Source: Terriglobia bacterium (GTDB lineage: Bacteria > Acidobacteriota > Terriglobia > JAIQFV01). Taken from it: a stretch of DNA of 58,174 nt. Below are positions 1 to 58,174 of the stretch, piece by piece. Under the pieces are notes generated by a model. That model ran no database searches, had not been told where the DNA came from, and worked only from the letters and a program-made list of their open reading frames with translations. The translations under genes were made by a program, and so were the position numbers. Location of the stretch: NCBI GenBank assembly GCA_020072965.1, contig JAIQFY010000030.1, forward strand, positions 1 to 58,174. Reading direction: 5' to 3'. How positions within the stretch are numbered: the stretch's first letter is position 1; every line of letters starts with the position of its first letter.

Positions 1-211
1 TTCGGCCGAAACAACGAACCCCGATGGTCCGGAGATCTTATGCCGTTCCCAACGTGGCCCTTCAAAAGCAAGAGCACCGCTCCGGGTCGCCCAGGAGAAG
101 TTTGTCTTGACTTTTGAGTTGTCATAGACGCCACGGCGGATCTTCGACAGGTGGGGTTACAATCGGGCAGCCCTCCGGGCCTTTTCGGACGCCGCGGGCC
201 ATGTCGCCGAC
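1..211. other. Intergenic edge, no gene identified
   Basis: The first 110 bases are open in more than one plus-strand frame and could be the tail of a gene that begins outside the window, but nothing recognisable is encoded. Positions 130-156 carry one copy of a GC-rich sequence (core GGCGGATCTTCGACAGG) that also forms the two inverted ends of the element at 16060-16433. Confidence 0.4.
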
Positions 212-251
212 AAAAAAAGCGCCCCGAATCTGAATCATGACTCGGGGCGCT
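212..251 (-). terminator. Intrinsic terminator of first TonB receptor gene
   Basis: A perfect 10-bp inverted repeat (218-227 with 242-251, AGCGCCCCGA / TCGGGGCGCT) is followed, in minus-strand orientation, by a run of seven T (212-218). It lies about 50 bp beyond the stop codon of the receptor gene, the expected place for Rho-independent termination. Confidence 0.85.
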
Positions 252-303
252 ACAAACGCTTCAGAAGAACTTCATCGGTCAGCGCGATTAATCGGGTCTC
301 ACC

Positions 304-3300
304 TTAGAAGTTGTACTTGAGGCCCAACGTCATCGTGCGGCTTCCACCATTGTTCAAGTTCTTTCCAAAATTAGCGCTGTTCATGCTGGTGGTCGGATTT
401 CCCCACGAGCGCTCGTTAAACGCATTGAGCATATCCAAGCGCACGATCAACTGGTGATTCTCATAAAACTTAATGCGTTTCTGGATCCCAACGTTGAAGT
501 TAACAAACCCGGGTCCGCGGAGGGTGTTCTTTCCGAGGTTCCCGTTGCCCAAAGAGAATGCCAGGGGCAATCCATTCGATCCTACTGGAACCACGAACTG
601 GCCCGTGGTTCGGGAGGAGGTAAAGGACCGGAGGTTGCCCGTCACCGGATCCAGCGTGAACGTTCCGCCGGGATTGAAGTTGGGACGATCGCCGCCGGCA
701 CTCCCGTTCCCATTGGTGTCAACTCCAGTGAGGATAGTAAAGGGCTGACCGGATTGCATGGAGGTGACTCCCGCCAGCTCCCAACCCGAGAAGACCCCCC
801 GGACGAAAGAGTTCTGTGCCCAACCCGATTTCATCCACGGCAACTCGTAGAGATAATTGATGACAAAGCGCTGGGTCCGATCGAACACCGACTTGCTCTT
901 CTCCGCCTTGTAGTTGAGATAATCCTGAGGGACTTGGGGAGAATTGGCGGTAATCGCAGCAACGCCCAGAGATTCGTCATTGTTGCTCATGTTCTTGCTA
1001 TACGTGTAGGAGGCTCCGAACTGCAAGCCGTGGGCGAATTTCTTGTTCAAGCTGAAGTAGCCCGAGTTGTACGAGGACATCGCCGTCGTAGCGATCAGGA
1101 CGCGGGACCCGATGCTTGGGTTGAGGCGGCGGGCTTGGACCGTTGGAATCGAAGTTGTGCTTCCAGTGGCCCGAACTGTGGCAGCCTGCGCGTCGGTGAG
1201 AATGGCAGGGTTCCCTTCCAGCTGGTTGATCCCGTTGATGCCCCGGCTTCCCGCATATCCGACCTCTAATACAAAGTCGCGATACAGTTCACGCTGAATC
1301 GAAAAGGTATACAACTCGGCGTATGGAGTCTTGGCGTCGGACGGGGTGTTCACCCAGGTGGCCAGCGGATTGAAAGTCGCTGTGCCAGAGACCGGCAACA
1401 GGTTCGGGAACTGGTCCGTGGCGTTATCAATTCTCGGAACCACAACGCGCGGGAAGTTGGAGGCGTTGACGGTCAGGATATTGTAGAACAAGATGTCATA
1501 CGAGATCCCGTAGCCGCCGCGGAATACAGTCTTTCCGTCTCCAAACAGCCGCCCTGTCAGTCCGCTCGTGGAGTGCGGGCTGTAAGCAAAGCCGAATCGA
1601 GGCGCCCAATTGTTGGTGTCCTTCTGGACGGGTCCCGGAACTCCCGCCGCGAGAGACTGCGGGTCGGTTGCACCGAAAAACCCGAACGGTACGCCTGTCA
1701 ATTCGTAGCGCATCCCCAGGTTTAAAGTCAGGCTTGGGGTAATGTGAAAATCGTCCTGGAAAAAGTAGAACTGCTGCGTCTGACGAGCATCAAACGTGGC
1801 AGTCTGCAAGGCCTGTTGGAAGAAAGAGGCCTGGTTGTTCAGGAAATCCTGGAGGTTGTTAAAGCTGAACGTTCCCTTGGAATCGAAGGCCGCCAGGTTG
1901 AACAAACGGATGCGGCGGATATCGGCGCCAAACTTAATGGCATGACGCCCCTTCTGGACCGTCAGGATGTCCTGAAACTGAAAACTACTCTGGACTCGAC
2001 CCTGGGGGAAGTTTGCGAGACCGCCAATACCGAAAGCGCCTCCAATTGTAGTACTCGGGGTAGTAGGATCATTTTCTGGGAATTGGAGATTCCGACGAAT
2101 CCCCGAAAAGCGGAACTCATTGAGAATGGTGGGCGAGAAAATGTGCGTTTCGCTCAACTCCCCGTTCTGGTCGAGAACTGCCTGGTTTCCCGCGTAGAGA
2201 GATCCAAACTGGAGGTTGCTGATGACATCCGTGTCAAGCGGCTTGTTGTAAATGTAGCGAGCCGAAAGACTGTCCCTGTCACTGAACTTGTGGTCGGCTT
2301 TGACGAGCCAATTCCATGTGTTGTTGGGCTGGCTGATAGGGGCCCGGATCGTGCCGATCGGGATGGTGACGCCGTTGATTTTGGTCGTCGTCAGATTGCT
2401 GAACACGGGGTTCTGGCCATAGACCTGACTCAGAAAACCCATAGAGTTCAACACCGCCTGCCGACTTGCCGTACTTTGCCCTGCTCGAAGAGGGACCGTG
2501 TTCAGAAGGGCGAAACCCGCCTGAGTGGGGATGGTGGCGGCATTGCTGATAATACTCGCACCGGGACGTGAAAGATCACCCTGAAACATTCCAAAGATGA
2601 AAGTCTTGTCCTTTCTAATGGGGCCGCCCAGATCGAACCCGAATTGATTACGGACAAATCGGGAAGGATCGTTCAACCCACTACTCTTCTCAATATTGGT
2701 CATGGCATTGAGTGCGTTGCCACGATAATACTCCCAGGCATCTCCATGGAGGCTGTTCGTTCCAGACTTGGTGATCACGTTGATTTGGGCGCCGGAACTG
2801 CGGCCAAATTCAGCGCTGTAGGAATTGGTGAGGATCTGGAATTCACTGACCGCCTCAGGAACAACAGGAGTGGTCGAAAGTGTGACACTGATATCGTTGT
2901 TATCAGAACCGTCGATCATGAAGTTGTTGTTGCGGGCACGCTGACCGTTTGCCGAAATTCCAGTCGAGCCGGGCGCCGTGAAAACGCCGGGCGAGAGCAG
3001 TGACAATTGGTTCACATCACGCCCCGCCGAAAGAGGCAGCTCGACGGCCTGTCGAGAGGTAGCGGTCAGTCCGAGGGTCGGAGTGGTCTTGTTGAGGGCT
3101 ATGGCTTCGGTTTGACCGGTGACGTCTACCACCACATTGCCGGCAGCAGCAACCTTCAAATCTACATCAAAGGTTACTTCTTTTGCGGATGGCACTGTGA
3201 TCGCTTTGTTCTCAACTCCCTCAAACCCGTCCTTCGAAATCAGCACACCATAAACACCGGGTTCGAGAGCCGTGACGCGATAGAATCCCACCTCGTTGGT

Positions 3301-3501
3301 CACGGTGGTTCTCTCAATATTCGTGTCTTTGTTCGTGATCTTGACCTGCGCGCCTGGAATGACTGCTCCCGACGCGTCTCGGACTGTTCCCGAGATCGAA
3401 CCGCGCGTCAATTGAGCGTTCATTGACGTGGGCAGCGCGATCGCAGCAATGGTCGCCAAGACCAGAATCGCGAATCCGATAGATTTAAACGCAGACTTCA
3501 T
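304..3501 (-). CDS. TonB-dependent receptor, Oar-like, with carboxypeptidase-regulatory domain
   Basis: An outer-membrane transporter of 1065 residues. Residues 1-29 form a signal peptide ending near MNAQ. Residues about 33-112 are a carboxypeptidase-regulatory-like beta-sandwich (GxISGTVRDASGAVIPGA). A plug domain follows at roughly 135-250, with the family segments NGQRARNNNFMIDGSDNND and SAEFGRSSGAQINVITKSGTN. The rest is beta-barrel and ends in the aromatic tail LGLKYNF, typical of proteins inserted by the BAM complex. The start is supported by AAGGAG eight bases upstream. Proteins of this class import large substrates, often glycans, through TonB energy; the substrate cannot be read from sequence. 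No SusD-like partner or degradative enzyme lies beside it. Two paralogs follow upstream. Confidence 0.93.
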   Translation of the reverse strand: MKSAFKSIGFAILVLATIAAIALPTSMNAQLTRGSISGTVRDASGAVIPGAQVKITNKDTNIERTTVTNEVGFYRVTALEPGVYGVLISKDGFEGVENKAITVPSAKEVTFDVDLKVAAAGNVVVDVTGQTEAIALNKTTPTLGLTATSRQAVELPLSAGRDVNQLSLLSPGVFTAPGSTGISANGQRARNNNFMIDGSDNNDISVTLSTTPVVPEAVSEFQILTNSYSAEFGRSSGAQINVITKSGTNSLHGDAWEYYRGNALNAMTNIEKSSGLNDPSRFVRNQFGFDLGGPIRKDKTFIFGMFQGDLSRPGASIISNAATIPTQAGFALLNTVPLRAGQSTASRQAVLNSMGFLSQVYGQNPVFSNLTTTKINGVTIPIGTIRAPISQPNNTWNWLVKADHKFSDRDSLSARYIYNKPLDTDVISNLQFGSLYAGNQAVLDQNGELSETHIFSPTILNEFRFSGIRRNLQFPENDPTTPSTTIGGAFGIGGLANFPQGRVQSSFQFQDILTVQKGRHAIKFGADIRRIRLFNLAAFDSKGTFSFNNLQDFLNNQASFFQQALQTATFDARQTQQFYFFQDDFHITPSLTLNLGMRYELTGVPFGFFGATDPQSLAAGVPGPVQKDTNNWAPRFGFAYSPHSTSGLTGRLFGDGKTVFRGGYGISYDILFYNILTVNASNFPRVVVPRIDNATDQFPNLLPVSGTATFNPLATWVNTPSDAKTPYAELYTFSIQRELYRDFVLEVGYAGSRGINGINQLEGNPAILTDAQAATVRATGSTTSIPTVQARRLNPSIGSRVLIATTAMSSYNSGYFSLNKKFAHGLQFGASYTYSKNMSNNDESLGVAAITANSPQVPQDYLNYKAEKSKSVFDRTQRFVINYLYELPWMKSGWAQNSFVRGVFSGWELAGVTSMQSGQPFTILTGVDTNGNGSAGGDRPNFNPGGTFTLDPVTGNLRSFTSSRTTGQFVVPVGSNGLPLAFSLGNGNLGKNTLRGPGFVNFNVGIQKRIKFYENHQLIVRLDMLNAFNERSWGNPTTSMNSANFGKNLNNGGSRTMTLGLKYNF

Positions 3502-3890
3502 GTGATGTCTCCTTCTTGTTGTGGTTGAAAATGAGCCGAAAGAGAATTCTCCTGCCCGTTTCTTTCAGAAGAGGAGGACCGCATTGCACCTTCGGTCTCT
3601 ATATTAATGGATTGGTCCCCATTCCTTCCGGCCGGTTAAAGGGTCCCTGGTATTTAAGAAGCCCGTCCCCTACGGGCGGGGGTGACTAAAACTCATGGCC
3701 CCAAAAGCTACCTTATAATTGGCAAGTTTGATTCCATTCTCGACATTCAAAGGGAATTGGGTCCAAATGATTGCAAATAAGTCAGTTAGATGTGTTTGCT
3801 CAATTGTAAATTCAATGAAGGGTGACGGAATGCTCCGTAATTCTGTAGAAGGTTATGGGAATGCATAGAATGATTCGGGATAATTTGTAC
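3502..3890. other. Intergenic, likely promoter region of first receptor gene
   Basis: This non-coding stretch lies upstream of the 304-3501 gene. It holds that gene's ribosome-binding site (AAGGAG near 3509-3514) and AT-rich DNA around 3700-3850 where a promoter would be expected. I could not pick a convincing -35/-10 pair. Confidence 0.4.
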
Positions 3891-3894
3891 CTGA

Positions 3895-4205
3895 GTAGAC
3901 TATCAGTAGAAGAAGGCAGAAGTCGGAGGACAGAAGTCGGATGTCAGAACTTAGAGGTCAGAAGTTGGATCTCAGAAGTCGGATGTCAGAACTTAGAGGT
4001 AAGAGGTCAGAAATTGGATCTCAGAAGTCGGAGGTCGGAGGTCAGAAGTCGGGGGAGAGAGGTCAGAAGTTGGATCTCAGAAGTCAGAAGTCGGAAGTCG
4101 GAGGTCAGAAGAAAGGTACATGCTCTGTAATAGAATTATCGAAGCGGCGGGTTAAGAACTTGACTCCTCAAGTCCGACTTCCGACTTCTGACCTCTGATT
4201 TCCGA
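3895..4205. repeat. Degenerate heptanucleotide repeat array with inverted arm
   Basis: The plus strand from about 3903 to 4115 is built from 7-base units such as TCAGAAG, TCGGAGG, TCGGATG and TTGGATC, with a higher-order direct repeat of about 42 bp (compare 3937 onward with 3981 onward). From 4170 to 4204 the complementary pyrimidine-rich units (TCCGACT, TCCGACT, TCTGACC) appear. The two arms could therefore pair across a 55-base non-repetitive centre. Seven is not a multiple of three, so the array is open in several frames and yields spurious SEV/SQK-type peptides. It lies between two TonB receptor genes. Confidence 0.85.
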
Positions 4206-4285
4206 ATTCAATATCAAGAGCGAAAATTCTTCGACTGATAGTTTGCTCTCGTTCGATTCTTATTCATCCGGGTTACGGCAATGAC

Positions 4286-4319
4286 AAAAAAAAGGGGAAT
4301 CCGCCGGAGCGGATTCCCC
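4286..4319 (-). terminator. Intrinsic terminator of second TonB receptor gene
   Basis: A perfect 11-bp stem (4294-4304 with 4309-4319, GGGGAATCCGC / GCGGATTCCCC) with a four-base loop is followed on the minus strand by eight T (4286-4293). It lies 25 bp past the stop codon of the 4344-7562 gene. Confidence 0.9.
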
Positions 4320-4343
4320 GAAAGTGGAGCAGGTGAACTCAGT

Positions 4344-7300
4344 CTAGAACGCGTACTTCAACCAGAATCGGATCTGTCGGCCGCCGAACCGGGTGACATC
4401 GGCATTCCCAAAATTCGGATCCTGCAGGTTAAGCGACAGATTGCCTTGATTGGGGTGATTGAACACATTGAAGAGCTCGGTGCGGAATTCAATGTGCTGT
4501 CCCTCCATGTGCTTCGAGGGCAACTTGAACTGGCGCGAAATCGAGAAATTCCAGTCCTGTCGCCCGGGTGAGATGATCGTATTCCGGCCCACATTGCCTA
4601 CTCCCGCTCCCTGGATAAGCCAGTGCACGGAGTTGGCCGGCACCACCACCAGGTCTCCCGTTGAATTCACGGTAGGACCATCGTAAAACACGCCGGGGAT
4701 TCCACCCACCTGCGCCCCATCGTAAGCAAAGGAAGTGAGGGGTGCCGTGGGATTGCCCAGCATGGGGCGATCACTGCCTCCGTTCAAATCGCCATTGATA
4801 TCGAACCCCGGGGTGACGGTGTTCGGGGCCCCTGCCTGAAAGGTTGTAGTCCCTGAAATCTGCCAATCGCGGAAAGCAAAGCTGGCAGCCGAGGCTGCAA
4901 GATTACCATTCCGATTCAGGCTCGGCAGATTGTACACATAAGACAGCACCAGCCGTTGTCGCCGGTCAAAAGCGGAGAGTCCACGGTCAGCGCTGCGGTT
5001 AAACGAGTCTTGGGGAAATGAACTCAGGCCCGTAGTCGCGAAAACCTCGGAGCCATCGTCAATGAGCCGCGACCAGGTGTAGGCGCCTCGCAGCAAGAGT
5101 CCCTTGCTGAAGCGGCGATCGACCTTGAGGTTGAAGCCATGGTAAATCGAGTCGCCGGCATTAGTGCGCACCTGGATGGACCCGCGGTCGGAATTGATAC
5201 GGTTGAAATCGATTCCGGGGTTGAACTGGTCGTTGACGAAAAGCCTTTCTCCACGTGTCCCGACGTAGGCCGCCGTCACAATGAAATTTCCGGGCAACTC
5301 CCTTTGGATATCAAAATTCCATTGGTGGGTGACCGGGTTCACGAGGTTCGAGACCACCGCGCTTTGCGTGGAGAACGGATCCAACGACGGCGTCACGGAA
5401 GGGATCAGGCCGAAAGCATTCGACAAGCCTCGACCCGACCCCCCGATTAATGTTCCGCCCAGCACGTTGGGAATCGAGGCTCCTGCATTGACCAGGATGT
5501 TGCCGAACAGCCCGTCGTAAAACATACCGTACCCTGCCCGGATGACCGTCTTGTCTTCTCCGAACAGTCCCTTCAAGACATGAGGCGTGTAGGCGAAACT
5601 GACACGGGGTCCCCAGTTGTTCGTGTCCTTCTGTTGCTTGACGGCGACCGGGAAGGCGCCGAACTGTCCGACGGTACCATCGATTGTCGGGAAGGGGAGA
5701 ACATTCAACGGCGTTCCCCAGTACTCGTAACGCACCCCGTAATTGAACGTGAAATTCGGTCTTATACGCCACGAGTCCTGAACGTAGTAGGCTTGTAACG
5801 TCTGGTTCGGGTAGACCGTTGGATTTCCGAAGTTAATCGAGGCGGCCCCGGATTGGCCGGTAAAGTTGTCAATGAAGTTGCCCAGGGCCGTGAATCCTCC
5901 CCCCGCGGTAAAGTCCAGAGTTCCCCGGGAGTTGAATGGAACATCCTGCCGTTGAAGGAAGCGGTCGACGTCAAACCCGGCCTTGAGGGTGTGATTGCCG
6001 CGCGTATAGGTGTAGGCATCCTGGAATTGCCAGGAATTCTTGATTCGTGCCTGTGGAAAACCGGTGGTGAGTCCGAACTGATCACCGCTCACCAGGAGCC
6101 CTGATATAGTCACCGCGGAAAGCTGCGACAGGGGATTGGCGAGAGTCGCTGCGGTCGGATCAAAAGCGGCGCTGATTCGTCCATAAGAAAAGCGAAACTC
6201 GTTGAGTGCCTGCCCGGACAGTGTATGGGTCCAGGTGATCCCCATGTTTTGAGAGATCCCTCCCTGTTGTGTGTCGAATGGCGCCAGGGTGCCGGGATTG
6301 GCAAAAGTATCCGGGGCAAAAACAAGGCCAGAGTAAACGTACCGGAACGAAAAGTTATCCACCTGTCGTGGAAGGTAATCGAGTCTCACATCCCATTGCG
6401 TATTATTGTTGAACTGCGCGAGGCCTGAACGCTGCACCAGCCCGGTCTCAACGCTTGGTCGGCCATTCCCCAGCGCGATCGAAGATAGGCCATTGCTCGT
6501 GCCTCGCAATCCACCGAGGGCATTGACGAGAAAGTCGACATTGGAATTGGGACCCAGGGATTGCAAGGTGGCGACACCGGCGGCCGTGGGGACTCGCAGG
6601 GTGATATCGTTGGCCGTACTGCGGAAGCGATCCCATTGTGAGGTCCCAAAGACAAACAACTTGTCTTTGATGATGGGACCGCCCAGGGTAAATCCAAAGG
6701 TGTTCTCGATGCTTACCGGGTTCCTGGTCACTCCCACGAGCTTCTGATCGGCGGGAATTGCTTGCAGCGCTGAACTCTGAATCAGGTCCCACGCCGACCC
6801 GTGGTATTGATTTGTCCCGCCTTTGAAAATCACGTTCGTGACCGATCCGCCGCCGCGTCCAAATTCGGGACCATAGGCGTTGGTGAGAATGGCCACTTCG
6901 CCCACGGCTTCGAGATTGGTGGGCTGGAGGGCCTGCCCTTGGATGGATTGATCGTTGTTTTCCTGGCCATCAATCAGGAAGTTGTTGGAACGCGGACGCG
7001 TGCCGTTCACGGAAAAGCTTACTCCCTGAGTAAAATCTTCACGGGCGGAAGGCTGGACAACACCAGGCTCAGTCAGCACCAGGGAAATCGGGTTCAAATT
7101 GAAAATGGGAAGCGAAGTGATTTCGACCGATCCGATGCTGTGACTGAGATCGCCTGTGACAGTTTGAAGCTCGGTGCCCGTAGAGGCCTCAACGTTCACG
7201 GTAGAAGTCACTCCGCTGACTTCGAGCTTCCCGTTGACCGTGGTGATGAGCGAAGCCCTCGCTTCGAGGTTCTCAATCTTCAGGGGTGCAAAACCGCTCG

Positions 7301-7562
7301 CGGTAACGGCGATCGAATAAACCCCGGGATTGAGCGCGTCGAACCGGTATGCGCCCGTGGCATCCGTGGTTGCTGTGCGCGTTTCTCCCCCCGTCGTGGC
7401 TGTGATCGTCACGGTCGCTCCGGGAACTAACGCTCCCGTTGCATCGGTGATGCTACCGGCAATAGTACCCTTGCTGGTTTGTGCGAAGGACATCGTGCTG
7501 ACCAACAAGAGAATCGCGGCAAGAAATACCACCCCTTTCTTGCAGTTCAGTTCAAGGTTCAT
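4344..7562 (-). CDS. TonB-dependent receptor, Oar-like (second paralog)
   Basis: An outer-membrane transporter of 1072 residues from the chosen start. The frame is open for 13 more codons upstream, but the ATG at 7562 has AAGGAGAAAAAG directly before it and begins a normal signal peptide (MNLELNCKKG, then a hydrophobic run, then MSFAQ). A carboxypeptidase-regulatory domain follows (GSITDATGALVPGATV, about residues 32-110). The plug is at about 130-260 (FSVNGTRPRSNNFLIDGQENND; YGPEFGRGGGSVTNVIFKGGTN). The barrel ends in FWLKYAF. The architecture matches the neighbours but the sequence is clearly divergent, so this is an old duplication or family expansion. Role inferred: TonB-powered uptake of an unknown bulky nutrient. 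Confidence 0.93.
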   Translation of the reverse strand: MNLELNCKKGVVFLAAILLLVSTMSFAQTSKGTIAGSITDATGALVPGATVTITATTGGETRTATTDATGAYRFDALNPGVYSIAVTASGFAPLKIENLEARASLITTVNGKLEVSGVTSTVNVEASTGTELQTVTGDLSHSIGSVEITSLPIFNLNPISLVLTEPGVVQPSAREDFTQGVSFSVNGTRPRSNNFLIDGQENNDQSIQGQALQPTNLEAVGEVAILTNAYGPEFGRGGGSVTNVIFKGGTNQYHGSAWDLIQSSALQAIPADQKLVGVTRNPVSIENTFGFTLGGPIIKDKLFVFGTSQWDRFRSTANDITLRVPTAAGVATLQSLGPNSNVDFLVNALGGLRGTSNGLSSIALGNGRPSVETGLVQRSGLAQFNNNTQWDVRLDYLPRQVDNFSFRYVYSGLVFAPDTFANPGTLAPFDTQQGGISQNMGITWTHTLSGQALNEFRFSYGRISAAFDPTAATLANPLSQLSAVTISGLLVSGDQFGLTTGFPQARIKNSWQFQDAYTYTRGNHTLKAGFDVDRFLQRQDVPFNSRGTLDFTAGGGFTALGNFIDNFTGQSGAASINFGNPTVYPNQTLQAYYVQDSWRIRPNFTFNYGVRYEYWGTPLNVLPFPTIDGTVGQFGAFPVAVKQQKDTNNWGPRVSFAYTPHVLKGLFGEDKTVIRAGYGMFYDGLFGNILVNAGASIPNVLGGTLIGGSGRGLSNAFGLIPSVTPSLDPFSTQSAVVSNLVNPVTHQWNFDIQRELPGNFIVTAAYVGTRGERLFVNDQFNPGIDFNRINSDRGSIQVRTNAGDSIYHGFNLKVDRRFSKGLLLRGAYTWSRLIDDGSEVFATTGLSSFPQDSFNRSADRGLSAFDRRQRLVLSYVYNLPSLNRNGNLAASAASFAFRDWQISGTTTFQAGAPNTVTPGFDINGDLNGGSDRPMLGNPTAPLTSFAYDGAQVGGIPGVFYDGPTVNSTGDLVVVPANSVHWLIQGAGVGNVGRNTIISPGRQDWNFSISRQFKLPSKHMEGQHIEFRTELFNVFNHPNQGNLSLNLQDPNFGNADVTRFGGRQIRFWLKYAF

Positions 7563-8127
7563 CTTTTTCTCCTTTTTTATATGGGACTGAAAAAGCGTCA
7601 ACCGCTCCAGCCCCCTGGTACAAGTATTTGCCGCTGATCTTGACTCCGCTGATCAGGGGCAAGTGTCAAAATCACAAAATCCACTTTGCGGAAGTGGAAT
7701 TCTGCTTTAAGGGATACGCGCTTATAGACGGCACGTGGAATTCCAGTTACCGGAAAACGGCCTGCAAAAAGTTGTCATCGCATAGGACATTGATTTTTAT
7801 TGCGGCGGGCTTTTTTCGGATTTTATAAAGAGGAGGCGTTACAAAAATTCTGGAGCCTTTCATTCCATTTTTAGTAGAAGGCCTATTGAATTTCTTGAAT
7901 TTCATAGAGACAAATTTTTACAGAGAGGAATTTGCAGGGAGGTTTTCAGTTTCAACCGATATTTCTGAGGAAGAGAATGAGGCACACCGCAATCTGGACG
8001 GTGTTAATTTCCGAGCAAGAGAGATTAGAGTGACGATGCATTCAAATGTGCAGTCGGCGATCTACGGAGCCGCCTTCCATCGAGGTTTGGAAGTCACAGT
8101 ATGAGGTTGTAGTCCGCCTATGCGGAC
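7563..8127. other. Intergenic region upstream of second receptor
   Basis: The region holds the ribosome-binding site of the 4344-7562 gene and AT-rich DNA from about 7640 to 7960. A 72-codon open frame at 7886-8104 lacks family resemblance and a good ribosome-binding site, and I do not believe it. No other gene is visible. Confidence 0.4.
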
Positions 8128-8490
8128 GACATAGTCGTAGCCTGAGGCGCAAGCCTCAGAGAAGGAACCGATATGAGAACATCAAGTCCGCCTTGTGCGG
8201 ACGGCATAAATTTGTACCTTAATCCATTGTCCCTCTCGGACCACATGAATCCATTCAGGGAAATCAACCTTGGCGTTTTCCCCCCAGACGAAGGGAGCGC
8301 GTTGTGTGCCCCGATTTGCAGGTTTAGCTCTTGAAACTGCTATCGTTCATGTTCAATCTTCGCGGATCCACTCTTTGAGTTGGCTCTAACAAACCCGCTG
8401 AATTATGTCGTCCGCTCAAGCGGACTTTTTTCTCCGCTCAGGCACTCCCCGTCCTGGGGCTGACGCCCCAGGCTACGACTATATCGCCCC
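8128..8490. repeat. Inverted-repeat-bounded region rich in GC hairpins
   Basis: The 14-mer ATAGTCGTAGCCTG near 8131-8144 recurs in inverted form, CAGGCTACGACTAT, near 8470-8483. Just inside and outside these ends are short hairpins: GTCCGC/GCGGAC pairs around 8115-8125, 8190-8205 and 8413-8425, CTGAGGC/GCCTCAG around 8141-8160, and CTGGGGC/GCCCCAG around 8455-8472. No gene is seen between the ends. The arrangement suggests a small non-autonomous repeat element or nested palindromic repeats. Confidence 0.55.
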
Positions 8491-8498
8491 GATCTATC

Positions 8499-8651
8499 GC
8501 ATATGCGTCAACCTAAAGAGGATTGATTTTAAAGGGGGAGGGGAGATAATGAAAATGGGATCGCTGCTTTAGGTTGTAGCTGAATCATCCCCCGGCTTCC
8601 GCCGGGGGAATTATGGACCGCTCGTTACTCCGGTCTTAGGTTGACGCGGAT
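8499..8651. repeat. MITE-like element, copy 1
   Basis: A perfect 12-bp terminal inverted repeat (GCGTCAACCTAA at 8505-8516, TTAGGTTGACGC at 8636-8647) bounds about 130 bp of non-coding DNA. The interior has a strong hairpin (CCCCCGGC / GCCGGGGG near 8589-8608). The same ends and much of the same interior recur in inverted orientation at 44726-45000. There is no open frame for a transposase, so it would depend on enzymes supplied elsewhere. Confidence 0.75.
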
Positions 8652-8736
8652 GTGATGAATCGGGGCTGGATGTTGTCATGTCCCGGCACGCTGGCCATCG
8701 AGTTCTTGATCGACGGTCAATCGCTCTGTCCGCTTC

Positions 8737-8781
8737 AAAAAAAAGCGGGTCTTGACTCGCCGTGGCGAATCAGGACCCGCT
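8737..8781 (-). terminator. Intrinsic terminator of third TonB receptor gene
   Basis: A long stem with small mismatches (8744-8781, outer arms AGCGGGTC / GACCCGCT) is followed on the minus strand by eight T (8737-8744). It lies 25 bp beyond the stop codon of the 8806-12555 gene. Confidence 0.9.
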
Positions 8782-8805
8782 CAGAGTCAGATTTCGAGCT
8801 GCGAG

Positions 8806-11800
8806 CTAGAAGTCGTAACGCAACGCGAACTGCATTTCACGCGGAGCACTTGCGGAAGCGGTGATTTGCCCGAAAGAGCTCGACGTGACCGAGAGATTCG
8901 GATTAGCGAAGACGTTGTGGTTGAACAGATTGTAAGACTCCCAACGGAATTGAAGGGTGTGCTTCTCAGACCACGGCATCTGCCATTTCTTCAAAACGGA
9001 CAGGTCTATATTCCAGAACCCGGTACTCCGGAGGGTGTTCCTGTTCCCGATTGTAAGAGCAGTCGGAAACGGCATGCCGGCCAGAGTCGCTGTGGGATCC
9101 GAGAAGAACTGAATGGTGGATCCTACGTTGTGAACACTGGGAGCGCCGGTGGCAATGCTGATATTCGAGACCGCCGGACTGTTGAAATTGAAGCCCACCG
9201 GGAAGGAGCCCGTCGTGGTGCTCATGGGTAAACCACTTCGCCACGTGTAAATTCCACCGACTTCCCAGCCTCCGATGATGGCGTTGAGCCATCCCGGCAT
9301 ACCGCCACCCAGGCGTTGTCCTTTACCAATCGGCAGGTCGTAAATCCAGTTGGCATTGACGAGGTGCCGGATGTCGAAGTCGGAATTGCCACGGCAGACG
9401 CGGAGGTCCGTAAGGTCGCAGATCAGACCGCCGGTTACCGTGTTCGCCACGCTTGACTGGTTGTCAATGGAGTGAGACATGGTGTAGTTCAAATCGAACT
9501 GCAGGTTGTTCGAATAACGTTTCCTCAAAGTGACCAGCATCCCATTGTAGCTCGACGCTCCCAGGTTGGTGAGGTAAACGTTCGTCGAGAACTGGCCGCT
9601 CATCGCAACGTTCGGGTTGAGAAGCCCGTTCCCATACAAAGCCTGCATCACGTCGGAGACGTCGCCGCGCCGGACCAGAGTTGAGAAGAAGGAACGAACG
9701 ACCCGGGTGCACGAGACTCCGAACACGGACGCGCAAGAAGCACCCAGCGCCGCGCTCATTTGATTCTCAAACCAGGGCTGTGCAACGATGGCTCCTGACG
9801 CGGCCCCAGCCTGAATCTGAGCCTGAAGGGCGTTGAACGCCGCGCTCAGGAACTGCCCTGACGCCGCGTCCTTGAAATCAAGCGCCTGGGCTGCATCAGC
9901 TTGAGTGAACAGCTTACGGGCCTGACGGCCAACATAAGAGACATCGAGCAAGAAGTTGCCGGGCAATTCGCGCTCCATACCCAGGCTGTACTGGATGGAG
10001 TACGGGGTCCGGAAGTTCTGATCGAAGGCATAGTTAAATTCACCGGTGGCATTCCCTGTGGGGAATCCCGTGGAATCCACAAAGGGGGTGAATGGCCGGG
10101 TGATGACCGGTGCAGTGTTCGCGATCGGCAAACCGCTGATGCTCGTAAAGCGCGGATCATTGGCCAGGGCGCTGGCGGGAGAGCCTCCGCCAAACTGGGT
10201 GGTCGCGGAGTTGTCGAACAGGTATGACACTTGATCCTGGATGAACGTGAGGGCGCCAGCGACGCGATCATAAACCACCGTGCCCCCCCCGCGGAGTACC
10301 GTCTTGCGGTCCCCGAAGAGTTTCCCCAGGAACCCATCCTTGAAGGAGGGGTTGTAGGCAAAGCTCAGGCGTGGCCCGAAGTTATTCAAATCCGGGTCAT
10401 AATATCCGCGAGTATTGTTGGCCTTGCCGGCCAGGTCGTAACGCAAGAACGGTTCCGAACCTATTCCGGCAACTCCCGGCAACGCATTCAGCTGACGTAT
10501 GTTGAACAAGCTCCGAAAGTCGACGTCGTTGGTGGCCTGGAATCCATTCTTCTCGTACGGAGGGCCATAATAAGCCCAACGGACGCCATACATCAGGGTC
10601 AAACTGCTGCGCATCTTCCATGTATCCTGGAAATAAAACTCATACTCGTTGTAGCGGAAGTCGCGACTCTTCCCGGTGCCTGGGGCAAACGCCTGTCCCG
10701 AGACGGAATAGTTGAAGTTGGTCGCGATTTGTGCATATCGCCCCAGGAGGAAGGAGAACATGCTATCCCAGTTGCCAGGTGCAACTGCGTTGGCATCGTT
10801 CAGGATGTTGAGGGGGCGAAGGGTGGGATCCAGGGTAGCGGTCAGGCCTCCCAGACCGACAGTGGCGAAATTGAAATCGTTGGTCAAGCCTGATGCTGAT
10901 TTGATGGGTTTAAAGGATCCCCCGAACTGAAGGCTATGCGATCCCTTGAGCCACGTGAAATCGTCCTTGATCGTAGGCACGGGCACAAAGCGATTCTGTT
11001 CACTGATCGACGCGAAGGGAGCACTCAACCCGCCACCAAATGTGAAGACATTCGGGAAGGCAGGTTGGAATGGTCTGGGGAAAAGCAACCCGGAACGGCT
11101 GACCCCGACCGTGAATTGATTGACCATGCTCGGGTTCAACGTCCAGGTGTGACCGACGGCCCATGCGTAATCCTGAACCACGATCTGACCACTCTCGGGA
11201 TCACCGGGGAACTGCTGCGCCACCGTGTTTACCGTATCGGTCTGAAGGCGCCGGGCAATATTAAATCGGCCGAATATTTTTTGATTGGAAGTGGCCACAA
11301 AGTCAATCCGGGTGGTGTAGGTATTGTCTCCCCGTTTGGCGGGAGAATTGAATCGGAACAATCCCGTATTGATGCCATCGCCTCCCGACAGGTCGTTGGC
11401 GTGCGGGTAGCGGCCATTGATGAAACTCAGCAATGCCGCGTCGGCGCCAGGACTGCCGGCTTTGGGGTCAAAGCCCGCGACTTGCGCCGGCGTAAGGATA
11501 GTAATGCAATTGGGCGTCTGATCAAGGCGGCTGGTGCTCTTACATCCCGCAGAATTGTTGATGTAAGCCATTCCGCCATTGCGAACGAAATCCAGAGGAA
11601 CCGTGCGCGAATAGGCCTGTTGCTGCGCGTCGCGCCGCCCTTCGTAATCAAAGAAGAAGAACAACTTATCCTTGATGACGGGGCCGCCGATGCTGCCCCC
11701 GAACTGATTACGGGTCAGCGCCGGCCTCGCAATGCCAGACTTGTTGTTAAAGAAGTTGTTCGCAGCCGTCGCTGCAGTCCGGTTGAATTCACGAAGAGAG

Positions 11801-12555
11801 CCGTGAAAGCCGTTGGTGCCGCTCTTGGTGACCAACTCGATCTGACCACCACTGCTTCGTCCCAAGTTCGCGCCCGGGTTAGCGGAGGTGGTACGAAACT
11901 CCTGAATGGAGTCGATGGGAGCATTTCCCGTGGTGGCGAATGCCTGGCCGGTCGCCTGGTCATTGGCATCGATCCCGTCGACCGTGATGTTGCCCTGGTC
12001 GGCGCGGGAGCCAGTCACTGAGCCCACCCGGTTGGTCGAGCCCGTTCCCACGTTGTTACCGACCACGCCGGGCTGCAAGCTCATCAGCGCAGCGGGTGAG
12101 TTCCTGATCTGAATGGGAAGATCGATCATTCGGCGGGTATCAATGACATTACCGATACTGGCGTCGGTGGTGTTCAGAGTGGCTCCAGCCTCCGCTTTGA
12201 CTTCGATGGTGCTGGAGATCGATCCTACCTGTAACGTTGCGTTACGGGTTTCGGTAATACCCACGCCGAGTGAAACATTGTCGATGACGAGGGTTTGGAA
12301 GCCTTCCAGAGCGAAGGTCAAGGTGTATCCCATACCCGCCTTCTGTTGGAAAAACAGATACTCACCGCGTTCGTTCGTCTTGGTGGTCTGTACGTTGCCG
12401 GTCTTGGTGTCAGTGAGCTTTACCTCAACTCCCGGCATCATCGCGCCACTACTGTCCGTGACCAATCCGGTCACGGCACTCTGCTGACCACTCATGATAA
12501 CGGGTAAAAACAGCAGAATTAAAAACACTGCAAGTAAAACCCTTGCATTTTTCAT
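8806..12555 (-). CDS. TonB-dependent receptor, Oar-like (third paralog)
   Basis: The longest of the three receptors, 1249 residues. The start has AGGAGGG five to six bases upstream. A signal peptide (about 1-24) is followed by a carboxypeptidase-regulatory domain (TGLVTDSSGAMMPGVEV, 27-110). The plug region is at about 120-260 (SRADQGNITVDGIDANDQATG; NLGRSSGGQIELVTKSGTN). The barrel ends in FALRYDF. A loop near residues 900-960 contains CASVFGVSC, a possible disulfide in an extracellular loop. The role is TonB-dependent import across the outer membrane with substrate unknown. It has its own terminator, so it is probably a single-gene unit. Confidence 0.93.
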   Translation of the reverse strand: MKNARVLLAVFLILLFLPVIMSGQQSAVTGLVTDSSGAMMPGVEVKLTDTKTGNVQTTKTNERGEYLFFQQKAGMGYTLTFALEGFQTLVIDNVSLGVGITETRNATLQVGSISSTIEVKAEAGATLNTTDASIGNVIDTRRMIDLPIQIRNSPAALMSLQPGVVGNNVGTGSTNRVGSVTGSRADQGNITVDGIDANDQATGQAFATTGNAPIDSIQEFRTTSANPGANLGRSSGGQIELVTKSGTNGFHGSLREFNRTAATAANNFFNNKSGIARPALTRNQFGGSIGGPVIKDKLFFFFDYEGRRDAQQQAYSRTVPLDFVRNGGMAYINNSAGCKSTSRLDQTPNCITILTPAQVAGFDPKAGSPGADAALLSFINGRYPHANDLSGGDGINTGLFRFNSPAKRGDNTYTTRIDFVATSNQKIFGRFNIARRLQTDTVNTVAQQFPGDPESGQIVVQDYAWAVGHTWTLNPSMVNQFTVGVSRSGLLFPRPFQPAFPNVFTFGGGLSAPFASISEQNRFVPVPTIKDDFTWLKGSHSLQFGGSFKPIKSASGLTNDFNFATVGLGGLTATLDPTLRPLNILNDANAVAPGNWDSMFSFLLGRYAQIATNFNYSVSGQAFAPGTGKSRDFRYNEYEFYFQDTWKMRSSLTLMYGVRWAYYGPPYEKNGFQATNDVDFRSLFNIRQLNALPGVAGIGSEPFLRYDLAGKANNTRGYYDPDLNNFGPRLSFAYNPSFKDGFLGKLFGDRKTVLRGGGTVVYDRVAGALTFIQDQVSYLFDNSATTQFGGGSPASALANDPRFTSISGLPIANTAPVITRPFTPFVDSTGFPTGNATGEFNYAFDQNFRTPYSIQYSLGMERELPGNFLLDVSYVGRQARKLFTQADAAQALDFKDAASGQFLSAAFNALQAQIQAGAASGAIVAQPWFENQMSAALGASCASVFGVSCTRVVRSFFSTLVRRGDVSDVMQALYGNGLLNPNVAMSGQFSTNVYLTNLGASSYNGMLVTLRKRYSNNLQFDLNYTMSHSIDNQSSVANTVTGGLICDLTDLRVCRGNSDFDIRHLVNANWIYDLPIGKGQRLGGGMPGWLNAIIGGWEVGGIYTWRSGLPMSTTTGSFPVGFNFNSPAVSNISIATGAPSVHNVGSTIQFFSDPTATLAGMPFPTALTIGNRNTLRSTGFWNIDLSVLKKWQMPWSEKHTLQFRWESYNLFNHNVFANPNLSVTSSSFGQITASASAPREMQFALRYDF

Positions 12556-13130
12556 TGATCCCTCCTAATGAATTAACTAGCTATTTGGTGGATAGAGAGA
12601 CTCGCGAAGCGCAAAAATACGTCCGGACGCCGGAAAGTGAACGACCGTCCTTCAATTCACGCTGTAGAGTCCGATTTACAATCATAAATTAGCGGATTGT
12701 AAGGTTGCGGGAAACCATCGACGGGAAAATTGAGCGGAAGGAAAACCGAACCCGTATCCCCCTGCCCGTACTACCGTTGCATTGTCACGGGAAACTCGGC
12801 GAATCCACCATCTGTTAAGATGGATGCCTCCTCAGGCGTATATTCAGTGTGCAATCAACCGTCCAAAGACCGCCTTCGAGTTGAGCATTGTTAGACTTGG
12901 TTGTTATCTCGCTGAATACAAATAATATGATGGATCAACTCACGGTCGTTGATCTGATCTCTCTTGGCGGGGCAGGAATTCACTTTTACTGTTTTTCATA
13001 GGATAGTCATCTGTTTTTTCATAGAATGATCTCCATGATCGTGGCCATGGAGTCCGCCTGTTGCATGCCTGCTGCAACGAGAATCGCGAGGGAAAGGATG
13101 GCGGGAATATAGAGTTCGAAGTTCTTAAAA
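12556..13130. promoter_or_regulatory. Intergenic region with candidate operator for third receptor gene
   Basis: About 120 bp upstream of the receptor start is an inverted repeat, TTACAATC (12676-12683) and GATTGTAA (12695-12702), separated by 11 bases. This is the geometry of a dimeric regulator site. The rest of the region holds no believable gene. Confidence 0.35.
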
Positions 13131-13134
13131 GCCC

Positions 13135-13350
13135 GGTTCAAAGTTCAAGGTCAAAAGCCCCAAATTGACCATCAAGTATGGTTCTCACCTTTTGTCCGAC
13201 TTCTGACTTCTGACTTCTGACTTCTGACTTCCGACTTCTGGCTTCCGGCTTCTGACTTCCGACTTCTGACTTCCGACTTCTGGCTTCCGGCCTCTGGCTC
13301 CTGTTCATTTCCTCTGACAACTGAGAACTGACAACTGACAACTGTTTTTT
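13135..13350. repeat. Degenerate heptanucleotide repeat array
   Basis: The plus strand carries consecutive 7-base units of the pyrimidine-rich type (CTTCTGA, CTTCCGA, CTTCTGG, CTTCCGG) from about 13195 to 13300. A second family (ACTGACA, ACTGACA, ACTGTTT) follows to about 13345. A short purine-rich heptamer run (GTTCAAA, GTTCAAG, GTCAAAA) precedes at about 13136-13156. The array ends about 100 bp before the ABC transporter gene. An open frame across it on the minus strand is a repeat artefact. Confidence 0.85.
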
Positions 13351-13454
13351 GAAACTTCCCTCGACAACCTCCCGTAGAGATACTAAAATCTCGCGGTTCT
13401 TCGTCAAAAACCGCTATTCAAAACCTTAAATCTGGACGGGTGGGGAGCCATCTA

Positions 13455-14423
13455 ATGAGTTCCAATTACACGCTGGCCGTGGAAAATGTCACAAAGCGAT
13501 TCGATAATTTCACAGCCGTGGATTCGCTGTCGCTGCATGTTCCCGAAGGGACCATGTACGGTCTGCTGGGCCCCAATGGCGCCGGTAAGACCACGACCCT
13601 GCGCATGATCATGAATATCACCATCCCGGACAGCGGAAGCGTTGCGATCCTGGGCCGGCCCATGTCGGAAGAGCTTAAGGAGCACATCGGATATCTTCCC
13701 GAGGAACGGGGTCTTTACCCCAAGATGAAGGTCGGAGAAACGCTGCTGTTTTTTGGTGAAATTAAAGGAATGACGAGCACCAACGCCCGGTCACAGATGG
13801 ATTTGTGGTTGGGACGAATGGATCTGTTGTCGTGGAAGGAGAAAAAAGTCAACGAGCTCTCCAAAGGGATGCAGCAGAAAATTCAGTTCATCGCCACCAT
13901 CATGAACGATCCGGAACTGATTATCCTGGATGAACCGTTCGCCGGCCTCGATCCGGTCAACGCCGATTTTCTGAAGGACGTCATGCTGGAGTTGAAAAAA
14001 CGCGGCCGTACGATTATTTTTTCGACCCACCGGATGGAGCAGGTGGAGAAACTGTGCGATAACATCTGTCTCATTAACAAATCGAAGAAAATACTCGATG
14101 GGAGTCTTCGCGAAATCAAACGCGGATACGGCAAGAACACAGTCATTGTGGAGTACGATGGCGACGACAGCTTCATGCACGACGAGCGATTTGTGCAAGG
14201 ATCAAATAACTACGGGAAGTATGCCGAACTGAAACTCAAACCGGACGCCAGTCCGCAGGAGCTGTTGCGGTCGATGGTGGAGAAGACCACCATCACGCGG
14301 TTCGAGGTGGCCGAACCTTCGTTGAACGAGATCTTTAAGGAAGTAGTGGGCCAGAGCGTTGAAGAACTGAATGCCGAAGACCAGAGCAAACGTCGGGGGA
14401 TGTTTGCGACGGCCACGCGGTAG
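13455..14423 (+). CDS. ABC-2 transporter ATP-binding protein (NatA-like)
   Basis: The 322-residue ATPase subunit of an exporter. ABC hallmarks in order are Walker A GPNGAGKT, the signature LSKGMQQK (a variant of LSGGQ), Walker B LIILDEPFAGLDP, and the H-loop STHRM. The C-terminal 100 residues resemble the DUF4162 extension of NatA-like ATPases. I chose the ATG at 13455, seven bases after GGGGAG; a GTG at 13440 is in frame but overlaps that ribosome-binding site. It is expected to work at the inner face of the cytoplasmic membrane with the permease encoded 310 bp downstream. The spacer between the two genes is a repeat array, unusual for a transporter operon. Relatives export sodium or drugs; the substrate is unknown here. 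Confidence 0.9.
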   Translation: MSSNYTLAVENVTKRFDNFTAVDSLSLHVPEGTMYGLLGPNGAGKTTTLRMIMNITIPDSGSVAILGRPMSEELKEHIGYLPEERGLYPKMKVGETLLFFGEIKGMTSTNARSQMDLWLGRMDLLSWKEKKVNELSKGMQQKIQFIATIMNDPELIILDEPFAGLDPVNADFLKDVMLELKKRGRTIIFSTHRMEQVEKLCDNICLINKSKKILDGSLREIKRGYGKNTVIVEYDGDDSFMHDERFVQGSNNYGKYAELKLKPDASPQELLRSMVEKTTITRFEVAEPSLNEIFKEVVGQSVEELNAEDQSKRRGMFATATR

Positions 14424-14728
14424 GGGCCAGGTGTCGGGTGCCAGGTGTCAGGGGTGGAGGAGTAATGAAGCCAGAAGCAGGAAGCCAGATGTCAGAAGTC
14501 AGAGGTCAGAAGTCAGAGGTCAGAAGTCGGAAATGAAGAGGGTGGAATTGTAGATTTTAAACTCTGAACTCAACACTTCGGACCTTGGACTTGGGACTTT
14601 GGACTCGGAAGTTTCAAATTTGAGCCTTGAACTGTCTTCGGACTTGGAACCTCTGGCCTCCGGCTTCTTGCTTCTGGCTTCCTTCCCCTGATACCCGACA
14701 CCTGGCACCTGACACCTTTCCGAAAGGA
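14424..14728. repeat. Inverted heptanucleotide repeat array inside the ABC operon
   Basis: The left arm reads through CAGGTGTCGGGTGCCAGG, AAGCCAGAAGC and GTCAGAAGTCAGAGG units. The right arm reads CTCTGGCCTCCGGCTTC, TTGCTTCTGGCTTCC and CGACACCTGGCACC, which is the complement of the left arm in reverse order. The middle holds further 7-base families (CTTGGAC, TTGGGAC, TTTGGAC; CTTGAAC) and the 7-base phase runs nearly unbroken from about 14559 to 14720. A transcript of the operon could fold into a long imperfect stem between the ATPase and permease frames. Confidence 0.85.
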
Positions 14729-14733
14729 AACTC

Positions 14734-16005
14734 ATGAAGAAAATCTTCTACATCATCAAGCGCGAGTACGTCACCCGTGTCCGCACCAAGTTGTTTCTGG
14801 TAGGGACCATCCTTACGCCCTTGATCTTTGCTGGAATTATACTCATGTCCGTCAAGTTTGCGACCATGCGGAGCTCGGAGCAAAAAAATCTGGCATTGGT
14901 GGACGAGTCCGGGCGCGTCGCCCAGGGCTTCGCCAAGTCATTTCAAGACAAGCTGGCCGATGGCCGGCCGGCCTACGTTTTTGAGAATGTTCCGTTCGAT
15001 CAATCCCTTGAAAAGGTCGAGGCCGGTCTGTCGAAGCGTGTTCTGAGTAAGCAATTGGACGGTTATCTGCTGTTCAGTCGCAATGTCCTTGAAGACGGCA
15101 AAGCGGAATATCATGCGCGAAACGTCAGCGATTTGGCGGAGCGCTCAGTCTACACATCGGCTCTCAGCAATGTGATCACGGGGATTCGCCTGCGCGATCA
15201 GGGGGTGGATCCTGAAAAAATTGAGAGTCTCACACGCCGTGCAAAGATCACCCTACTGAAGGTGAGTGAAGCCGGGGACCGGGAGGACCGCGGGCAGTCT
15301 TTCGCGCTCACCTATGTGATGGTCATGATCCTGTACGCGACCATCCTGATGTATGGCATCACGGTGATGCGGAGTGTGATTGAAGAGAAGACCTCGCGAG
15401 TGGTCGAAGTCATGCTCTCTGCCGTGCGTCCCTCGGAGTTAATGGCCGGAAAGATCATTGGCGTGAGCCTGGTCGCGCTGACTCAGTACCTCATTTGGGC
15501 GGTGGCCGGGGCGCTGGTTTCAGTCTATGGCCTGGCCTTCCTGTCAACATTGGCTCCCAACGCTGCCAATTTTGTCCCCAAAATCCCCCTCTCGGTGCTG
15601 GCTTATTTTGTGATGTACTTCATCCTCGGATTCATCCTGTTCGCCACACTTTATGCCGCCATCGGCGCCATGGTGAACAACGATCAGGAGGCGCAACAGG
15701 TCCAAATGCCCATCACTATGCTGGTCGTCATTCCCATTCTGATGATGGGCCTGGTGATGCGATCTCCGGACAGTTCTGCAGCGGTGAGTCTTTCCCTTGT
15801 TCCCTTCTTTACGCCGATTCTCATGTTCATGCGGATCACGGTGCAGATGCCCCCGGCCCTCCAAATCCTCGCCTCCATTGCGATCATGCTGGTCAGCATT
15901 GCGTTTTTCATCTGGTTGTCCGCGAAGATTTATCGTGTCGGAATCCTGATGTACGGCAAACGGCCGACCCTACCGGAGCTGGTCCGATGGTTGAAATATA
16001 GTTAG
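14734..16005 (+). CDS. ABC-2 type transporter permease (NatB-like)
   Basis: A polytopic protein of 423 residues. One membrane segment near the N-terminus (about 18-42) is followed by a soluble extracytoplasmic stretch of some 140 residues. Five further hydrophobic helices fill about residues 188-410. The conserved segment EEKTSRVVEVMLSAVRPSEL after the second helix is characteristic of the NatB / ABC-2 membrane family. AAAGGA lies just before the start. It pairs with the ATPase encoded upstream to form an exporter. The substrate cannot be deduced; sodium or peptide efflux are known roles in the family. Confidence 0.88.
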   Translation: MKKIFYIIKREYVTRVRTKLFLVGTILTPLIFAGIILMSVKFATMRSSEQKNLALVDESGRVAQGFAKSFQDKLADGRPAYVFENVPFDQSLEKVEAGLSKRVLSKQLDGYLLFSRNVLEDGKAEYHARNVSDLAERSVYTSALSNVITGIRLRDQGVDPEKIESLTRRAKITLLKVSEAGDREDRGQSFALTYVMVMILYATILMYGITVMRSVIEEKTSRVVEVMLSAVRPSELMAGKIIGVSLVALTQYLIWAVAGALVSVYGLAFLSTLAPNAANFVPKIPLSVLAYFVMYFILGFILFATLYAAIGAMVNNDQEAQQVQMPITMLVVIPILMMGLVMRSPDSSAAVSLSLVPFFTPILMFMRITVQMPPALQILASIAIMLVSIAFFIWLSAKIYRVGILMYGKRPTLPELVRWLKYS

Positions 16006-16584
16006 AACAGATTCGGGATCGGGTCCTTTTTTGGCGCGGAGGAGCCCAAGAAGGTGGCACCACCTGTCGAAGATCCGCCGTGGCAGAAAGCTCCGTCCCG
16101 CGTTCTTTGCGGGATGGAGCGAGGGTGGGGTAGCTATGAGAGAAAATGTGAGAGCTCCGCTTGCGGGGTTAGCGAATCCTCTTACAACCCCCTTAAACCA
16201 TTTGTCATATTGGATGCCTTGCGCCTTGAGATATGTTACCAACTCTTCTTGAATGGAATGAGTCCCGCATTGGCGGGCAACGAGGCATGGAGCCAAGGGC
16301 TGTTTTGCGTGTGAGAGAGGATTCTTTCGCCCCGCAAACGGGGCTCCGATGGTTATTAATTCGGGTACCCCACCCTCGCTCTCCGCCTACGGCGGACGGA
16401 GCTCCCGCCATGGCGGATCTACGGCAGGTGGGGCTATGCGCCGAGGCGCAGCGGCCCTCCGGGCCTAAGCGGAGACAACTTATGTCGGCCCGCCGGACCT
16501 CTGCCTAGAGCAGGATTCCAATTTTCCCTCTTCCTCCCTCACAACCTTCTAGTTCGGAATTGGTGTTTATAGAGAGGTATTGAA
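16006..16584. repeat. Intergenic region with long inverted-repeat element
   Basis: Two inverted ends are about 350 bp apart: CCACCTGTCGAAGATCCGCC from 16060 and its near-complement ending at 16433. They bound DNA with many short hairpins (GCTCCGTCCCGC / GCGGGATGGAGC around 16090-16120; CTCCGCC / GGCGGAC around 16381). The end sequence occurs a third time at 130-156. No transposase or believable gene is inside. A last part (16434-16584) includes further small palindromes and the ribosome-binding site GAGAGG of the next gene. Confidence 0.65.
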
Positions 16585-17118
16585 ATGCAAACTGACTCCT
16601 ACTTGAACGATGCCATTGAGCAATTCCAGAAAATAAAAACGCTGGCCGACAAGGCCATCGTACAGATATCCAAGGATGATTTCTTTGCAGTGCTCGATGA
16701 GGAGTCGAACAGCGTCGCGATAATCATCAAACATCTGGCCGGGAACATGCGGTCGCGCTGGACCGACTTCCTCGCGACCGATGGGGAGAAGCCTGACCGG
16801 AACCGCGATTCCGAATTCATCATCGGTACGCAGGAGACGCGGGAGAGCGTGCTGGAGCAGTGGGAGGTTGGATGGCGCCTGCTGTTCGAAGCCATCACTC
16901 CGTTGTCACCACTGGATCTCGGCCGAACAGTTTATATCCGGAACGAGCCGCACTCCGTCCTGCGGGCCATCAACCGCCAGTTGACGCACTATGCTTACCA
17001 CGTGGGGCAGATCGTGTTTCTGGGCAAGCACTTTGCCGCGGGACGTTGGCGGTCGTTGAGCGTTCCACGGGGAAGGTCCGAGGAGTTCAACGTGGAGATG
17101 AGAGAGAAACGAAGCTAA
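16585..17118 (+). CDS. DinB-like / DUF1572 family protein
   Basis: A soluble protein of 177 residues. It has the four-helix DinB/YfiT layout: a histidine in the second helix (IIKHLAGNMRSRW, about residues 49-61) and the C-terminal signature QLTHYAYHVGQIVFLGKHF. These supply the three histidines that bind a divalent metal in this superfamily. Some relatives are thiol transferases (bacillithiol or mycothiol S-transferases); DUF1572 members lack an assigned reaction. The start is supported by GAGAGG nine bases upstream. It stands alone, with repeat DNA on its left and a convergent gene on its right. Confidence 0.85.
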   Translation: MQTDSYLNDAIEQFQKIKTLADKAIVQISKDDFFAVLDEESNSVAIIIKHLAGNMRSRWTDFLATDGEKPDRNRDSEFIIGTQETRESVLEQWEVGWRLLFEAITPLSPLDLGRTVYIRNEPHSVLRAINRQLTHYAYHVGQIVFLGKHFAAGRWRSLSVPRGRSEEFNVEMREKRS

Positions 17119-17244
17119 GAGTAGAGGTCGATAATTCTCAACTATTGAATGATTCAAAATGCAAAGACAGGCATCGTCCTATGAAGGTGGACGTTCCTAA
17201 GCTCTGAAAGCCGTGATCTGATCGGCCGCGGCAGACGGGGTCAC

Positions 17245-17300
17245 ATTCCGCAATCTGCACTCCGCAATCCCCATTCCGCAATCCGAAATCCACAATTCGA
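17245..17300. repeat. Four tandem 14-bp repeats
   Basis: The units are ATTCCGCAATCTGC, ACTCCGCAATCCCC, ATTCCGCAATCCGA and AATCCACAATTCGA in exact 14-base register (17245, 17259, 17273, 17287). The period is twice the 7-base period of the other arrays in this window. The array abuts the stop codon of the 17303-19609 gene and sits between two convergent genes. Confidence 0.8.
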
Positions 17301-17302
17301 AA

Positions 17303-19609
17303 TCACTTCGCGCTTCCTAACACGCTCAGTCTTCGACGGGCGGCTGCGGACGCGGGTTCTACGTCGACTGAATCCACGATGCAATCTTCGCAGTTGGACT
17401 GGGCTGCTTTTTCATAGGTGGCTTTGGATTTTTCCTTCATCCCCAGTGCCTCCTCACCTCGGCCTGTCAAATAAAGGGCTGTGGCGTCGGTGATCCGGCC
17501 GGCGAGGGTGCCGGGAAATCTCCCCGAAGCAATTTTGGAGAGCACGTTCAATGCTTCGGCAAAACGGTCGCCCCGCATCAGCGCCACGGCGAGATTGAGG
17601 CGGATCAAGTTTTCGAGCGGCGGTGGCTTCGTGCCATCCAGGGCGTCCCGGAGGCGCGCGATGAATTGCTCAAAAAAGGCATTGCTCGCGGCCGGCGACA
17701 GTGGCCACACCACGGGCTCATTGGTTGAGGCCAGGACGGCGGCCTTCTGACCTCCATCCGCGCCCCGAATCTCCATGGAGAATCGGGTTCCTGGAGGCGC
17801 TTGCGCAGTCGCCAGCTGAAGCTGGTTCGTTTCCATCTTCGTCCCATTCACGGACAGAATAATGTCTCCTACCCTTATTCCGGCCTGCTCAGCGGGTGAT
17901 GCCGGCCACACCCGAACCACCACCAGTGGAGCAGTCGGAAGGTTTGTATCGATAGTCCTCAGCCCGAGGTCCGGCTGGAACAACGCCTCTTCGACATGGG
18001 ATGGCTCATTCAGCTGCTTGAGCGAGGCCACCATTTCGTCGCTTGAGGCGCTTCGCAGCCGCACAACATCCAGGCGGCTCGATTCGATGGAGAGCAACAC
18101 CCAAGTCGTCTGATCCTCGCCCTCCGGGAAGCCGAGGAGCAGCAAAGAGGCTCCAAAGTTTCGCGCCATCTGTTGAAGGGCCCCTGGAATCGGTTGCGGG
18201 GCCTGTCCCGTAGGCTCAATCCCATGAAACGCATCTCGCAGTGTCTCCTCAGTCAGACTGAGACGCTGCAGTTCGCGGTCGCGTTCCGGCAGCTTCACGG
18301 GGATTACAAAGAAGCGATCCAGAGTCGCCTTGAGGCGATCACCGGCTTCCGCAAGATGAGTGACGGAGATATTGCCCGTCTGCGCGCGGTCAACGACCAC
18401 AACGGCCAGGGTCGGTTTCAACCGCGCTTCAATGGAGAGCGTCCCGTCCCGGACAATTTCAACAGGGGCCTCATACCCTTCATCGGCCGTTCGAACCACC
18501 AGCACGTGTTTGCCGGCGCATACCGTCTGCTTCAAAGGGGTCGGTCCCAAGCTCTTTCCGCCGAGGAGGACCGAGGCGGGCGAGGGCATGGACGTCATCG
18601 CCAGAGTTCCCTGATTTGCGCGGAGGCTGATGAATGATAGGGTGGGGTCGATCCACAGCGGGGTCTGCTCGTTCAGCTTTCGCAGCGATTCGACCGGAAT
18701 TTCGAATCGGCGGGTCTCCGGGAGGAAACATTCCTTCTTGAAAATGATTTCGCGTGATGTGCTGACATCGAAATTGGGAATCGCGACGGCAGACATGCGG
18801 GCGGGGTCCCAACCGGAAAGCATTGCCTGTTGCTGTGCAAATTGGCCAAGCGGCGGCGCCAGGGACTGCACGACCTCGCGAAGGGGGCGCGAAGTATCGA
18901 GACGTTTGTCGCCGCCCCAGGTTTCTACCGAGGGCTGGTCAAAGAAAAGTACCAGGGGGATCCTTAGCCGGAGGAGCTGGATGTCGGTCCAGGAGAGGAT
19001 CTGTTTGGCGGCGAGGTCAAATTCGCGGCGCTCGGGCGCAAAATCCAGCTTCTCGATCAAAACAACGTAATGTCCAGGAAAGAGCCTCCACCGCTGTGCG
19101 ATCGGCTGGAGGACGCCCTTCTCCTGTTGATTGACAGAAATCCGCGCTCCCTGAGGCTGCCCTTGGACCTCGATGGCCCCCATTTCATTTTGCCGGATGT
19201 CCTCCAGGGTCTGATTCTCTCGCGGGGTCAACGTCTCCGCGGCAAAATTGGGGTTGAGCCGCAGCAATTTTCGAAAATCATCGGCGGCAGCCTCGTTTTT
19301 CAAAACGCGCAAATTTCCGCGTGCCTCCAGCAGCAACGCCTCTTCGTACACCTTCCGCTCTTCAACGGAAAGGGGCTGTTGGGCAGCAATGGTTTCATCC
19401 AACTGCTTGATCAAGGCCGCCACCTGCTCCATGGCGCCCTTGAAGTTGGAATCAAAATCCGATTTGGCCTGATCAAGGGCCTTCTGCAGGGAGGTGATAT
19501 CGGGGCGTGTTGACGGAGCGGCAGGGGTTTGCGTGGCTCCGCTGAAGGCCGGAGTCGCGAACAGCGCCATCGCCAGGATTATCGAGGTCCATTGAAGCGG
19601 TTGAAGCAT
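17303..19609 (-). CDS. Secreted PEGA/PDZ-domain protein
   Basis: A protein of 768 residues. A signal peptide (1-24) is followed by a short helical region (40-75) and TPR-like helices (85-125). Two PEGA-like beta segments are at about 145-200 and 335-395 (GARISVNQQEKG; ASVLLGGKSLGPTPLKQTVCAGKH). A PDZ domain is at about 560-625 (SPAEQAGIRVGDIILSVNG). More TPR-like helices lie near the C-terminus. No protease triad is seen, so PDZ and PEGA probably serve binding at the cell envelope. The start lies six bases after the previous stop codon, so the two are likely translationally coupled. It is the last gene of the long minus-strand run that begins with the Tad pilus genes. Confidence 0.75.
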   Translation of the reverse strand: MLQPLQWTSIILAMALFATPAFSGATQTPAAPSTRPDITSLQKALDQAKSDFDSNFKGAMEQVAALIKQLDETIAAQQPLSVEERKVYEEALLLEARGNLRVLKNEAAADDFRKLLRLNPNFAAETLTPRENQTLEDIRQNEMGAIEVQGQPQGARISVNQQEKGVLQPIAQRWRLFPGHYVVLIEKLDFAPERREFDLAAKQILSWTDIQLLRLRIPLVLFFDQPSVETWGGDKRLDTSRPLREVVQSLAPPLGQFAQQQAMLSGWDPARMSAVAIPNFDVSTSREIIFKKECFLPETRRFEIPVESLRKLNEQTPLWIDPTLSFISLRANQGTLAMTSMPSPASVLLGGKSLGPTPLKQTVCAGKHVLVVRTADEGYEAPVEIVRDGTLSIEARLKPTLAVVVVDRAQTGNISVTHLAEAGDRLKATLDRFFVIPVKLPERDRELQRLSLTEETLRDAFHGIEPTGQAPQPIPGALQQMARNFGASLLLLGFPEGEDQTTWVLLSIESSRLDVVRLRSASSDEMVASLKQLNEPSHVEEALFQPDLGLRTIDTNLPTAPLVVVRVWPASPAEQAGIRVGDIILSVNGTKMETNQLQLATAQAPPGTRFSMEIRGADGGQKAAVLASTNEPVVWPLSPAASNAFFEQFIARLRDALDGTKPPPLENLIRLNLAVALMRGDRFAEALNVLSKIASGRFPGTLAGRITDATALYLTGRGEEALGMKEKSKATYEKAAQSNCEDCIVDSVDVEPASAAARRRLSVLGSAK

Positions 19610-19615
19610 GGCAGT

Positions 19616-20824
19616 TCAGAAGATTTTGAGGATCCGGGCGCTCTTATGCGCCACCAGGAACATCTCGCCCGTTCCCGAGACTGCAAAGGTGCGGACGGAT
19701 CTGAATTCGGGGCTTGGGTTCAGCTGGCCCCAGGCAACCCGGGTAAGAGGTACAAACTCAATTTTCTGGTCTGCGCCGGCTCGAATTGCAAAAACAGCAA
19801 TAGCCCGGTCTTCTCCGTCCAGCAGGAACAGCTGGTTGAAGGGATCGATGTAGAAGTCAGTAATCGTGGACAACCGGAGATTGCCCGAGTCCGGGGAAAT
19901 CAGGCCACGCGTCTCGCCAGAGGGGCTGATTACCAGGATTCGGCTCTGCTTCGAGTCCAGAAGGTACACGTTTCCATAAAAATCAAATTCAATGGCACGC
20001 ACATTCTTAGGAACCAGGGAAGTCGCCGTGGTCTCGCCCGTCCTTCGTTCAAGCGAGTATCGCAGGGCTCCCGAAAGATCCGATGCCGTGGCCCATAAGT
20101 CACCGGACGCGGAGAGTCCCAGGGCCGTGATGTTCTTCAGGCTGCCTTCCGATTTTTTCTGGGGATTGGGAAGATTGAAGGATTGGGGTTTTCCCAGTTC
20201 GCGGATTAATTCGCCATCGGCAACAACCGTTTCTCCAGTGATTCCAATTCCCGTCCGAGCCATCGCCTGGGGAGAGTTGAATGGGATAGTTTCGATGAGA
20301 TCTCCATTCAGGCTGAAGCGAAAAACTCGCTTGCGATGTTTATCGAAAACGACCAGCTGCCCGGAAGAATTCACGAGGGCGGACCGGGGATCCTCAAAAA
20401 CTTCGGGCAACCCGGTCGTCAGAGGTTTTGCAAGAAAGGGAGCAGGATCCGGCGCTCCGGAGGGAAGGGTGCCGATTCGAGTGCGTTCCCACCGGTAATA
20501 GGTGCTCATCTGCTGAAGCGCCACGGCGGCCTCCGGACTTGAGGCGAAAAGCGCTCGGACTTGCTGATACTCCATGAGGGCTTGCTCCGGTCTTCCTGTG
20601 CAGGCCACGATATGGGCCAGGTGAAGCTGGGCCGCCGGCGCCTTGGGACTGCGGGGCCATCGCTTGATGAGCTCACGATAACCCTCAATCGCGTGACTGA
20701 ACTGCCGGGCCGCTTCCGCGGCGCGGGCTGCTTCGAACATTTTTGCCGAATCATCCCGTGGCGCGTCCGCGAAGACGTGATAGGAGACAAGGACCCCTTC
20801 ACACAAAAGCACAAGAAGGAGCAA
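19616..20824 (-). CDS. TPR plus beta-propeller (NHL-like) exported protein
   Basis: A protein of 402 residues from a TTG start. Residues 1-20 are hydrophobic. Two or three TPR-like helical pairs follow (about 25-105). The remainder shows repeated blades of a six-bladed propeller (SSGQLVVFDKHRKRVFRF; FDFYGNVYLLDSKQSRILV; DPFNQLFLLDGEDRAIAVF). The start is uncertain. The frame stays open about 50 codons further upstream without ATG or GTG, and encodes a basic stretch (KRQRRRY) that would complete a membrane anchor. An unusual start codon there is possible. It is coupled to the PEGA/PDZ gene and probably acts in the periplasm as a binding scaffold. Confidence 0.65.
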   Translation of the reverse strand: MLLLVLLCEGVLVSYHVFADAPRDDSAKMFEAARAAEAARQFSHAIEGYRELIKRWPRSPKAPAAQLHLAHIVACTGRPEQALMEYQQVRALFASSPEAAVALQQMSTYYRWERTRIGTLPSGAPDPAPFLAKPLTTGLPEVFEDPRSALVNSSGQLVVFDKHRKRVFRFSLNGDLIETIPFNSPQAMARTGIGITGETVVADGELIRELGKPQSFNLPNPQKKSEGSLKNITALGLSASGDLWATASDLSGALRYSLERRTGETTATSLVPKNVRAIEFDFYGNVYLLDSKQSRILVISPSGETRGLISPDSGNLRLSTITDFYIDPFNQLFLLDGEDRAIAVFAIRAGADQKIEFVPLTRVAWGQLNPSPEFRSVRTFAVSGTGEMFLVAHKSARILKIF

Positions 20825-20974
20825 TGAACCCCAAACCTGCCCAGAGGCTGATTTGCCGGGCGTCGGGTCGCAATACCGCCTTCGCTGTCGTTTAGCGATC
20901 GCGCGAGCGAGGAGGTTCTCCTGGATTGGTCTGTCAGAAATCAGGGTTTGCCTCGATGGATAAAGGACCCGGGG

Positions 20975-23086
20975 TTAATTCAGGGATTGGACCTGGACTT
21001 CCTCGGCCTGTGGATTTCCACGAATCAATAAAATTGAGCGAGCCTTCACATTAATCGACTTGGTGATCTTGACCCCCTCGTACGTCCCGCCCGACCAGTT
21101 GAATACGACCCGATGATTTCCCGCTGCGATCTTCGGAATCTGCGCGGGGTAGGGTGGGGACAATACCACGTCGTCGATGGCTATGGAGCAATTCTGGTAA
21201 GCGTTGTTCGACACCTCGACCGTTGCACTTGCCAGCTCGGGCGCCGCGATCTCGAAATTCTGATTGGCAGCGAAATCACTCTTTTCTATCGTCAGGTTCA
21301 AAAAGATGGCGCGATTGACCATGCGAAGTGCATGCGACCCTTCGGCCAGCTTGAAATTACGCTGGGTCGGAGAGATATGGGCGAGGCGAGTGCGCCCGTC
21401 ATACAGATCAAACTCGTAAGCCCCTCCCGCGAATTTGAATATCAATGTGGCAAGGGTCGGGGCAGATCCGGGGGGCGTAGGGGAAGCCTGCTCGCCTTGA
21501 CCCTTCGGTGGTTCCGGAGGTTCCGGCGCCCCAGGCTTTCGCAGCCCCGCAGGTCTCGTCGCCGCACTATCCGACGGCGGGGCTTCGACTGAGGGGGGTG
21601 TTGTTCTGAAGAAGCGGGGGAGCGTCGAGTAAACGACCGCAACCAAGACTCCGAGGGGAACCAGCACGATCAGCCACCATCCTTTTGATCGCGTCTTCCT
21701 CAGTTTAGAGGGAGCGGGATGGACCTCATCTCGTTCCACTTCAGCAGGGATTCTTTTCAGGGGGGCTTCAATCACGGGTCCCCCCTCAGAAGTGGGGGAA
21801 ACTACGGTCAAGCCCAATTCCTGCGCCTTGGATAGCTCCGGTGCCGGTTCAACGCGTGTCTCGGCAGCAGCCATAGAGGCGATCAAGGTCTCGGGGGGCG
21901 TGGGATTCTCGCGATAAAGGATTCCTTTCTCGATGAGCCCGAGAATGAGTCGACCAGTCTCACAACGATCCATCCCGACGTTCTCGATGACCCGAAGAAT
22001 CGAAGTGCGCCCATCGATGAGAGGGAGGAGCTTCGACTCCCGGGGTTCAAGGCTTGCCAATCTCTCCTCGGGAACGATCTGCACCCGCAGAACGGCATCC
22101 AGGGGAGCAAGGTGCGAGGAAATCGTGTGCCATTCATCCTTTCCCCCGGGGCTCGACATCCGGGGCATGGATACCGGAGTCGCCACAGCCGCTCGGTGCA
22201 CGGAGATGGTCGCTCCACCGAAGAGGCCCGCTCGCAGCTGGTTTAAAGTCTGCGACAATTCCGCCGCGGTTTGAAATCGCTCCGTGGGGTTCTTTCTTAA
22301 AAGCCGGTCGACGACCTGAGAAAGAGGAGCGGGAACGTCGGGACGTATGTCGGTCACCGCACGGTGTTGTTCATAGACATGCTTGAACCCGATGGTGTAA
22401 GCGTTTTCTCCGGTAAATGGCAACTCTCCGGTGAGGAGTTCGTACAGGATAATCCCGAGGGAGTAAAGATCACTGCGGGCATCTGCATTTTCTCCGCGGA
22501 CCTGTTCGGGGCTCATGTAGGCCGGCGTCCCCATCGTGACCCCGGCCACTGTCAGCTTGGTAGTATTTTCAAGCATCCGGGCAATGCCGAAATCCATGAC
22601 AATAACCGTCCCGAATTCATCGATCATGATGTTGGAGGGTTTGATGTCCCGGTGGATGATTCCCAGCCGATGCGAATAATCGAGGGCGCGGGCAATCTGA
22701 AACACAATTTCGACCGAGTCAGCGAGGCTGAGAGGTTTCTCGCGGGAGAGGCGTGAGCGCAGGTCCTCGCCGGAGACGTATCGCATCACAAAGTAGGTCA
22801 GATCTTCGGCCTCGCCGAAGTCGTAAACGGGGATGATATTCGGGTGTGACAGTTTTGCCGATGCCTCGGCCTCCCGCTTGAAACGGGCCACCATCTCATG
22901 GTCGCGCGCGAACGATTCCAGCAACACCTTGACCGCCACGCGGCTGCGCAGGACGCGGTGCACCCCCAGGTACACGTCGGCCATTCCTCCCGTGCCAATC
23001 TTTTGTGTGATTTCGTATTTGCTCTCCAGGGCATGCTTGAGTCTTCCAAGCCGAGGATCATCCGGGGGAGTCGTGTTGGAGGTCAT
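20975..23086 (-). CDS. Transmembrane serine/threonine protein kinase (PknB-like)
   Basis: A 703-residue eukaryotic-type kinase. The kinase domain (about 24-285) has the glycine loop GTGGMADVYLG, the catalytic lysine in AVKVL (Lys53), HRDIKPSN at 145, DFG at 165 and MSPEQ at 191. All catalytic residues are present. Residues about 325-395 look like a small winged-helix segment. A single membrane helix follows at about 469-487, then a proline-rich stretch and an extracytoplasmic beta domain with PEGA-like features. It should phosphorylate threonines that FHA domains recognise; four FHA domains occur in three proteins encoded just upstream in the same run. That link is inferred from gene order. 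No partner phosphatase is in the window. Confidence 0.92.
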   Translation of the reverse strand: MTSNTTPPDDPRLGRLKHALESKYEITQKIGTGGMADVYLGVHRVLRSRVAVKVLLESFARDHEMVARFKREAEASAKLSHPNIIPVYDFGEAEDLTYFVMRYVSGEDLRSRLSREKPLSLADSVEIVFQIARALDYSHRLGIIHRDIKPSNIMIDEFGTVIVMDFGIARMLENTTKLTVAGVTMGTPAYMSPEQVRGENADARSDLYSLGIILYELLTGELPFTGENAYTIGFKHVYEQHRAVTDIRPDVPAPLSQVVDRLLRKNPTERFQTAAELSQTLNQLRAGLFGGATISVHRAAVATPVSMPRMSSPGGKDEWHTISSHLAPLDAVLRVQIVPEERLASLEPRESKLLPLIDGRTSILRVIENVGMDRCETGRLILGLIEKGILYRENPTPPETLIASMAAAETRVEPAPELSKAQELGLTVVSPTSEGGPVIEAPLKRIPAEVERDEVHPAPSKLRKTRSKGWWLIVLVPLGVLVAVVYSTLPRFFRTTPPSVEAPPSDSAATRPAGLRKPGAPEPPEPPKGQGEQASPTPPGSAPTLATLIFKFAGGAYEFDLYDGRTRLAHISPTQRNFKLAEGSHALRMVNRAIFLNLTIEKSDFAANQNFEIAAPELASATVEVSNNAYQNCSIAIDDVVLSPPYPAQIPKIAAGNHRVVFNWSGGTYEGVKITKSINVKARSILLIRGNPQAEEVQVQSLN

Positions 23087-23528
23087 GGCCGATGAGTGAC
23101 TTCGTTCAAAATTTCAGGTGCTGGGATTAAGCCTCTACCCGAGCTTGGCTTATCGTACCACAATCCGGTGTCCGTTCGTATGGGGACTTCTTAACCCGGA
23201 TTCCGAATTTGAAAGCTCGCGTTCGGTAACAACCCTCGACCCGCCGGTTGGAAACTTCCAAGGTGGGGCCGGTCTAAGCCGGAAAAGAGTTCAAGGATCT
23301 CCCTTCCCTTTTCCTGGTAGTGCGATCACGGGGTCGAATTCAAGGCATTGGGGTGGTTTTGGAAACCCTTCACAACGCGCGTCTTCAGCCCTTTTGCAAG
23401 GCAGTCTCTAATCTCAAATTTGAAATTTCAGATTTTGCGGCCAGATCAGTCAAGATGGAATCTTTTCGGATCGAGGGATGATTGAGGTCGATCTTTCGAG
23501 GCGGGATGCTCCGCAGGGGAGCCGGGAT
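23087..23528. other. Intergenic region with a short heptamer repeat
   Basis: This 442-bp gap divides the minus-strand run and may hold a promoter for the kinase gene. Positions 23410-23437 form four 7-base units (AATCTCA, AATTTGA, AATTTCA, GATTTTG), the same period as the larger arrays but a different sequence. I see no convincing gene or hairpin terminator. Confidence 0.5.
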
Positions 23529-25208
23529 TTACCGGGGATGAAGCTGGAGCCAAATCTGCACTTGTTCGGCCTTGTCTTCATCTTTCGTGTGTTCAAGAAA
23601 TTTGCGGAAATAGACGGCCGCCTGGGCATTGTCCTTTTTCTCATCCGCATAGATTGCGCCGAGATTGTAGTAAGGCTGGGGCAAAGCCGGATTGGCTTGA
23701 ATGATGGCCTGGTACTGTTGGATAGCCTCGTCGATGCGTTTGGTTTGTTGTTGCAGAACGGCGAGCCTAAACCGTGCTGAGACCATTTTGGGATTCAGGG
23801 AGACGGCTTTTTGAAAGCTCGCTATGGCCTCGTCGTTCTGGCCGGCCTGAACCAGGAGCTGTCCCCGCTCAAAATAAGCTTCAGTAAAATCCGGGCTCAG
23901 ATTGATGATCTTGCCGAAACTTTCCAAGGCTTCCGCCTGCCGCTGGAGTTTCACCAGCGCCAACCCCTGTAAATACAGGGCTCCGATGAGGGTCGGATTC
24001 AGCCCCAATGCCGCCTGGGAGTCGGTCAAAAGCTGTTCCGGATTGTCGAGATGCGTGACGGCGATAATCAGATGAGTTTCAGCGTCGGCCGGGTTGATCT
24101 GGTCCGCTCTCTTCAAGGCCCGGTCCGAATCCTTTCCCCTGCCGTTTATGTAATAAGCCAGCCCCAGCGCGCGCTGAACAGGGACAGAATCGCGGTTCAA
24201 TTTCGCAGCCTTTTCAGCGAGGTCCAGCGCGGCCTGTGCCTCCCCACTTTCCGTCAGCAAAGCATGGACTCTCGACAACACCACGCGCCAACCCAGTGCT
24301 TCTGCTTGCCCCGCGAATGATGGAGCAAAGGTATGGTCAGCACTGATGGCTTTCTGAAAGAGCTGCACCGCTCGTCCCGCGCCGGCAAATGAGAACTTCA
24401 AATATTCTGCCCGCGCCTGTTGATAGAGGGATCCCACGCTCTCTCCCGGTGGTGGAACAGAGGTTGTCGGGGGGGGCGTGACCGCGGGAGCAATGGGGCG
24501 CGGAATCGAGGGAGTGGACTGTGGTCTAGCGGCCCCGGCCGTCACAGGAGGGGCGGCGGCAGCGACCACGGGCATGCGAGTAGGCGTGGTGGGGGCCGAA
24601 GCGAGCGTGTCGAAAAAATAGAAATTCTCCATCATCCAGGAAAGCACCGGCTCCACGGCGGCGGAAGACGACTTTAACGCGCTGGTGCGCAAACGGAACA
24701 GATCTTTTCCATGGATGATGACGATTTCCCGGGCACCTTGCGGCCCGACTTCCGAGGTGTACTCGTACTGGATCTCAACCGCCTTGGTCTTGTGAAAGGT
24801 GACGAAGTCAGCAGAGCGGATCTGTGCGGAAGGGAAGTCCTTCTTGAGCACGTCGTTCTCTACGTCGATGAAATCGTGCCCCATTTCGTCGAGGTTGAGG
24901 GGGAAATCAAGCGCCGTATGGAGAACCACGAAGCTGCTGCCCGCCCGATTGGTAACCTGGGCCAGCACGTGGGCCGAAGCGGCTGAGACATCCCATCCCC
25001 GCGCGGGATACCAAAAGCGGAAATGGAACTCCGTCCCTGTGAACGGGAGATAGGCCGGGGCGGCCGGAGGCGGAGATGTCCTCCCCTTTTTCTGGGGTTC
25101 CGCTCCGCTCCCGAGCAGGAGCGAGGCTGTGCATGCCCAGACCAAAAGAACAGCAAAGGACAGCACCTTATGACCAAGAGAATAGGGAACAGCCTGTTTG
25201 CGGCTCAT
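23529..25208 (-). CDS. Secreted tetratricopeptide repeat protein
   Basis: A protein of 559 residues. A membrane or signal segment (about 14-34) is followed by a globular domain (50-210) of unknown type and a proline/alanine-rich linker (about 215-260). At least eight TPR units then run to the C-terminus, for example NPADAETHLIIAVTHLDNPE and SPDFTEAYFERGQLLVQAGQ. TPR arrays assemble protein complexes; pilotins and assembly factors of secretion systems often have them. The start overlaps the stop of the upstream ATPase gene by four bases (ATGA), so the pair is co-translated. This favours a role with that ATPase. Confidence 0.8.
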   Translation of the reverse strand: MSRKQAVPYSLGHKVLSFAVLLVWACTASLLLGSGAEPQKKGRTSPPPAAPAYLPFTGTEFHFRFWYPARGWDVSAASAHVLAQVTNRAGSSFVVLHTALDFPLNLDEMGHDFIDVENDVLKKDFPSAQIRSADFVTFHKTKAVEIQYEYTSEVGPQGAREIVIIHGKDLFRLRTSALKSSSAAVEPVLSWMMENFYFFDTLASAPTTPTRMPVVAAAAPPVTAGAARPQSTPSIPRPIAPAVTPPPTTSVPPPGESVGSLYQQARAEYLKFSFAGAGRAVQLFQKAISADHTFAPSFAGQAEALGWRVVLSRVHALLTESGEAQAALDLAEKAAKLNRDSVPVQRALGLAYYINGRGKDSDRALKRADQINPADAETHLIIAVTHLDNPEQLLTDSQAALGLNPTLIGALYLQGLALVKLQRQAEALESFGKIINLSPDFTEAYFERGQLLVQAGQNDEAIASFQKAVSLNPKMVSARFRLAVLQQQTKRIDEAIQQYQAIIQANPALPQPYYNLGAIYADEKKDNAQAAVYFRKFLEHTKDEDKAEQVQIWLQLHPR

Positions 25209-27016
25209 CGTTGAAAGTCAGCAATGGTATTCTGCAGGACTTCTTCGAGGCTGGTCACGCCGGAGGCCACCTTTTGCAGCCCGTTTTCGCGGAGTGTTTT
25301 CATTCCGAACTTCCGGGCCGTTGCCCGGATCTCGTGCGCCGGCTTCTGGGCGATGATCAGTTCCTCAATGGGTTCGATGATTTCGAGTGCCTCGAAAATG
25401 CCAATGCGGCCGCGGTAGCCGGTCTGATCGCATTCCGCACACCCCACGGGATCAAAAACGTTGGCTCCATCCATTACGTCCGGATACTGGGCCGCGATTT
25501 CCTTCAGCTTCACACCTTTCGGGTCTGCAGCCTTCTTGCACTTGGAGCACAACCTTCTCAACAGGCGCTGGGCCAGCACAAGCCGAAGCGAGGAAGCGAT
25601 CAAGAAAGGCTCGAGGCCCATGTTCAGCAGGCGGAGGACGGTGGACGGGGCGTCGTTGGTATGGAGGGTCGAAAGCACAAGATGGCCGGTCAAAGCCGCC
25701 TTCATGGCAATATCGGCTGTCTCGGCGTCGCGAATCTCGCCCACCATGATAATGTCCGGATCCTGGCGCAGAAAACTTCGCAGGCTGGCGGCGAAGGTCA
25801 AACCCTTTTCTTCTTCACATTGGACCTGCACTACTCCCGGGACTCGCGACTCCACGGGGTCTTCGGCCGTCAATATACATTCCGAGTCATCGTTCAGCTT
25901 GTCCAGCAGGGCATACAACGTGGAGCTCTTGCCGCTGCCTGTCGGGCCCGTGACCAGCATCAGGCCGTTGGGCATCTCCGAGACGCGCGTCACGACGCTG
26001 AGGGTGGCCGGGTCAAACCCCAGGTCCGTCAGCTGTTTGCGTTCCTTGGAACGGTCCAGAACACGCAGCACGATTTTTTCTCCCAGCAGCGAAGGCAAAT
26101 CCGAGAAACGGAAGTCCACCTGCTTCCCCCAGATCATGTCATACCCGATCCGGGCGTCGAGTGGGACGGAGGCCGCTTCGATCGGGATCCCCGCCATGGC
26201 CTTGAGGCGCGCAACAATCGGAAGTTTCATGTTCTCCGGCATCACCCACTTCGTTTTGATGACTCCATCGATCCGTGTGCGGATCCGGAATTTGTCCTCG
26301 GTGGGTTCAAAATGAAGATCACTGGCGTTCGCCAGCACCAGGCGGTTCAAGATCTGGTTGACCAGCTTGATGATGGAGGGATCGCGGATTGCGGCTTGCA
26401 GGCCGCTGGGATCCTTCCTCATCTTATCGCGATTCCGGTTGGCATACGCGATGGCCGGCTCCAGGAATTTTTCAAAGGGCGACTGAAAATCCCGGTCGAA
26501 TGCGGCTTGGGCGGTGGCCTTGGCTTGTTCAGGATTGTTCAGGTAAGTGGGCGGGCCCGTCAGGTACTTCTTGTAATTCTGTTCGAGAGCCGCCACGATG
26601 CCCATTTCGTGGGACACGAGCGGTTTGATGAGGCATCCCGAAAGCCCTTCCAGCCACTGGATCGTTGCCGTGTCCGTGGGGTTGAGCATGCAGACGTGGA
26701 TTACATTCAGTTCCGACTGAATCGGGAAAACGAGTAGCCGGGTGACCACGTCGGGTGGGAGGAGTTGGCTGACCATTTCGACGTAGTCCGGGTAGACCGT
26801 CATCAGGGAGGGATCGACGCAGGTAGTCCCAGTGATTTCCTCAAGCAACGGTTTGAGGACGTCGGCGGTGAGTAGTTTCATCTCCACGAGGGCTCGTCCG
26901 AAGGTGATGGGGCGTGTCTTCTGAAATTCCCGCGCCCGAAGGGCCACCGGCTCGGAGATCCGGCCATTGCTGACCAGCAGTTCGGCAAGCTTATTTTCCA
27001 GTTCTTCGTTTGTCAC
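25205..27016 (-). CDS. PilB/GspE-family secretion or pilus assembly ATPase
   Basis: A 603-residue hexameric motor ATPase. The N-terminal domain (about 40-160) is MshEN/GspE-N like. The catalytic core has Walker A GPTGSGKS at 357-364, an aspartate box near 380-390 (ILTAEDPVE), Walker B IIMVGEIRD at 422-430 and the histidine box TGHLVLSTLHTND at 443-455. A four-cysteine zinc site follows (CSKC near 490, CAEC near 523), as in PilB and GspE. It is distinct from the CpaF-type ATPase encoded upstream. No PilC/GspF, PilM or PilQ partner is in the window, so its machine is unknown. It may serve as a second motor or regulator for the Tad apparatus or act on components encoded elsewhere. Confidence 0.9.
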   Translation of the reverse strand: MTNEELENKLAELLVSNGRISEPVALRAREFQKTRPITFGRALVEMKLLTADVLKPLLEEITGTTCVDPSLMTVYPDYVEMVSQLLPPDVVTRLLVFPIQSELNVIHVCMLNPTDTATIQWLEGLSGCLIKPLVSHEMGIVAALEQNYKKYLTGPPTYLNNPEQAKATAQAAFDRDFQSPFEKFLEPAIAYANRNRDKMRKDPSGLQAAIRDPSIIKLVNQILNRLVLANASDLHFEPTEDKFRIRTRIDGVIKTKWVMPENMKLPIVARLKAMAGIPIEAASVPLDARIGYDMIWGKQVDFRFSDLPSLLGEKIVLRVLDRSKERKQLTDLGFDPATLSVVTRVSEMPNGLMLVTGPTGSGKSSTLYALLDKLNDDSECILTAEDPVESRVPGVVQVQCEEEKGLTFAASLRSFLRQDPDIIMVGEIRDAETADIAMKAALTGHLVLSTLHTNDAPSTVLRLLNMGLEPFLIASSLRLVLAQRLLRRLCSKCKKAADPKGVKLKEIAAQYPDVMDGANVFDPVGCAECDQTGYRGRIGIFEALEIIEPIEELIIAQKPAHEIRATARKFGMKTLRENGLQKVASGVTSLEEVLQNTIADFQR

Positions 27017-27076
27017 AGTCGATGTCCCGCAAGACCAGTAGTGAGACCGGAGGGTGGCCCGTCCCGGGCGGTGTGG

Positions 27077-28927
27077 CTACTTCACCTTGTCCTTGAGCTG
27101 GGCAATCTTGTCGGCGGCCTTCTTGTGGTATTCCTCGTTGGGGTCGGGAAGCAGGTTCAATGCCCTCTGGTACAAATCCATGGCTTCCTTGTAACGGCCC
27201 AATCCTTCGTTGATGTATCCGCGTCGGAATGCCTCTTGGGCTTCGGCCCGCAGCTTGCTTCGCGCCTGCACCAGGAACTGCTGGGTGGGTTGATGGTCCG
27301 GATAAATCGCAAGCGCTTGACTGAGCTTGTTCGCGGCCTCCACTAATTGCCCGGCATTGAACAGGCGAACGCCCTCATCGTAGAGAGGCTTCACCTTTGC
27401 CTCCAACTGCGACTGGATTTGGCTCCGAAGGTTGGCGGCTTGAGGGTACCCTGGATTCATGGAGAGGACAGAATTGATGTCCTGGTAGGCCTTTGCCAAC
27501 GCACCGCTTGCCGCCTCGCTCTTTGCTTGCTCGAAGAGTGTGCGAGTACGCGCTTCACGCGACTTCGCGGCCTGCTCGAAGCTGGCCAGGCTTTCGCGTC
27601 CTTTCTTGGCATCGGCGTTCATCGGATCCAATTGCAGGGCCGCATCGTATGCCTCGAAGGCGCTCTTGTAATCGCGTTTTTTGGAATCCGCTTGCGCTGA
27701 AGCATTCAATGTGTCAACCAGCGCTTTTTTGACGGTTGGATTATCCGGATCGAGGGTTCGGGCGTCTTCGAGCAGGGACTTGGCAGCCGCATAGTCACCT
27801 CTCTTGGCAGCCGCGGAAGAATCAGTGAGCAAAGCCTGGATTTTGGCGGCCCGCTCGGCGGCTTCCTGTTGGGCCTTCTCCCGCGCCGCAGCCAGCTCCC
27901 GCAATTTATCCTGAGCCTTACCCTGCAATTCCAGGGCCTCGCGATTCTTGGGATCCAGGTCCGGTGTCAGGACAGCGTTGGCTTTATCCAGGGCGCCCTG
28001 ATAATCCCCACCGGCGAAAAACTGCTTTCCCTCGAGCAGAAGCTTTTGGATGGTCTGTTGATTCTCAGCGCTGACCTCTTTGGAACTCGGTCCCTCGGTC
28101 TTTGGGGGTCCCGAGAGAACTGCCATCAGGATAATCACAATGACAAGAGCCAGCAAACCTCCAAACCAAACGATCCTGGGAACCCGGCTGAACAAGCTTT
28201 TCTGTCTGGTTGCGCCACCCAAAGCCGAAGGCTTGGGATAACCGGATGAAGGGGGTGTGCCGATCCCGGCCTGTGGGGGAGCCGACACCATGACCGTTGG
28301 TGGCAGAATAAATTCGCCATTTTCGCTGTAAGCGAACCGAGCCGGGCCAATTTGAATTTCATCGCGGTGCTTCAGGACTTGAGATTCAACCCGGAGGCCG
28401 TTGACATAGATGCCGTTGCGGCTTCCTGTGTCCATGATCGTGTGCTGGTTGTTCTGGTAAACGATCTTGGCATGGTTCTTGGACACCAGATCGTCGTTAA
28501 TGGGAACTTCCAGCCCGGCAGAGCGGCCAAACCGCAATTCGGGTCGATTCAAGGAGAACTCCGGCTGGGCCACGGGGCCGTCGAGCACAAAGAGCTTCGC
28601 CCAGGTGTAGGCGGCGGCTGCGGGAGGAGCAGTTTCGATTAAAGGGGCTTCGACAAGGCCGGAGAAATTACCCATCACAAACGCGGTTCCCGGAGTTAAC
28701 TCAAGCTCAGGAACTCGTGTCCCTCCCGACCAGATTCCGTTCTGGCTCCCCAGATCTTTTATAACGAAGCGGTCCCCCTGACGTTCAATCCGAGCATGAT
28801 GACGGGAGATGGAGCCATCTTTCAAGGCGACGTCGTTGTCGTCAAGACGGCCAATCCGGATCACGTCTTTGTCCAGCGTTATACGCTGTTCGAGGACACC
28901 GCCGCGGCTGATCGTCAAAAATGGCAT
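27077..28927 (-). CDS. Membrane protein with two FHA domains and TPR tail
   Basis: A protein of 616 residues. FHA domain 1 is at about 18-95 (RIGRLDDNDVALKDGSISRHHA; DLGSQNG). FHA domain 2 is at about 125-210 (FGRSAGLEVPINDDLVSKNHA; DTGSRNGIYVNG). A single membrane helix lies near 250-272, and the rest is alpha-helical TPR-like repeat (about 290-610). Both FHA domains keep the arginine, serine, histidine and asparagine that bind phosphothreonine. The topology places FHA in the cytoplasm and TPR in the periplasm. It probably couples phosphorylation by the nearby kinase to envelope assembly; this is inferred from domains and context. Confidence 0.85.
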   Translation of the reverse strand: MPFLTISRGGVLEQRITLDKDVIRIGRLDDNDVALKDGSISRHHARIERQGDRFVIKDLGSQNGIWSGGTRVPELELTPGTAFVMGNFSGLVEAPLIETAPPAAAAYTWAKLFVLDGPVAQPEFSLNRPELRFGRSAGLEVPINDDLVSKNHAKIVYQNNQHTIMDTGSRNGIYVNGLRVESQVLKHRDEIQIGPARFAYSENGEFILPPTVMVSAPPQAGIGTPPSSGYPKPSALGGATRQKSLFSRVPRIVWFGGLLALVIVIILMAVLSGPPKTEGPSSKEVSAENQQTIQKLLLEGKQFFAGGDYQGALDKANAVLTPDLDPKNREALELQGKAQDKLRELAAAREKAQQEAAERAAKIQALLTDSSAAAKRGDYAAAKSLLEDARTLDPDNPTVKKALVDTLNASAQADSKKRDYKSAFEAYDAALQLDPMNADAKKGRESLASFEQAAKSREARTRTLFEQAKSEAASGALAKAYQDINSVLSMNPGYPQAANLRSQIQSQLEAKVKPLYDEGVRLFNAGQLVEAANKLSQALAIYPDHQPTQQFLVQARSKLRAEAQEAFRRGYINEGLGRYKEAMDLYQRALNLLPDPNEEYHKKAADKIAQLKDKVK

Positions 28928-29151
28928 TCAAGAATCTCCTTTTTGCTCAAAGGAAGGCCAGGCTTTCCTGTTGGTGTCCGGAACTCTGCTAAAGAGGTTA
29001 CCGCGGTTTCCTCCCCCAGGTCCAACCGCTTGGACATCCGAAAACGCACACAGGGCCTTTTATTCTATCACAACGGCACTGAGCCGGATTCCGATCTGTC
29101 CTGCAATGCTCAAAGAGAATGCCACTGCGCTCTTTATTTCGGAATTCAGGA

Positions 29152-30273
29152 CTAGCGTTTCAGGCGGGCCTGAGCCTGTTGAATGCCGCGCTGGCTTTCC
29201 ACATATCGAGAATCAGTGGGATCGGCCAGTGCCAGGACCAGATTCCACTCATCGATCGCCTCGTCGAGACGTAGATAATCATAAGCTTGCTTGGCATTTT
29301 TGAAATGAAGATTGATGGCGTCATTAATTCGTTGCTTCAAGTCTTCCAGATGCGATCGTGCTCGGGAGTTGGTCGGGTCCGTCGCCAGGACCTGCTCATA
29401 GCGTTGCCGGGCCTCTCTCAGTCTTCCGGTTGACTCCAGGGCCGCCGCGTCATCCATCAGCCGGCCGACCGCTTGCGGTCCTGCCGCCCCCGGAGTTGTC
29501 ACACTGGAGGACGGAGTCGTGGTTCCCGCTGTGGGGGCAGGGCTCGAACCCGGCGTGGGTTCAGCAGGAAGGGGAGTCGCAGGGGATGGCGTTGGTGCCG
29601 TCGTCACCGGCGCAGGGGCTTGGGGAGCCGCCTCCTGTTTCGCTCCGGAGGCTCCAGGGGGCTGGCTCGGGCCTTGAGTCATCTTGGCAACCACGACGAC
29701 CAGGACAATGAGTATGACAAACACTCCTCCCAGGATGATGATGGGCTTGGGCTTTTTTTTCGTTGGCTGGGATACCACCACCGCCGCGGGTGGGCGATAG
29801 GGAGTTCCCATCGGCGGGGCGCCCATGGGCCTCGCCGCCATCGGAGGAGTCCCCATGGGTGGTGGCTGCATTGACATGGGAGGTGGCTGTGGCATGGGGG
29901 GGGCCGCTTGGGCCCACTGCGGGGGAGGAGCGGCCGCCTGAACCACTTGAAATACGAATCGCTGTTGCGCGAACCGGATTTCACTCCCAGACTGTAACTG
30001 CACTTCTCGAACTTCTTGCCCGTTTACAAAGGTCTTATTGGCACTGCCCAAATCGACCAGGACATACTGGCCATTCTGAAAGTGGAGCTTGGCGTGGAAT
30101 CGCGAGACTGTGCCATCATTGATCGGGATCATATTCGTGGCATCACGACCGATCGTAGTGACGGCGGCAAAGATGGGGAATCTCATTTCGGAGCCGTCTT
30201 CCTTAATCCAAATCAGGGCGGCGTTTCCACTCAGGGCTGAAACTGCCTGCGTTTCACCGTAATCCAGGGGCAT
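29152..30273 (-). CDS. Membrane-anchored FHA domain protein
   Basis: A protein of 373 residues. One FHA domain is at about 30-110 (TIGRDATNMIPINDGTVSRFHA; DLGSANKTFVNG). A proline- and methionine-rich linker (about 115-175) follows, then a membrane helix (about 180-203), a second low-complexity alanine/proline/threonine linker, and a TPR-like helical tail (about 280-370). The start has GGGAGG nine bases upstream. It has the same order of parts as the 27077-28927 protein, with a shorter tail and one FHA domain. Confidence 0.85.
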   Translation of the reverse strand: MPLDYGETQAVSALSGNAALIWIKEDGSEMRFPIFAAVTTIGRDATNMIPINDGTVSRFHAKLHFQNGQYVLVDLGSANKTFVNGQEVREVQLQSGSEIRFAQQRFVFQVVQAAAPPPQWAQAAPPMPQPPPMSMQPPPMGTPPMAARPMGAPPMGTPYRPPAAVVVSQPTKKKPKPIIILGGVFVILIVLVVVVAKMTQGPSQPPGASGAKQEAAPQAPAPVTTAPTPSPATPLPAEPTPGSSPAPTAGTTTPSSSVTTPGAAGPQAVGRLMDDAAALESTGRLREARQRYEQVLATDPTNSRARSHLEDLKQRINDAINLHFKNAKQAYDYLRLDEAIDEWNLVLALADPTDSRYVESQRGIQQAQARLKR

Positions 30274-30331
30274 TTAACCAAACCTCCCTAGGTTTCAATT
30301 CTATTGACGCTCAGCCGCGGTTCATCCGCGC

Positions 30332-32461
30332 TCACTTCCGGATGAGCTTGATGGAAATCTGATCGCTTCCCCCGGACTTGGTGGCGTCAAGCACAAATGG
30401 GGCACCCAGCGAGGGGATCGAAGAGAAGTCGAATTCCTGTGCCACCTGCGGCTGGGAGGCGAGGGCGTTGATAAGGTCCAAAATAGCTTCGAGGAGCTGC
30501 TGTTCCCGCACGGCTTCGATGACATGCTTGCCCACGAGTTCATTGGCGCGCATCCCCAGCCATTTCGGCGCATTTCCTTTGACTTGCATAATGGTAAAGT
30601 TGCCATCCACGAGCAATTCCCCGACTTCCGAAGTGCCCAGGATCGCGGGTGCCGACGGGGTAACGGAGACACCGGGAGCGGGTGCTGCTGAAACGGGAGG
30701 CGCAGGGATCCCCGATGGCGGAGGCAATGACCGGGCCCTCGGCGTTGGGGTGTCGTAAGGAGTCTGAACCGGTCGTTGCGGCCGCGGAGCGGCTGTCTCA
30801 GGCGGCAGACTCGTCCGTTCAATCAATCGATTAATGCTCTGTGCCAAGGCATTAATTTCGGCAAACCCAGCCAGGCTATCGACTCGATCGACATCGCCGC
30901 GAATGGCAGATTCCGTCTCATCGCGCAATCTCTGGAGCGGCTGCACGGTCATATTTGTGGCGCTCCACACCAGGGCAGCTCCTCCAATCGCCGCCAGAAA
31001 TATCACCAGCATGACCACCACCGTGATGTTGCCCCCGCTCTGCGAGAGGCCGGCGGGCGTGTAAGTAATCCAGGCATAGCCGATGATTTGCGCATTTTCA
31101 TTCTTGATGGGAAGGACCAGGTTGTAGTCTCCCGATGTCGTGACTCCCTCTTCCGTCAACCTGATTTGCGAAGTGTTCTTGCTGATGCCTTCGATTCGAG
31201 TCACGACTTCACCTGCCCTCGCGGTGGGACTCAGCACCTGCCCTCCCGGATCGAGGATGGCGGATTGCTTGACTCCCTCCTCTCGCGAGATGAAGTCAGT
31301 ATCCAATTGGAGACGCTGGTTGTTGGCGACGGGGAAATAGTTCCTTGCGGCCAGCGAACTCGTCAAAGCCAGGCCGCGTTCCAGCGAAGTCCGAACGACC
31401 GCTTTTTCCTGAATCCTCAAGAGGGGCAACAGAATGACCAGCAAAAGGAACATGAGCATCAGGGTCAGGAGCAGCGTGAATTTCATTCGCCAAGCCATCC
31501 TGGGAAACCGGATCCTGGAGACCAGCTTCTTCTGGACATGCTCCATCATGGGAGCCAGCAACGCCTCATCGGATGCCGGTGGAGCTTGACGTGCCAGAAC
31601 AGTCGACCCTGAAAACCCCGCCTGCACAGAAACGGTCCGGTCTCGCCCTCCAGGTGGAGGAACATCCAGTATTTGAGTCCCACGTTCGGCGGGCTGGGGG
31701 AGCGCAGGCAGCCTCGCGGTAGAATCAGCCACCGGCCGCGCCGAGGGCGGGGGAGGCGCCGCTCTGTGGACCTCCTGCAGTTTCTGTGCGTCCATAGAGA
31801 CGGTTTTGGGTTCACCGGGGGACATTGAGGGCAATCGGGAAGTCGATTCAACATTCGGAGGTACATCAGCGGCGGGGGGGACAGGTCTCTGGCTGATCTC
31901 CTGGAGTTTGTGAGCGTCCAGAAAAACCGTTTTCGGTTCCGGGGGCTCAGCCACCCCGGGGGGAGTCTCAGGCAGTGAAATTGGAGACAGGGGTGGGACG
32001 GGTGGAGGAGGCATCGGTTCCACTGCTGGCGCGGCAGGCTGAGAGGAGGGGAGTGATTGTGCGGGTTGCGATCCTCCCGGCTGCTCTGTTAAAGATGTCA
32101 CGGTCCGCGTTACGCGGGATCTGCCCGAGGGGGCTGCGGGTGGAGGGACTTCCTCCGTTGATTCGTCTTCGCCTTTCGCCTGTAAAAAAGTAATCCTCAC
32201 ATGGCCAATCTGAAACGTGTCGCCATGGTTCAGCCATGCCTCGGTGATTTGCCGGCCATTCAGAAATGTTCCGTTGCGACTTCCCAGGTCACTGAGTTTG
32301 ACGCCCTGCGGAGAAACCTCCAGCCTCGCATGGCGCCGCGAGAGCTTGAGGTCCAGGAGCTGGATATCGCAACCCGGCTCCCGACCGAGGACTGTGCTCG
32401 GAGACAGGAGTTCGACGGTCTGTTCGCGGGTCGCTTCGGTTATGACAATTCTGGGTGGCAT
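30332..32461 (-). CDS. FHA-HAMP-PAS-like membrane signalling protein
   Basis: A protein of 709 residues. The N-terminal FHA domain is at about 20-95 (GREPGCDIQLLDLKLSRRHARL; DLGSRNGTFLNG). A long proline-rich region (100-310) follows. Two membrane helices (about 330-352 and 480-505) flank a 125-residue sensor-like loop. A HAMP-like helix pair (VQPLQRLRDETESAI onward) follows, and the C-terminus is PAS-like (about 610-705). There is no kinase or cyclase domain, so it may pass a signal by phosphothreonine binding. The start overlaps the end of the DUF192 gene by 22 bases, tying it to the tad operon. Confidence 0.82.
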   Translation of the reverse strand: MPPRIVITEATREQTVELLSPSTVLGREPGCDIQLLDLKLSRRHARLEVSPQGVKLSDLGSRNGTFLNGRQITEAWLNHGDTFQIGHVRITFLQAKGEDESTEEVPPPAAPSGRSRVTRTVTSLTEQPGGSQPAQSLPSSQPAAPAVEPMPPPPVPPLSPISLPETPPGVAEPPEPKTVFLDAHKLQEISQRPVPPAADVPPNVESTSRLPSMSPGEPKTVSMDAQKLQEVHRAAPPPPSARPVADSTARLPALPQPAERGTQILDVPPPGGRDRTVSVQAGFSGSTVLARQAPPASDEALLAPMMEHVQKKLVSRIRFPRMAWRMKFTLLLTLMLMFLLLVILLPLLRIQEKAVVRTSLERGLALTSSLAARNYFPVANNQRLQLDTDFISREEGVKQSAILDPGGQVLSPTARAGEVVTRIEGISKNTSQIRLTEEGVTTSGDYNLVLPIKNENAQIIGYAWITYTPAGLSQSGGNITVVVMLVIFLAAIGGAALVWSATNMTVQPLQRLRDETESAIRGDVDRVDSLAGFAEINALAQSINRLIERTSLPPETAAPRPQRPVQTPYDTPTPRARSLPPPSGIPAPPVSAAPAPGVSVTPSAPAILGTSEVGELLVDGNFTIMQVKGNAPKWLGMRANELVGKHVIEAVREQQLLEAILDLINALASQPQVAQEFDFSSIPSLGAPFVLDATKSGGSDQISIKLIRK

Positions 32462-32817
32462 GCCAGCAAATCTCCCCGTTGTGTTCCTGTTCTCTGGATG
32501 GTGCCGGTGGGCAGCTCAATCACGGCTCGTGCCTTCCATCCGCCCCAGAACACCCGGAATGCGGAAGCCGCCGGAAAAAGGCGGACGACATGAAAAGTCC
32601 GATCCAGGAAGACCACATCGATGGTCATCTTCATAAAAAAAGTATGGATGGCGTTGCATCGGGGAATCAGCAGGCCCAGCCCTTCCTCGAGTTCCCGGAT
32701 GTTCAGCAATCCTCTCATTCGCGAGTTGTAGGATTGCGCGATCCGGGCGCGATCGGCGAGCTTTTGATCCGTCCGCGTGTTGACGATCAACAACAAGCCA
32801 GCATTACTTGGGTCCAT
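32440..32817 (-). CDS. DUF192 family protein
   Basis: A small protein of 125 residues with the DUF192 pattern: RMRGLLNIRELEEGLGLLI, then HTFFMKMTIDVVFLDRTFHVVRLF. Most members are exported or stand alone; here no signal peptide is visible. The gene overlaps tadC upstream by 14 bases and the FHA-HAMP gene downstream by 22 bases, so translation of the three is coupled. The biochemical role of DUF192 is not established. Its fixed place in the operon suggests a part in pilus assembly or quality control, which is only inference. Confidence 0.85.
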   Translation of the reverse strand: MDPSNAGLLLIVNTRTDQKLADRARIAQSYNSRMRGLLNIRELEEGLGLLIPRCNAIHTFFMKMTIDVVFLDRTFHVVRLFPAASAFRVFWGGWKARAVIELPTGTIQRTGTQRGDLLACHPELS

Positions 32818-33712
32818 AGATCATCTTCAGGAGCAGCGGGCCGATGAGGATGATGAACACCGCAGGCATGATAAAGATGATCATGGGGAAGATGATCTTG
32901 CTGGCGGCCTCAGCGCCCAGTTTTTCGGCGCGCGAGAATCGTTCGTTGCGCATCCGCTCGGCCTGCGTCCGGAGCACCGGTCCAATGGACGCGCCCAACT
33001 GGTCCGCCTGAATCAGGACGGAAGTAAAGGAAGTCAATTCCACCATCGCACAACGTTCTTCCATGGCCCGGAGTGCATTGGCGCGCGTGGTGCCCAGTCG
33101 AATGTCCTGCAACAAGGTCTTCAACTCTTCCTGCAGGGGTCCGGTCGGCCCCTTCTCAACCACCCGTTGAATCCCCCCCGCGAAATCCAGCCCCGCCTCC
33201 ACCGTCAATGTCAGCAGGTCCACGGAGAGGGGCAACGCCCGAAGGATCTTCGACTGCCGATCCTTGATCATCGACTTCAGCCATAAGTCCGCAAAGAAGA
33301 ACCCGAGGGCGGCGATGAATATGATCCCGAGCGGTTTGCGGAATGAATCAATGGCGAATGCCAGGACCAGGGGCACGGTGATGGTGAAAAACACCTTGGC
33401 GGCAAGAAAGTGGTCCACGGTCATCTGGTCCGTCATCCCGGCCTGGAGTATCTTCTTTTGAATGTTCTGGCGGTACTCCACCAGTTTATAACGGCCCATG
33501 AATCCGGCGTAGAGATTCCAGATGGGAAAGAGATATTTCAAGACGGGAGATTTAATTTTCTTCCGGTCGATGGTCTCCACGAGACGGTCACGCACCAGGC
33601 GGGCCTCGACATCGGGATACAGCTCAGACACCAGCATATAGGCCGCAGTGGCGGTCAAGATGAAGATGATGAGCTTCCACAGATTCCAAACCAGTTGTCC
33701 TTGCATGATCAT
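32804..33712 (-). CDS. tadC: Tad pilus inner-membrane platform protein TadC
   Basis: A protein of 302 residues of the type II secretion F family. One N-terminal helix (about 10-28) and helix pairs at about 100-140 and 265-298 flank the cytoplasmic four-helix domain (LPLSVDLLTLTVEAGLDFAG; LGASIGPVLRTQAERMRNER), the family signature. With TadB it should form the platform on which the CpaF motor acts. Here tadB and tadC are separated by a small pilin-like gene, whereas they are usually adjacent. Confidence 0.9.
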   Translation of the reverse strand: MIMQGQLVWNLWKLIIFILTATAAYMLVSELYPDVEARLVRDRLVETIDRKKIKSPVLKYLFPIWNLYAGFMGRYKLVEYRQNIQKKILQAGMTDQMTVDHFLAAKVFFTITVPLVLAFAIDSFRKPLGIIFIAALGFFFADLWLKSMIKDRQSKILRALPLSVDLLTLTVEAGLDFAGGIQRVVEKGPTGPLQEELKTLLQDIRLGTTRANALRAMEERCAMVELTSFTSVLIQADQLGASIGPVLRTQAERMRNERFSRAEKLGAEAASKIIFPMIIFIMPAVFIILIGPLLLKMIYGPK

Positions 33713-33751
33713 CCCCGCACTGAATTCAGTAATGAAACCATGATGTGAACT

Positions 33752-34009
33752 TTATTCGCCCGCGATGTTCCCTGCAATCCAATCCTTGGCCATGTTGACG
33801 ATGAGCTTTTCAATCCGGGGCGAGATGAAGCGGTAAATCAGGGCCGCGAGCATCCCCATCATGATCAGAAGAATCATGTACTCCATCACCGCCTGTCCCC
33901 GAGCACTTCGCCACCGGGGCCGCCGCCTCTTTCCAAGCCAGGTTCCCAGCTTTGCCAGACACCATTGAACCTCGGGAAGGTAGATCACTTTCGTCGCCTC
34001 ATATATCAA
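33752..34009 (-). CDS. Small Flp/pilin-like protein between tadB and tadC
   Basis: A protein of 85 residues. A basic 38-residue leader ends in SARG, followed by QAVMEY and a hydrophobic helix. This is the type IVb prepilin pattern, with cleavage expected between Gly38 and Gln39 and glutamate at mature position 5. The start overlaps the end of tadB by 11 bases. The long leader and the place inside the platform genes set it apart from the pilins at 42.0-42.9 kb. It could be a minor pilin that starts assembly. Confidence 0.75.
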   Translation of the reverse strand: MIYEATKVIYLPEVQWCLAKLGTWLGKRRRPRWRSARGQAVMEYMILLIMMGMLAALIYRFISPRIEKLIVNMAKDWIAGNIAGE

Positions 34010-34868
34010 TTTTTACGATCATCATCATCATCCAATAACCCATGCTCACCAGGCCCGCCACCAGGAGAATCATGATCCAACCGAGGAAGGTGGTGTACAA
34101 CGGCTTCACGAACTCCGGATCCATCATGTAAAACATGAACACCACGGCCAGCGGCATCAGGGCGATCGCGCGCCCTTGGAACATCCCCTGGGCTGTGAGG
34201 GCCTTGATCTTGCCCTCCACTTTCTTGCGTTCAATGATGGTGTGTGCAATGACATCAAAAATCTCTGTGAGGTTGCCGCCGGTCTCCCGGATCGTCACCA
34301 GCGAGGTCATAACCATTTTCAGGTCTTCGACGGGAAGGCGGTTTGCCATGTTAGTCAGGGCGTCATCCAGCAGCACTCCGAGACGAGTCTCCCTCGCTGC
34401 GATAGAAAACTCCTCGCTGATCGGCGGCTTTATTTCCTTCACGACAAGATCCACCGCCTGCGCCAGGCTGAGTCCCGAGCGGAGAGAGCTCGACATCAGG
34501 GTCAACGTATCCACGAGCTGGGCATCAATGCGGTCGAAGCGTCGCTTGCGGAGGAATTTCACGGCGGCCCGGGGAATCAAGTAACCGGCGACCAGGCCCA
34601 GGAGGGGAAGCATGACGCTGGTGTAATCGATCAAAAAGCCCAGCAACGCCAATCCCAGCATCGAGCCGATCAAAATCTGGCGGCACCGCCTCGGCGAGAC
34701 GGTCTTGCGCTGCTCCTCGAATTCTTTGGACATCCACTGGCTATACTTGTCGAGGTTGGCATTCCACCGCTCAGCCAGGGGAGGGTAGAGCTGATAGAGA
34801 ATGAGCCCCGCGACGGCCCCGAACACGATCACCACACCCCATCGAAAAATCAGGAAGAATGCATTCAC
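33999..34868 (-). CDS. tadB: Tad pilus inner-membrane platform protein TadB
   Basis: A protein of 289 residues of the type II secretion F family. Hydrophobic segments lie near 7-26, 75-110 and 240-285. The cytoplasmic helical domain reads LVDTLTLMSSSLRSGLSLAQAVDLV and LPVEDLKMVMTSLVTIRETGGNLTEIF, the classic TadB motif. It lies downstream of the CpaE-CpaF fusion (36-base gap) and pairs with TadC. Confidence 0.9.
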   Translation of the reverse strand: MNAFFLIFRWGVVIVFGAVAGLILYQLYPPLAERWNANLDKYSQWMSKEFEEQRKTVSPRRCRQILIGSMLGLALLGFLIDYTSVMLPLLGLVAGYLIPRAAVKFLRKRRFDRIDAQLVDTLTLMSSSLRSGLSLAQAVDLVVKEIKPPISEEFSIAARETRLGVLLDDALTNMANRLPVEDLKMVMTSLVTIRETGGNLTEIFDVIAHTIIERKKVEGKIKALTAQGMFQGRAIALMPLAVVFMFYMMDPEFVKPLYTTFLGWIMILLVAGLVSMGYWMMMMIVKIDI

Positions 34869-34904
34869 AGTGCCCTTTCTCCTTCAGTTCCGCCCGCGGG
34901 ACGC

Positions 34905-37082
34905 CTAGGCGGTCTGGATCAAGAAAATTTCTCTCGGGATGATAATTCCGCGCTGCTGCAACTTCTCGACAAATCTGGGAACGATTCCCGTGGGCACGAA
35001 CTGCCCCAGCACTTTTCCCTCAGGGGACATCCCGGTTTGCTTGAAAATAAAAATATCGGACATCGTAAAAACATTTCCTTCCTGTCCTGTCACCTCGGAA
35101 ATATGGGTGATTTTCCGGCTGCCGTCCGCAAGGCGCGACTCCTGCACGATAATCTGGATGGCCGAAGCGATTTGATCGCGGATGGCTTTGGAAGGCAGAT
35201 CCAGCCCCGCCATCAGGCTCATCGTCTCCAGCCGGGACAAGGCGTCGCGCGGCGTATTCGCGTGGACGGTGGTGAGCGAACCGTCATGACCCGTGTTCAT
35301 CGCCTGAAGCATGTCCAACGCCTCACCTCCGCGGCATTCGCCCACCACGATGCGGTCCGGCCGCATGCGCAAACAGTTCCGCACCAGGTCGCGGATCGTA
35401 ATCGCTCCTTCCCCCTCGATGTTTGCCGGCCGCGATTCCAGGCGCACCACGTGGTCCTGGGGCAACTGCAGTTCCGCCGAGTCCTCCACGGTCACGATGC
35501 GCTCATCCGCGGGAATAAAGGAAGAAAGGATGTTGAGCAAGGTCGTTTTACCAGAGCCCGTGCCGCCCGAGATGACCACGTTCTGGCGTGCCCGGACCGC
35601 CGCCGCCAACAGCTGGGACATTTGATTTGTCAGGGTGTTGTAATGAACGAGGTCTTCCACCTTCAGGCGCTTCTTGGGGAACTTGCGGATTGTCAGGCAC
35701 GGTCCGCCGAGGGCGAGGGGGGGAATGATGGCATTGACGCGCGATCCATCGGACAAGCGGGCATCCACCATGGGGGACTTCTCATCGATGCGTCGACCCA
35801 GCGGCGCCACGATGCGCTCGATCACTCCGCGCAACTGCTCGTTGGTCAAAAATCGTCCCTTGCTCAGCTCGATCTTCCCGCGCCGTTCGACGTAGATCTG
35901 ATCGATGCGATTGACCATGATTTCGGTAATGTCGGCGTCCGCCAGCATATCTTCGAGAGGACCCAGTCCGAGGGCTTCGTCGATGACCTCCTTCACCAAC
36001 AGCTTGCGCTGCTCGCGGGAGGCAGACAATCCTCTCAACTCTTCATCCAGCAACGCGACAATCTTCATTTCAGCACGTTGCCGGACCTCCTGGACTTTGG
36101 TCGGATCCTGGCTCACGAGATCAGACTTCACAATCTTCAGCTCGTCCACCAACCGCTTGTGGATGCGCAGCTTCAGGTCGAGGAACTTCTCTTCGATGGA
36201 ACGCTCCCCACTGATCGGAACCACCACCGCCCCGCCGGCAGCGGCAGGCACTGGGCCTGCGGAAGCGTGAAATTCCGGGGCGGGCGCTCCCCGTTGTTGC
36301 CGCGCCATGGCCCCCAGGCGGCGAAAATCCGTCCTTAATTGCTGGTGAAGCATCTGGCTGGTGGCGTCAATAGCGCGTGTAATCGGATGCCGTGCATCCA
36401 TCAACACGAGCGGGGTGGCCATCGACATGGACAACGAAATCGCATCCCCATCCTCAGGGATCTGCACGCTGAGTGGAAGGTTTAAACTGCGTTCCATGAC
36501 CTCGGGGCTCACCAGGGTCTTTGTCGTCACTCGGTTCGCAACGATACGAAAGATTTCACGGGCAAAGTGCAGGGACTGGAGATACTCCAGCTTGCGTCTT
36601 GCCCGCGTCACCGAAAGCATGTCCGGGGTAACCAGCAGGGCGATGACGTCGGAGTTGTCGAAAATTTCGATGTTGGTGGAATCCAGATCCGTGGTAGTGT
36701 CCACCACCACATAGTTATATCCCCCGCGGACCAGGCTCATAATGCGGTTGATATGACCTTCGTTGATGAGCCTGCTCTGGAAGGATTCGTTAATCGCCAC
36801 CAGGACATCAATGCCCGAGGAGTGGTGCGTGAAGTAGCCTTTTACCAGGGCAGGCTGCAACCGGCCCAACAGAGGGATAAGGTCGGCGATGGCCTTGGCC
36901 TTGTCGAGGCCGAGCAATTGTGCGGCATCGCCGGGCAGGGGAAGCCCCATGTCGAGCAGCAAGACCTTTCCCTTGCTCTCCCGCATCAGGCTGATGGCAA
37001 GATTGACGGCGAACAGCGTCTTGCCGCAGGCCCCCTTGCCCGAATGGACTGTGACGATATGTCCTGTCGTTTCCGAACTCAA
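34905..37082 (-). CDS. cpaF: CpaE-CpaF fusion: MinD-like domain plus Tad assembly ATPase
   Basis: A fused protein of about 725 residues. The N-terminal part (about 1-250) is a ParA/MinD-type ATPase as in CpaE, with the deviant Walker A KGACGKT at 16-22 and VVVDTTTDLDS near 125. The C-terminal part (about 290-725) is CpaF/TadA: DITEIMVNRIDQIYVERRG, Walker A GGTGSGKT at 506-513, Walker B RIVVGECRGGE at 577-587 and LTTVHANTPRDAL. The frame extends to 37364, but that part overlaps cpaC by almost 200 bases and contains low-quality basic sequence. I chose the TTG at 37082, which has GGAGGCAGGAAG just upstream and starts right before the ATPase fold. Another TTG at 37139 is possible. Confidence 0.85.
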   Translation of the reverse strand: MSSETTGHIVTVHSGKGACGKTLFAVNLAISLMRESKGKVLLLDMGLPLPGDAAQLLGLDKAKAIADLIPLLGRLQPALVKGYFTHHSSGIDVLVAINESFQSRLINEGHINRIMSLVRGGYNYVVVDTTTDLDSTNIEIFDNSDVIALLVTPDMLSVTRARRKLEYLQSLHFAREIFRIVANRVTTKTLVSPEVMERSLNLPLSVQIPEDGDAISLSMSMATPLVLMDARHPITRAIDATSQMLHQQLRTDFRRLGAMARQQRGAPAPEFHASAGPVPAAAGGAVVVPISGERSIEEKFLDLKLRIHKRLVDELKIVKSDLVSQDPTKVQEVRQRAEMKIVALLDEELRGLSASREQRKLLVKEVIDEALGLGPLEDMLADADITEIMVNRIDQIYVERRGKIELSKGRFLTNEQLRGVIERIVAPLGRRIDEKSPMVDARLSDGSRVNAIIPPLALGGPCLTIRKFPKKRLKVEDLVHYNTLTNQMSQLLAAAVRARQNVVISGGTGSGKTTLLNILSSFIPADERIVTVEDSAELQLPQDHVVRLESRPANIEGEGAITIRDLVRNCLRMRPDRIVVGECRGGEALDMLQAMNTGHDGSLTTVHANTPRDALSRLETMSLMAGLDLPSKAIRDQIASAIQIIVQESRLADGSRKITHISEVTGQEGNVFTMSDIFIFKQTGMSPEGKVLGQFVPTGIVPRFVEKLQQRGIIIPREIFLIQTA

Positions 37083-37170
37083 AAGCTTCCTGCCTCCACG
37101 GTGTGACTTGGGAGTCGGCCGGGATGCGTCAAACGGCAATTCACGGGCCGAGTGCGCTCCTGTGCTTCCC

Positions 37171-38526
37171 CTACTTTTTCTTAGGCGGTTTCTTGTCCTT
37201 CCCCTTGGTCTGGCTGGTATCGGGAGTGCCCATTTCCTTGTCGGTGGCTGTGAGTTCTTTGTACTGGTCAAAATTCTTCTGAGTTTCACCGGCGACGTTT
37301 TGACCCGCTTCAGCAGCGCTCCTGACGAGGTGAGGCGTCGCGAACATAACCAGGTCCGTTTCATTTTTTCGGAACTGCTGTGACTTGAAAAGGTTTCCGA
37401 GAGCCGGAAGGTTGCCTAACGCAGGGATCTTGTCCACCAGGAGGCTGTCCTCATTTTGGACCAGGCCGCCCAGGACGATTGTTTCGCCTTCATGGACGAA
37501 GAGCTTGGTGTCCACCTGGTTCTTGACAATGCCCGGAGGGCTGTCGGCGGTTCCCTGGCCGCTCAAGCGGCTCGCCTCGATGGATATGGCCATGGAGATA
37601 TTGTTGAGTTGATCGACCTGCGGTTGAAAATCCAGCTTCAGCCCGAATTCTTTATACTGAACGGAGAACTGTCCCAGGCCCTGGGCCACGCGGATGGGAA
37701 TTTCTCCGCCGACAAAGAGATGGCCCTTTTCACCACTGCGCGTGATCAGGGTCGGATTAGAGAGAAGGCGACCCTTGCCGGTGGAGGTGATGGCGTTCAA
37801 CTGGGGCAGGTTCAATGTACCGGTAATCGGGCTGAGGGCGGGCGCCCCTTTTGACGAGAACGTCATGGGATTCAGCTGAATCGGGGTGCCGGACCATTGG
37901 ACGCCCAGGTTCCGCAGGTAGCTGCGGTCCACTTCCATGATCTTGACATCCAACTGCACGGTGCGAATGGAGGAGGCCTGCTGCTCGTCCATCAGGCGCT
38001 GGGTCTCCTTTGACATTTTCACCAGGTTCAGGACGTCCTTGCGGCCGGCGACGACCTTGTTGATGCGGTCCATATCGTCCTGGGTCAACACTTCGCCATC
38101 AATCACCACTTGCGACCCTACGGCCCGGAACTTGATGCCTTCGATGCTTCCGATAATCTGCTGGAGTTCCTGCATCGTTTGCCGCACATTGGTCGGATTC
38201 ACATAGATCTGGATTTCGTCGCGCAACGCTCCCTGCTGATCCCAGAGCATCAACTTGGTAATACCCACCTGGCGGCCAATGAACAGGACGACGGTACGGT
38301 CCTTGATGATCTCAATCTGGGCGATCTTCGGGTCTCCGATGGAAATGTTTCCAATCCTGTAATTCATGGTGACCGTCTTCTGGTCGCCCACGAACAGCGT
38401 CTGGTCTTCGGCCCAGGCCGTTCCCATCCCGGAAAACATGATCACCACACCCAGCATGAAGATACCCATGCGCAGGGCGCGGCGCCGACTGTTCTTCGTT
38501 GCTTGTTTTTTCACGATGCCACCCAC
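37171..38526 (-). CDS. cpaC: Tad pilus secretin CpaC/RcpA
   Basis: The outer-membrane secretin of the Tad system, 451 residues. A signal peptide (about 20-39, ending TAWA) is followed by the pilus-type N-domain (GDQKTVTMNYRIGNISIGDPKIAQI) and a BON-like segment (IEGIKFRAVGSQVVIDGEV). The secretin core (about 195-400) carries LLSNPTLITRSGEKGHLFVGGEIPI and the terminal motif IPALGNLPALGNLFKS. The end is lysine-rich (KPPKKK). It forms the channel through which the Flp pilus passes. Confidence 0.93.
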   Translation of the reverse strand: MGGIVKKQATKNSRRRALRMGIFMLGVVIMFSGMGTAWAEDQTLFVGDQKTVTMNYRIGNISIGDPKIAQIEIIKDRTVVLFIGRQVGITKLMLWDQQGALRDEIQIYVNPTNVRQTMQELQQIIGSIEGIKFRAVGSQVVIDGEVLTQDDMDRINKVVAGRKDVLNLVKMSKETQRLMDEQQASSIRTVQLDVKIMEVDRSYLRNLGVQWSGTPIQLNPMTFSSKGAPALSPITGTLNLPQLNAITSTGKGRLLSNPTLITRSGEKGHLFVGGEIPIRVAQGLGQFSVQYKEFGLKLDFQPQVDQLNNISMAISIEASRLSGQGTADSPPGIVKNQVDTKLFVHEGETIVLGGLVQNEDSLLVDKIPALGNLPALGNLFKSQQFRKNETDLVMFATPHLVRSAAEAGQNVAGETQKNFDQYKELTATDKEMGTPDTSQTKGKDKKPPKKK

Positions 38527-38603
38527 CTTTCTTCCAGTAAACGTGCGGGGAAACCTGTCAACTAAACCCGCTCAACCTCGCCAGAGAGCGGTTCACTCAA
38601 AGA

Positions 38604-39479
38604 TCATTGGCCGCGGATTTCGCGCCAGGAGGGCCCATGCCGTGGAACGACCGGCATGTCCACTTTCAAGACTGTAAATGCAGTCGAGTTCTTCAACTCC
38701 ACGACGGTGTCCTTTTCGCGGAACGACCGCAACACCAGCGTCAGGTCGCCTGCGTTTTGCGCGAAGATGATGTCCTGAGCATTTTCCGGGGTCATGGCCA
38801 CCGTCACGGTCATGAACCTCGGAGGAGCTTCCGGCCGTGCTGGGACGCCGGTTTGGCCATATTGCTCCAATCGCTGCTTCGCCTTTTCGCGCTGGTCCTG
38901 ATTCAGGGTGATGGTCTCCCCGGTGTCCTGACCCGTTGCCAGTACAAGGACATTCTGAAAGAGCGTCAGGGCCTGCGACTGCTGGTTGGGGGCCACAGAA
39001 ACAGGGGTCACCTGGGCGTTCGCCGGAAATGAGCCGAACTTGAACAGGCCCACGATATCGACGTAATTACCAGGCTGCACCAAGTTGGCCACGCCGCTGA
39101 CATCGTTGACCGCGATGGTGACCGCACGCTTACCGACAGGGACTTTGAACGCCAGGCCGGTGCCCCTTTCGTAGGACAGGAGCTCGGTACCCAGGACCTG
39201 TGAGTTCTTCATGATCGGGACCCTGGAGATATTTCCAATGACGGCCTTGAGATCAGAGACGGCGGCCTTCTGGACCCATTTCTGCGGGATCTGGGCGAGC
39301 TTGACCTGATTCTCTTCGATGGGCACGCTCGGAAGGATATCATCCGTGGCGATGATCACATCCTTGGGATTGGAGCTTTCCAGCAGCGCGGTTTCCCTTG
39401 TGTTCAGGTAGACATACACAAGGATCATGGCAACAATCGCCAGCAGCAACGACATTAGTATGCGTGGTTTAAGTTTCAT
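38604..39479 (-). CDS. cpaB: Tad pilus periplasmic protein CpaB/RcpC
   Basis: A protein of 291 residues. One N-terminal membrane helix (about 7-25) is followed by an SAF-like beta-clip (VIIATDDILPSVPIEENQVKLAQIP) and the RcpC/CpaB core (VPVGKRAVTIAVNDVSGVANLVQPGNYVDIVG). CpaB sits in the periplasm and assists the secretin. It lies 77 bases upstream of cpaC, in the usual order cpaB-cpaC-cpaE/F-tadB-tadC. Confidence 0.93.
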   Translation of the reverse strand: MKLKPRILMSLLLAIVAMILVYVYLNTRETALLESSNPKDVIIATDDILPSVPIEENQVKLAQIPQKWVQKAAVSDLKAVIGNISRVPIMKNSQVLGTELLSYERGTGLAFKVPVGKRAVTIAVNDVSGVANLVQPGNYVDIVGLFKFGSFPANAQVTPVSVAPNQQSQALTLFQNVLVLATGQDTGETITLNQDQREKAKQRLEQYGQTGVPARPEAPPRFMTVTVAMTPENAQDIIFAQNAGDLTLVLRSFREKDTVVELKNSTAFTVLKVDMPVVPRHGPSWREIRGQ

Positions 39480-39592
39480 CAGAGGCCCTCACTTGGAGTT
39501 TCCTTTCGGTCGAGTCGTTTGTAATCATCCGGCGGTCATTCAATTGAGACTTGTTTCTAGATTGAAGCCAGGGCTCGAAGCTTACTTCGCTT

Positions 39593-40264
39593 TCAGTTTC
39601 CGCAATTGGGCGTCAGACCATACACCGGGAGTCCGTGCTCATCTGTCCCTGAAGTATGCGGGAAGGCAGGTTCCTGATGTGGATGGTCGTTAATCCATTG
39701 CTGTTGCATCTCTCCCACAGTGTGGCTATTCCCATCTCCGTCGGTCATGGTAGCGCCGCATCCTTTTTGGGGAGGCGCCTGCTGATTGCCTAAAGATACA
39801 TCCGGACTCGTCCCGACGATATCCCAGGGGAGACCCTTGGTTCCCGCAGCAATCCAGTAAACCCGCGCCACCTGCGTGGGAACTCCCAGCATGCTGCCCT
39901 GGAAAAATGGAATAATGGGGAATGATTGTTGGCTGGAGCCCCCACCGCCGCCCCCCCCTCCACCTCCACCGCTGGCCTTGGCCAGGGTGAGCGGCGAGCT
40001 GTACTGGGCGATTTCATTGTCGCTGTTGTTCTTGTCACGCGCGTTCTTGAAGGCGTCGTAGTAAGCGTTGGCGGTCATCTGAAAGAGCGTGTTGTGGATC
40101 AGGAAGGTCTGGTAGATGCCCGCGATGAGCATGAACATCAGGAACATGACGAACAGGGTTTCCATGGTGGCCTGACCACCGCTTGCTGTCATGAGCCCTC
40201 GGCGGGGGCCATGTGTCCCTTCGAACTTTTTCTGGGTAGGGGAAGTGTCCTTAACGAGATCCAT
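39593..40264 (-). CDS. TadE-like pseudopilin with polyglycine run
   Basis: A protein of 223 residues. A 30-residue leader ending SGG precedes QATMET and a hydrophobic helix (about 31-55), the TadE/pseudopilin layout. The ectodomain has a run of 11 glycines encoded by C-rich DNA, including a C8 homopolymer at 39951-39958, then a region with no recognised fold. It is likely anchored in the inner membrane and cut by a prepilin peptidase not encoded in this window. Confidence 0.75.
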   Translation of the reverse strand: MDLVKDTSPTQKKFEGTHGPRRGLMTASGGQATMETLFVMFLMFMLIAGIYQTFLIHNTLFQMTANAYYDAFKNARDKNNSDNEIAQYSSPLTLAKASGGGGGGGGGGGSSQQSFPIIPFFQGSMLGVPTQVARVYWIAAGTKGLPWDIVGTSPDVSLGNQQAPPQKGCGATMTDGDGNSHTVGEMQQQWINDHPHQEPAFPHTSGTDEHGLPVYGLTPNCGN

Positions 40265-40327
40265 TTAAACCGCCATCGCTCCAGTGATTCGATTGGGCCG
40301 GCATTCTCACCGGGCTAGTACAAGGGC

Positions 40328-41308
40328 TCAGTGCTTAATGTTACTTATCTCTGATTCAATGGTCTGAAAACTCGACAACGAGACGCCGTTTTGAGCCGCC
40401 TGGATTACCAGTTGCGCGTCCAACCACAGCTTAGTCATCTGGGTCTGGGTGTATCCGCTATAATCACCGTCGTCCAGATATCCTTTCAGCGGCAGCATCC
40501 TCACCTGGAACTTTCCGCCCTCGTCACTGTTATCGGGATCGATGGAGCCGTTGGTGGGCTTGGCCATGGCTACAGCGGTCATGGCCGGTATCTTAAAAAC
40601 GCTTGGCAAGACCACGCCATCGGTTGGGTCGGCCTTCACCCACCACAGGAAATTGACTTTCTTATGGCCGTCCTTGGCGATGTTCCACACCTCGCTCAGA
40701 TCCAGTTGATGAACATTGACGCCGATCCAATAGATCCCCACGTAGGTGGTGTTCTCGCCTTCCATCTTCGAGACCTTGTCGACCTCAATCAAGTCACCCG
40801 GAATTCCGAAGAGAGGGTAAGACAATGAGACCCCCCTCAAGAGTTGATCGCCGTTTTTCTTGGTGACCTCCCTCGCCTCTTCGACCGCCTGAACATTTCC
40901 GGTCAGATTCAAAGCTTTGAAAAATGGTTTGTAAATACCGTTTCCCACCTTCCACAGGGGGTCGGCAATGTCGGCCAGGTAATCCAGAGTCACCGTAAAG
41001 CTTACTGTCAGAATCTGGGTGGGGGTGAACACAAACCATTTTTCGGCCCAGTTGGTTTCGTACAGCGAATTGAGTACCTGGGCCTGGCGCGTGGCCCCCG
41101 TCCATGCCCCGGAATCGGCGATCATTTGCAGGATGGTCCGCCGGTTGATGGCTTGGCCGAGGTTCACGATAAAAGCCAGGAATAGGAACAGCGTCCAGAA
41201 GGCGGCGATAAAAAAGAGGGTTGTTTGCCCGCGCTCGGAACGCAAGCGCATGGCCGGGGATCGGAGGGAGGAGGGCGCAGGCAGGGCGGCGATCGAACGA
41301 TCGGTCAT
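40328..41308 (-). CDS. TadG-like pilus-associated protein
   Basis: A protein of 326 residues. A leader of about 27 residues ends SERG, followed by QTTLFF and a membrane helix. The next segment (FIVNLGQAINRRTILQMIADSGAWTGA) is typical of TadE/TadG proteins. The remainder is extracytoplasmic. Unlike its neighbours it lacks the glutamate at position +5, as is common for TadG. Its start overlaps the stop of the previous gene by four bases. Confidence 0.78.
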   Translation of the reverse strand: MTDRSIAALPAPSSLRSPAMRLRSERGQTTLFFIAAFWTLFLFLAFIVNLGQAINRRTILQMIADSGAWTGATRQAQVLNSLYETNWAEKWFVFTPTQILTVSFTVTLDYLADIADPLWKVGNGIYKPFFKALNLTGNVQAVEEAREVTKKNGDQLLRGVSLSYPLFGIPGDLIEVDKVSKMEGENTTYVGIYWIGVNVHQLDLSEVWNIAKDGHKKVNFLWWVKADPTDGVVLPSVFKIPAMTAVAMAKPTNGSIDPDNSDEGGKFQVRMLPLKGYLDDGDYSGYTQTQMTKLWLDAQLVIQAAQNGVSLSSFQTIESEISNIKH

Positions 41309-41952
41309 TTATTGTCCCCCTTTTCGTCGTTCTTTTTTATATTCTCCTGGATCATGGGCGCGCGGCCAATCGTCTTGACGGCTGAGGAACTGGTCCCGGC
41401 CAGGAAGGTCGGGATTCCCAGGGTGGTTTGATAGCTCACTTCAATGCAGGCGCTTTCGCCGCTCCCGCCTCCTCCACCGCCTCCACCCCCACCGCTTCCG
41501 ACACCGTGGCAGGAAGCCTTGTTGACATCGATGCCTGAGCCGCCGGAGCCCCAATTCATCGCCCCCAACACATCTTTGGCCGCGTCTTTGGCCTTGTCCA
41601 TGTCATCGTTGTTATCAATGTTCACTGACCAGGCCCGCGCTGCGGCGAAGGCGGCATAATTCGTCAGCAGCTTCGTACCGGCGATCATGGTAATGATCAC
41701 CAGCGACCAGATCAAAAAGAAGAAGATCAGGAAGTTGATCAAGAACTCCAGCAGGACTTGACCTTCTTCCGCTCTCCGCTTCCGACATGGAGTCTTTTGA
41801 ACCAGGGGTTTTGATGGGCCAGGCATTTTGATCCACCGGGTCGGGGGCCAGGAGGCCCTGTTTACCCGCGCATACAGCCCCCCGCAAAAGGGCAGTCGCG
41901 CCAGACCCACGGCGTTCCGTGCCTTTCTGCCGGTCGAAATATGAACTGTCAC
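41305..41952 (-). CDS. TadE-like pseudopilin with polyglycine run
   Basis: A protein of 215 residues from a GTG start. An internal ATG at 41826 (MPGPSKPLV), with GGTGGA before it, is a good alternative. RRAEEG then QVLLEF is the prepilin-like cleavage pattern, followed by a long hydrophobic helix and LLTNYAAFAAARAWSV, the TadE segment. An ectodomain with a run of nine glycines follows. It overlaps the TadG-like gene by ATGA. Confidence 0.75.
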   Translation of the reverse strand: MTVHISTGRKARNAVGLARLPFCGGLYARVNRASWPPTRWIKMPGPSKPLVQKTPCRKRRAEEGQVLLEFLINFLIFFFLIWSLVIITMIAGTKLLTNYAAFAAARAWSVNIDNNDDMDKAKDAAKDVLGAMNWGSGGSGIDVNKASCHGVGSGGGGGGGGGGSGESACIEVSYQTTLGIPTFLAGTSSSAVKTIGRAPMIQENIKKNDEKGDNK

Positions 41953-42027
41953 GCTCCTCCCTCAAATCAAGGGAGGCGCTTGAGGGTGTCCCGAGTTTGC
42001 GCCCTCATACTACTCCAGGAGGAACAC

Positions 42028-42285
42028 TTAGAAGCTGCTAGACGCATTCGTGATGGCATTAATAATGTTCCCGACCAGGTTGCTCACCAGGTTCTTGAAT
42101 CTCGGAGAGAGGAACATTGCAATGGCGATCAACAAGCTCACCATAATCAGGACAATCACGAGGTATTCCAAAGTGGTTTGGCCGCGCTGCTCCCGAGCTT
42201 TCCGTCGCAGATTGGCTCCCCAGAAGATGGCCTTCGAAGACCACTCCACCACTGCGTCGTTCAAACGCGATAGCTTGCCAAACAT
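42028..42285 (-). CDS. flp: Flp-type IVb pilin with long leader
   Basis: A protein of 85 residues. The leader of 35 residues ends EQRG, followed by QTTLEY and a 23-residue hydrophobic helix, then a short polar tail ending in ASSSF. Glutamate at +5 and tyrosine at +6 match Flp major pilins. It is one of a group of three small pilin genes that open the tad run. Confidence 0.88.
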   Translation of the reverse strand: MFGKLSRLNDAVVEWSSKAIFWGANLRRKAREQRGQTTLEYLVIVLIMVSLLIAIAMFLSPRFKNLVSNLVGNIINAITNASSSF

Positions 42286-42504
42286 ACTGTCCTCCTTATG
42301 CGGATTGGATTTACCTCACAGATAGGCGAAACGTACCCGTCTTGGGTTTCAAGGGCTCTGAAATAAACTTGAATACACGCGCAAATGCGTTGCGTGAAGG
42401 ATCCGGGATTGAGTGGGCCTCTTATTCGCAAGCAAGTAGTGAATCATTCCGGCCGGCATCGCTTGGTCCGCCAATCCCTATCCGGCTCCGTGATTCCCTC
42501 ATCC

Positions 42505-42678
42505 CTAACTTGTATAGGGCGAAATGAGCTTCTGGATCAAGGCTCTCATGAAGTGGGACCACCGGGGGGCTACAAAGCCAATCACAGCGATGGCTATCCC
42601 CCCGACCAGCAGGACCAGTGTCAAATACTCAAACAGCGATTGCCCCCTGGCATCCAGGAGTTTACGGACTCGTTTCAT
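42505..42678 (-). CDS. flp: Very short Flp-type pilin
   Basis: An open frame of 57 residues: MKRVRKLLDARG, then QSLFEY, then a hydrophobic helix (LTLVLLVGGIAIAVIGFV) and a short tail ending PYTS. The expected cleavage after Gly12, Glu at +5 and Tyr at +6 make this a clear Flp pilin despite its size. It lies 32 bases after the previous pilin gene. Size and composition fit a major Flp pilin (mature length about 45 residues). Confidence 0.85.
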   Translation of the reverse strand: MKRVRKLLDARGQSLFEYLTLVLLVGGIAIAVIGFVAPRWSHFMRALIQKLISPYTS

Positions 42679-42710
42679 GGGAGCCTGTTAACATTAGCCT
42701 CTGAAGTTTT

Positions 42711-42896
42711 TCACGGAGCCATCCTGGCCACGTGGAGACTCACGCTCTTAAACCCCTTGACCAGCGCCCCCCCGAACTTCATGAAAACGAAAATGATCAC
42801 CACGAATAACCCGAGTAACAGGACATACTCAAAAATGGCTTGTCCCTGGGACCTCAATCCCTTTCGGAGTCGAAATGGCTGCCGGTCGTGAGTCAT
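42711..42896 (-). CDS. flp: Flp-type IVb pilin, first gene of the tad run
   Basis: A protein of 61 residues from the ATG at 42896. The frame is open further upstream to 43037, but that part crosses the promoter region and overlaps the stop of the neighbouring gene. The leader (MTHDRQPFRLRKGLRSQG) is followed by QAIFEY and a hydrophobic helix, then a basic tail. Two TTGACA boxes lie 70-95 bases upstream of the start. Confidence 0.88.
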   Translation of the reverse strand: MTHDRQPFRLRKGLRSQGQAIFEYVLLLGLFVVIIFVFMKFGGALVKGFKSVSLHVARMAP

Positions 42897-42941
42897 CTCT
42901 GGGATAAAGCTCAAATTATTGGAAGGTAAATCTGAGAAAAT

Positions 42942-42989
42942 TATGTAAAAGGCGGGTTTTAGTATGTCAAAAACAAATTTGAGTGTCAA
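42942..42989 (-). promoter_or_regulatory. Candidate sigma-70-type promoter(s) for the pilin/tad run
   Basis: On the minus strand, TTGACA at 42970-42965 is followed after 17 bases by TACATA at 42947-42942. A second TTGACA at 42989-42984 is followed after 17 bases by CATACT. The DNA is AT-rich compared with its surroundings. It lies between the stop of the membrane-protein gene at 42998 and the first pilin gene, where transcription of the run would begin. Confidence 0.5.
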
Positions 42990-42997
42990 GCGCAGGG

Positions 42998-44632
42998 TCA
43001 TTCGGGTCGGGCTGCCTTGTGGACAAAAATGACACACTCTTCGTCCAGATAGCGGCGTTCCCAGTCCGGATCAGCATCCACGACATGGCGCAGCGGCGCA
43101 TCCGGGCGAATCATGACCCATTGAATCTGGTATTGATGGAACAACTTTTTCCAGTTGTCCTTTCCTTCTCCCACCTCGGGCTGGCCGATGAGCTTGAGAA
43201 ACTGCCTGGCGAATTCCTCTCCATACATATCCAGGCGGCCATCGATGAAGACCTTGATGTTCGGGTAGAAATTATAAATGAGAAAACCTCCCGTGACTGA
43301 ATCGTTGAAGACATGTCCCGGAGGCATATGGGATTTCAGATATTGGATGGCGTCTACAGGAAAACCCCGTTCCTTGAGATAGCGGAAATCCATGACACGT
43401 TCGCGCCCCAGGTATCCCTGGTGCGCCACAATCCAGCACAAACCCAGCAGGACGGCGACCGACAAAAGGTGGCGCTTGAAATCGCGCTCCAGCGAAACAA
43501 CCAGCTCAATTCGCCGGAAAAAGCGCTCTAGTCCTCGCTTTAGCTGGGGTGCTGGCGAGGTCCATTCCCTGAGAGGTTCGCCTAAACCCCGAAGAAGGCG
43601 GGCATAGATGGGAGCGCAGATCAACAGCATCACGGGGATATTCCGCAGGGAGATCAGACCCAGCGCAATCCAGACCACCAGCGTCAACGCCTCTTCCAGG
43701 CGCAGGCGGTATCGCGAATAGAGCAACAAAAGGGTTGGCGCAATGACGGCCGCGAGGAAGGGATGGAAGATGAGCCATTGAAAGGAGGGGGAGAACTGTT
43801 CATTGAACAGGTTGAGTTTATGAACCGTCTTGAAATACTCGTACAGGTATGTGTAAAGCTTATATCCGTTGGGATTGAGGAGGGACGCAGCGACCGTTGT
43901 GAAGGCTACCCCGCCCGTCTCGAGGACCTTCAATCGCAGGACGGGGCGGCGCTCCGGCGTAGCAAAGAGGTATTCAAGAGCGGCGCTGAAGAAGAATGTC
44001 AGGACCAGGGTCACCCCGGCGATGAAGCCGGCATGTAGATTGACCCAGAAGACCATCAGCAGAGGCAGAACCCACATCCGCTTCACGGGAATCGTGCCCA
44101 ATGTGAATCGGTCCAAAAGGTAATAACAGGGCACGACAAAAAGATACGAAACGATGTGAGGGCGGGCCACCCAGTGAAAATTACTTCCCAGGATCACGAA
44201 CAACAGCAGCGGGAAGGAAAGGGTGAATGGGAATCCCTCCCGCCTCAAGAGTTTGTAAAGGAGCGTGTAGGTCGCAGCCAGCACCAGGACCATGAAAAGG
44301 ACAACGCCGTTCAACCCAAAGCGATTGTGGAGGGCGGCGAAGATGACTTCAGTGCCCCACTCATAGGTCACCCACCAGGCATGGGGCATGGTGAATGAAA
44401 AAATGTCGTGATGGGGGATGCTGTGGGTCTCCAACATATGTTGGCCGGCCCTGATGTGCCACCCCGGATCCCCGTCGAGGAAGTAATACTTGCTGATACG
44501 CGAGAAGAGCATGATGAGAACGAGCGTGATAAAACAAACCTCGGCGGTCGAGGGCATCAGCCATTGCAACCATCCTGCAGGCCTCTTCGTCAGCGCAGGC
44601 GGACTTGGCAGAGCGATCTGAGAGTTATCCAT
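42998..44632 (-). CDS. Polytopic membrane protein, GT-C-like, paralog A
   Basis: A protein of 544 residues with about ten hydrophobic segments. Just after the first helix it has DGDPGWHIRAGQHMLE (from residue 53), then HHDIFSF and YEWGTEVIFAAL. Acidic residues in the first outside loop are the layout of GT-C glycosyltransferases that use lipid-linked sugars, but no family assignment is certain. A soluble C-terminal part (about 410-544) has FIDGRLDMYGEEFARQFL. A paralog of almost equal length follows upstream at 45034-46665. Function unknown; pilin or envelope glycosylation is possible given the tad genes beside it. Confidence 0.7.
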   Translation of the reverse strand: MDNSQIALPSPPALTKRPAGWLQWLMPSTAEVCFITLVLIMLFSRISKYYFLDGDPGWHIRAGQHMLETHSIPHHDIFSFTMPHAWWVTYEWGTEVIFAALHNRFGLNGVVLFMVLVLAATYTLLYKLLRREGFPFTLSFPLLLFVILGSNFHWVARPHIVSYLFVVPCYYLLDRFTLGTIPVKRMWVLPLLMVFWVNLHAGFIAGVTLVLTFFFSAALEYLFATPERRPVLRLKVLETGGVAFTTVAASLLNPNGYKLYTYLYEYFKTVHKLNLFNEQFSPSFQWLIFHPFLAAVIAPTLLLLYSRYRLRLEEALTLVVWIALGLISLRNIPVMLLICAPIYARLLRGLGEPLREWTSPAPQLKRGLERFFRRIELVVSLERDFKRHLLSVAVLLGLCWIVAHQGYLGRERVMDFRYLKERGFPVDAIQYLKSHMPPGHVFNDSVTGGFLIYNFYPNIKVFIDGRLDMYGEEFARQFLKLIGQPEVGEGKDNWKKLFHQYQIQWVMIRPDAPLRHVVDADPDWERRYLDEECVIFVHKAARPE

Positions 44633-44725
44633 GATGAGGGGTTATGGGTTCTCCGGTTCAATTGGACAGAAGAGAGGCAGTAGTCATCTCATGCGGGTCC
44701 AACCTCGGATGAACGGGCCCGAGGT

Positions 44726-45000
44726 GCGCATAGGCGCCAACCTAAGACCGGAGTAACGAGTGGCCCATAATCCCCCCGGCGGAAGCCGGGGGATGATTCA
44801 GCTACAGCCTACAGCAACGATCCCATTTTCATTATCCCCCCTCATCGCGCGAAGCGGGATGAGGGGGGGGTAGTTTATTTTTGGAACCTGGGTTTGTGGC
44901 CTGTACTTGAACTTTCCCCCAGCTTCCGCTGGGGGGATTCGACAGAACCGCCCACTTCCCCCTTTTAAAATCAATCCTCTTTAGGTTGACGCCTATGCGC
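44726..45000. repeat. MITE-like element, copy 2
   Basis: Terminal inverted repeats of 20 bp with one mismatch (GCGCATAGGCGCCAACCTAA at 44726-44745; TTAGGTTGACGCCTATGCGC at 44981-45000) bound 275 bp of non-coding DNA. It matches the 8499-8651 element in inverted orientation but carries about 120 bp more. The extra part holds two hairpins (CCCCCAGC / GCTGGGGG; CCCCTCATC / GATGAGGGG). It lies between two paralogous membrane-protein genes. Confidence 0.78.
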
Positions 45001-45033
45001 GGTGCGGGACGTTCTGTCCAGTGTTATGGCGAC

Positions 45034-46665
45034 TTAGGACATGCTCTTCTTTCGGACATAAATCACACAGTGCTCATCGAGAAATGGGCGGTCCCATTCC
45101 GGGTCCCTGTCCAATACCAGGCGCAGCGCAAGGTTCGGGCGGATCATCACCCACTGAATCTGACAGCGGCGAAACAGCTCCTTCCAGTTTTCATTCCTGC
45201 GACCGGCCTCCGGTGAGTTAATGAGATTCAGGTAAGTGTGAGCAAAATCGGCGCCGTACATGTCCAACCGTCCATCCGCGAACACTTTCATTGTAGGATA
45301 AAAGTTGTAAATGAGATACCCGCCCAGGGCCCACTCATTGAACACGTTTCCTGCTGGCCGATGCGCCCTGACATAGTCCATCCCGGCCGCCGGATAATCC
45401 CATTCTTCAGTGAACTGAAAGTGCAGGATCTGTTTATTCCACCCATACCCCTGATGGATCACGATCCAGAAAAGACCCAGCAAGACGATTGAGACGAGGA
45501 GGTGTCGGTTGAAATGCCGTTCCATCGAAATCGCTCGTTCGAGTCGCTGGAACAACCGCTGCAGTCGTCCCTGGAGCCCCGGTGCGCGAGAGATCCATTC
45601 CCTGAGAGGTTCATGCAATCCCCTCAAGAGCCGTCCATAGATGGGAGCGCAAACCAGGAACATGACCGGAATATTCCGGAGCGAGATCAGGCCCAGGGCG
45701 ATCCAGATGCAGAGCGTGAGACTCTCTTCCAACCGGACGCGATAGCGGGTATACCGCATGAGAAGAATCAGCCCCACGACTGCCACCAGAAAAGGTTGGA
45801 AAATGGACATCTGAAAAATGGGAGAAAAGAGTTCGTTGACCGGGTTGAGGTTATGGACTGTCTTGAAATACCCGCACAAGTAAACGTGGAGACCATAGCC
45901 ATAGGGATTCACCAGGGAAGTGAGCAGCGTTGCGCCCGCAAGAGACCCCGTTTCCTTGACCTTCATCGTTAATGAGGCGCGCAGCCCGGCGGAGGAGCAT
46001 GAGTATTGCAGCAGGGCGCCTGAAAAAAAGGTCAACACCAGGATCTCACCTGCGATGAACCCGGGATGAAGATTCACCCACAGGATCATGAGGCCCGGAA
46101 GGATCCACAACCGTCTGGCAGGGAGCGTGCCCTGAAGGTAGCGGTCCAGGACGCCGATGAAAATTACAATAAAGAGGTACGAGACCACGTGCGGCCGGGC
46201 GGCCCAGTGAAACCGGCTTCCCATGATGACACCCAGGAGAAGCAGGAAGGACAGGGTGAACGAAAAGCCTTCGCGCCTCAGCAATCGATACAACAGGGAA
46301 TAGCTTGCTGCCAGGAGCAAAGCGGCCAGAAGGACAATGCCGTTCAAGCCGAAATGACGATCGAGGGCCGCAAAGATGATTTCAGTCCCCCACTCGTAAG
46401 CCACCCACGGGGCATCGGGCATGGAAAATGAGAAGATGTCGTGGTGGGGGATGCTGTGGGTTTCCAGGATGTATTCGCCGGCCCGGATGTGCCAACCGCG
46501 GTCGCCGTCATAGAGAAAGTAGGGATCATTGCGGCCGAAGAGCAGAACCAGGCTGAGCGTGAGAAAAATAAGTTCGGCAGTAGAGGGAAGGAGCCAGCGA
46601 ATCCAGGTAGAGGGAACGGTTGCCCCGCGGGTTTGAGGGAGGGCAGCTACGACAGAATCCTTCAT
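45034..46665 (-). CDS. Polytopic membrane protein, GT-C-like, paralog B
   Basis: A protein of 543 residues, collinear with the 42998-44632 product. It shares DGDRGWHIRAGEYILETHSIPHHDIFSF, split here as GWHIRAGEYILE and THSIPHHDIFSF, plus YEWGTEIIFAAL and ADGRLDMYGADFAHTYL. About ten membrane helices and a soluble C-terminal domain are visible. The first-loop acidic residues are conserved between the two, which argues for function. Probable tandem duplication, since split by a MITE-like element. Activity unknown, possibly sugar transfer. Confidence 0.7.
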   Translation of the reverse strand: MKDSVVAALPQTRGATVPSTWIRWLLPSTAELIFLTLSLVLLFGRNDPYFLYDGDRGWHIRAGEYILETHSIPHHDIFSFSMPDAPWVAYEWGTEIIFAALDRHFGLNGIVLLAALLLAASYSLLYRLLRREGFSFTLSFLLLLGVIMGSRFHWAARPHVVSYLFIVIFIGVLDRYLQGTLPARRLWILPGLMILWVNLHPGFIAGEILVLTFFSGALLQYSCSSAGLRASLTMKVKETGSLAGATLLTSLVNPYGYGLHVYLCGYFKTVHNLNPVNELFSPIFQMSIFQPFLVAVVGLILLMRYTRYRVRLEESLTLCIWIALGLISLRNIPVMFLVCAPIYGRLLRGLHEPLREWISRAPGLQGRLQRLFQRLERAISMERHFNRHLLVSIVLLGLFWIVIHQGYGWNKQILHFQFTEEWDYPAAGMDYVRAHRPAGNVFNEWALGGYLIYNFYPTMKVFADGRLDMYGADFAHTYLNLINSPEAGRRNENWKELFRRCQIQWVMIRPNLALRLVLDRDPEWDRPFLDEHCVIYVRKKSMS

Positions 46666-46882
46666 GGCTCTCCGGCGTTCTCATCAATTCGCGTCAGGAG
46701 GGTGAGGGAGATGCCTCATGCAAGGAGATCGCAGGTGACCACATCCCTCTCCCACCAGGGGATACTTTTCTCATGGAATGTTAAGTGCGTCGCCGGTTGT
46801 GATTCCCGCGGCGGGCAATAGCTTAAGAAACTGGTTGAATTGAAAGAGCCACCCGGAGACGGACAGGCGAACCTCCCCGGGT

Positions 46883-47488
46883 CTACCGGGTCAGGAACTG
46901 GAGCGATTTCTTAAGCAGGTTTTCAAAGGTCTGCTCGTTTCCCTCGCTATGCAGCACTTCGCGCACCGCCTTTTCGGACAGGACCGCGGAATAGCCGAGG
47001 TTCATCAGGGCGGACACGGCATCTTCCTTGATCTGATTCACATGGGCCGGCCACTCCGGGCGTGGGGCACCACCGGCGGGTGCCAACGTGCTCAACTTGT
47101 CTCGCAACTCCAGCACCAGTCGCTCTGCGGTCTTTTTCCCCACTCCGGGGATGTGAGTAAGCCGGACGACATTGCCGTGTTGAATCGACGGCACCAGCTC
47201 GTTGACGCTCATCCCGGAAAGAATCGCAATTCCGAGTTTCGGACCAATCCCGGACACGCTGATGAGTTTTTCGAAAACCTGTTTCTCGGGGGGGGTCAGG
47301 AATCCAAACAGGGCAATGGTTTCCTCGCGGACGTGCGTATAAATATTCAGTGAGATCGGGGTGCTGTCGTCCGGCAGCTCGTAGAAAGTCGAGAGTGGGA
47401 TCGTCACGTCGTAGCCGACTCCCCCGACATCGAGGATCACTTGATTGGGTTGTTTACTGAGGATCTTTCCGGTGAGGTGGGCAATCAT
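46883..47488 (-). CDS. ruvA: Holliday junction DNA helicase subunit RuvA
   Basis: A 201-residue protein from the ATG at 47488 (MIAHLTGKIL), the usual RuvA start and length; the longer frame to 47620 adds unrelated sequence. The OB-fold domain (GKILSKQPNQVILDVGGVGYDV) is followed by two helix-hairpin-helix motifs (ISVSGIGPKLGIAILSGM; HIPGVGKKTAERLVLEL) and the C-terminal RuvB-binding domain. RuvA binds four-way junctions and loads RuvB in recombination. No ruvB or ruvC is nearby; it follows the BMC genes instead. Confidence 0.95.
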   Translation of the reverse strand: MIAHLTGKILSKQPNQVILDVGGVGYDVTIPLSTFYELPDDSTPISLNIYTHVREETIALFGFLTPPEKQVFEKLISVSGIGPKLGIAILSGMSVNELVPSIQHGNVVRLTHIPGVGKKTAERLVLELRDKLSTLAPAGGAPRPEWPAHVNQIKEDAVSALMNLGYSAVLSEKAVREVLHSEGNEQTFENLLKKSLQFLTR

Positions 47489-47629
47489 GAGATGATCGTT
47501 TGACCGCGAGCGCCGACCCTGTCTTGTCCCTGATGCAGTGGACGAATCGCCGGGTTTCGAGGGGGGCGACCGGGCGGCGTTTTCATCGCCCGAGAAGGGC
47601 AATGAGAATATGACCGCCACGTGGACGAA

Positions 47630-47902
47630 CTATTCTGCGAAATCGATCTGGTCGATCACTCCCACGACCGTCATATCGATGGGGGAGCTCGGCCGGCCGG
47701 CGGCGGTCATCGCACTCCATCCTTCCTGCACCACGAGGACCCTTTCCCCGACGCCCGCATCCACCGCATCCAGCGCCAGGACCACTTCCCCCCGGTCCGT
47801 GCCATCCAGATTGAGGGGTTGCACCATCAGGACCTTTCGCCCCTCATGGCTGGGGGATTTCTGCGTGGCGATGACGTCCCCGACTACCCGGCCGACGATC
47901 AT
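47630..47902 (-). CDS. BMC vertex protein, EutN/CcmL family (third copy)
   Basis: A protein of 90 residues starting MIVGRVVGDVIATQKSPSHEG, the conserved beginning of EutN/CcmL pentamers that cap shell vertices. The upstream in-frame ATG at 47914 lacks a ribosome-binding site, while 47902 has GGAG ten bases before it. LALDAVDAGVGERVLVVQ and VVGVIDQIDF are the usual core segments. It is the last of three EutN genes in a row, 141 bases before ruvA. Confidence 0.92.
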   Translation of the reverse strand: MIVGRVVGDVIATQKSPSHEGRKVLMVQPLNLDGTDRGEVVLALDAVDAGVGERVLVVQEGWSAMTAAGRPSSPIDMTVVGVIDQIDFAE

Positions 47903-47954
47903 GGGTGGCTCCATCCAGTCCGTTGTGTGGTGCGATCTGCTGCGTTAGATCGCC

Positions 47955-48239
47955 TTACAAATACTTGATGCTCTTCTCAGGTGTTTCGATCCGATCAACA
48001 ATTGCAATCACGGTGCATTCCGTCGGCACATCGCGCGGGAAGGCCAGCGAGGCTTCTTTTCCCCGGCACCAGTAGACCACCTCACCATATCCTGCTCCGA
48101 TGGAATCCACCGCCACCAGCGGACGACCGCGATCCCTTCCCTCCCGGGTGATGGGCTGCAGCACGAGGAGCTTCAGGCCCTCCATGGAAGGATTCTTGAT
48201 GGTACAGACCACATTTCCGATGACTCTTGCGAGCTGCAT
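47955..48239 (-). CDS. BMC vertex protein, EutN/CcmL family (second copy)
   Basis: A protein of 94 residues: MQLARVIGNVVCTIKNPSMEG at the start, VAVDSIGAGYGEVVYWCRG in the middle, IVDRIETPEKSIKYL at the end. It differs from its neighbours by a cysteine in strand 2 and a basic C-terminal tail. EutN/CcmL pentamers close the vertices of polyhedral shells. Confidence 0.92.
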   Translation of the reverse strand: MQLARVIGNVVCTIKNPSMEGLKLLVLQPITREGRDRGRPLVAVDSIGAGYGEVVYWCRGKEASLAFPRDVPTECTVIAIVDRIETPEKSIKYL

Positions 48240-48391
48240 TCTAGCTTCATTCTCGACTTATTGATTCAAACCAGCAGGAGAACCAACTCGAGGTCATTTC
48301 GCGCCCTGATTCCCATGCTGAGGTCACGCCGCGGAAAACCTCGGAATGGAAAGGTGAGGATGCGGGATCAGGGCTGCCGCAGGGGCCGCGC

Positions 48392-48661
48392 TCAGTGTAT
48401 TTCCACTTGGTCAACGATTCCAATGATAGCCGAATCAACGGGACAGTCTTTGCAGCCGGAGGCATTGCGTGCGGAACTTCCCGCCACGATGAGCACTTTT
48501 TCCTTGAATCCCGCTTGAACAGTGTCGACTGAGACCACGAAGTTGCCCTCATCCTTGCCGGTCGCGGCATCGATGGGTTTGACGATCAGCAGCTTTTTGC
48601 CTTCCAGTCGCGGGTCTTTGCGGGTGGCAACGATGGTCCCGACTACACGTCCCAGGAGCAT
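48392..48661 (-). CDS. BMC vertex protein, EutN/CcmL family (first copy)
   Basis: A protein of 89 residues: MLLGRVVGTIVATRKDPRLEG, then VVSVDTVQAGFKEKVLIVAGSSA and IIGIVDQVEIH. AGAGGAA precedes the start. It has CKDC near residue 70, which the other two copies lack and which could bind metal or form a disulfide. With two further EutN genes downstream it indicates a shell with distinct vertex types. Confidence 0.92.
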   Translation of the reverse strand: MLLGRVVGTIVATRKDPRLEGKKLLIVKPIDAATGKDEGNFVVSVDTVQAGFKEKVLIVAGSSARNASGCKDCPVDSAIIGIVDQVEIH

Positions 48662-48804
48662 GAATTCCTCTTGTCTCGCACAAATGCCGGCGAGTTCACG
48701 AAACTGCGGGAGGGGCCACGGTGAAGAGGGCTGAGGTCGGAGGAGCGTGTGTTCGACGCCACGTCGACACGCCGTCCAGCTGCCTCCCGAGTCGGAGAGA
48801 CGAT

Positions 48805-49089
48805 CTATTTGGCTGCCTTACCGATGGGCAGAACGTCTTCAAGGTTCGAGTGTGGGCGCGGAATGACGTGCACGCTGATCAGTTCCCCCACGCGCCGTGC
48901 GGCCGCAGCGCCAGCGTCGGTGGCGGCCTTCACGGCAGCTACATCGCCCCGCACAATCGCGGTCACGTAGCCCGAGCCAATCTTTTCCCATCCCACCAGC
49001 GTGACTTTTGCAGCTTTGACCATAGCGTCACTTGCTTCAATCATGGCCACGAGACCCCGTGTTTCAATCATTCCCAATGCTTCACCCAT
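48805..49089 (-). CDS. BMC shell hexamer protein (PduA/EutM type)
   Basis: A single-domain BMC-H protein of 94 residues. It starts [26 protein letters not shown] and has [25 protein letters not shown]; the GSG at the pore loop is typical of shells that pass small polar metabolites. GAGGAGG lies just before the start. It forms the facets of the shell capped by the three EutN proteins encoded downstream. Only one BMC-H gene and no BMC-T gene are present here. Confidence 0.95.
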
Positions 49090-49151
49090 GAACTCCTCCT
49101 CGAATTTTCCCGACGAATTCCTCTGTTTGGAATAGTAGTGCGCCTGAGTCC

Positions 49152-49955
49152 CTACTTGCGTTGTGTGAGAACCTGCTGGATCAGGTCGATGAGTTCCGAT
49201 TTGGTAACGGAGATGATTTCATTTTCGACCCTGGCCTCGGAAGGACTGGCTGTCTCCGCGACCACCGGGCATCCGGGAACGAACTGCGTTGGCGATTGGA
49301 TACCGTAGACAGAACCTCGTCGCGCGAAAAGTTTATCTACTTCCTCGCGTGAAAGCAAGCTTTCACGGCCCAAAATTTTCACGACCAGGTTGATGCGGGC
49401 GAAATGTTCCACGGTTTCCGTCCTGAAATAGGCCTCATTGAGCGAGGCGCCATAGCTGACCACGCCATGGTTCGCCATGAGGATGGCATCATAACTGGGG
49501 ATCAGCGGCTCCAGCGGTTTCGTAATGTCCTCGGTGGCGGGAGTTCCGTACGCCGCCAGGGGAACACAGCCGAGCGACAGGATGATCTCGGAACATAACG
49601 CGCGGTCAAGCGCCATCCCGGCGGCGGCGAACCCCGTGGCCACTGGTGGATGGCAATGCACGACCGCATGAATGTCGGGCCGCAAGCGGTAGATCAGCAA
49701 ATGCATGGGGAGTTCCGTGGAAGGCTTGCCTTTCCCGGAAATCTTATGGCCCCGCAGGTCGGTCTTGACGATCTCCTCGATCTCCATGAAGCCCTTTGAG
49801 CGCCCGGACGGCGTGGCGATAATCTCCCCCTCGTTGAACCGCACGGAAATGTTCCCATCGCTGGCCGCAACATACCCCTTCTCCCACACCCGCCGCCCGA
49901 TCTCAAGGATCGCTCGAGCCGCCTCTGTTTCGGTTTTGAATTCGAATTGGGTCAT
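49152..49955 (-). CDS. Class II aldolase, fuculose-1-phosphate aldolase-like, BMC-associated
   Basis: A 267-residue zinc aldolase. Metal-binding and catalytic residues are visible: Glu81 (ST-E-LPMH), His100 and His102 ([11 protein letters not shown]), His163 (ANHGVVSYG). Relatives split L-fuculose- or L-rhamnulose-1-phosphate into dihydroxyacetone phosphate and lactaldehyde. Compared with FucA (about 215 residues) there is an extra C-terminal part of some 50 residues. It ends in an amphipathic helix ([16 protein letters not shown]), the form of an encapsulation peptide that targets enzymes into BMC shells. The gene is 62 bases upstream of the BMC-H gene. This fits the PVM-type BMC that degrades fucose and rhamnose; the aldehyde dehydrogenase needed next is not in the window. 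Confidence 0.88.
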
Positions 49956-49983
49956 GAAAAAATAGGGCCCGTCCCTTGTTCCA

Positions 49984-50012
49984 AGTAGGGCGACCAGTCT
50001 GGTCGCCCTACT
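49984..50012. repeat. Perfect 13-bp palindromic hairpin
   Basis: AGTAGGGCGACCA (49984-49996) and TGGTCGCCCTACT (50000-50012) are perfectly complementary with a three-base loop. It lies between the malic enzyme and aldolase genes. There is no T-run directly after it on the minus strand, though TTTTTT occurs about 20 bases further on. It may act as a weak terminator or attenuator, or be one copy of a dispersed palindrome. Confidence 0.6.
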
Positions 50013-50090
50013 CTGATAACGGTTGGATCATGTTCCTGAAAAACAGCGCCGGTAACTTAAAGCCTCGATGAAAAGACTGAAGATTCACAT

Positions 50091-51524
50091 CTAGCCTGCG
50101 GCCTTTTGCTCGCGGCCGCGCTTGCGGGCGACGCCGGTCTTCTGGGCGGCCTTGATCACCCCCTGGGCGACAGCCTTGGAAACGCGGACGTCGAACACCG
50201 AGGGAATCACATAATCCTCGTTGAGCTCCGACGGGCTGATGATGGAGGCGATGGCCTCGGCTGCCGCGAGCTTCATGGCCTCGTTGATTTCCCGCGCGCG
50301 GCAATCGAGAGCGCCCCGGAAGATCCCCGGAAAGGCCAGCACATTGTTGATCTGGTTGGGATAATCGCTGCGACCCGTGGCCATGATACGAACATAGGGT
50401 GCCGCTTCTTCCGGCATGACTTCTGGAGTCGGGTTGGCCATCGCGAACACAATGGCATTTTTCGCCATCCGTTTCAACCATTTGGGTTTCACCGTTCCCG
50501 GACCGGAGAGGCCGAGGAAGACATCGCAGTCTTTAAGCGCATCTTCCAGGCTTCCTTTGAAACCCTCGTGGTTGGTGTGCTCGGCATACCAGTGTTTGGC
50601 GACATTCATGTTTTCAGTGCGACCCTTGTAAATGGCGCCTTCCCGATCGCACCCGATGAAATGCTTCACCCCGTAAGCCATCAGAATTTTTGTGCAGGCC
50701 ACGCCGGCGGCGCCGACCCCTGAGACGACCACCTTCAATTTTTCAGGCTTCTTTTTGACGATGCGCAGCGAATTGATGAGGGCGGCCAGCACCACCACCG
50801 CGGTTCCATGTTGATCGTCGTGCATGACCGGGATATCGAGTTCCTTCTTGAGGCGCTCCTCCACCTCGAAACAACGCGGCGCGGAGATGTCCTCCAGGTT
50901 GATGCCGCCAAACACCGGCGCAATGGCTTTGCAGGCCGCGATGATTTGTTCAGTGTCCTGCGTTGCCAGGGCGATGGGAAAGGCATCCACGCCTCCAAAT
51001 TCCTTGAAGAGCATGGCCTTCCCCTCCATCACCGGCAGGGAGGCCTCTGGTCCGAGATTTCCGAGGCCGAGGATGGCCGATCCATCGGTCACCACCGCCA
51101 CCATGTTCTTCTTGATGGTCAGGGAATATACTTTGGACTTGTCCTCGGCAATCGCCAGGCACACCCGGGCGACCCCGGGCGTATAGGCCCGAGACAGGTC
51201 GGCGCGGGTCCTCAAGGGGAATTTTGAAGTCACCTCAATCTTGCCTCCGAGGTGCATCAGAAAGGTCAGATCACTGACATTAACGAGCTCCACATCCTTG
51301 AGGTGCGCCAGGGCCTTCACGATCTGGTCGCCATGCTTTTCATCGCGCACGTTTACCGTGATGTCGCGGACGGTGAATTCCGAGGTCACTTCCACCAGAT
51401 CGATGGCCCCGATGTCGCCCCCCGTGCGGCCGATGGCCGAAGTGACGCGACCCAACATGCCCGGCCGGTTGTTGATGTTCAAGCGAAGGGTGATGCTGTT
51501 GCTGGCAGTCGGTACGGTGTGCAT
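50091..51524 (-). CDS. Malic enzyme with N-terminal ACT domain
   Basis: A 477-residue oxidative decarboxylase that turns malate into pyruvate and CO2 with NAD(P)+. Residues about 10-88 are an ACT regulatory domain. The catalytic part follows: Tyr114 in SRAYTPGVA, VVTDGSAILGLGN at 144, IPVMHDDQHGTA at 231, and the nucleotide-binding GVGAAG at 269. The short bacterial form lacking a PTA domain fits. The ACT domain implies allosteric control, perhaps by an amino acid. GAAAGGG precedes the start. It is next to rex, which senses the NADH/NAD+ ratio, and may be in its regulon. Confidence 0.93.
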   Translation of the reverse strand: MHTVPTASNSITLRLNINNRPGMLGRVTSAIGRTGGDIGAIDLVEVTSEFTVRDITVNVRDEKHGDQIVKALAHLKDVELVNVSDLTFLMHLGGKIEVTSKFPLRTRADLSRAYTPGVARVCLAIAEDKSKVYSLTIKKNMVAVVTDGSAILGLGNLGPEASLPVMEGKAMLFKEFGGVDAFPIALATQDTEQIIAACKAIAPVFGGINLEDISAPRCFEVEERLKKELDIPVMHDDQHGTAVVVLAALINSLRIVKKKPEKLKVVVSGVGAAGVACTKILMAYGVKHFIGCDREGAIYKGRTENMNVAKHWYAEHTNHEGFKGSLEDALKDCDVFLGLSGPGTVKPKWLKRMAKNAIVFAMANPTPEVMPEEAAPYVRIMATGRSDYPNQINNVLAFPGIFRGALDCRAREINEAMKLAAAEAIASIISPSELNEDYVIPSVFDVRVSKAVAQGVIKAAQKTGVARKRGREQKAAG

Positions 51525-51633
51525 GACGACCCTTTCACCAATGGATTCATTTACTGCGGAAAAAATGATCGGAGAAACTACCTCCGGGGCGTTGTGAAAT
51601 CATCTCACGACTCGCGCTTACGCTTTTAAAAAC

Positions 51634-52293
51634 CTATTCGGGAGGATTCACGGCGGCAGGAAGCGAGGGGTTGCTCAAATAATAAGACAAGCTTTCGAGG
51701 GACACCTTCAGGTCCACCGTCTTCAACTTCACGTTGGTGTTGACGCGCAGTCGCACGGGGGCGAAATTCAAGATTGCCTTTACGCCGGTCTCACACACGA
51801 GGTCGACCACCTTTTGAGCGGCATCGGCGGGCACCGTGATCACAACGATGTCGACCCCCTCCCGCCGGACGATCTGCTTGAGTTTCTTGATGTCATGAAC
51901 CGGCACGCCGGACCTTGAGGTCCCCCCGATCTTTTTGGGGTCCTGATCAAACAAAGCCACGATCCTGAACCCCTCGGTGTTGAATCCGGCATAGTCACAC
52001 AAGGCGCGGCCCAGATTCCCGGCCCCGCAGATGATGACGCGATGCTCCTGGTTCAAGCCGAGAATTTTGGTCAGGTGTTGGGCCAGGTGACTGACCTGGT
52101 ATCCCACGCCCCGGACCCCGAATTCGCCAAAATAGGCGAGGTCCTTTCGAATTTGTGCCGAGTTCAAGTGGAACTGGTCCGCCATCGACCGCGAGGAGAT
52201 GGTATGGATCCCGTTCCGGTCGAGGGTTTGCAGACACCTCAGGTAGACGGAAAGGCGCTTGGTGGTGAGTTCAGAGATTTTTTCAGATTTCAT
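51634..52293 (-). CDS. rex: Redox-sensing transcriptional repressor Rex
   Basis: A protein of 219 residues from the ATG at 52293 (MKSEKISELTTKRLSVYLR); an extension to 52410 is open but would overlap the divergent gene and adds unlike sequence. A winged-helix DNA-binding domain (1-75) carries the family signature RKDLAYFGEFGVRGVGY at 49-65. The Rossmann domain has GAGNLG at 90-95. Rex leaves its operators when NADH rises and so derepresses fermentation and respiration genes. The adjacent malic enzyme and BMC genes are plausible targets. Confidence 0.95.
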   Translation of the reverse strand: MKSEKISELTTKRLSVYLRCLQTLDRNGIHTISSRSMADQFHLNSAQIRKDLAYFGEFGVRGVGYQVSHLAQHLTKILGLNQEHRVIICGAGNLGRALCDYAGFNTEGFRIVALFDQDPKKIGGTSRSGVPVHDIKKLKQIVRREGVDIVVITVPADAAQKVVDLVCETGVKAILNFAPVRLRVNTNVKLKTVDLKVSLESLSYYLSNPSLPAAVNPPE

Positions 52294-52379
52294 GGATAAC
52301 GGTTCGGTTGTAATTATTTTCCCAAGTAGTTTAGCATAGGGGAAATTGGTGTCAATAAAAAGTGCGGGCAGGTTCTCGA

Positions 52380-53426
52380 ATGGACATCCATGGGCTCGAC
52401 CGGCTGCCAAAAGTGGAGATTCACCTGCACCTGGAAGGCTCGGTGGAGCCCTCCGATTTGCAGGCCCTGGCGCGGAGGAATCATCTTCCGGATGAATTGT
52501 GGTCCCTCAATGCCTTTGAGGAGAAGTATCGCTATGCGGATTTCGCGGGCTTCTTGGGGTCTTTCAAGTTCATTACGGAGCACTTGATCACGCCGGCGGA
52601 TTATGGATGGATTGCCACGCAACTTATCGATCGGCTCCACCACATGCAAGTGCTGTACGCGGAGATTTTCGTCTCGGCGGGGGTGGTGCTGAAACAGAAA
52701 AAGGATCTGGACGCGGTGGTCGACGCCATCACCACCGCTTCAAGAGAACGGGAGGAGCAGACGGGCATCCGCGTGAACTGGATCCTCGATGTCACACGGC
52801 AGTTCGGAGTTGAGTTCGCCGAGCGTGTGGCCGAGGCGGCGGTCCGCTATCGGGAGAGCGGGCTCGATAATATTGTCGGGGTCGGCATGGGGGGAGACGA
52901 AAATTCTTTTCCGGCGCACGAATTCAAACACGTTTTTGACGAAGCGCGCAGGCACGGTTTACATGTCACCATTCACGCGGGCGAGGTGGCCGGCCCGCAA
53001 TCGATCTGGGAGGCGATTGAGGTGTTGGGCGCGGAGCGGATCGGACATGGTATCGCCGCCCGGCTCGATGAGCGCTTGATGAATCACTTGAAAGCACGGT
53101 CCCTTCCGCTGGAGTGTGCCCCGACCTCAAACCTGTGCACCGGCGTGATTCAGAGGATCGAGGATCATCCCCTGAAAATGTTTTATGAGCACGGGCTCCG
53201 GGTCACCTTGAATACGGATGACCCGGCACTTTTTCATACCGACCTCCTGCGTGAGTATCGTCAGGCCGCCACTCATTTCCAGCTGACTCCCCGGGACTTC
53301 GCTCAGTTCAATCGCAACGCCATCGAGGGATGCTTTGCAGGCCCGTCCGAGAAGATGGAGGTCCTGCGGTTGTTCGAGGAGCGGCTTCGAGGACTGGAGA
53401 ATGCTCAAGAGGTCAATGGTGGCTGA
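52380..53426 (+). CDS. add: Adenosine deaminase
   Basis: A protein of about 348 residues from the ATG at 52380; a GTG at 52362 is in frame. The zinc site HLHLEG (His15, His17), the catalytic HAGE (about 199-202), GHG (about 222-224) and TDDPALF are all present. It removes the amino group of adenosine, or in close relatives of adenine, in purine salvage. The gene diverges from rex across an 86-base AT-rich spacer. Confidence 0.93.
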   Translation: MDIHGLDRLPKVEIHLHLEGSVEPSDLQALARRNHLPDELWSLNAFEEKYRYADFAGFLGSFKFITEHLITPADYGWIATQLIDRLHHMQVLYAEIFVSAGVVLKQKKDLDAVVDAITTASREREEQTGIRVNWILDVTRQFGVEFAERVAEAAVRYRESGLDNIVGVGMGGDENSFPAHEFKHVFDEARRHGLHVTIHAGEVAGPQSIWEAIEVLGAERIGHGIAARLDERLMNHLKARSLPLECAPTSNLCTGVIQRIEDHPLKMFYEHGLRVTLNTDDPALFHTDLLREYRQAATHFQLTPRDFAQFNRNAIEGCFAGPSEKMEVLRLFEERLRGLENAQEVNGG

Positions 53427-53511
53427 CATGTCACATCGCGCGCTACTGCCGACCCCGCAGGAATAAATTGACATCTCCCATCCCAGGAAATAGTATGGCC
53501 CCAGCGTTTGC

Positions 53512-53560
53512 AAGGGGATGGAGTTCCCCATAACCGCCTCTCCGGCTGATGACTCCTGAA
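53512..53560 (+). promoter_or_regulatory. Fluoride riboswitch (crcB motif)
   Basis: The crcB RNA pattern is present base by base. GGGG-ATG-GAGTT-CCCC (53514-53529) forms the first stem. ATAACCGCC then TCTCC then GGCTGATG (53530-53551) forms the second. ACTCC (53552-53556) pairs back with GGAGT in the first loop as the pseudoknot. It lies about 30 bp upstream of crcB, which encodes a fluoride exporter, and the pair is the classic arrangement. Fluoride binding should switch the operon on. Confidence 0.93.
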
Positions 53561-53585
53561 CATTATAGAAAGGTGTTTTACGCCG

Positions 53586-53960
53586 ATGCACAAGGTTGCT
53601 CTCCTGGCGTGTGCGGGTGCTTGTGGAACTCTGGCTCGATATGTCCTTCAAGGTTGGGCTCACCGCGTCTTCGGGGGTGACTTCCCTTGGGGGACCTTGG
53701 TCGTGAATTCGCTGGGTTGTCTTGCGTTCGGTTTGATCTGGGCAATCGCCGAGGAGAGGTTTCTCATTAGACCGGAGTGGCGAATCGTTCTGCTGATCGG
53801 ATTTCTGGGCGCATTCACCACCTTCTCGAGCTTCGTTTTCGAAACCGCTGAACTTTTCAGAGATACCCAGTGGCGAATGGCCATTCTCAACCTGGTGGGG
53901 CAAAACGTTTTGGGATTGGTTCTGTTTTTCCTGGGGTTATTCTTGGGAAGAATCTTTTAG
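53586..53960 (+). CDS. crcB: Fluoride ion channel/exporter CrcB (Fluc)
   Basis: A protein of 124 residues with four membrane helices. It has CGTLARY in the first helix, WGTLVVNSLGCLAFG in the second and FLGAFTTFSSFVFET in the third, all conserved in Fluc dual-topology channels (the Asn, the Phe pair and the TTFSSF track line the fluoride path). It lets fluoride leave the cytoplasm. Its transcript begins with a fluoride riboswitch and continues into the DUF190 gene. Confidence 0.95.
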   Translation: MHKVALLACAGACGTLARYVLQGWAHRVFGGDFPWGTLVVNSLGCLAFGLIWAIAEERFLIRPEWRIVLLIGFLGAFTTFSSFVFETAELFRDTQWRMAILNLVGQNVLGLVLFFLGLFLGRIF

Positions 53961-53975
53961 AGGGGGTGCCCGGGT

Positions 53976-54311
53976 ATGAAATTGCCAGCAGAGGCAGAGT
54001 TACTCAGAATCTTCATTGGGGAGAGCGACAAGGTTGCTGGACGGCCGCTCTACGAGGTCATCGTCGAAGAGGCGAAAAAGAGAAAAATGGCCGGCGCCAC
54101 CGTGCTACGAGGGGTTTTGGGTTTCGGAGCCAATAGTCGCCTCCATACCGCCAAAATACTGCGGCTCTCCGAAGATCTTCCCGTGGTCATTGAAATCGTG
54201 GATGAGTCCGCCAAGATCAATGACCTGTTGTCGGATCTGGACCCGATGATCGGTGAAGGGTTGGTCACGCTGGAGAAGGTTCGTGTCATTGCTTATCGAC
54301 ATAATGTTTGA
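53976..54311 (+). CDS. DUF190 family protein, CrcB-associated
   Basis: A protein of 111 residues with the DUF190 pattern: LRIFIGESDKVAGRPLYEVIVEEAKKR, then AGATVLRGVLGFGANSRLHT and LPVVIEIVDESAKINDLL. The fold is related to GlnB/PII. The gene starts 15 bases after crcB and is often linked with it; a regulatory role on the fluoride channel is likely but unproven. Confidence 0.92.
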   Translation: MKLPAEAELLRIFIGESDKVAGRPLYEVIVEEAKKRKMAGATVLRGVLGFGANSRLHTAKILRLSEDLPVVIEIVDESAKINDLLSDLDPMIGEGLVTLEKVRVIAYRHNV

Positions 54312-54513
54312 AGGGTGATCGTTGATGCATGCTTTCACATGGTGATCAAAATCCCTTGCATGGTGAGTCGTCGTTAGAGTTCATGCTCTGCCCGGCAAGT
54401 TTGGGCCCGACCGGTCCCATGATTTTTTTCCCCCGGCGTTGAATCCGTATTATAATTCCATTTCCGATGACGTCGTGCACGGCCTGCGACGACGCCGTCT
54501 TCTTGCTTGCACC

Positions 54514-54604
54514 GGAGAGGTGCCAGAGAGGCCGATTGGGGCTGCCTGCTAAGCAGTTTAGGGGGCTAAAACCTCCTACGAGGGTTCGAATCCCTCCCTC
54601 TCCG
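54514..54604 (+). tRNA. tRNA-Ser(GCU)
   Basis: The acceptor stem GGAGAGG (54514-54520) pairs with CCTCTCC (54597-54603). The anticodon arm GCTGC-CTGCTAA-GCAGT places GCT as anticodon, reading AGC and AGU. A long variable arm (about TTAGGGGGCTAAAACCTCC), as in serine tRNAs, and the T arm GAGGG-TTCGAAT-CCCTC follow. G54604 is the discriminator and CCA is encoded at 54605-54607. Confidence 0.97.
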
Positions 54605-54607
54605 CCA

Positions 54608-54844
54608 TGTTTTTGCGGAAAATACTCCTTGACTATCTTCGGTGGTTCCCCGGGGCCTGGGCGGCCCAAGTAAGTCCTCCTCTAGATCGGCCTGCTCAGC
54701 CATCACGAATCCAATTATGGCAAGGACAGCAACTCCACACCGGAGAAGTGCGCGGATCGCGTCGGGAAGGTGGCCTTTGGCGTCGTGTAGGCCGAGGGAA
54801 AGGACTTCGCGGGGGAAGTCATCCCCCTTGTTGGCGTCGATTGT
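54608..54844. other. Intergenic between tRNA-Ser and convergent propeller gene
   Basis: No believable gene. A minus-strand open frame across this stretch ends inside the tRNA and includes the terminator of the next gene, so it is an artefact. Confidence 0.5.
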
Positions 54845-54879
54845 AAAAAAAATGGAGAGGCCCTCGAACGCCTCTCCAT
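54845..54879 (-). terminator. Intrinsic terminator of the beta-propeller gene
   Basis: A perfect 10-bp stem (ATGGAGAGGC at 54852-54861 with GCCTCTCCAT at 54870-54879) is followed on the minus strand by eight T (54845-54852). It lies about 70 bp after the stop codon of the 54952-56283 gene. Confidence 0.88.
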
Positions 54880-54951
54880 CTACTGTGCCCGTGATCATTG
54901 CCTCAATCCGCATTTAGGTGCTGCGGATCACCGACATTTCGCACGCCGCAC

Positions 54952-56283
54952 TTACTTGATGCAAACTCCCGTGCCTTTCGCACATGCGCCATGCAGCACA
55001 AATACCGCATGCAGAACTTCGTCAGTAATCCAGACCCGGTTTGCGGCGCTATCGACGCCAATCGCGTCGAGATGCTGCGCGCCAGGAATGGTGATCGTTG
55101 CTTTTAGTTCCATGGTCGCTGGATCGAAGATTGCCACCGTGTCCTGTTCAGAGACTACATAGAGGAGACCCTTGTCGTCTTTTTGCATGTAAGCAATGTT
55201 GTTGGCGGTGTTTGCACCGCCACCGTCACTGTTCGGAATTTCTTCGCATACCGTAGCACCAGGGATGTCCACCGTGTCGTCGACAGTGGCTACTGTGATT
55301 TTCGCCACGCGAGACCTGTCGTCGGTGATGAACACTGAGCCACCGCCGGCGGCCATCTTGTCGGCCTCGAACTTGTTTTCGATGCACGCCAGTGGATTCG
55401 GGCCGTCACCGTAAAACACACCGAGGCTGTACGGAGCGAGGCCCAGTGCGTAAGGCTGCGTGGGGGGACGTGGCAGATCGGTCAGTAGCTCGCCGCCACT
55501 TCCGTCCGGATATACCGCTGTGGCGATGGTGACGGTTCCGTCATCTTCGTTGGCGGCGTAAACAAGTCTATTCACCGGGTCGAAGACGACGCTTTCAGGA
55601 TCATCCCCGGCGGGAATCTCCTTTAATTTCGTAAGGGTAAGGTCTATGGGGTCAAAGAAAAAGGCATAGATCGTGCCAGCCGTCCAGCATTCCACATCTC
55701 CCGGTTCAGCGACGTCGGGTATTAGTGTTCCAGAGGAACAATAATCATTATTCGACGCCTCGCCCTCCGGTGCTTTAGCGCCGAGGTAAACAACACCATT
55801 GACAGAATCAACGGCAACGCCTTCTGGCTCGATGCCGCGGGCGAAGTACCAGGCGGCAATCACCGTATCTGTGTCGCCATCAATCACTGTGAGGGTGCCG
55901 CGTGGGTCGGCCGCCTCGATGCTGAACTTGGTGCCAACGTAGATCAGGTTTCTGGTGGAATCGATCGCGATGTACTCGTTCTCATTGTTGATGTGGACCA
56001 CTTTCACTGGGTGGGTATGCGTGCCGAGGGGCAGGTTCAGTTTCTTGGGTGCACTCGTGGCGTTGATTACATGGTTGTCGAGAACGAAGAGGGCATATTG
56101 GTCGTCCCCTTCGGTGTTTTCTTCGGCTATGACGTAAGCCTTGTGCGTTACTGGGTTAACAGCGATGCCCTCGGGGTTTTTGCCCACCTGGAGGCTGATC
56201 TTGATAAGGTTCGAAGGTTGGCCTGCAAGCGCCAAGGTGGCTGTGAGCAGTCCAAAAATGATAAGTAGGATTAGTCGCTTCAT
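54952..56283 (-). CDS. Secreted beta-propeller protein (YncE/YVTN-like)
   Basis: A protein of 443 residues from the ATG at 56283, which has AAGGAG just upstream and begins a signal peptide (MKRLILLIIFG to LALAG). A longer open frame to 56529 is not used. Repeated blades follow: PEGIAVNPVTHKAYVIAEEN, YIAIDSTRNLIYVGT, PEGVAVDSVNGVVYLGAK, PESVVFDPVNRLVYAANED and AIGVDSAANRVWITDE. The chain ends in a small cysteine-containing tail (CAKGTGVCIK). Such proteins are extracytoplasmic binding or scaffold proteins; the ligand is unknown. It has its own terminator. Confidence 0.82.
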   Translation of the reverse strand: MKRLILLIIFGLLTATLALAGQPSNLIKISLQVGKNPEGIAVNPVTHKAYVIAEENTEGDDQYALFVLDNHVINATSAPKKLNLPLGTHTHPVKVVHINNENEYIAIDSTRNLIYVGTKFSIEAADPRGTLTVIDGDTDTVIAAWYFARGIEPEGVAVDSVNGVVYLGAKAPEGEASNNDYCSSGTLIPDVAEPGDVECWTAGTIYAFFFDPIDLTLTKLKEIPAGDDPESVVFDPVNRLVYAANEDDGTVTIATAVYPDGSGGELLTDLPRPPTQPYALGLAPYSLGVFYGDGPNPLACIENKFEADKMAAGGGSVFITDDRSRVAKITVATVDDTVDIPGATVCEEIPNSDGGGANTANNIAYMQKDDKGLLYVVSEQDTVAIFDPATMELKATITIPGAQHLDAIGVDSAANRVWITDEVLHAVFVLHGACAKGTGVCIK

Positions 56284-56368
56284 GGTGTATCTCCTTAGAT
56301 TGCGCGACTCAAATGGTATCGCGCGGGACCAGAATTGAATGCATGGGACTGCCCTCGGGCCCGCCACC

Positions 56369-56399
56369 AACCCCCGGTCCGACTGGCGGACCGGGGGTT
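56369..56399 (-). terminator. Strong hairpin downstream of the repeat-protein gene
   Basis: AACCCCCGGTCCG (56369-56381) pairs perfectly with CGGACCGGGGGTT (56387-56399) across a five-base loop. It lies about 60 bp after the stop codon of the 56460 gene. There is no T-run after it, so termination is uncertain. Confidence 0.45.
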
Positions 56400-56459
56400 G
56401 GCAACCACCGAACAGATCCGCCAAAAACCCGGCGGCCCTTCGGCTGAACAGACTTTTCC

Positions 56460-58174
56460 TTACTGACATCCGGTGCAAGCGGTGTACGTATAGTCGTTCA
56501 ACAACCATGCCGGACCGATCCGAGACCACAGCCGCACATGCACCGTGCTGCCGTCATTCGGTAACACACTCACTCCCACCGACAGGTTCGTGCCCTGGCC
56601 TGCGCTATAGATTTCCTGCCCGCCTGCCGTCGTCCCCACAAACAGGTAGTATTCCGCCGCCAGGCTCCCGCTCCAGGTGAAGGTCACCGCCCGAGAACTC
56701 AACGTCGATCCCGGGGCCGGAGTCACCATCGCGGCCTTAGTCGCGGCACACCCTGTGCACGCCGTGTAGCTGTAGTCGTTGAACAGCCACGCGCTCCCAA
56801 TCCGCGACCACAGCCGCACATACACCGCACCCCCGTTGTTGGGCAGGTTCATCACCTCGCTCGACAGGTTCGTTCCCTCCCCAGCGCTGTAAATCTCCTG
56901 TCCGCCCACGGTCGTTCCCACCTGCAGGTAGCACTCCGAGGCCAGGCTGCTGCTCCATGTGAAGGTCACCATCGTGGCGCTTAAGGTGGCTCCCGGTGCG
57001 GGAGTTGTCATCACGGCCAGCGTCGGCGCACACCCGGTGCACGCCACGTAGCTGTAGTCGTTGTACCACCATGCCCCGCCTGCCTCCGACCACAGCCTCA
57101 CGTACACGTTGCTCCCGCCGATCGGCAGGCCCGTCACTTCGGCCGACAGGTTGGTCCCCTGCCCGGCACTGTAGAGCTCCTGGCCGCCCGGCACCGTCCC
57201 CACCTGCAGGTAGTACTGTAACGCCAGGCTGGCGCTCCACGTAAAGGTCACCGACGAGGCGGTCAGTGCCGACCCCGCCGCCGGAGCGGTCATCACCGCC
57301 TTGGTCGCGGTGCAGCCGCTGCACGCCGTGTAGGGGTAATCGTTGTACAACCACACCCCCCCGATGTTGGTCCACAGCCGTGCAAACACTGCGCTCCCGT
57401 TGGTCGGCAGCGCTGGCACTTGTACCGAGAGCTTGGTCCCCTGCCCGGCACTGTAGATTTCTTGTCCTCCTAGTGTCGTTCCCACCTGCAAGTAACACTC
57501 GGTTCCCAGGCTGGCGCTCCACCAGAAGGTCGTCATCGAAGAACTCAGCGTCGACCCAGGTGCGGGCGTGGTCATCGCCGCCTTGGTCGCCGTACAGCCG
57601 GTACAAGACACATAAGTGTAATCGTTGAAGGACCACAGCCCCCCGATCAGCGACCACAGCCGCACATACACCGTGCTGCCATCGGTCGGCAAGGCCATCA
57701 CCGCCGCCGACAGGTTGGTCCCTTCGTCCACACTGTACAGTTCCTGTCCCGCCAGCGTCGTGCCCACCTGCAGATAATACTCCGACACCCCTGTGCCGGC
57801 GCTCCACGTGAAGGTCACTGTCGAGGACGTCAAAGTGGACCCGGGAACCGGAGTCGTCATTTGGGCCCCATTGCCCCCCGGCGTGTTGACGGTCAGGGTG
57901 AAGTTCTGGGTGGCGTTGGGCGACACTCCGTTCCATGCGGTGATGACGAACGGGTAACCGCCCGGGGCGCCCGGTGTGCCGGCCAAGGTGGCGGTGCCGT
58001 TGCCGTTGTCCGTGAAGGTCACCCCGCTAGGCAGTGCACCCACCTCGTACAGGGTCGGCATGGGCGTCCCCGTGGCCGTCACCGTGAACGATCCCGGGGA
58101 GCCGACGGTGAAGGTCGTCGTGTTGGCGCTGGTGATCGCCCGCGCCGTCGCCGACGGGTTGACGGTCAGGGTGA
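56460..58174 (-). CDS. Large surface repeat protein, 5' end outside the window
   Basis: The frame is open from the stop at 56460 to the window edge; the true start is further upstream. The visible part begins with Ig-like He_PIG-type sequence (SATARAITSANTTTFTVGS; ALPSGVTFTDNGNGTATLAG). Five tandem repeats of 89-95 residues follow (57576-57860, 57294-57575, 57012-57293, 56730-57011, 56463-56729). Each has MTTPAPGSTLSSS, VTFTWS, YYLQVGTTxGGQEIYSAG, VYVRLWS and NDYxYTACTGC. The C-x-x-C end of every unit is conserved. The last repeat is followed at once by the stop, so there is no visible anchor or sorting domain. Likely an exported adhesin-like or matrix protein. Confidence 0.8.
   Translation of the reverse strand, partial: TLTVNPSATARAITSANTTTFTVGSPGSFTVTATGTPMPTLYEVGALPSGVTFTDNGNGTATLAGTPGAPGGYPFVITAWNGVSPNATQNFTLTVNTPGGNGAQMTTPVPGSTLTSSTVTFTWSAGTGVSEYYLQVGTTLAGQELYSVDEGTNLSAAVMALPTDGSTVYVRLWSLIGGLWSFNDYTYVSCTGCTATKAAMTTPAPGSTLSSSMTTFWWSASLGTECYLQVGTTLGGQEIYSAGQGTKLSVQVPALPTNGSAVFARLWTNIGGVWLYNDYPYTACSGCTATKAVMTAPAAGSALTASSVTFTWSASLALQYYLQVGTVPGGQELYSAGQGTNLSAEVTGLPIGGSNVYVRLWSEAGGAWWYNDYSYVACTGCAPTLAVMTTPAPGATLSATMVTFTWSSSLASECYLQVGTTVGGQEIYSAGEGTNLSSEVMNLPNNGGAVYVRLWSRIGSAWLFNDYSYTACTGCAATKAAMVTPAPGSTLSSRAVTFTWSGSLAAEYYLFVGTTAGGQEIYSAGQGTNLSVGVSVLPNDGSTVHVRLWSRIGPAWLLNDYTYTACTGCQ

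Follow-up and report, generated by a model that had tools for sequence, protein, structure and literature searches.

A Tad pilus locus with a TadZ-TadA fusion and a conserved cassette of FHA membrane proteins in Acidobacteriota

Gene Content of the Locus

The window analyzed here is a stretch of 58,174 nucleotides from a Terriglobia bacterium. Between positions 42896 and 23529, on the minus strand, lies a Tad (type IVc) locus for a retractable surface pilus, which leads from the pilus genes into DUF192, three FHA membrane proteins (FHA1 to FHA3), a PilB-type ATPase and a TPR protein. The features of the locus and its neighbors are as follows.

42711–42896, minus: Flp-like pilin frame, GQAIFEY motif; start probably at 42896, listed open reading frame 42711–43037
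42505–42678, minus: Flp-like pilin, 57 aa, GQSLFEY motif
42028–42285, minus: Flp-like pilin, 85 aa, GQTTLEY motif; Class_IIIsignal match (E 7e-4) below the cut-off
41305–41952, minus: candidate TadE-like minor pilin
40328–41308, minus: TadG-like protein (PF13400, E 6e-7)
39593–40264, minus: candidate TadE/F-like minor pilin
38604–39479, minus: RcpC/CpaB (PF16976, E 4e-24)
37171–38526, minus: RcpA/CpaC secretin (PF00263, E 9e-40)
34905–37364, minus: TadZ-TadA fusion ATPase (CbiA and T2SSE domains); true start probably downstream of the RcpA stop
33999–34868, minus: TadB (T2SSF, E 8e-20)
33752–34009, minus: fourth Flp-like pilin frame, GQAVMEY motif
32804–33712, minus: TadC (T2SSF, E 6e-17)
32440–32817, minus: DUF192 (PF02643, E 2e-15)
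30332–32461, minus: FHA1, read from domain matches, hydrophobicity and a model as FHA, linker with Thr motifs, TM, extracytoplasmic PAS-like domain, TM, HAMP-like and PAS-like parts
29152–30273, minus: FHA2, read from domain matches as FHA, TM and a TPR-like part; a profile of the part after the TM finds Bdellovibrionota FHA2
27077–28927, minus: FHA3, two FHA domains, TM and TPRs; counterpart of Bd0474 by domain matches, profile and published description
25205–27016, minus: PilB/GspE-type ATPase with MshEN match, in its own clade
23529–25208, minus: TPR protein with an N-terminal hydrophobic stretch and a recurring N-terminal domain
20975–23086, minus: transmembrane Ser/Thr kinase, optional neighbor (PF00069, E 8e-58)
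19616–20824, minus: TPR and propeller-like protein; TPR from Pfam, propeller label from the preliminary description, without a Pfam match
17303–19609, minus: PEGA/PDZ protein, which with the kinase and the propeller-like protein forms a trio (domain matches, relatives)

Domain searches and the list of open reading frames place the genes named in the preliminary description where it had put them, including the Tad gene set of TadA-type ATPase, TadB, TadC, RcpA secretin, RcpC and Flp pilins. Pfam finds RcpC, the RcpA secretin, TadA, TadB, TadC and the TadG-like protein. The pilins are four short frames with G-x4-E-Y and a hydrophobic stretch, three at 42896–42028 and one between tadB and tadC; two further frames, each with one hydrophobic stretch and no Pfam match, may encode TadE-like proteins. 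The TadZ component, which the preliminary description did not mention, is present as a fusion to TadA: a TadZ/ParA-like domain (CbiA, residues 104–309) precedes the T2SSE domain (residues 465–741). The same fusion occurs in acidobacterial relatives and in Bdellovibrionota; the comparison does not establish a single origin for it. A prepilin peptidase (TadV) was not found among the locus proteins, and the sole A24 match of the genome lies on another contig (C1). This is not decisive, because a peptidase encoded elsewhere may serve; TadV is likewise reported missing in Bdellovibrio, in the accessible part of PMC5430801.

The locus had been described as continuous. The stop and start overlaps that join tadC, DUF192 and FHA1 are real (14 bp and 22 bp), as is a 4 bp overlap between the PilB and TPR genes, but gaps of 224 bp between FHA2 and FHA3 and of 442 bp between the TPR gene and the kinase soften the claim. 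Because the latter gap measures only 101 bp in the sister species (G199), about 335 bp of it is extra DNA in the window genome.

Conservation of the FHA Cassette

The succession of tadC and FHA genes is found across nine family codes in the phylum sample, on contigs from other phyla, and in all 20 Bdellovibrionota regions read. None of the 22 classical Tad loci that extend 2 kb or more beyond tadC has a nearby FHA gene. In a related branch FHA is fused straight to TadA (69 of 116 loci), as it is in 31 of 31 Myxococcota frames examined, which come from the 30 best among 118 matching genomes and from L290; the fusion in this branch hints that FHA acts on the motor. The cassette varies in its parts: FHA3 has one FHA domain instead of two in several relatives, and FHA2 is missing in two genomes (G005 and G021). 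The whole FHA1 protein was discarded as a query, swamped by unrelated FHA domains in 168 of 199 genomes, and was replaced by TadC and by the part of FHA1 that follows the FHA domain; the latter matches in 13 of 121 relatives at 1e-3, strongly in G199 only, the window itself aside.

The order TadC-DUF192-FHA1-FHA2-dual FHA on one strand is shared by the window, the Bd0470–Bd0475 operon of Bdellovibrio bacteriovorus, where Bd0472 corresponds by position to FHA1 and Bd0473 to FHA2, and 20 of 20 Bdellovibrionota regions. A FHA1 profile, one of whose six rows comes from Bdellovibrionota, matches 139 of 144 genomes of that phylum, the weak matches covering FHA1 partly; homology outside the FHA domain reaches E 8e-54 in G716. 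Acidobacterial profiles of the parts following the TM recover the positional counterparts of FHA2 (E 5e-8) and FHA3 (E 6e-12) in L344. Both Bdellovibrionota genomes examined (G493 and G716) carry the TadZ-TadA fusion together with the cassette. Judged by gene order and by homology of parts, also outside FHA, the Tad of the window is of the same subtype as the Bdellovibrio machine. The latter, however, is split over two loci, the Bd0470–Bd0475 operon and the hit-locus tad genes Bd0110–Bd0113, whereas the window holds one locus; and, unlike the window, the 20 Bdellovibrionota regions read contain no match to a PilB-type ATPase or a kinase. Prey attack fails when a transposon disrupts Bd0470 (TadC) or Bd0474 (dual FHA), according to the portion of PMC6561027 available.

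FHA1 and Its Linker

The three FHA proteins of the window carry four FHA domains, as had been noted, out of seven FHA matches in the genome. All four keep the G-R, S-x-x-H and S-x-N residues, which we take to be the phosphothreonine pocket. FHA1 is predicted to pair an FHA domain with a receptor front end resembling those of WalK and CitA, and to lack a kinase; its model, built on six sequences (mean pLDDT 70, pTM 0.39), gives structural matches to CitA/WalK with Z 13–14.

The cytoplasmic linker of FHA1 is enriched in [DE]xTxx[LIVMF]. In the 12 linkers of the first set, after the reading of which the pattern was picked, it occurs 14 times against 1.05 expected; in a separate held-out set of four acidobacterial linkers it occurs 8 times against 0.58 expected (0 of 20000 shuffles). 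The HAMP-PAS linker, as a control, gives 1 against 0.46. The motif is absent from 6 of the 12 first-set linkers, from 1 of the 4 held-out ones and from all 20 Bdellovibrionota FHA1 linkers, and the FHA2 and FHA3 linkers of the first set are not enriched. A linker switch therefore cannot be a universal mechanism. The repeat EPKTV[FS][LM]DA[HQ]KLQE of the window was also considered as a universal element and dropped, since only the looser pattern recurs (9 of 16 linkers, both sets together).

The PilB-Type ATPase

The second ATPase, with its MshEN match, is classified from sequence as PilB type but not as the PilB equivalog: it scores 550.3 bits with the type IVa pilus model TIGR02538 (NCBIfam), below the curated cut-off of 675.65. 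The cassette PilBs of seven loci group in a single clade (100/100), separate from the remaining PilB/GspE proteins in the window genome and its kin, and nine of nine retain the Walker and four-Cys motifs. Of the acidobacterial loci long enough to show it, the window and eleven others have a PilB frame behind the FHA genes, and G120 is the exception; PilB is missing beside the FHA genes in L135 as well, and G200, of the same family, has no match like either ATPase of the window locus. The N-terminal part of the TPR protein recurs beside PilB in relatives. FHA-TadA loci with extra FHA genes (L107, L108, L208) have no PilB nearby, and the idea that FHA3 and PilB are always paired was abandoned on account of these loci and L135. 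The L178 PilB adjoins its own T2SSF gene and was left out of the cassette count. Binding of c-di-GMP by MshEN domains involves a first motif RLGxxL; here the domain matches but this motif reads KLAELL, and control by c-di-GMP is not claimed.

The Kinase, Propeller and PEGA/PDZ Genes

The preliminary description placed the entire signaling part in the pilus operon and named conservation of gene order as a check. This holds for the FHA genes, which form a conserved block, and fails for the kinase and its two neighbors, which occur away from tad genes. PEGA/PDZ relatives are present in 43 of 199 genomes, counting that of the window, and 20 stretches around the better matches contain a propeller-protein relative in 16 cases, a kinase in 15 and a tad gene in none; one of them, in G143, stops about 0.25 kb before rcpC of a Tad cluster. 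In a tree the only kinase to join that of the window is its counterpart in G199, while those next to other such loci fall elsewhere, and no kinase is constantly linked to the cassette across the loci compared. From these distributions, the FHA scaffold belongs to the pilus and the kinase is an optional, exchangeable input, not core. No phosphatase, PP2C-type included, was found among the window proteins scanned.

It is rather probable that the trio is an independent envelope-sensing cassette that adjoins the pilus operon by chance, so that only part of the 25 kb is one system; the extra DNA in the 442 bp gap is consistent with this. Some association is nevertheless suggested by a kinase that is present in 5 of the 11 cassette loci from Acidobacteriota but in none of 26 classical Tad loci (4 of the 26 are cut within 0.7 kb after tadC), by G143, where the trio lies upstream of the FHA-Tad on the same contig, and by G120, where it stands beside the FHA genes.

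Interpretation

Tad pili with FHA proteins are already known from Bdellovibrio and Kil. Our main reading is that it represents a distinct Tad subtype, defined by the TadZ-TadA fusion and the FHA1–FHA3 cassette after TadC (usually with DUF192), that works through phosphothreonine; we put the probability of this reading as a whole at about 0.5. The PAS-like domain of FHA1 would sense a cue outside the inner membrane and pass it through the HAMP-like helix to the cytoplasmic PAS and FHA parts. FHA2 and FHA3 would have their FHA domains on the cytoplasmic side and their TPR domains on the periplasmic side, and would thereby tie the TadB/TadC platform base to the envelope; Bd0474 is described as having two cytoplasmic FHA domains and an extracytoplasmic TPR domain (PMC12034629, accessible part). 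In the acidobacterial branch, Ser/Thr kinases might phosphorylate the linker threonines of FHA1, and their binding by FHA domains might assemble or release the scaffold and so decide motor engagement, with the PilB-type ATPase as a putative second motor on the same platform.

The phosphothreonine relay proposed at the outset, as control or scaffold of the pilus, thus keeps a conserved set of FHA proteins, pocket residues and linker motifs as possible parts, but has neither a fixed kinase nor linker motifs in Bdellovibrionota. The latter two observations fit with FHA proteins that serve purely as structure, forming an inner-membrane ring beneath the Tad platform and reading no phosphothreonine, like the FHA-type cytoplasmic domain of SctD/YscD in type III secretion. 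All three FHA proteins also match Yop-YscD_cpl, and the two-hybrid contact between Bd0075 and Bd0474 runs through C-terminal extracytoplasmic TPR domains (available text of PMC12034629). A purely structural domain, however, need not keep the residues retained in the four window FHA domains, and the enrichment in held-out acidobacterial linkers argues in the same direction; we regard a scaffold alone as somewhat unlikely. That the PilB-type ATPase and the FHA block belong to another secretion machine, housed in the same locus as the Tad pilus, is very unlikely. A PilB-type ATPase usually works with a dedicated PilC/GspF partner, and the window genome has further PilB/GspE genes; yet the locus proteins scanned include neither a second T2SSF pair nor a set of pseudopilins, and the position of PilB after the FHA genes recurs in the loci counted above.

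A bolder extension of the phosphothreonine reading is that a contact-attack Tad machine of the Bdellovibrio type, with a PilB-type ATPase added as second motor, occurs in many Acidobacteriota. Its FHA1 to FHA3 would make up a receptor and scaffold that spans the membrane, is gated by phosphothreonine, senses contact on the outside and selects the motor that drives the pilus. We consider this unlikely as a whole. If true, it would mean a two-motor Tad pilus and a candidate device for contact killing or predation in Acidobacteriota; Tad pili are described as single-motor machines in the part of PMC12019362 available. The locus in any case yields a conserved part list common to Bdellovibrio and acidobacterial genomes, and offers a predicted receptor in FHA1, concrete threonine motifs and a natural case for a second motor on a Tad platform. 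A literature search with a few wordings, mostly outside subscription journals, found no paper on the TadZ-TadA fusion, on an acidobacterial FHA-Tad or on a two-motor Tad.

Comparison with Other Systems

The threonine phosphorylation pathway of type VI secretion, PpkA-PppA-Fha, resembles the locus in having a kinase and FHA near a contact-dependent machine; no type VI secretion genes were found among the window proteins scanned. The Kil system of Myxococcus xanthus is Tad-like and rich in FHA proteins, as here. Its authors suggest a contact-triggered signaling cascade, relate Kil to Bdellovibrio and, in the portion of the paper available, leave open the role of FHA proteins in predatory Tad systems (PMC8460266). 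There, KilF itself bears an FHA domain, the system has one ATPase, and TadG is reported missing (PMC8460266, same portion). In the window, in contrast, TadA carries TadZ in the place of FHA, and the locus includes a TadG-like protein and, further on, a second ATPase. The FHA-fused class III of CpaF likewise couples FHA to the Tad motor, whereas in the window the FHA domains belong to membrane proteins of their own and the motor has TadZ as its fusion partner, a fusion that stands outside the three CpaF classes described in the accessible part of PMC12019362.

Gene content of the Tad locus

The run of Tad, FHA and kinase genes outlined in the preliminary description is present in the window (contig C51; genome size 5.9 Mb), with the named genes on the minus strand; we refine the list in that TadZ and TadA form a single polypeptide.

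From 42896 downward, minus strand: three Flp-like pilins, TadE-like, TadG-like, second TadE-like, RcpC, RcpA, TadZ-TadA, TadB
Continuing, minus strand: fourth Flp-like frame, TadC, DUF192, FHA1, FHA2, FHA3, PilB-type ATPase, TPR protein, gap
After the gap, minus strand: transmembrane Ser/Thr kinase, TPR/propeller-like protein, PEGA/PDZ protein

FHA2 has an FHA domain, a transmembrane (TM) segment and a TPR-like part, and FHA3 two FHA domains, a TM segment and TPRs. We call the three FHA genes that come after TadC, and usually after DUF192, the cassette. The kinase gene lies 442 bp from the TPR gene, and the corresponding gap in the sister species (G199) is 101 bp; about 335 bp of the window's gap (23190-23524) have no match in the G199 alignment, and two overlapping palindromes are the only features found there. 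Elsewhere, 304-12555 encodes three large proteins in a row with CarboxypepD_reg and OMP beta-barrel domains. Immediately upstream of the pilins (42998-46665) are two similar multi-pass membrane proteins of 543-544 aa without a Pfam match, and the upstream part also holds a malic enzyme with an ACT domain, a Rex-like CoA-binding regulator and an adenosine deaminase (50091-53426).

Conservation of the FHA cassette in Acidobacteriota

TadC relatives occur in 41 of the 199 genomes sampled from the phylum. Besides the window's own genome these number 40, and we read the TadC regions of 35 of them and of G199 (same genus), leaving out G059, G062, G131, G152, G175 and some second copies. In the classical loci (n = 26), TadA and TadZ are separate wherever both are visible. 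None of the 26 has a same-strand FHA gene within 6 kb, or a PilB or kinase match within the stretch; in one (L118) an FHA frame lies about 8 kb off on the opposite strand. The 22 that extend 2 kb or more past tadC likewise have no such nearby FHA gene, and the other four end at most 0.7 kb past it. Discrete FHA genes are present in 10 of 11 acidobacterial cassette loci (three of the 11 from the named-relative collection); in the remaining one, L137, the contig ends 265 bp after tadC. The preliminary description had named conserved gene order as one check, and discrete FHA genes are indeed present in all nine cassette loci with at least 2 kb beyond tadC. FHA genes distinguish cassette from classical loci (Fisher p 5e-8); since the two sorts of locus are also two clades, this association is one of descent and does not count independent events.

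The cassette varies. DUF192 is located elsewhere or was not seen in some loci, and it is not specific to the cassette, since 15 of the 26 classical loci likewise have it no more than 1.5 kb from tadC. FHA2 is absent from the G005 and G021 cassettes, FHA3 has a single FHA domain in several relatives, and in G120 the cassette genes lie on two contigs in a different order. Two genomes of the same phylum (G124, G013) have an FHA-TadA fusion with DUF192, FHA and dual-FHA genes. G200, from the window's family, gave no match resembling either ATPase of the locus.

A profile covering FHA1 beyond its FHA domain found matches (cut-off 1e-6) in 66 of 396 genomes from the phylum, many over the later part alone. 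We then read ten more regions, and the cassette is present in those of the four strongest new matches. Three of these held-out loci (G351, G422, G311) have the order TadZ-TadA, TadB, TadC, FHA1, FHA2, FHA3, PilB; the fourth, G125, has a reduced cassette in which the TadB, TadC and PilB frames are short and TadA gave no match. In the other six, one of just 3.4 kb, no such cassette was matched. In the G125 regions (L277, L363), the TadB, TadC and PilB frames measure 197, 114 and 245, about 35 kb contain no TadA match, and three FHA frames remain (620, 314 and 464 aa); this copy is possibly decaying.

There is a strong case for counting the FHA cassette as part of the Tad machine. Phosphothreonine control and two motors are plausible proposals for the window pilus.

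Relatives in other phyla

We scanned the contigs of named relatives with four TadCs and took the best 80 of 262 loci, which are mostly proteobacterial with an FHA domain fused to TadA; together with the phylum sample, 69 of 116 loci have this fusion. FHA1-type genes adjoin tadC in contigs titled Phycisphaerales (L134), Schekmanbacteria (L135) and Bdellovibrionales (L144). In two gammaproteobacterial FHA-TadA loci (L161, L194) a kinase frame of 860-872 aa lies downstream of DUF192. Among Myxococcota, the phylum of the L176 genome, 118 of 146 genomes have TadA matches (cut-off 1e-60), and all 31 loci read (the best 30 of 118, and L290) have FHA fused to TadA, the same fusion that excerpts from PMC8460266 describe for KilF of the Myxococcus Kil system.

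A tree of 60 TadA cores, including 23 chosen from the 69 FHA-TadA rows, separates 24 classical rows from 36 others (SH-aLRT 100). The latter side holds all FHA-TadA and TadZ-TadA rows in the tree, along with two unfused ones (L103, L163) that start at contig ends. We built a second tree from 43 chosen rows that also include Bdellovibrionota and Myxococcota; here FHA-TadA rows group (90/84), as do thirteen acidobacterial TadZ-TadA rows (93/84). Very long unfused branches fall beside the FHA-TadA group (L293) and at the root (L294). The fusions of Bdellovibrionota, Schekmanbacteria and G120 do not resolve, so the tree does not establish that TadZ and TadA were fused only once.

A close published parallel comes from Bdellovibrionota, the phylum of the L144 genome. 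The FHA1 profile, which has L144 among its six rows, matches 139 of 144 genomes (cut-off 1e-8), the weakest over part of its length, and the order TadC-DUF192-FHA1-FHA2-dual FHA is found in all 20 regions chosen from the matches. Profiles built only from the post-TM parts of first-set FHA2 and FHA3 (loci read before the threonine pattern below was chosen) recover the counterparts in L344 (E 5e-8 and 6e-12, respectively); the FHA2 profile picks up many dual-FHA proteins as well, usually with a weaker match than to the FHA2 at that locus. In G716 a TadZ-TadA frame of 753 residues lies near 100 kb beside TadB, RcpA and RcpC, and the dual-FHA frame, which measures 674 residues when counted from its first Met, fits the published Bd0474, the FHA3 counterpart, for which excerpts from PMC12034629 give FHA domains at 2-100 and 134-241, TPRs at 363-673 and one operon with Bd0470-Bd0473 and Bd0475. 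From what is excerpted of PMC6561027, a transposon mutant of Bd0470 (TadC) shows no prey attachment, killing or rounding, and one of Bd0474 attaches without killing or rounding; polarity is possible in both, because they are insertions in a host-independent background. Gene order and the homology of the parts make a strong case that the window machine is of the same subtype as that of Bdellovibrio, and a shared function could be proposed by analogy only.

Publications already cover FHA-rich Tad systems, the FHA-CpaF class and the Bd0470-Bd0475 operon, and the window locus is therefore a variant of a known Tad type. Our literature search, mostly of open-access journals, did not find the TadZ-TadA fusion, the cross-phylum cassette or the separate PilB clade.

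A candidate receptor and a candidate second motor

Residues 288-709 of FHA1 were modelled with AlphaFold2 from six sequences (mean pLDDT 70, pTM 0.39). The model runs from a long helix with TM1 through a five-stranded domain, a second long helix and a further helix to a C-terminal alpha/beta domain. Foldseek ranks a WalK sensor kinase model first among its matches, and the extracellular PAS domains of CitA and WalK match with Z 13-14 and rmsd 2.1-2.8 over 112-126 residues (VIA-align on Foldseek matches). Pfam gives no HAMP and no C-terminal PAS match in FHA1, and we infer these labels from order and fold. As modelled, FHA1 looks like the front end of a sensor kinase joined to an FHA domain, without the kinase.

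FHA domains have a pThr+3 preference, which the pattern [DE]xTxx[LIVMF], picked after inspecting the first set, fits. In the twelve first-set FHA1 linkers it has 14 matches versus 1.05 expected (0 of 5000 shuffles; present in 6 of 12). The enrichment is limited to FHA1, because FHA2 linkers have no matches (0.01 expected) and FHA3 linkers two (0.64 expected; 654 of 5000 shuffles equally high). The four held-out FHA1 linkers have 8 matches versus 0.58 expected (0 of 20000 shuffles; present in 3 of 4), or 5 versus 0.35 without G125, a near relative of G422; in our control, the HAMP-PAS linkers of these proteins, there is 1 versus 0.46. None of 20 Bdellovibrionota FHA1 linkers contains the pattern (0.80 matches expected). 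The motif is a feature of the lineage and no universal part.

In the window, and in eleven other acidobacterial loci that run on far enough, a PilB frame comes after the last FHA gene; contig ends cut the frames of G005 and G099, and that of G125 is short. G120, L135 and the 20 Bdellovibrionota regions have no such frame after the FHA genes. In a tree, the PilBs from seven cassette loci (window, G199, G054, G143, L136, G021, G099) cluster together (100/100) and stand apart from other PilB/GspE proteins encoded by the window's genome and related genomes; G021 and G099 are the most divergent, with long branches and an unsure join. All nine aligned sequences retain Walker A, the Walker B segment and both Cys pairs. 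The cassette ATPase may drive the window pilus. A second motor would be unusual, because Tad pili are described with one bifunctional ATPase (PMC12019362, in excerpt). In G021 a HAMP histidine kinase of 1281 aa follows the cassette PilB (L101, 15934-19776).

The kinase, propeller and PEGA/PDZ genes

The preliminary description had placed the signalling part in the pilus operon. This stands for the FHA block, which follows tadC in cassette loci, but not for the kinase trio: PEGA/PDZ relatives occur in 43 of 199 genomes (1e-8; window's genome counted), and no tad gene was matched in 20 stretches read around the better matches, of which 16 have a propeller-protein relative and 15 a kinase, with FHA genes in five. 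The G143 trio stretch stops about 0.25 kb before rcpC of that genome's FHA-Tad locus, and in G120 the trio occurs together with FHA genes. A kinase is present in 5 of 11 acidobacterial cassette loci versus 0 of 26 classical ones (p 0.001; on the opposite strand in G143), and in one of the four held-out loci, G125. In a tree of 27 kinases the window's groups with its G199 counterpart alone; the window's genome encodes about 28 kinases in all (29 matches, two of which share a frame). Given these stretches, linkage counts and the kinase tree, we treat the trio as an optional neighbour, and it may be a separate envelope-sensing system. The three genes recur jointly across families of the phylum (L225-L244), and in L238 (G011) an FHA protein of 625 aa beside the propeller-PEGA/PDZ pair occupies the position of the kinase in other loci.
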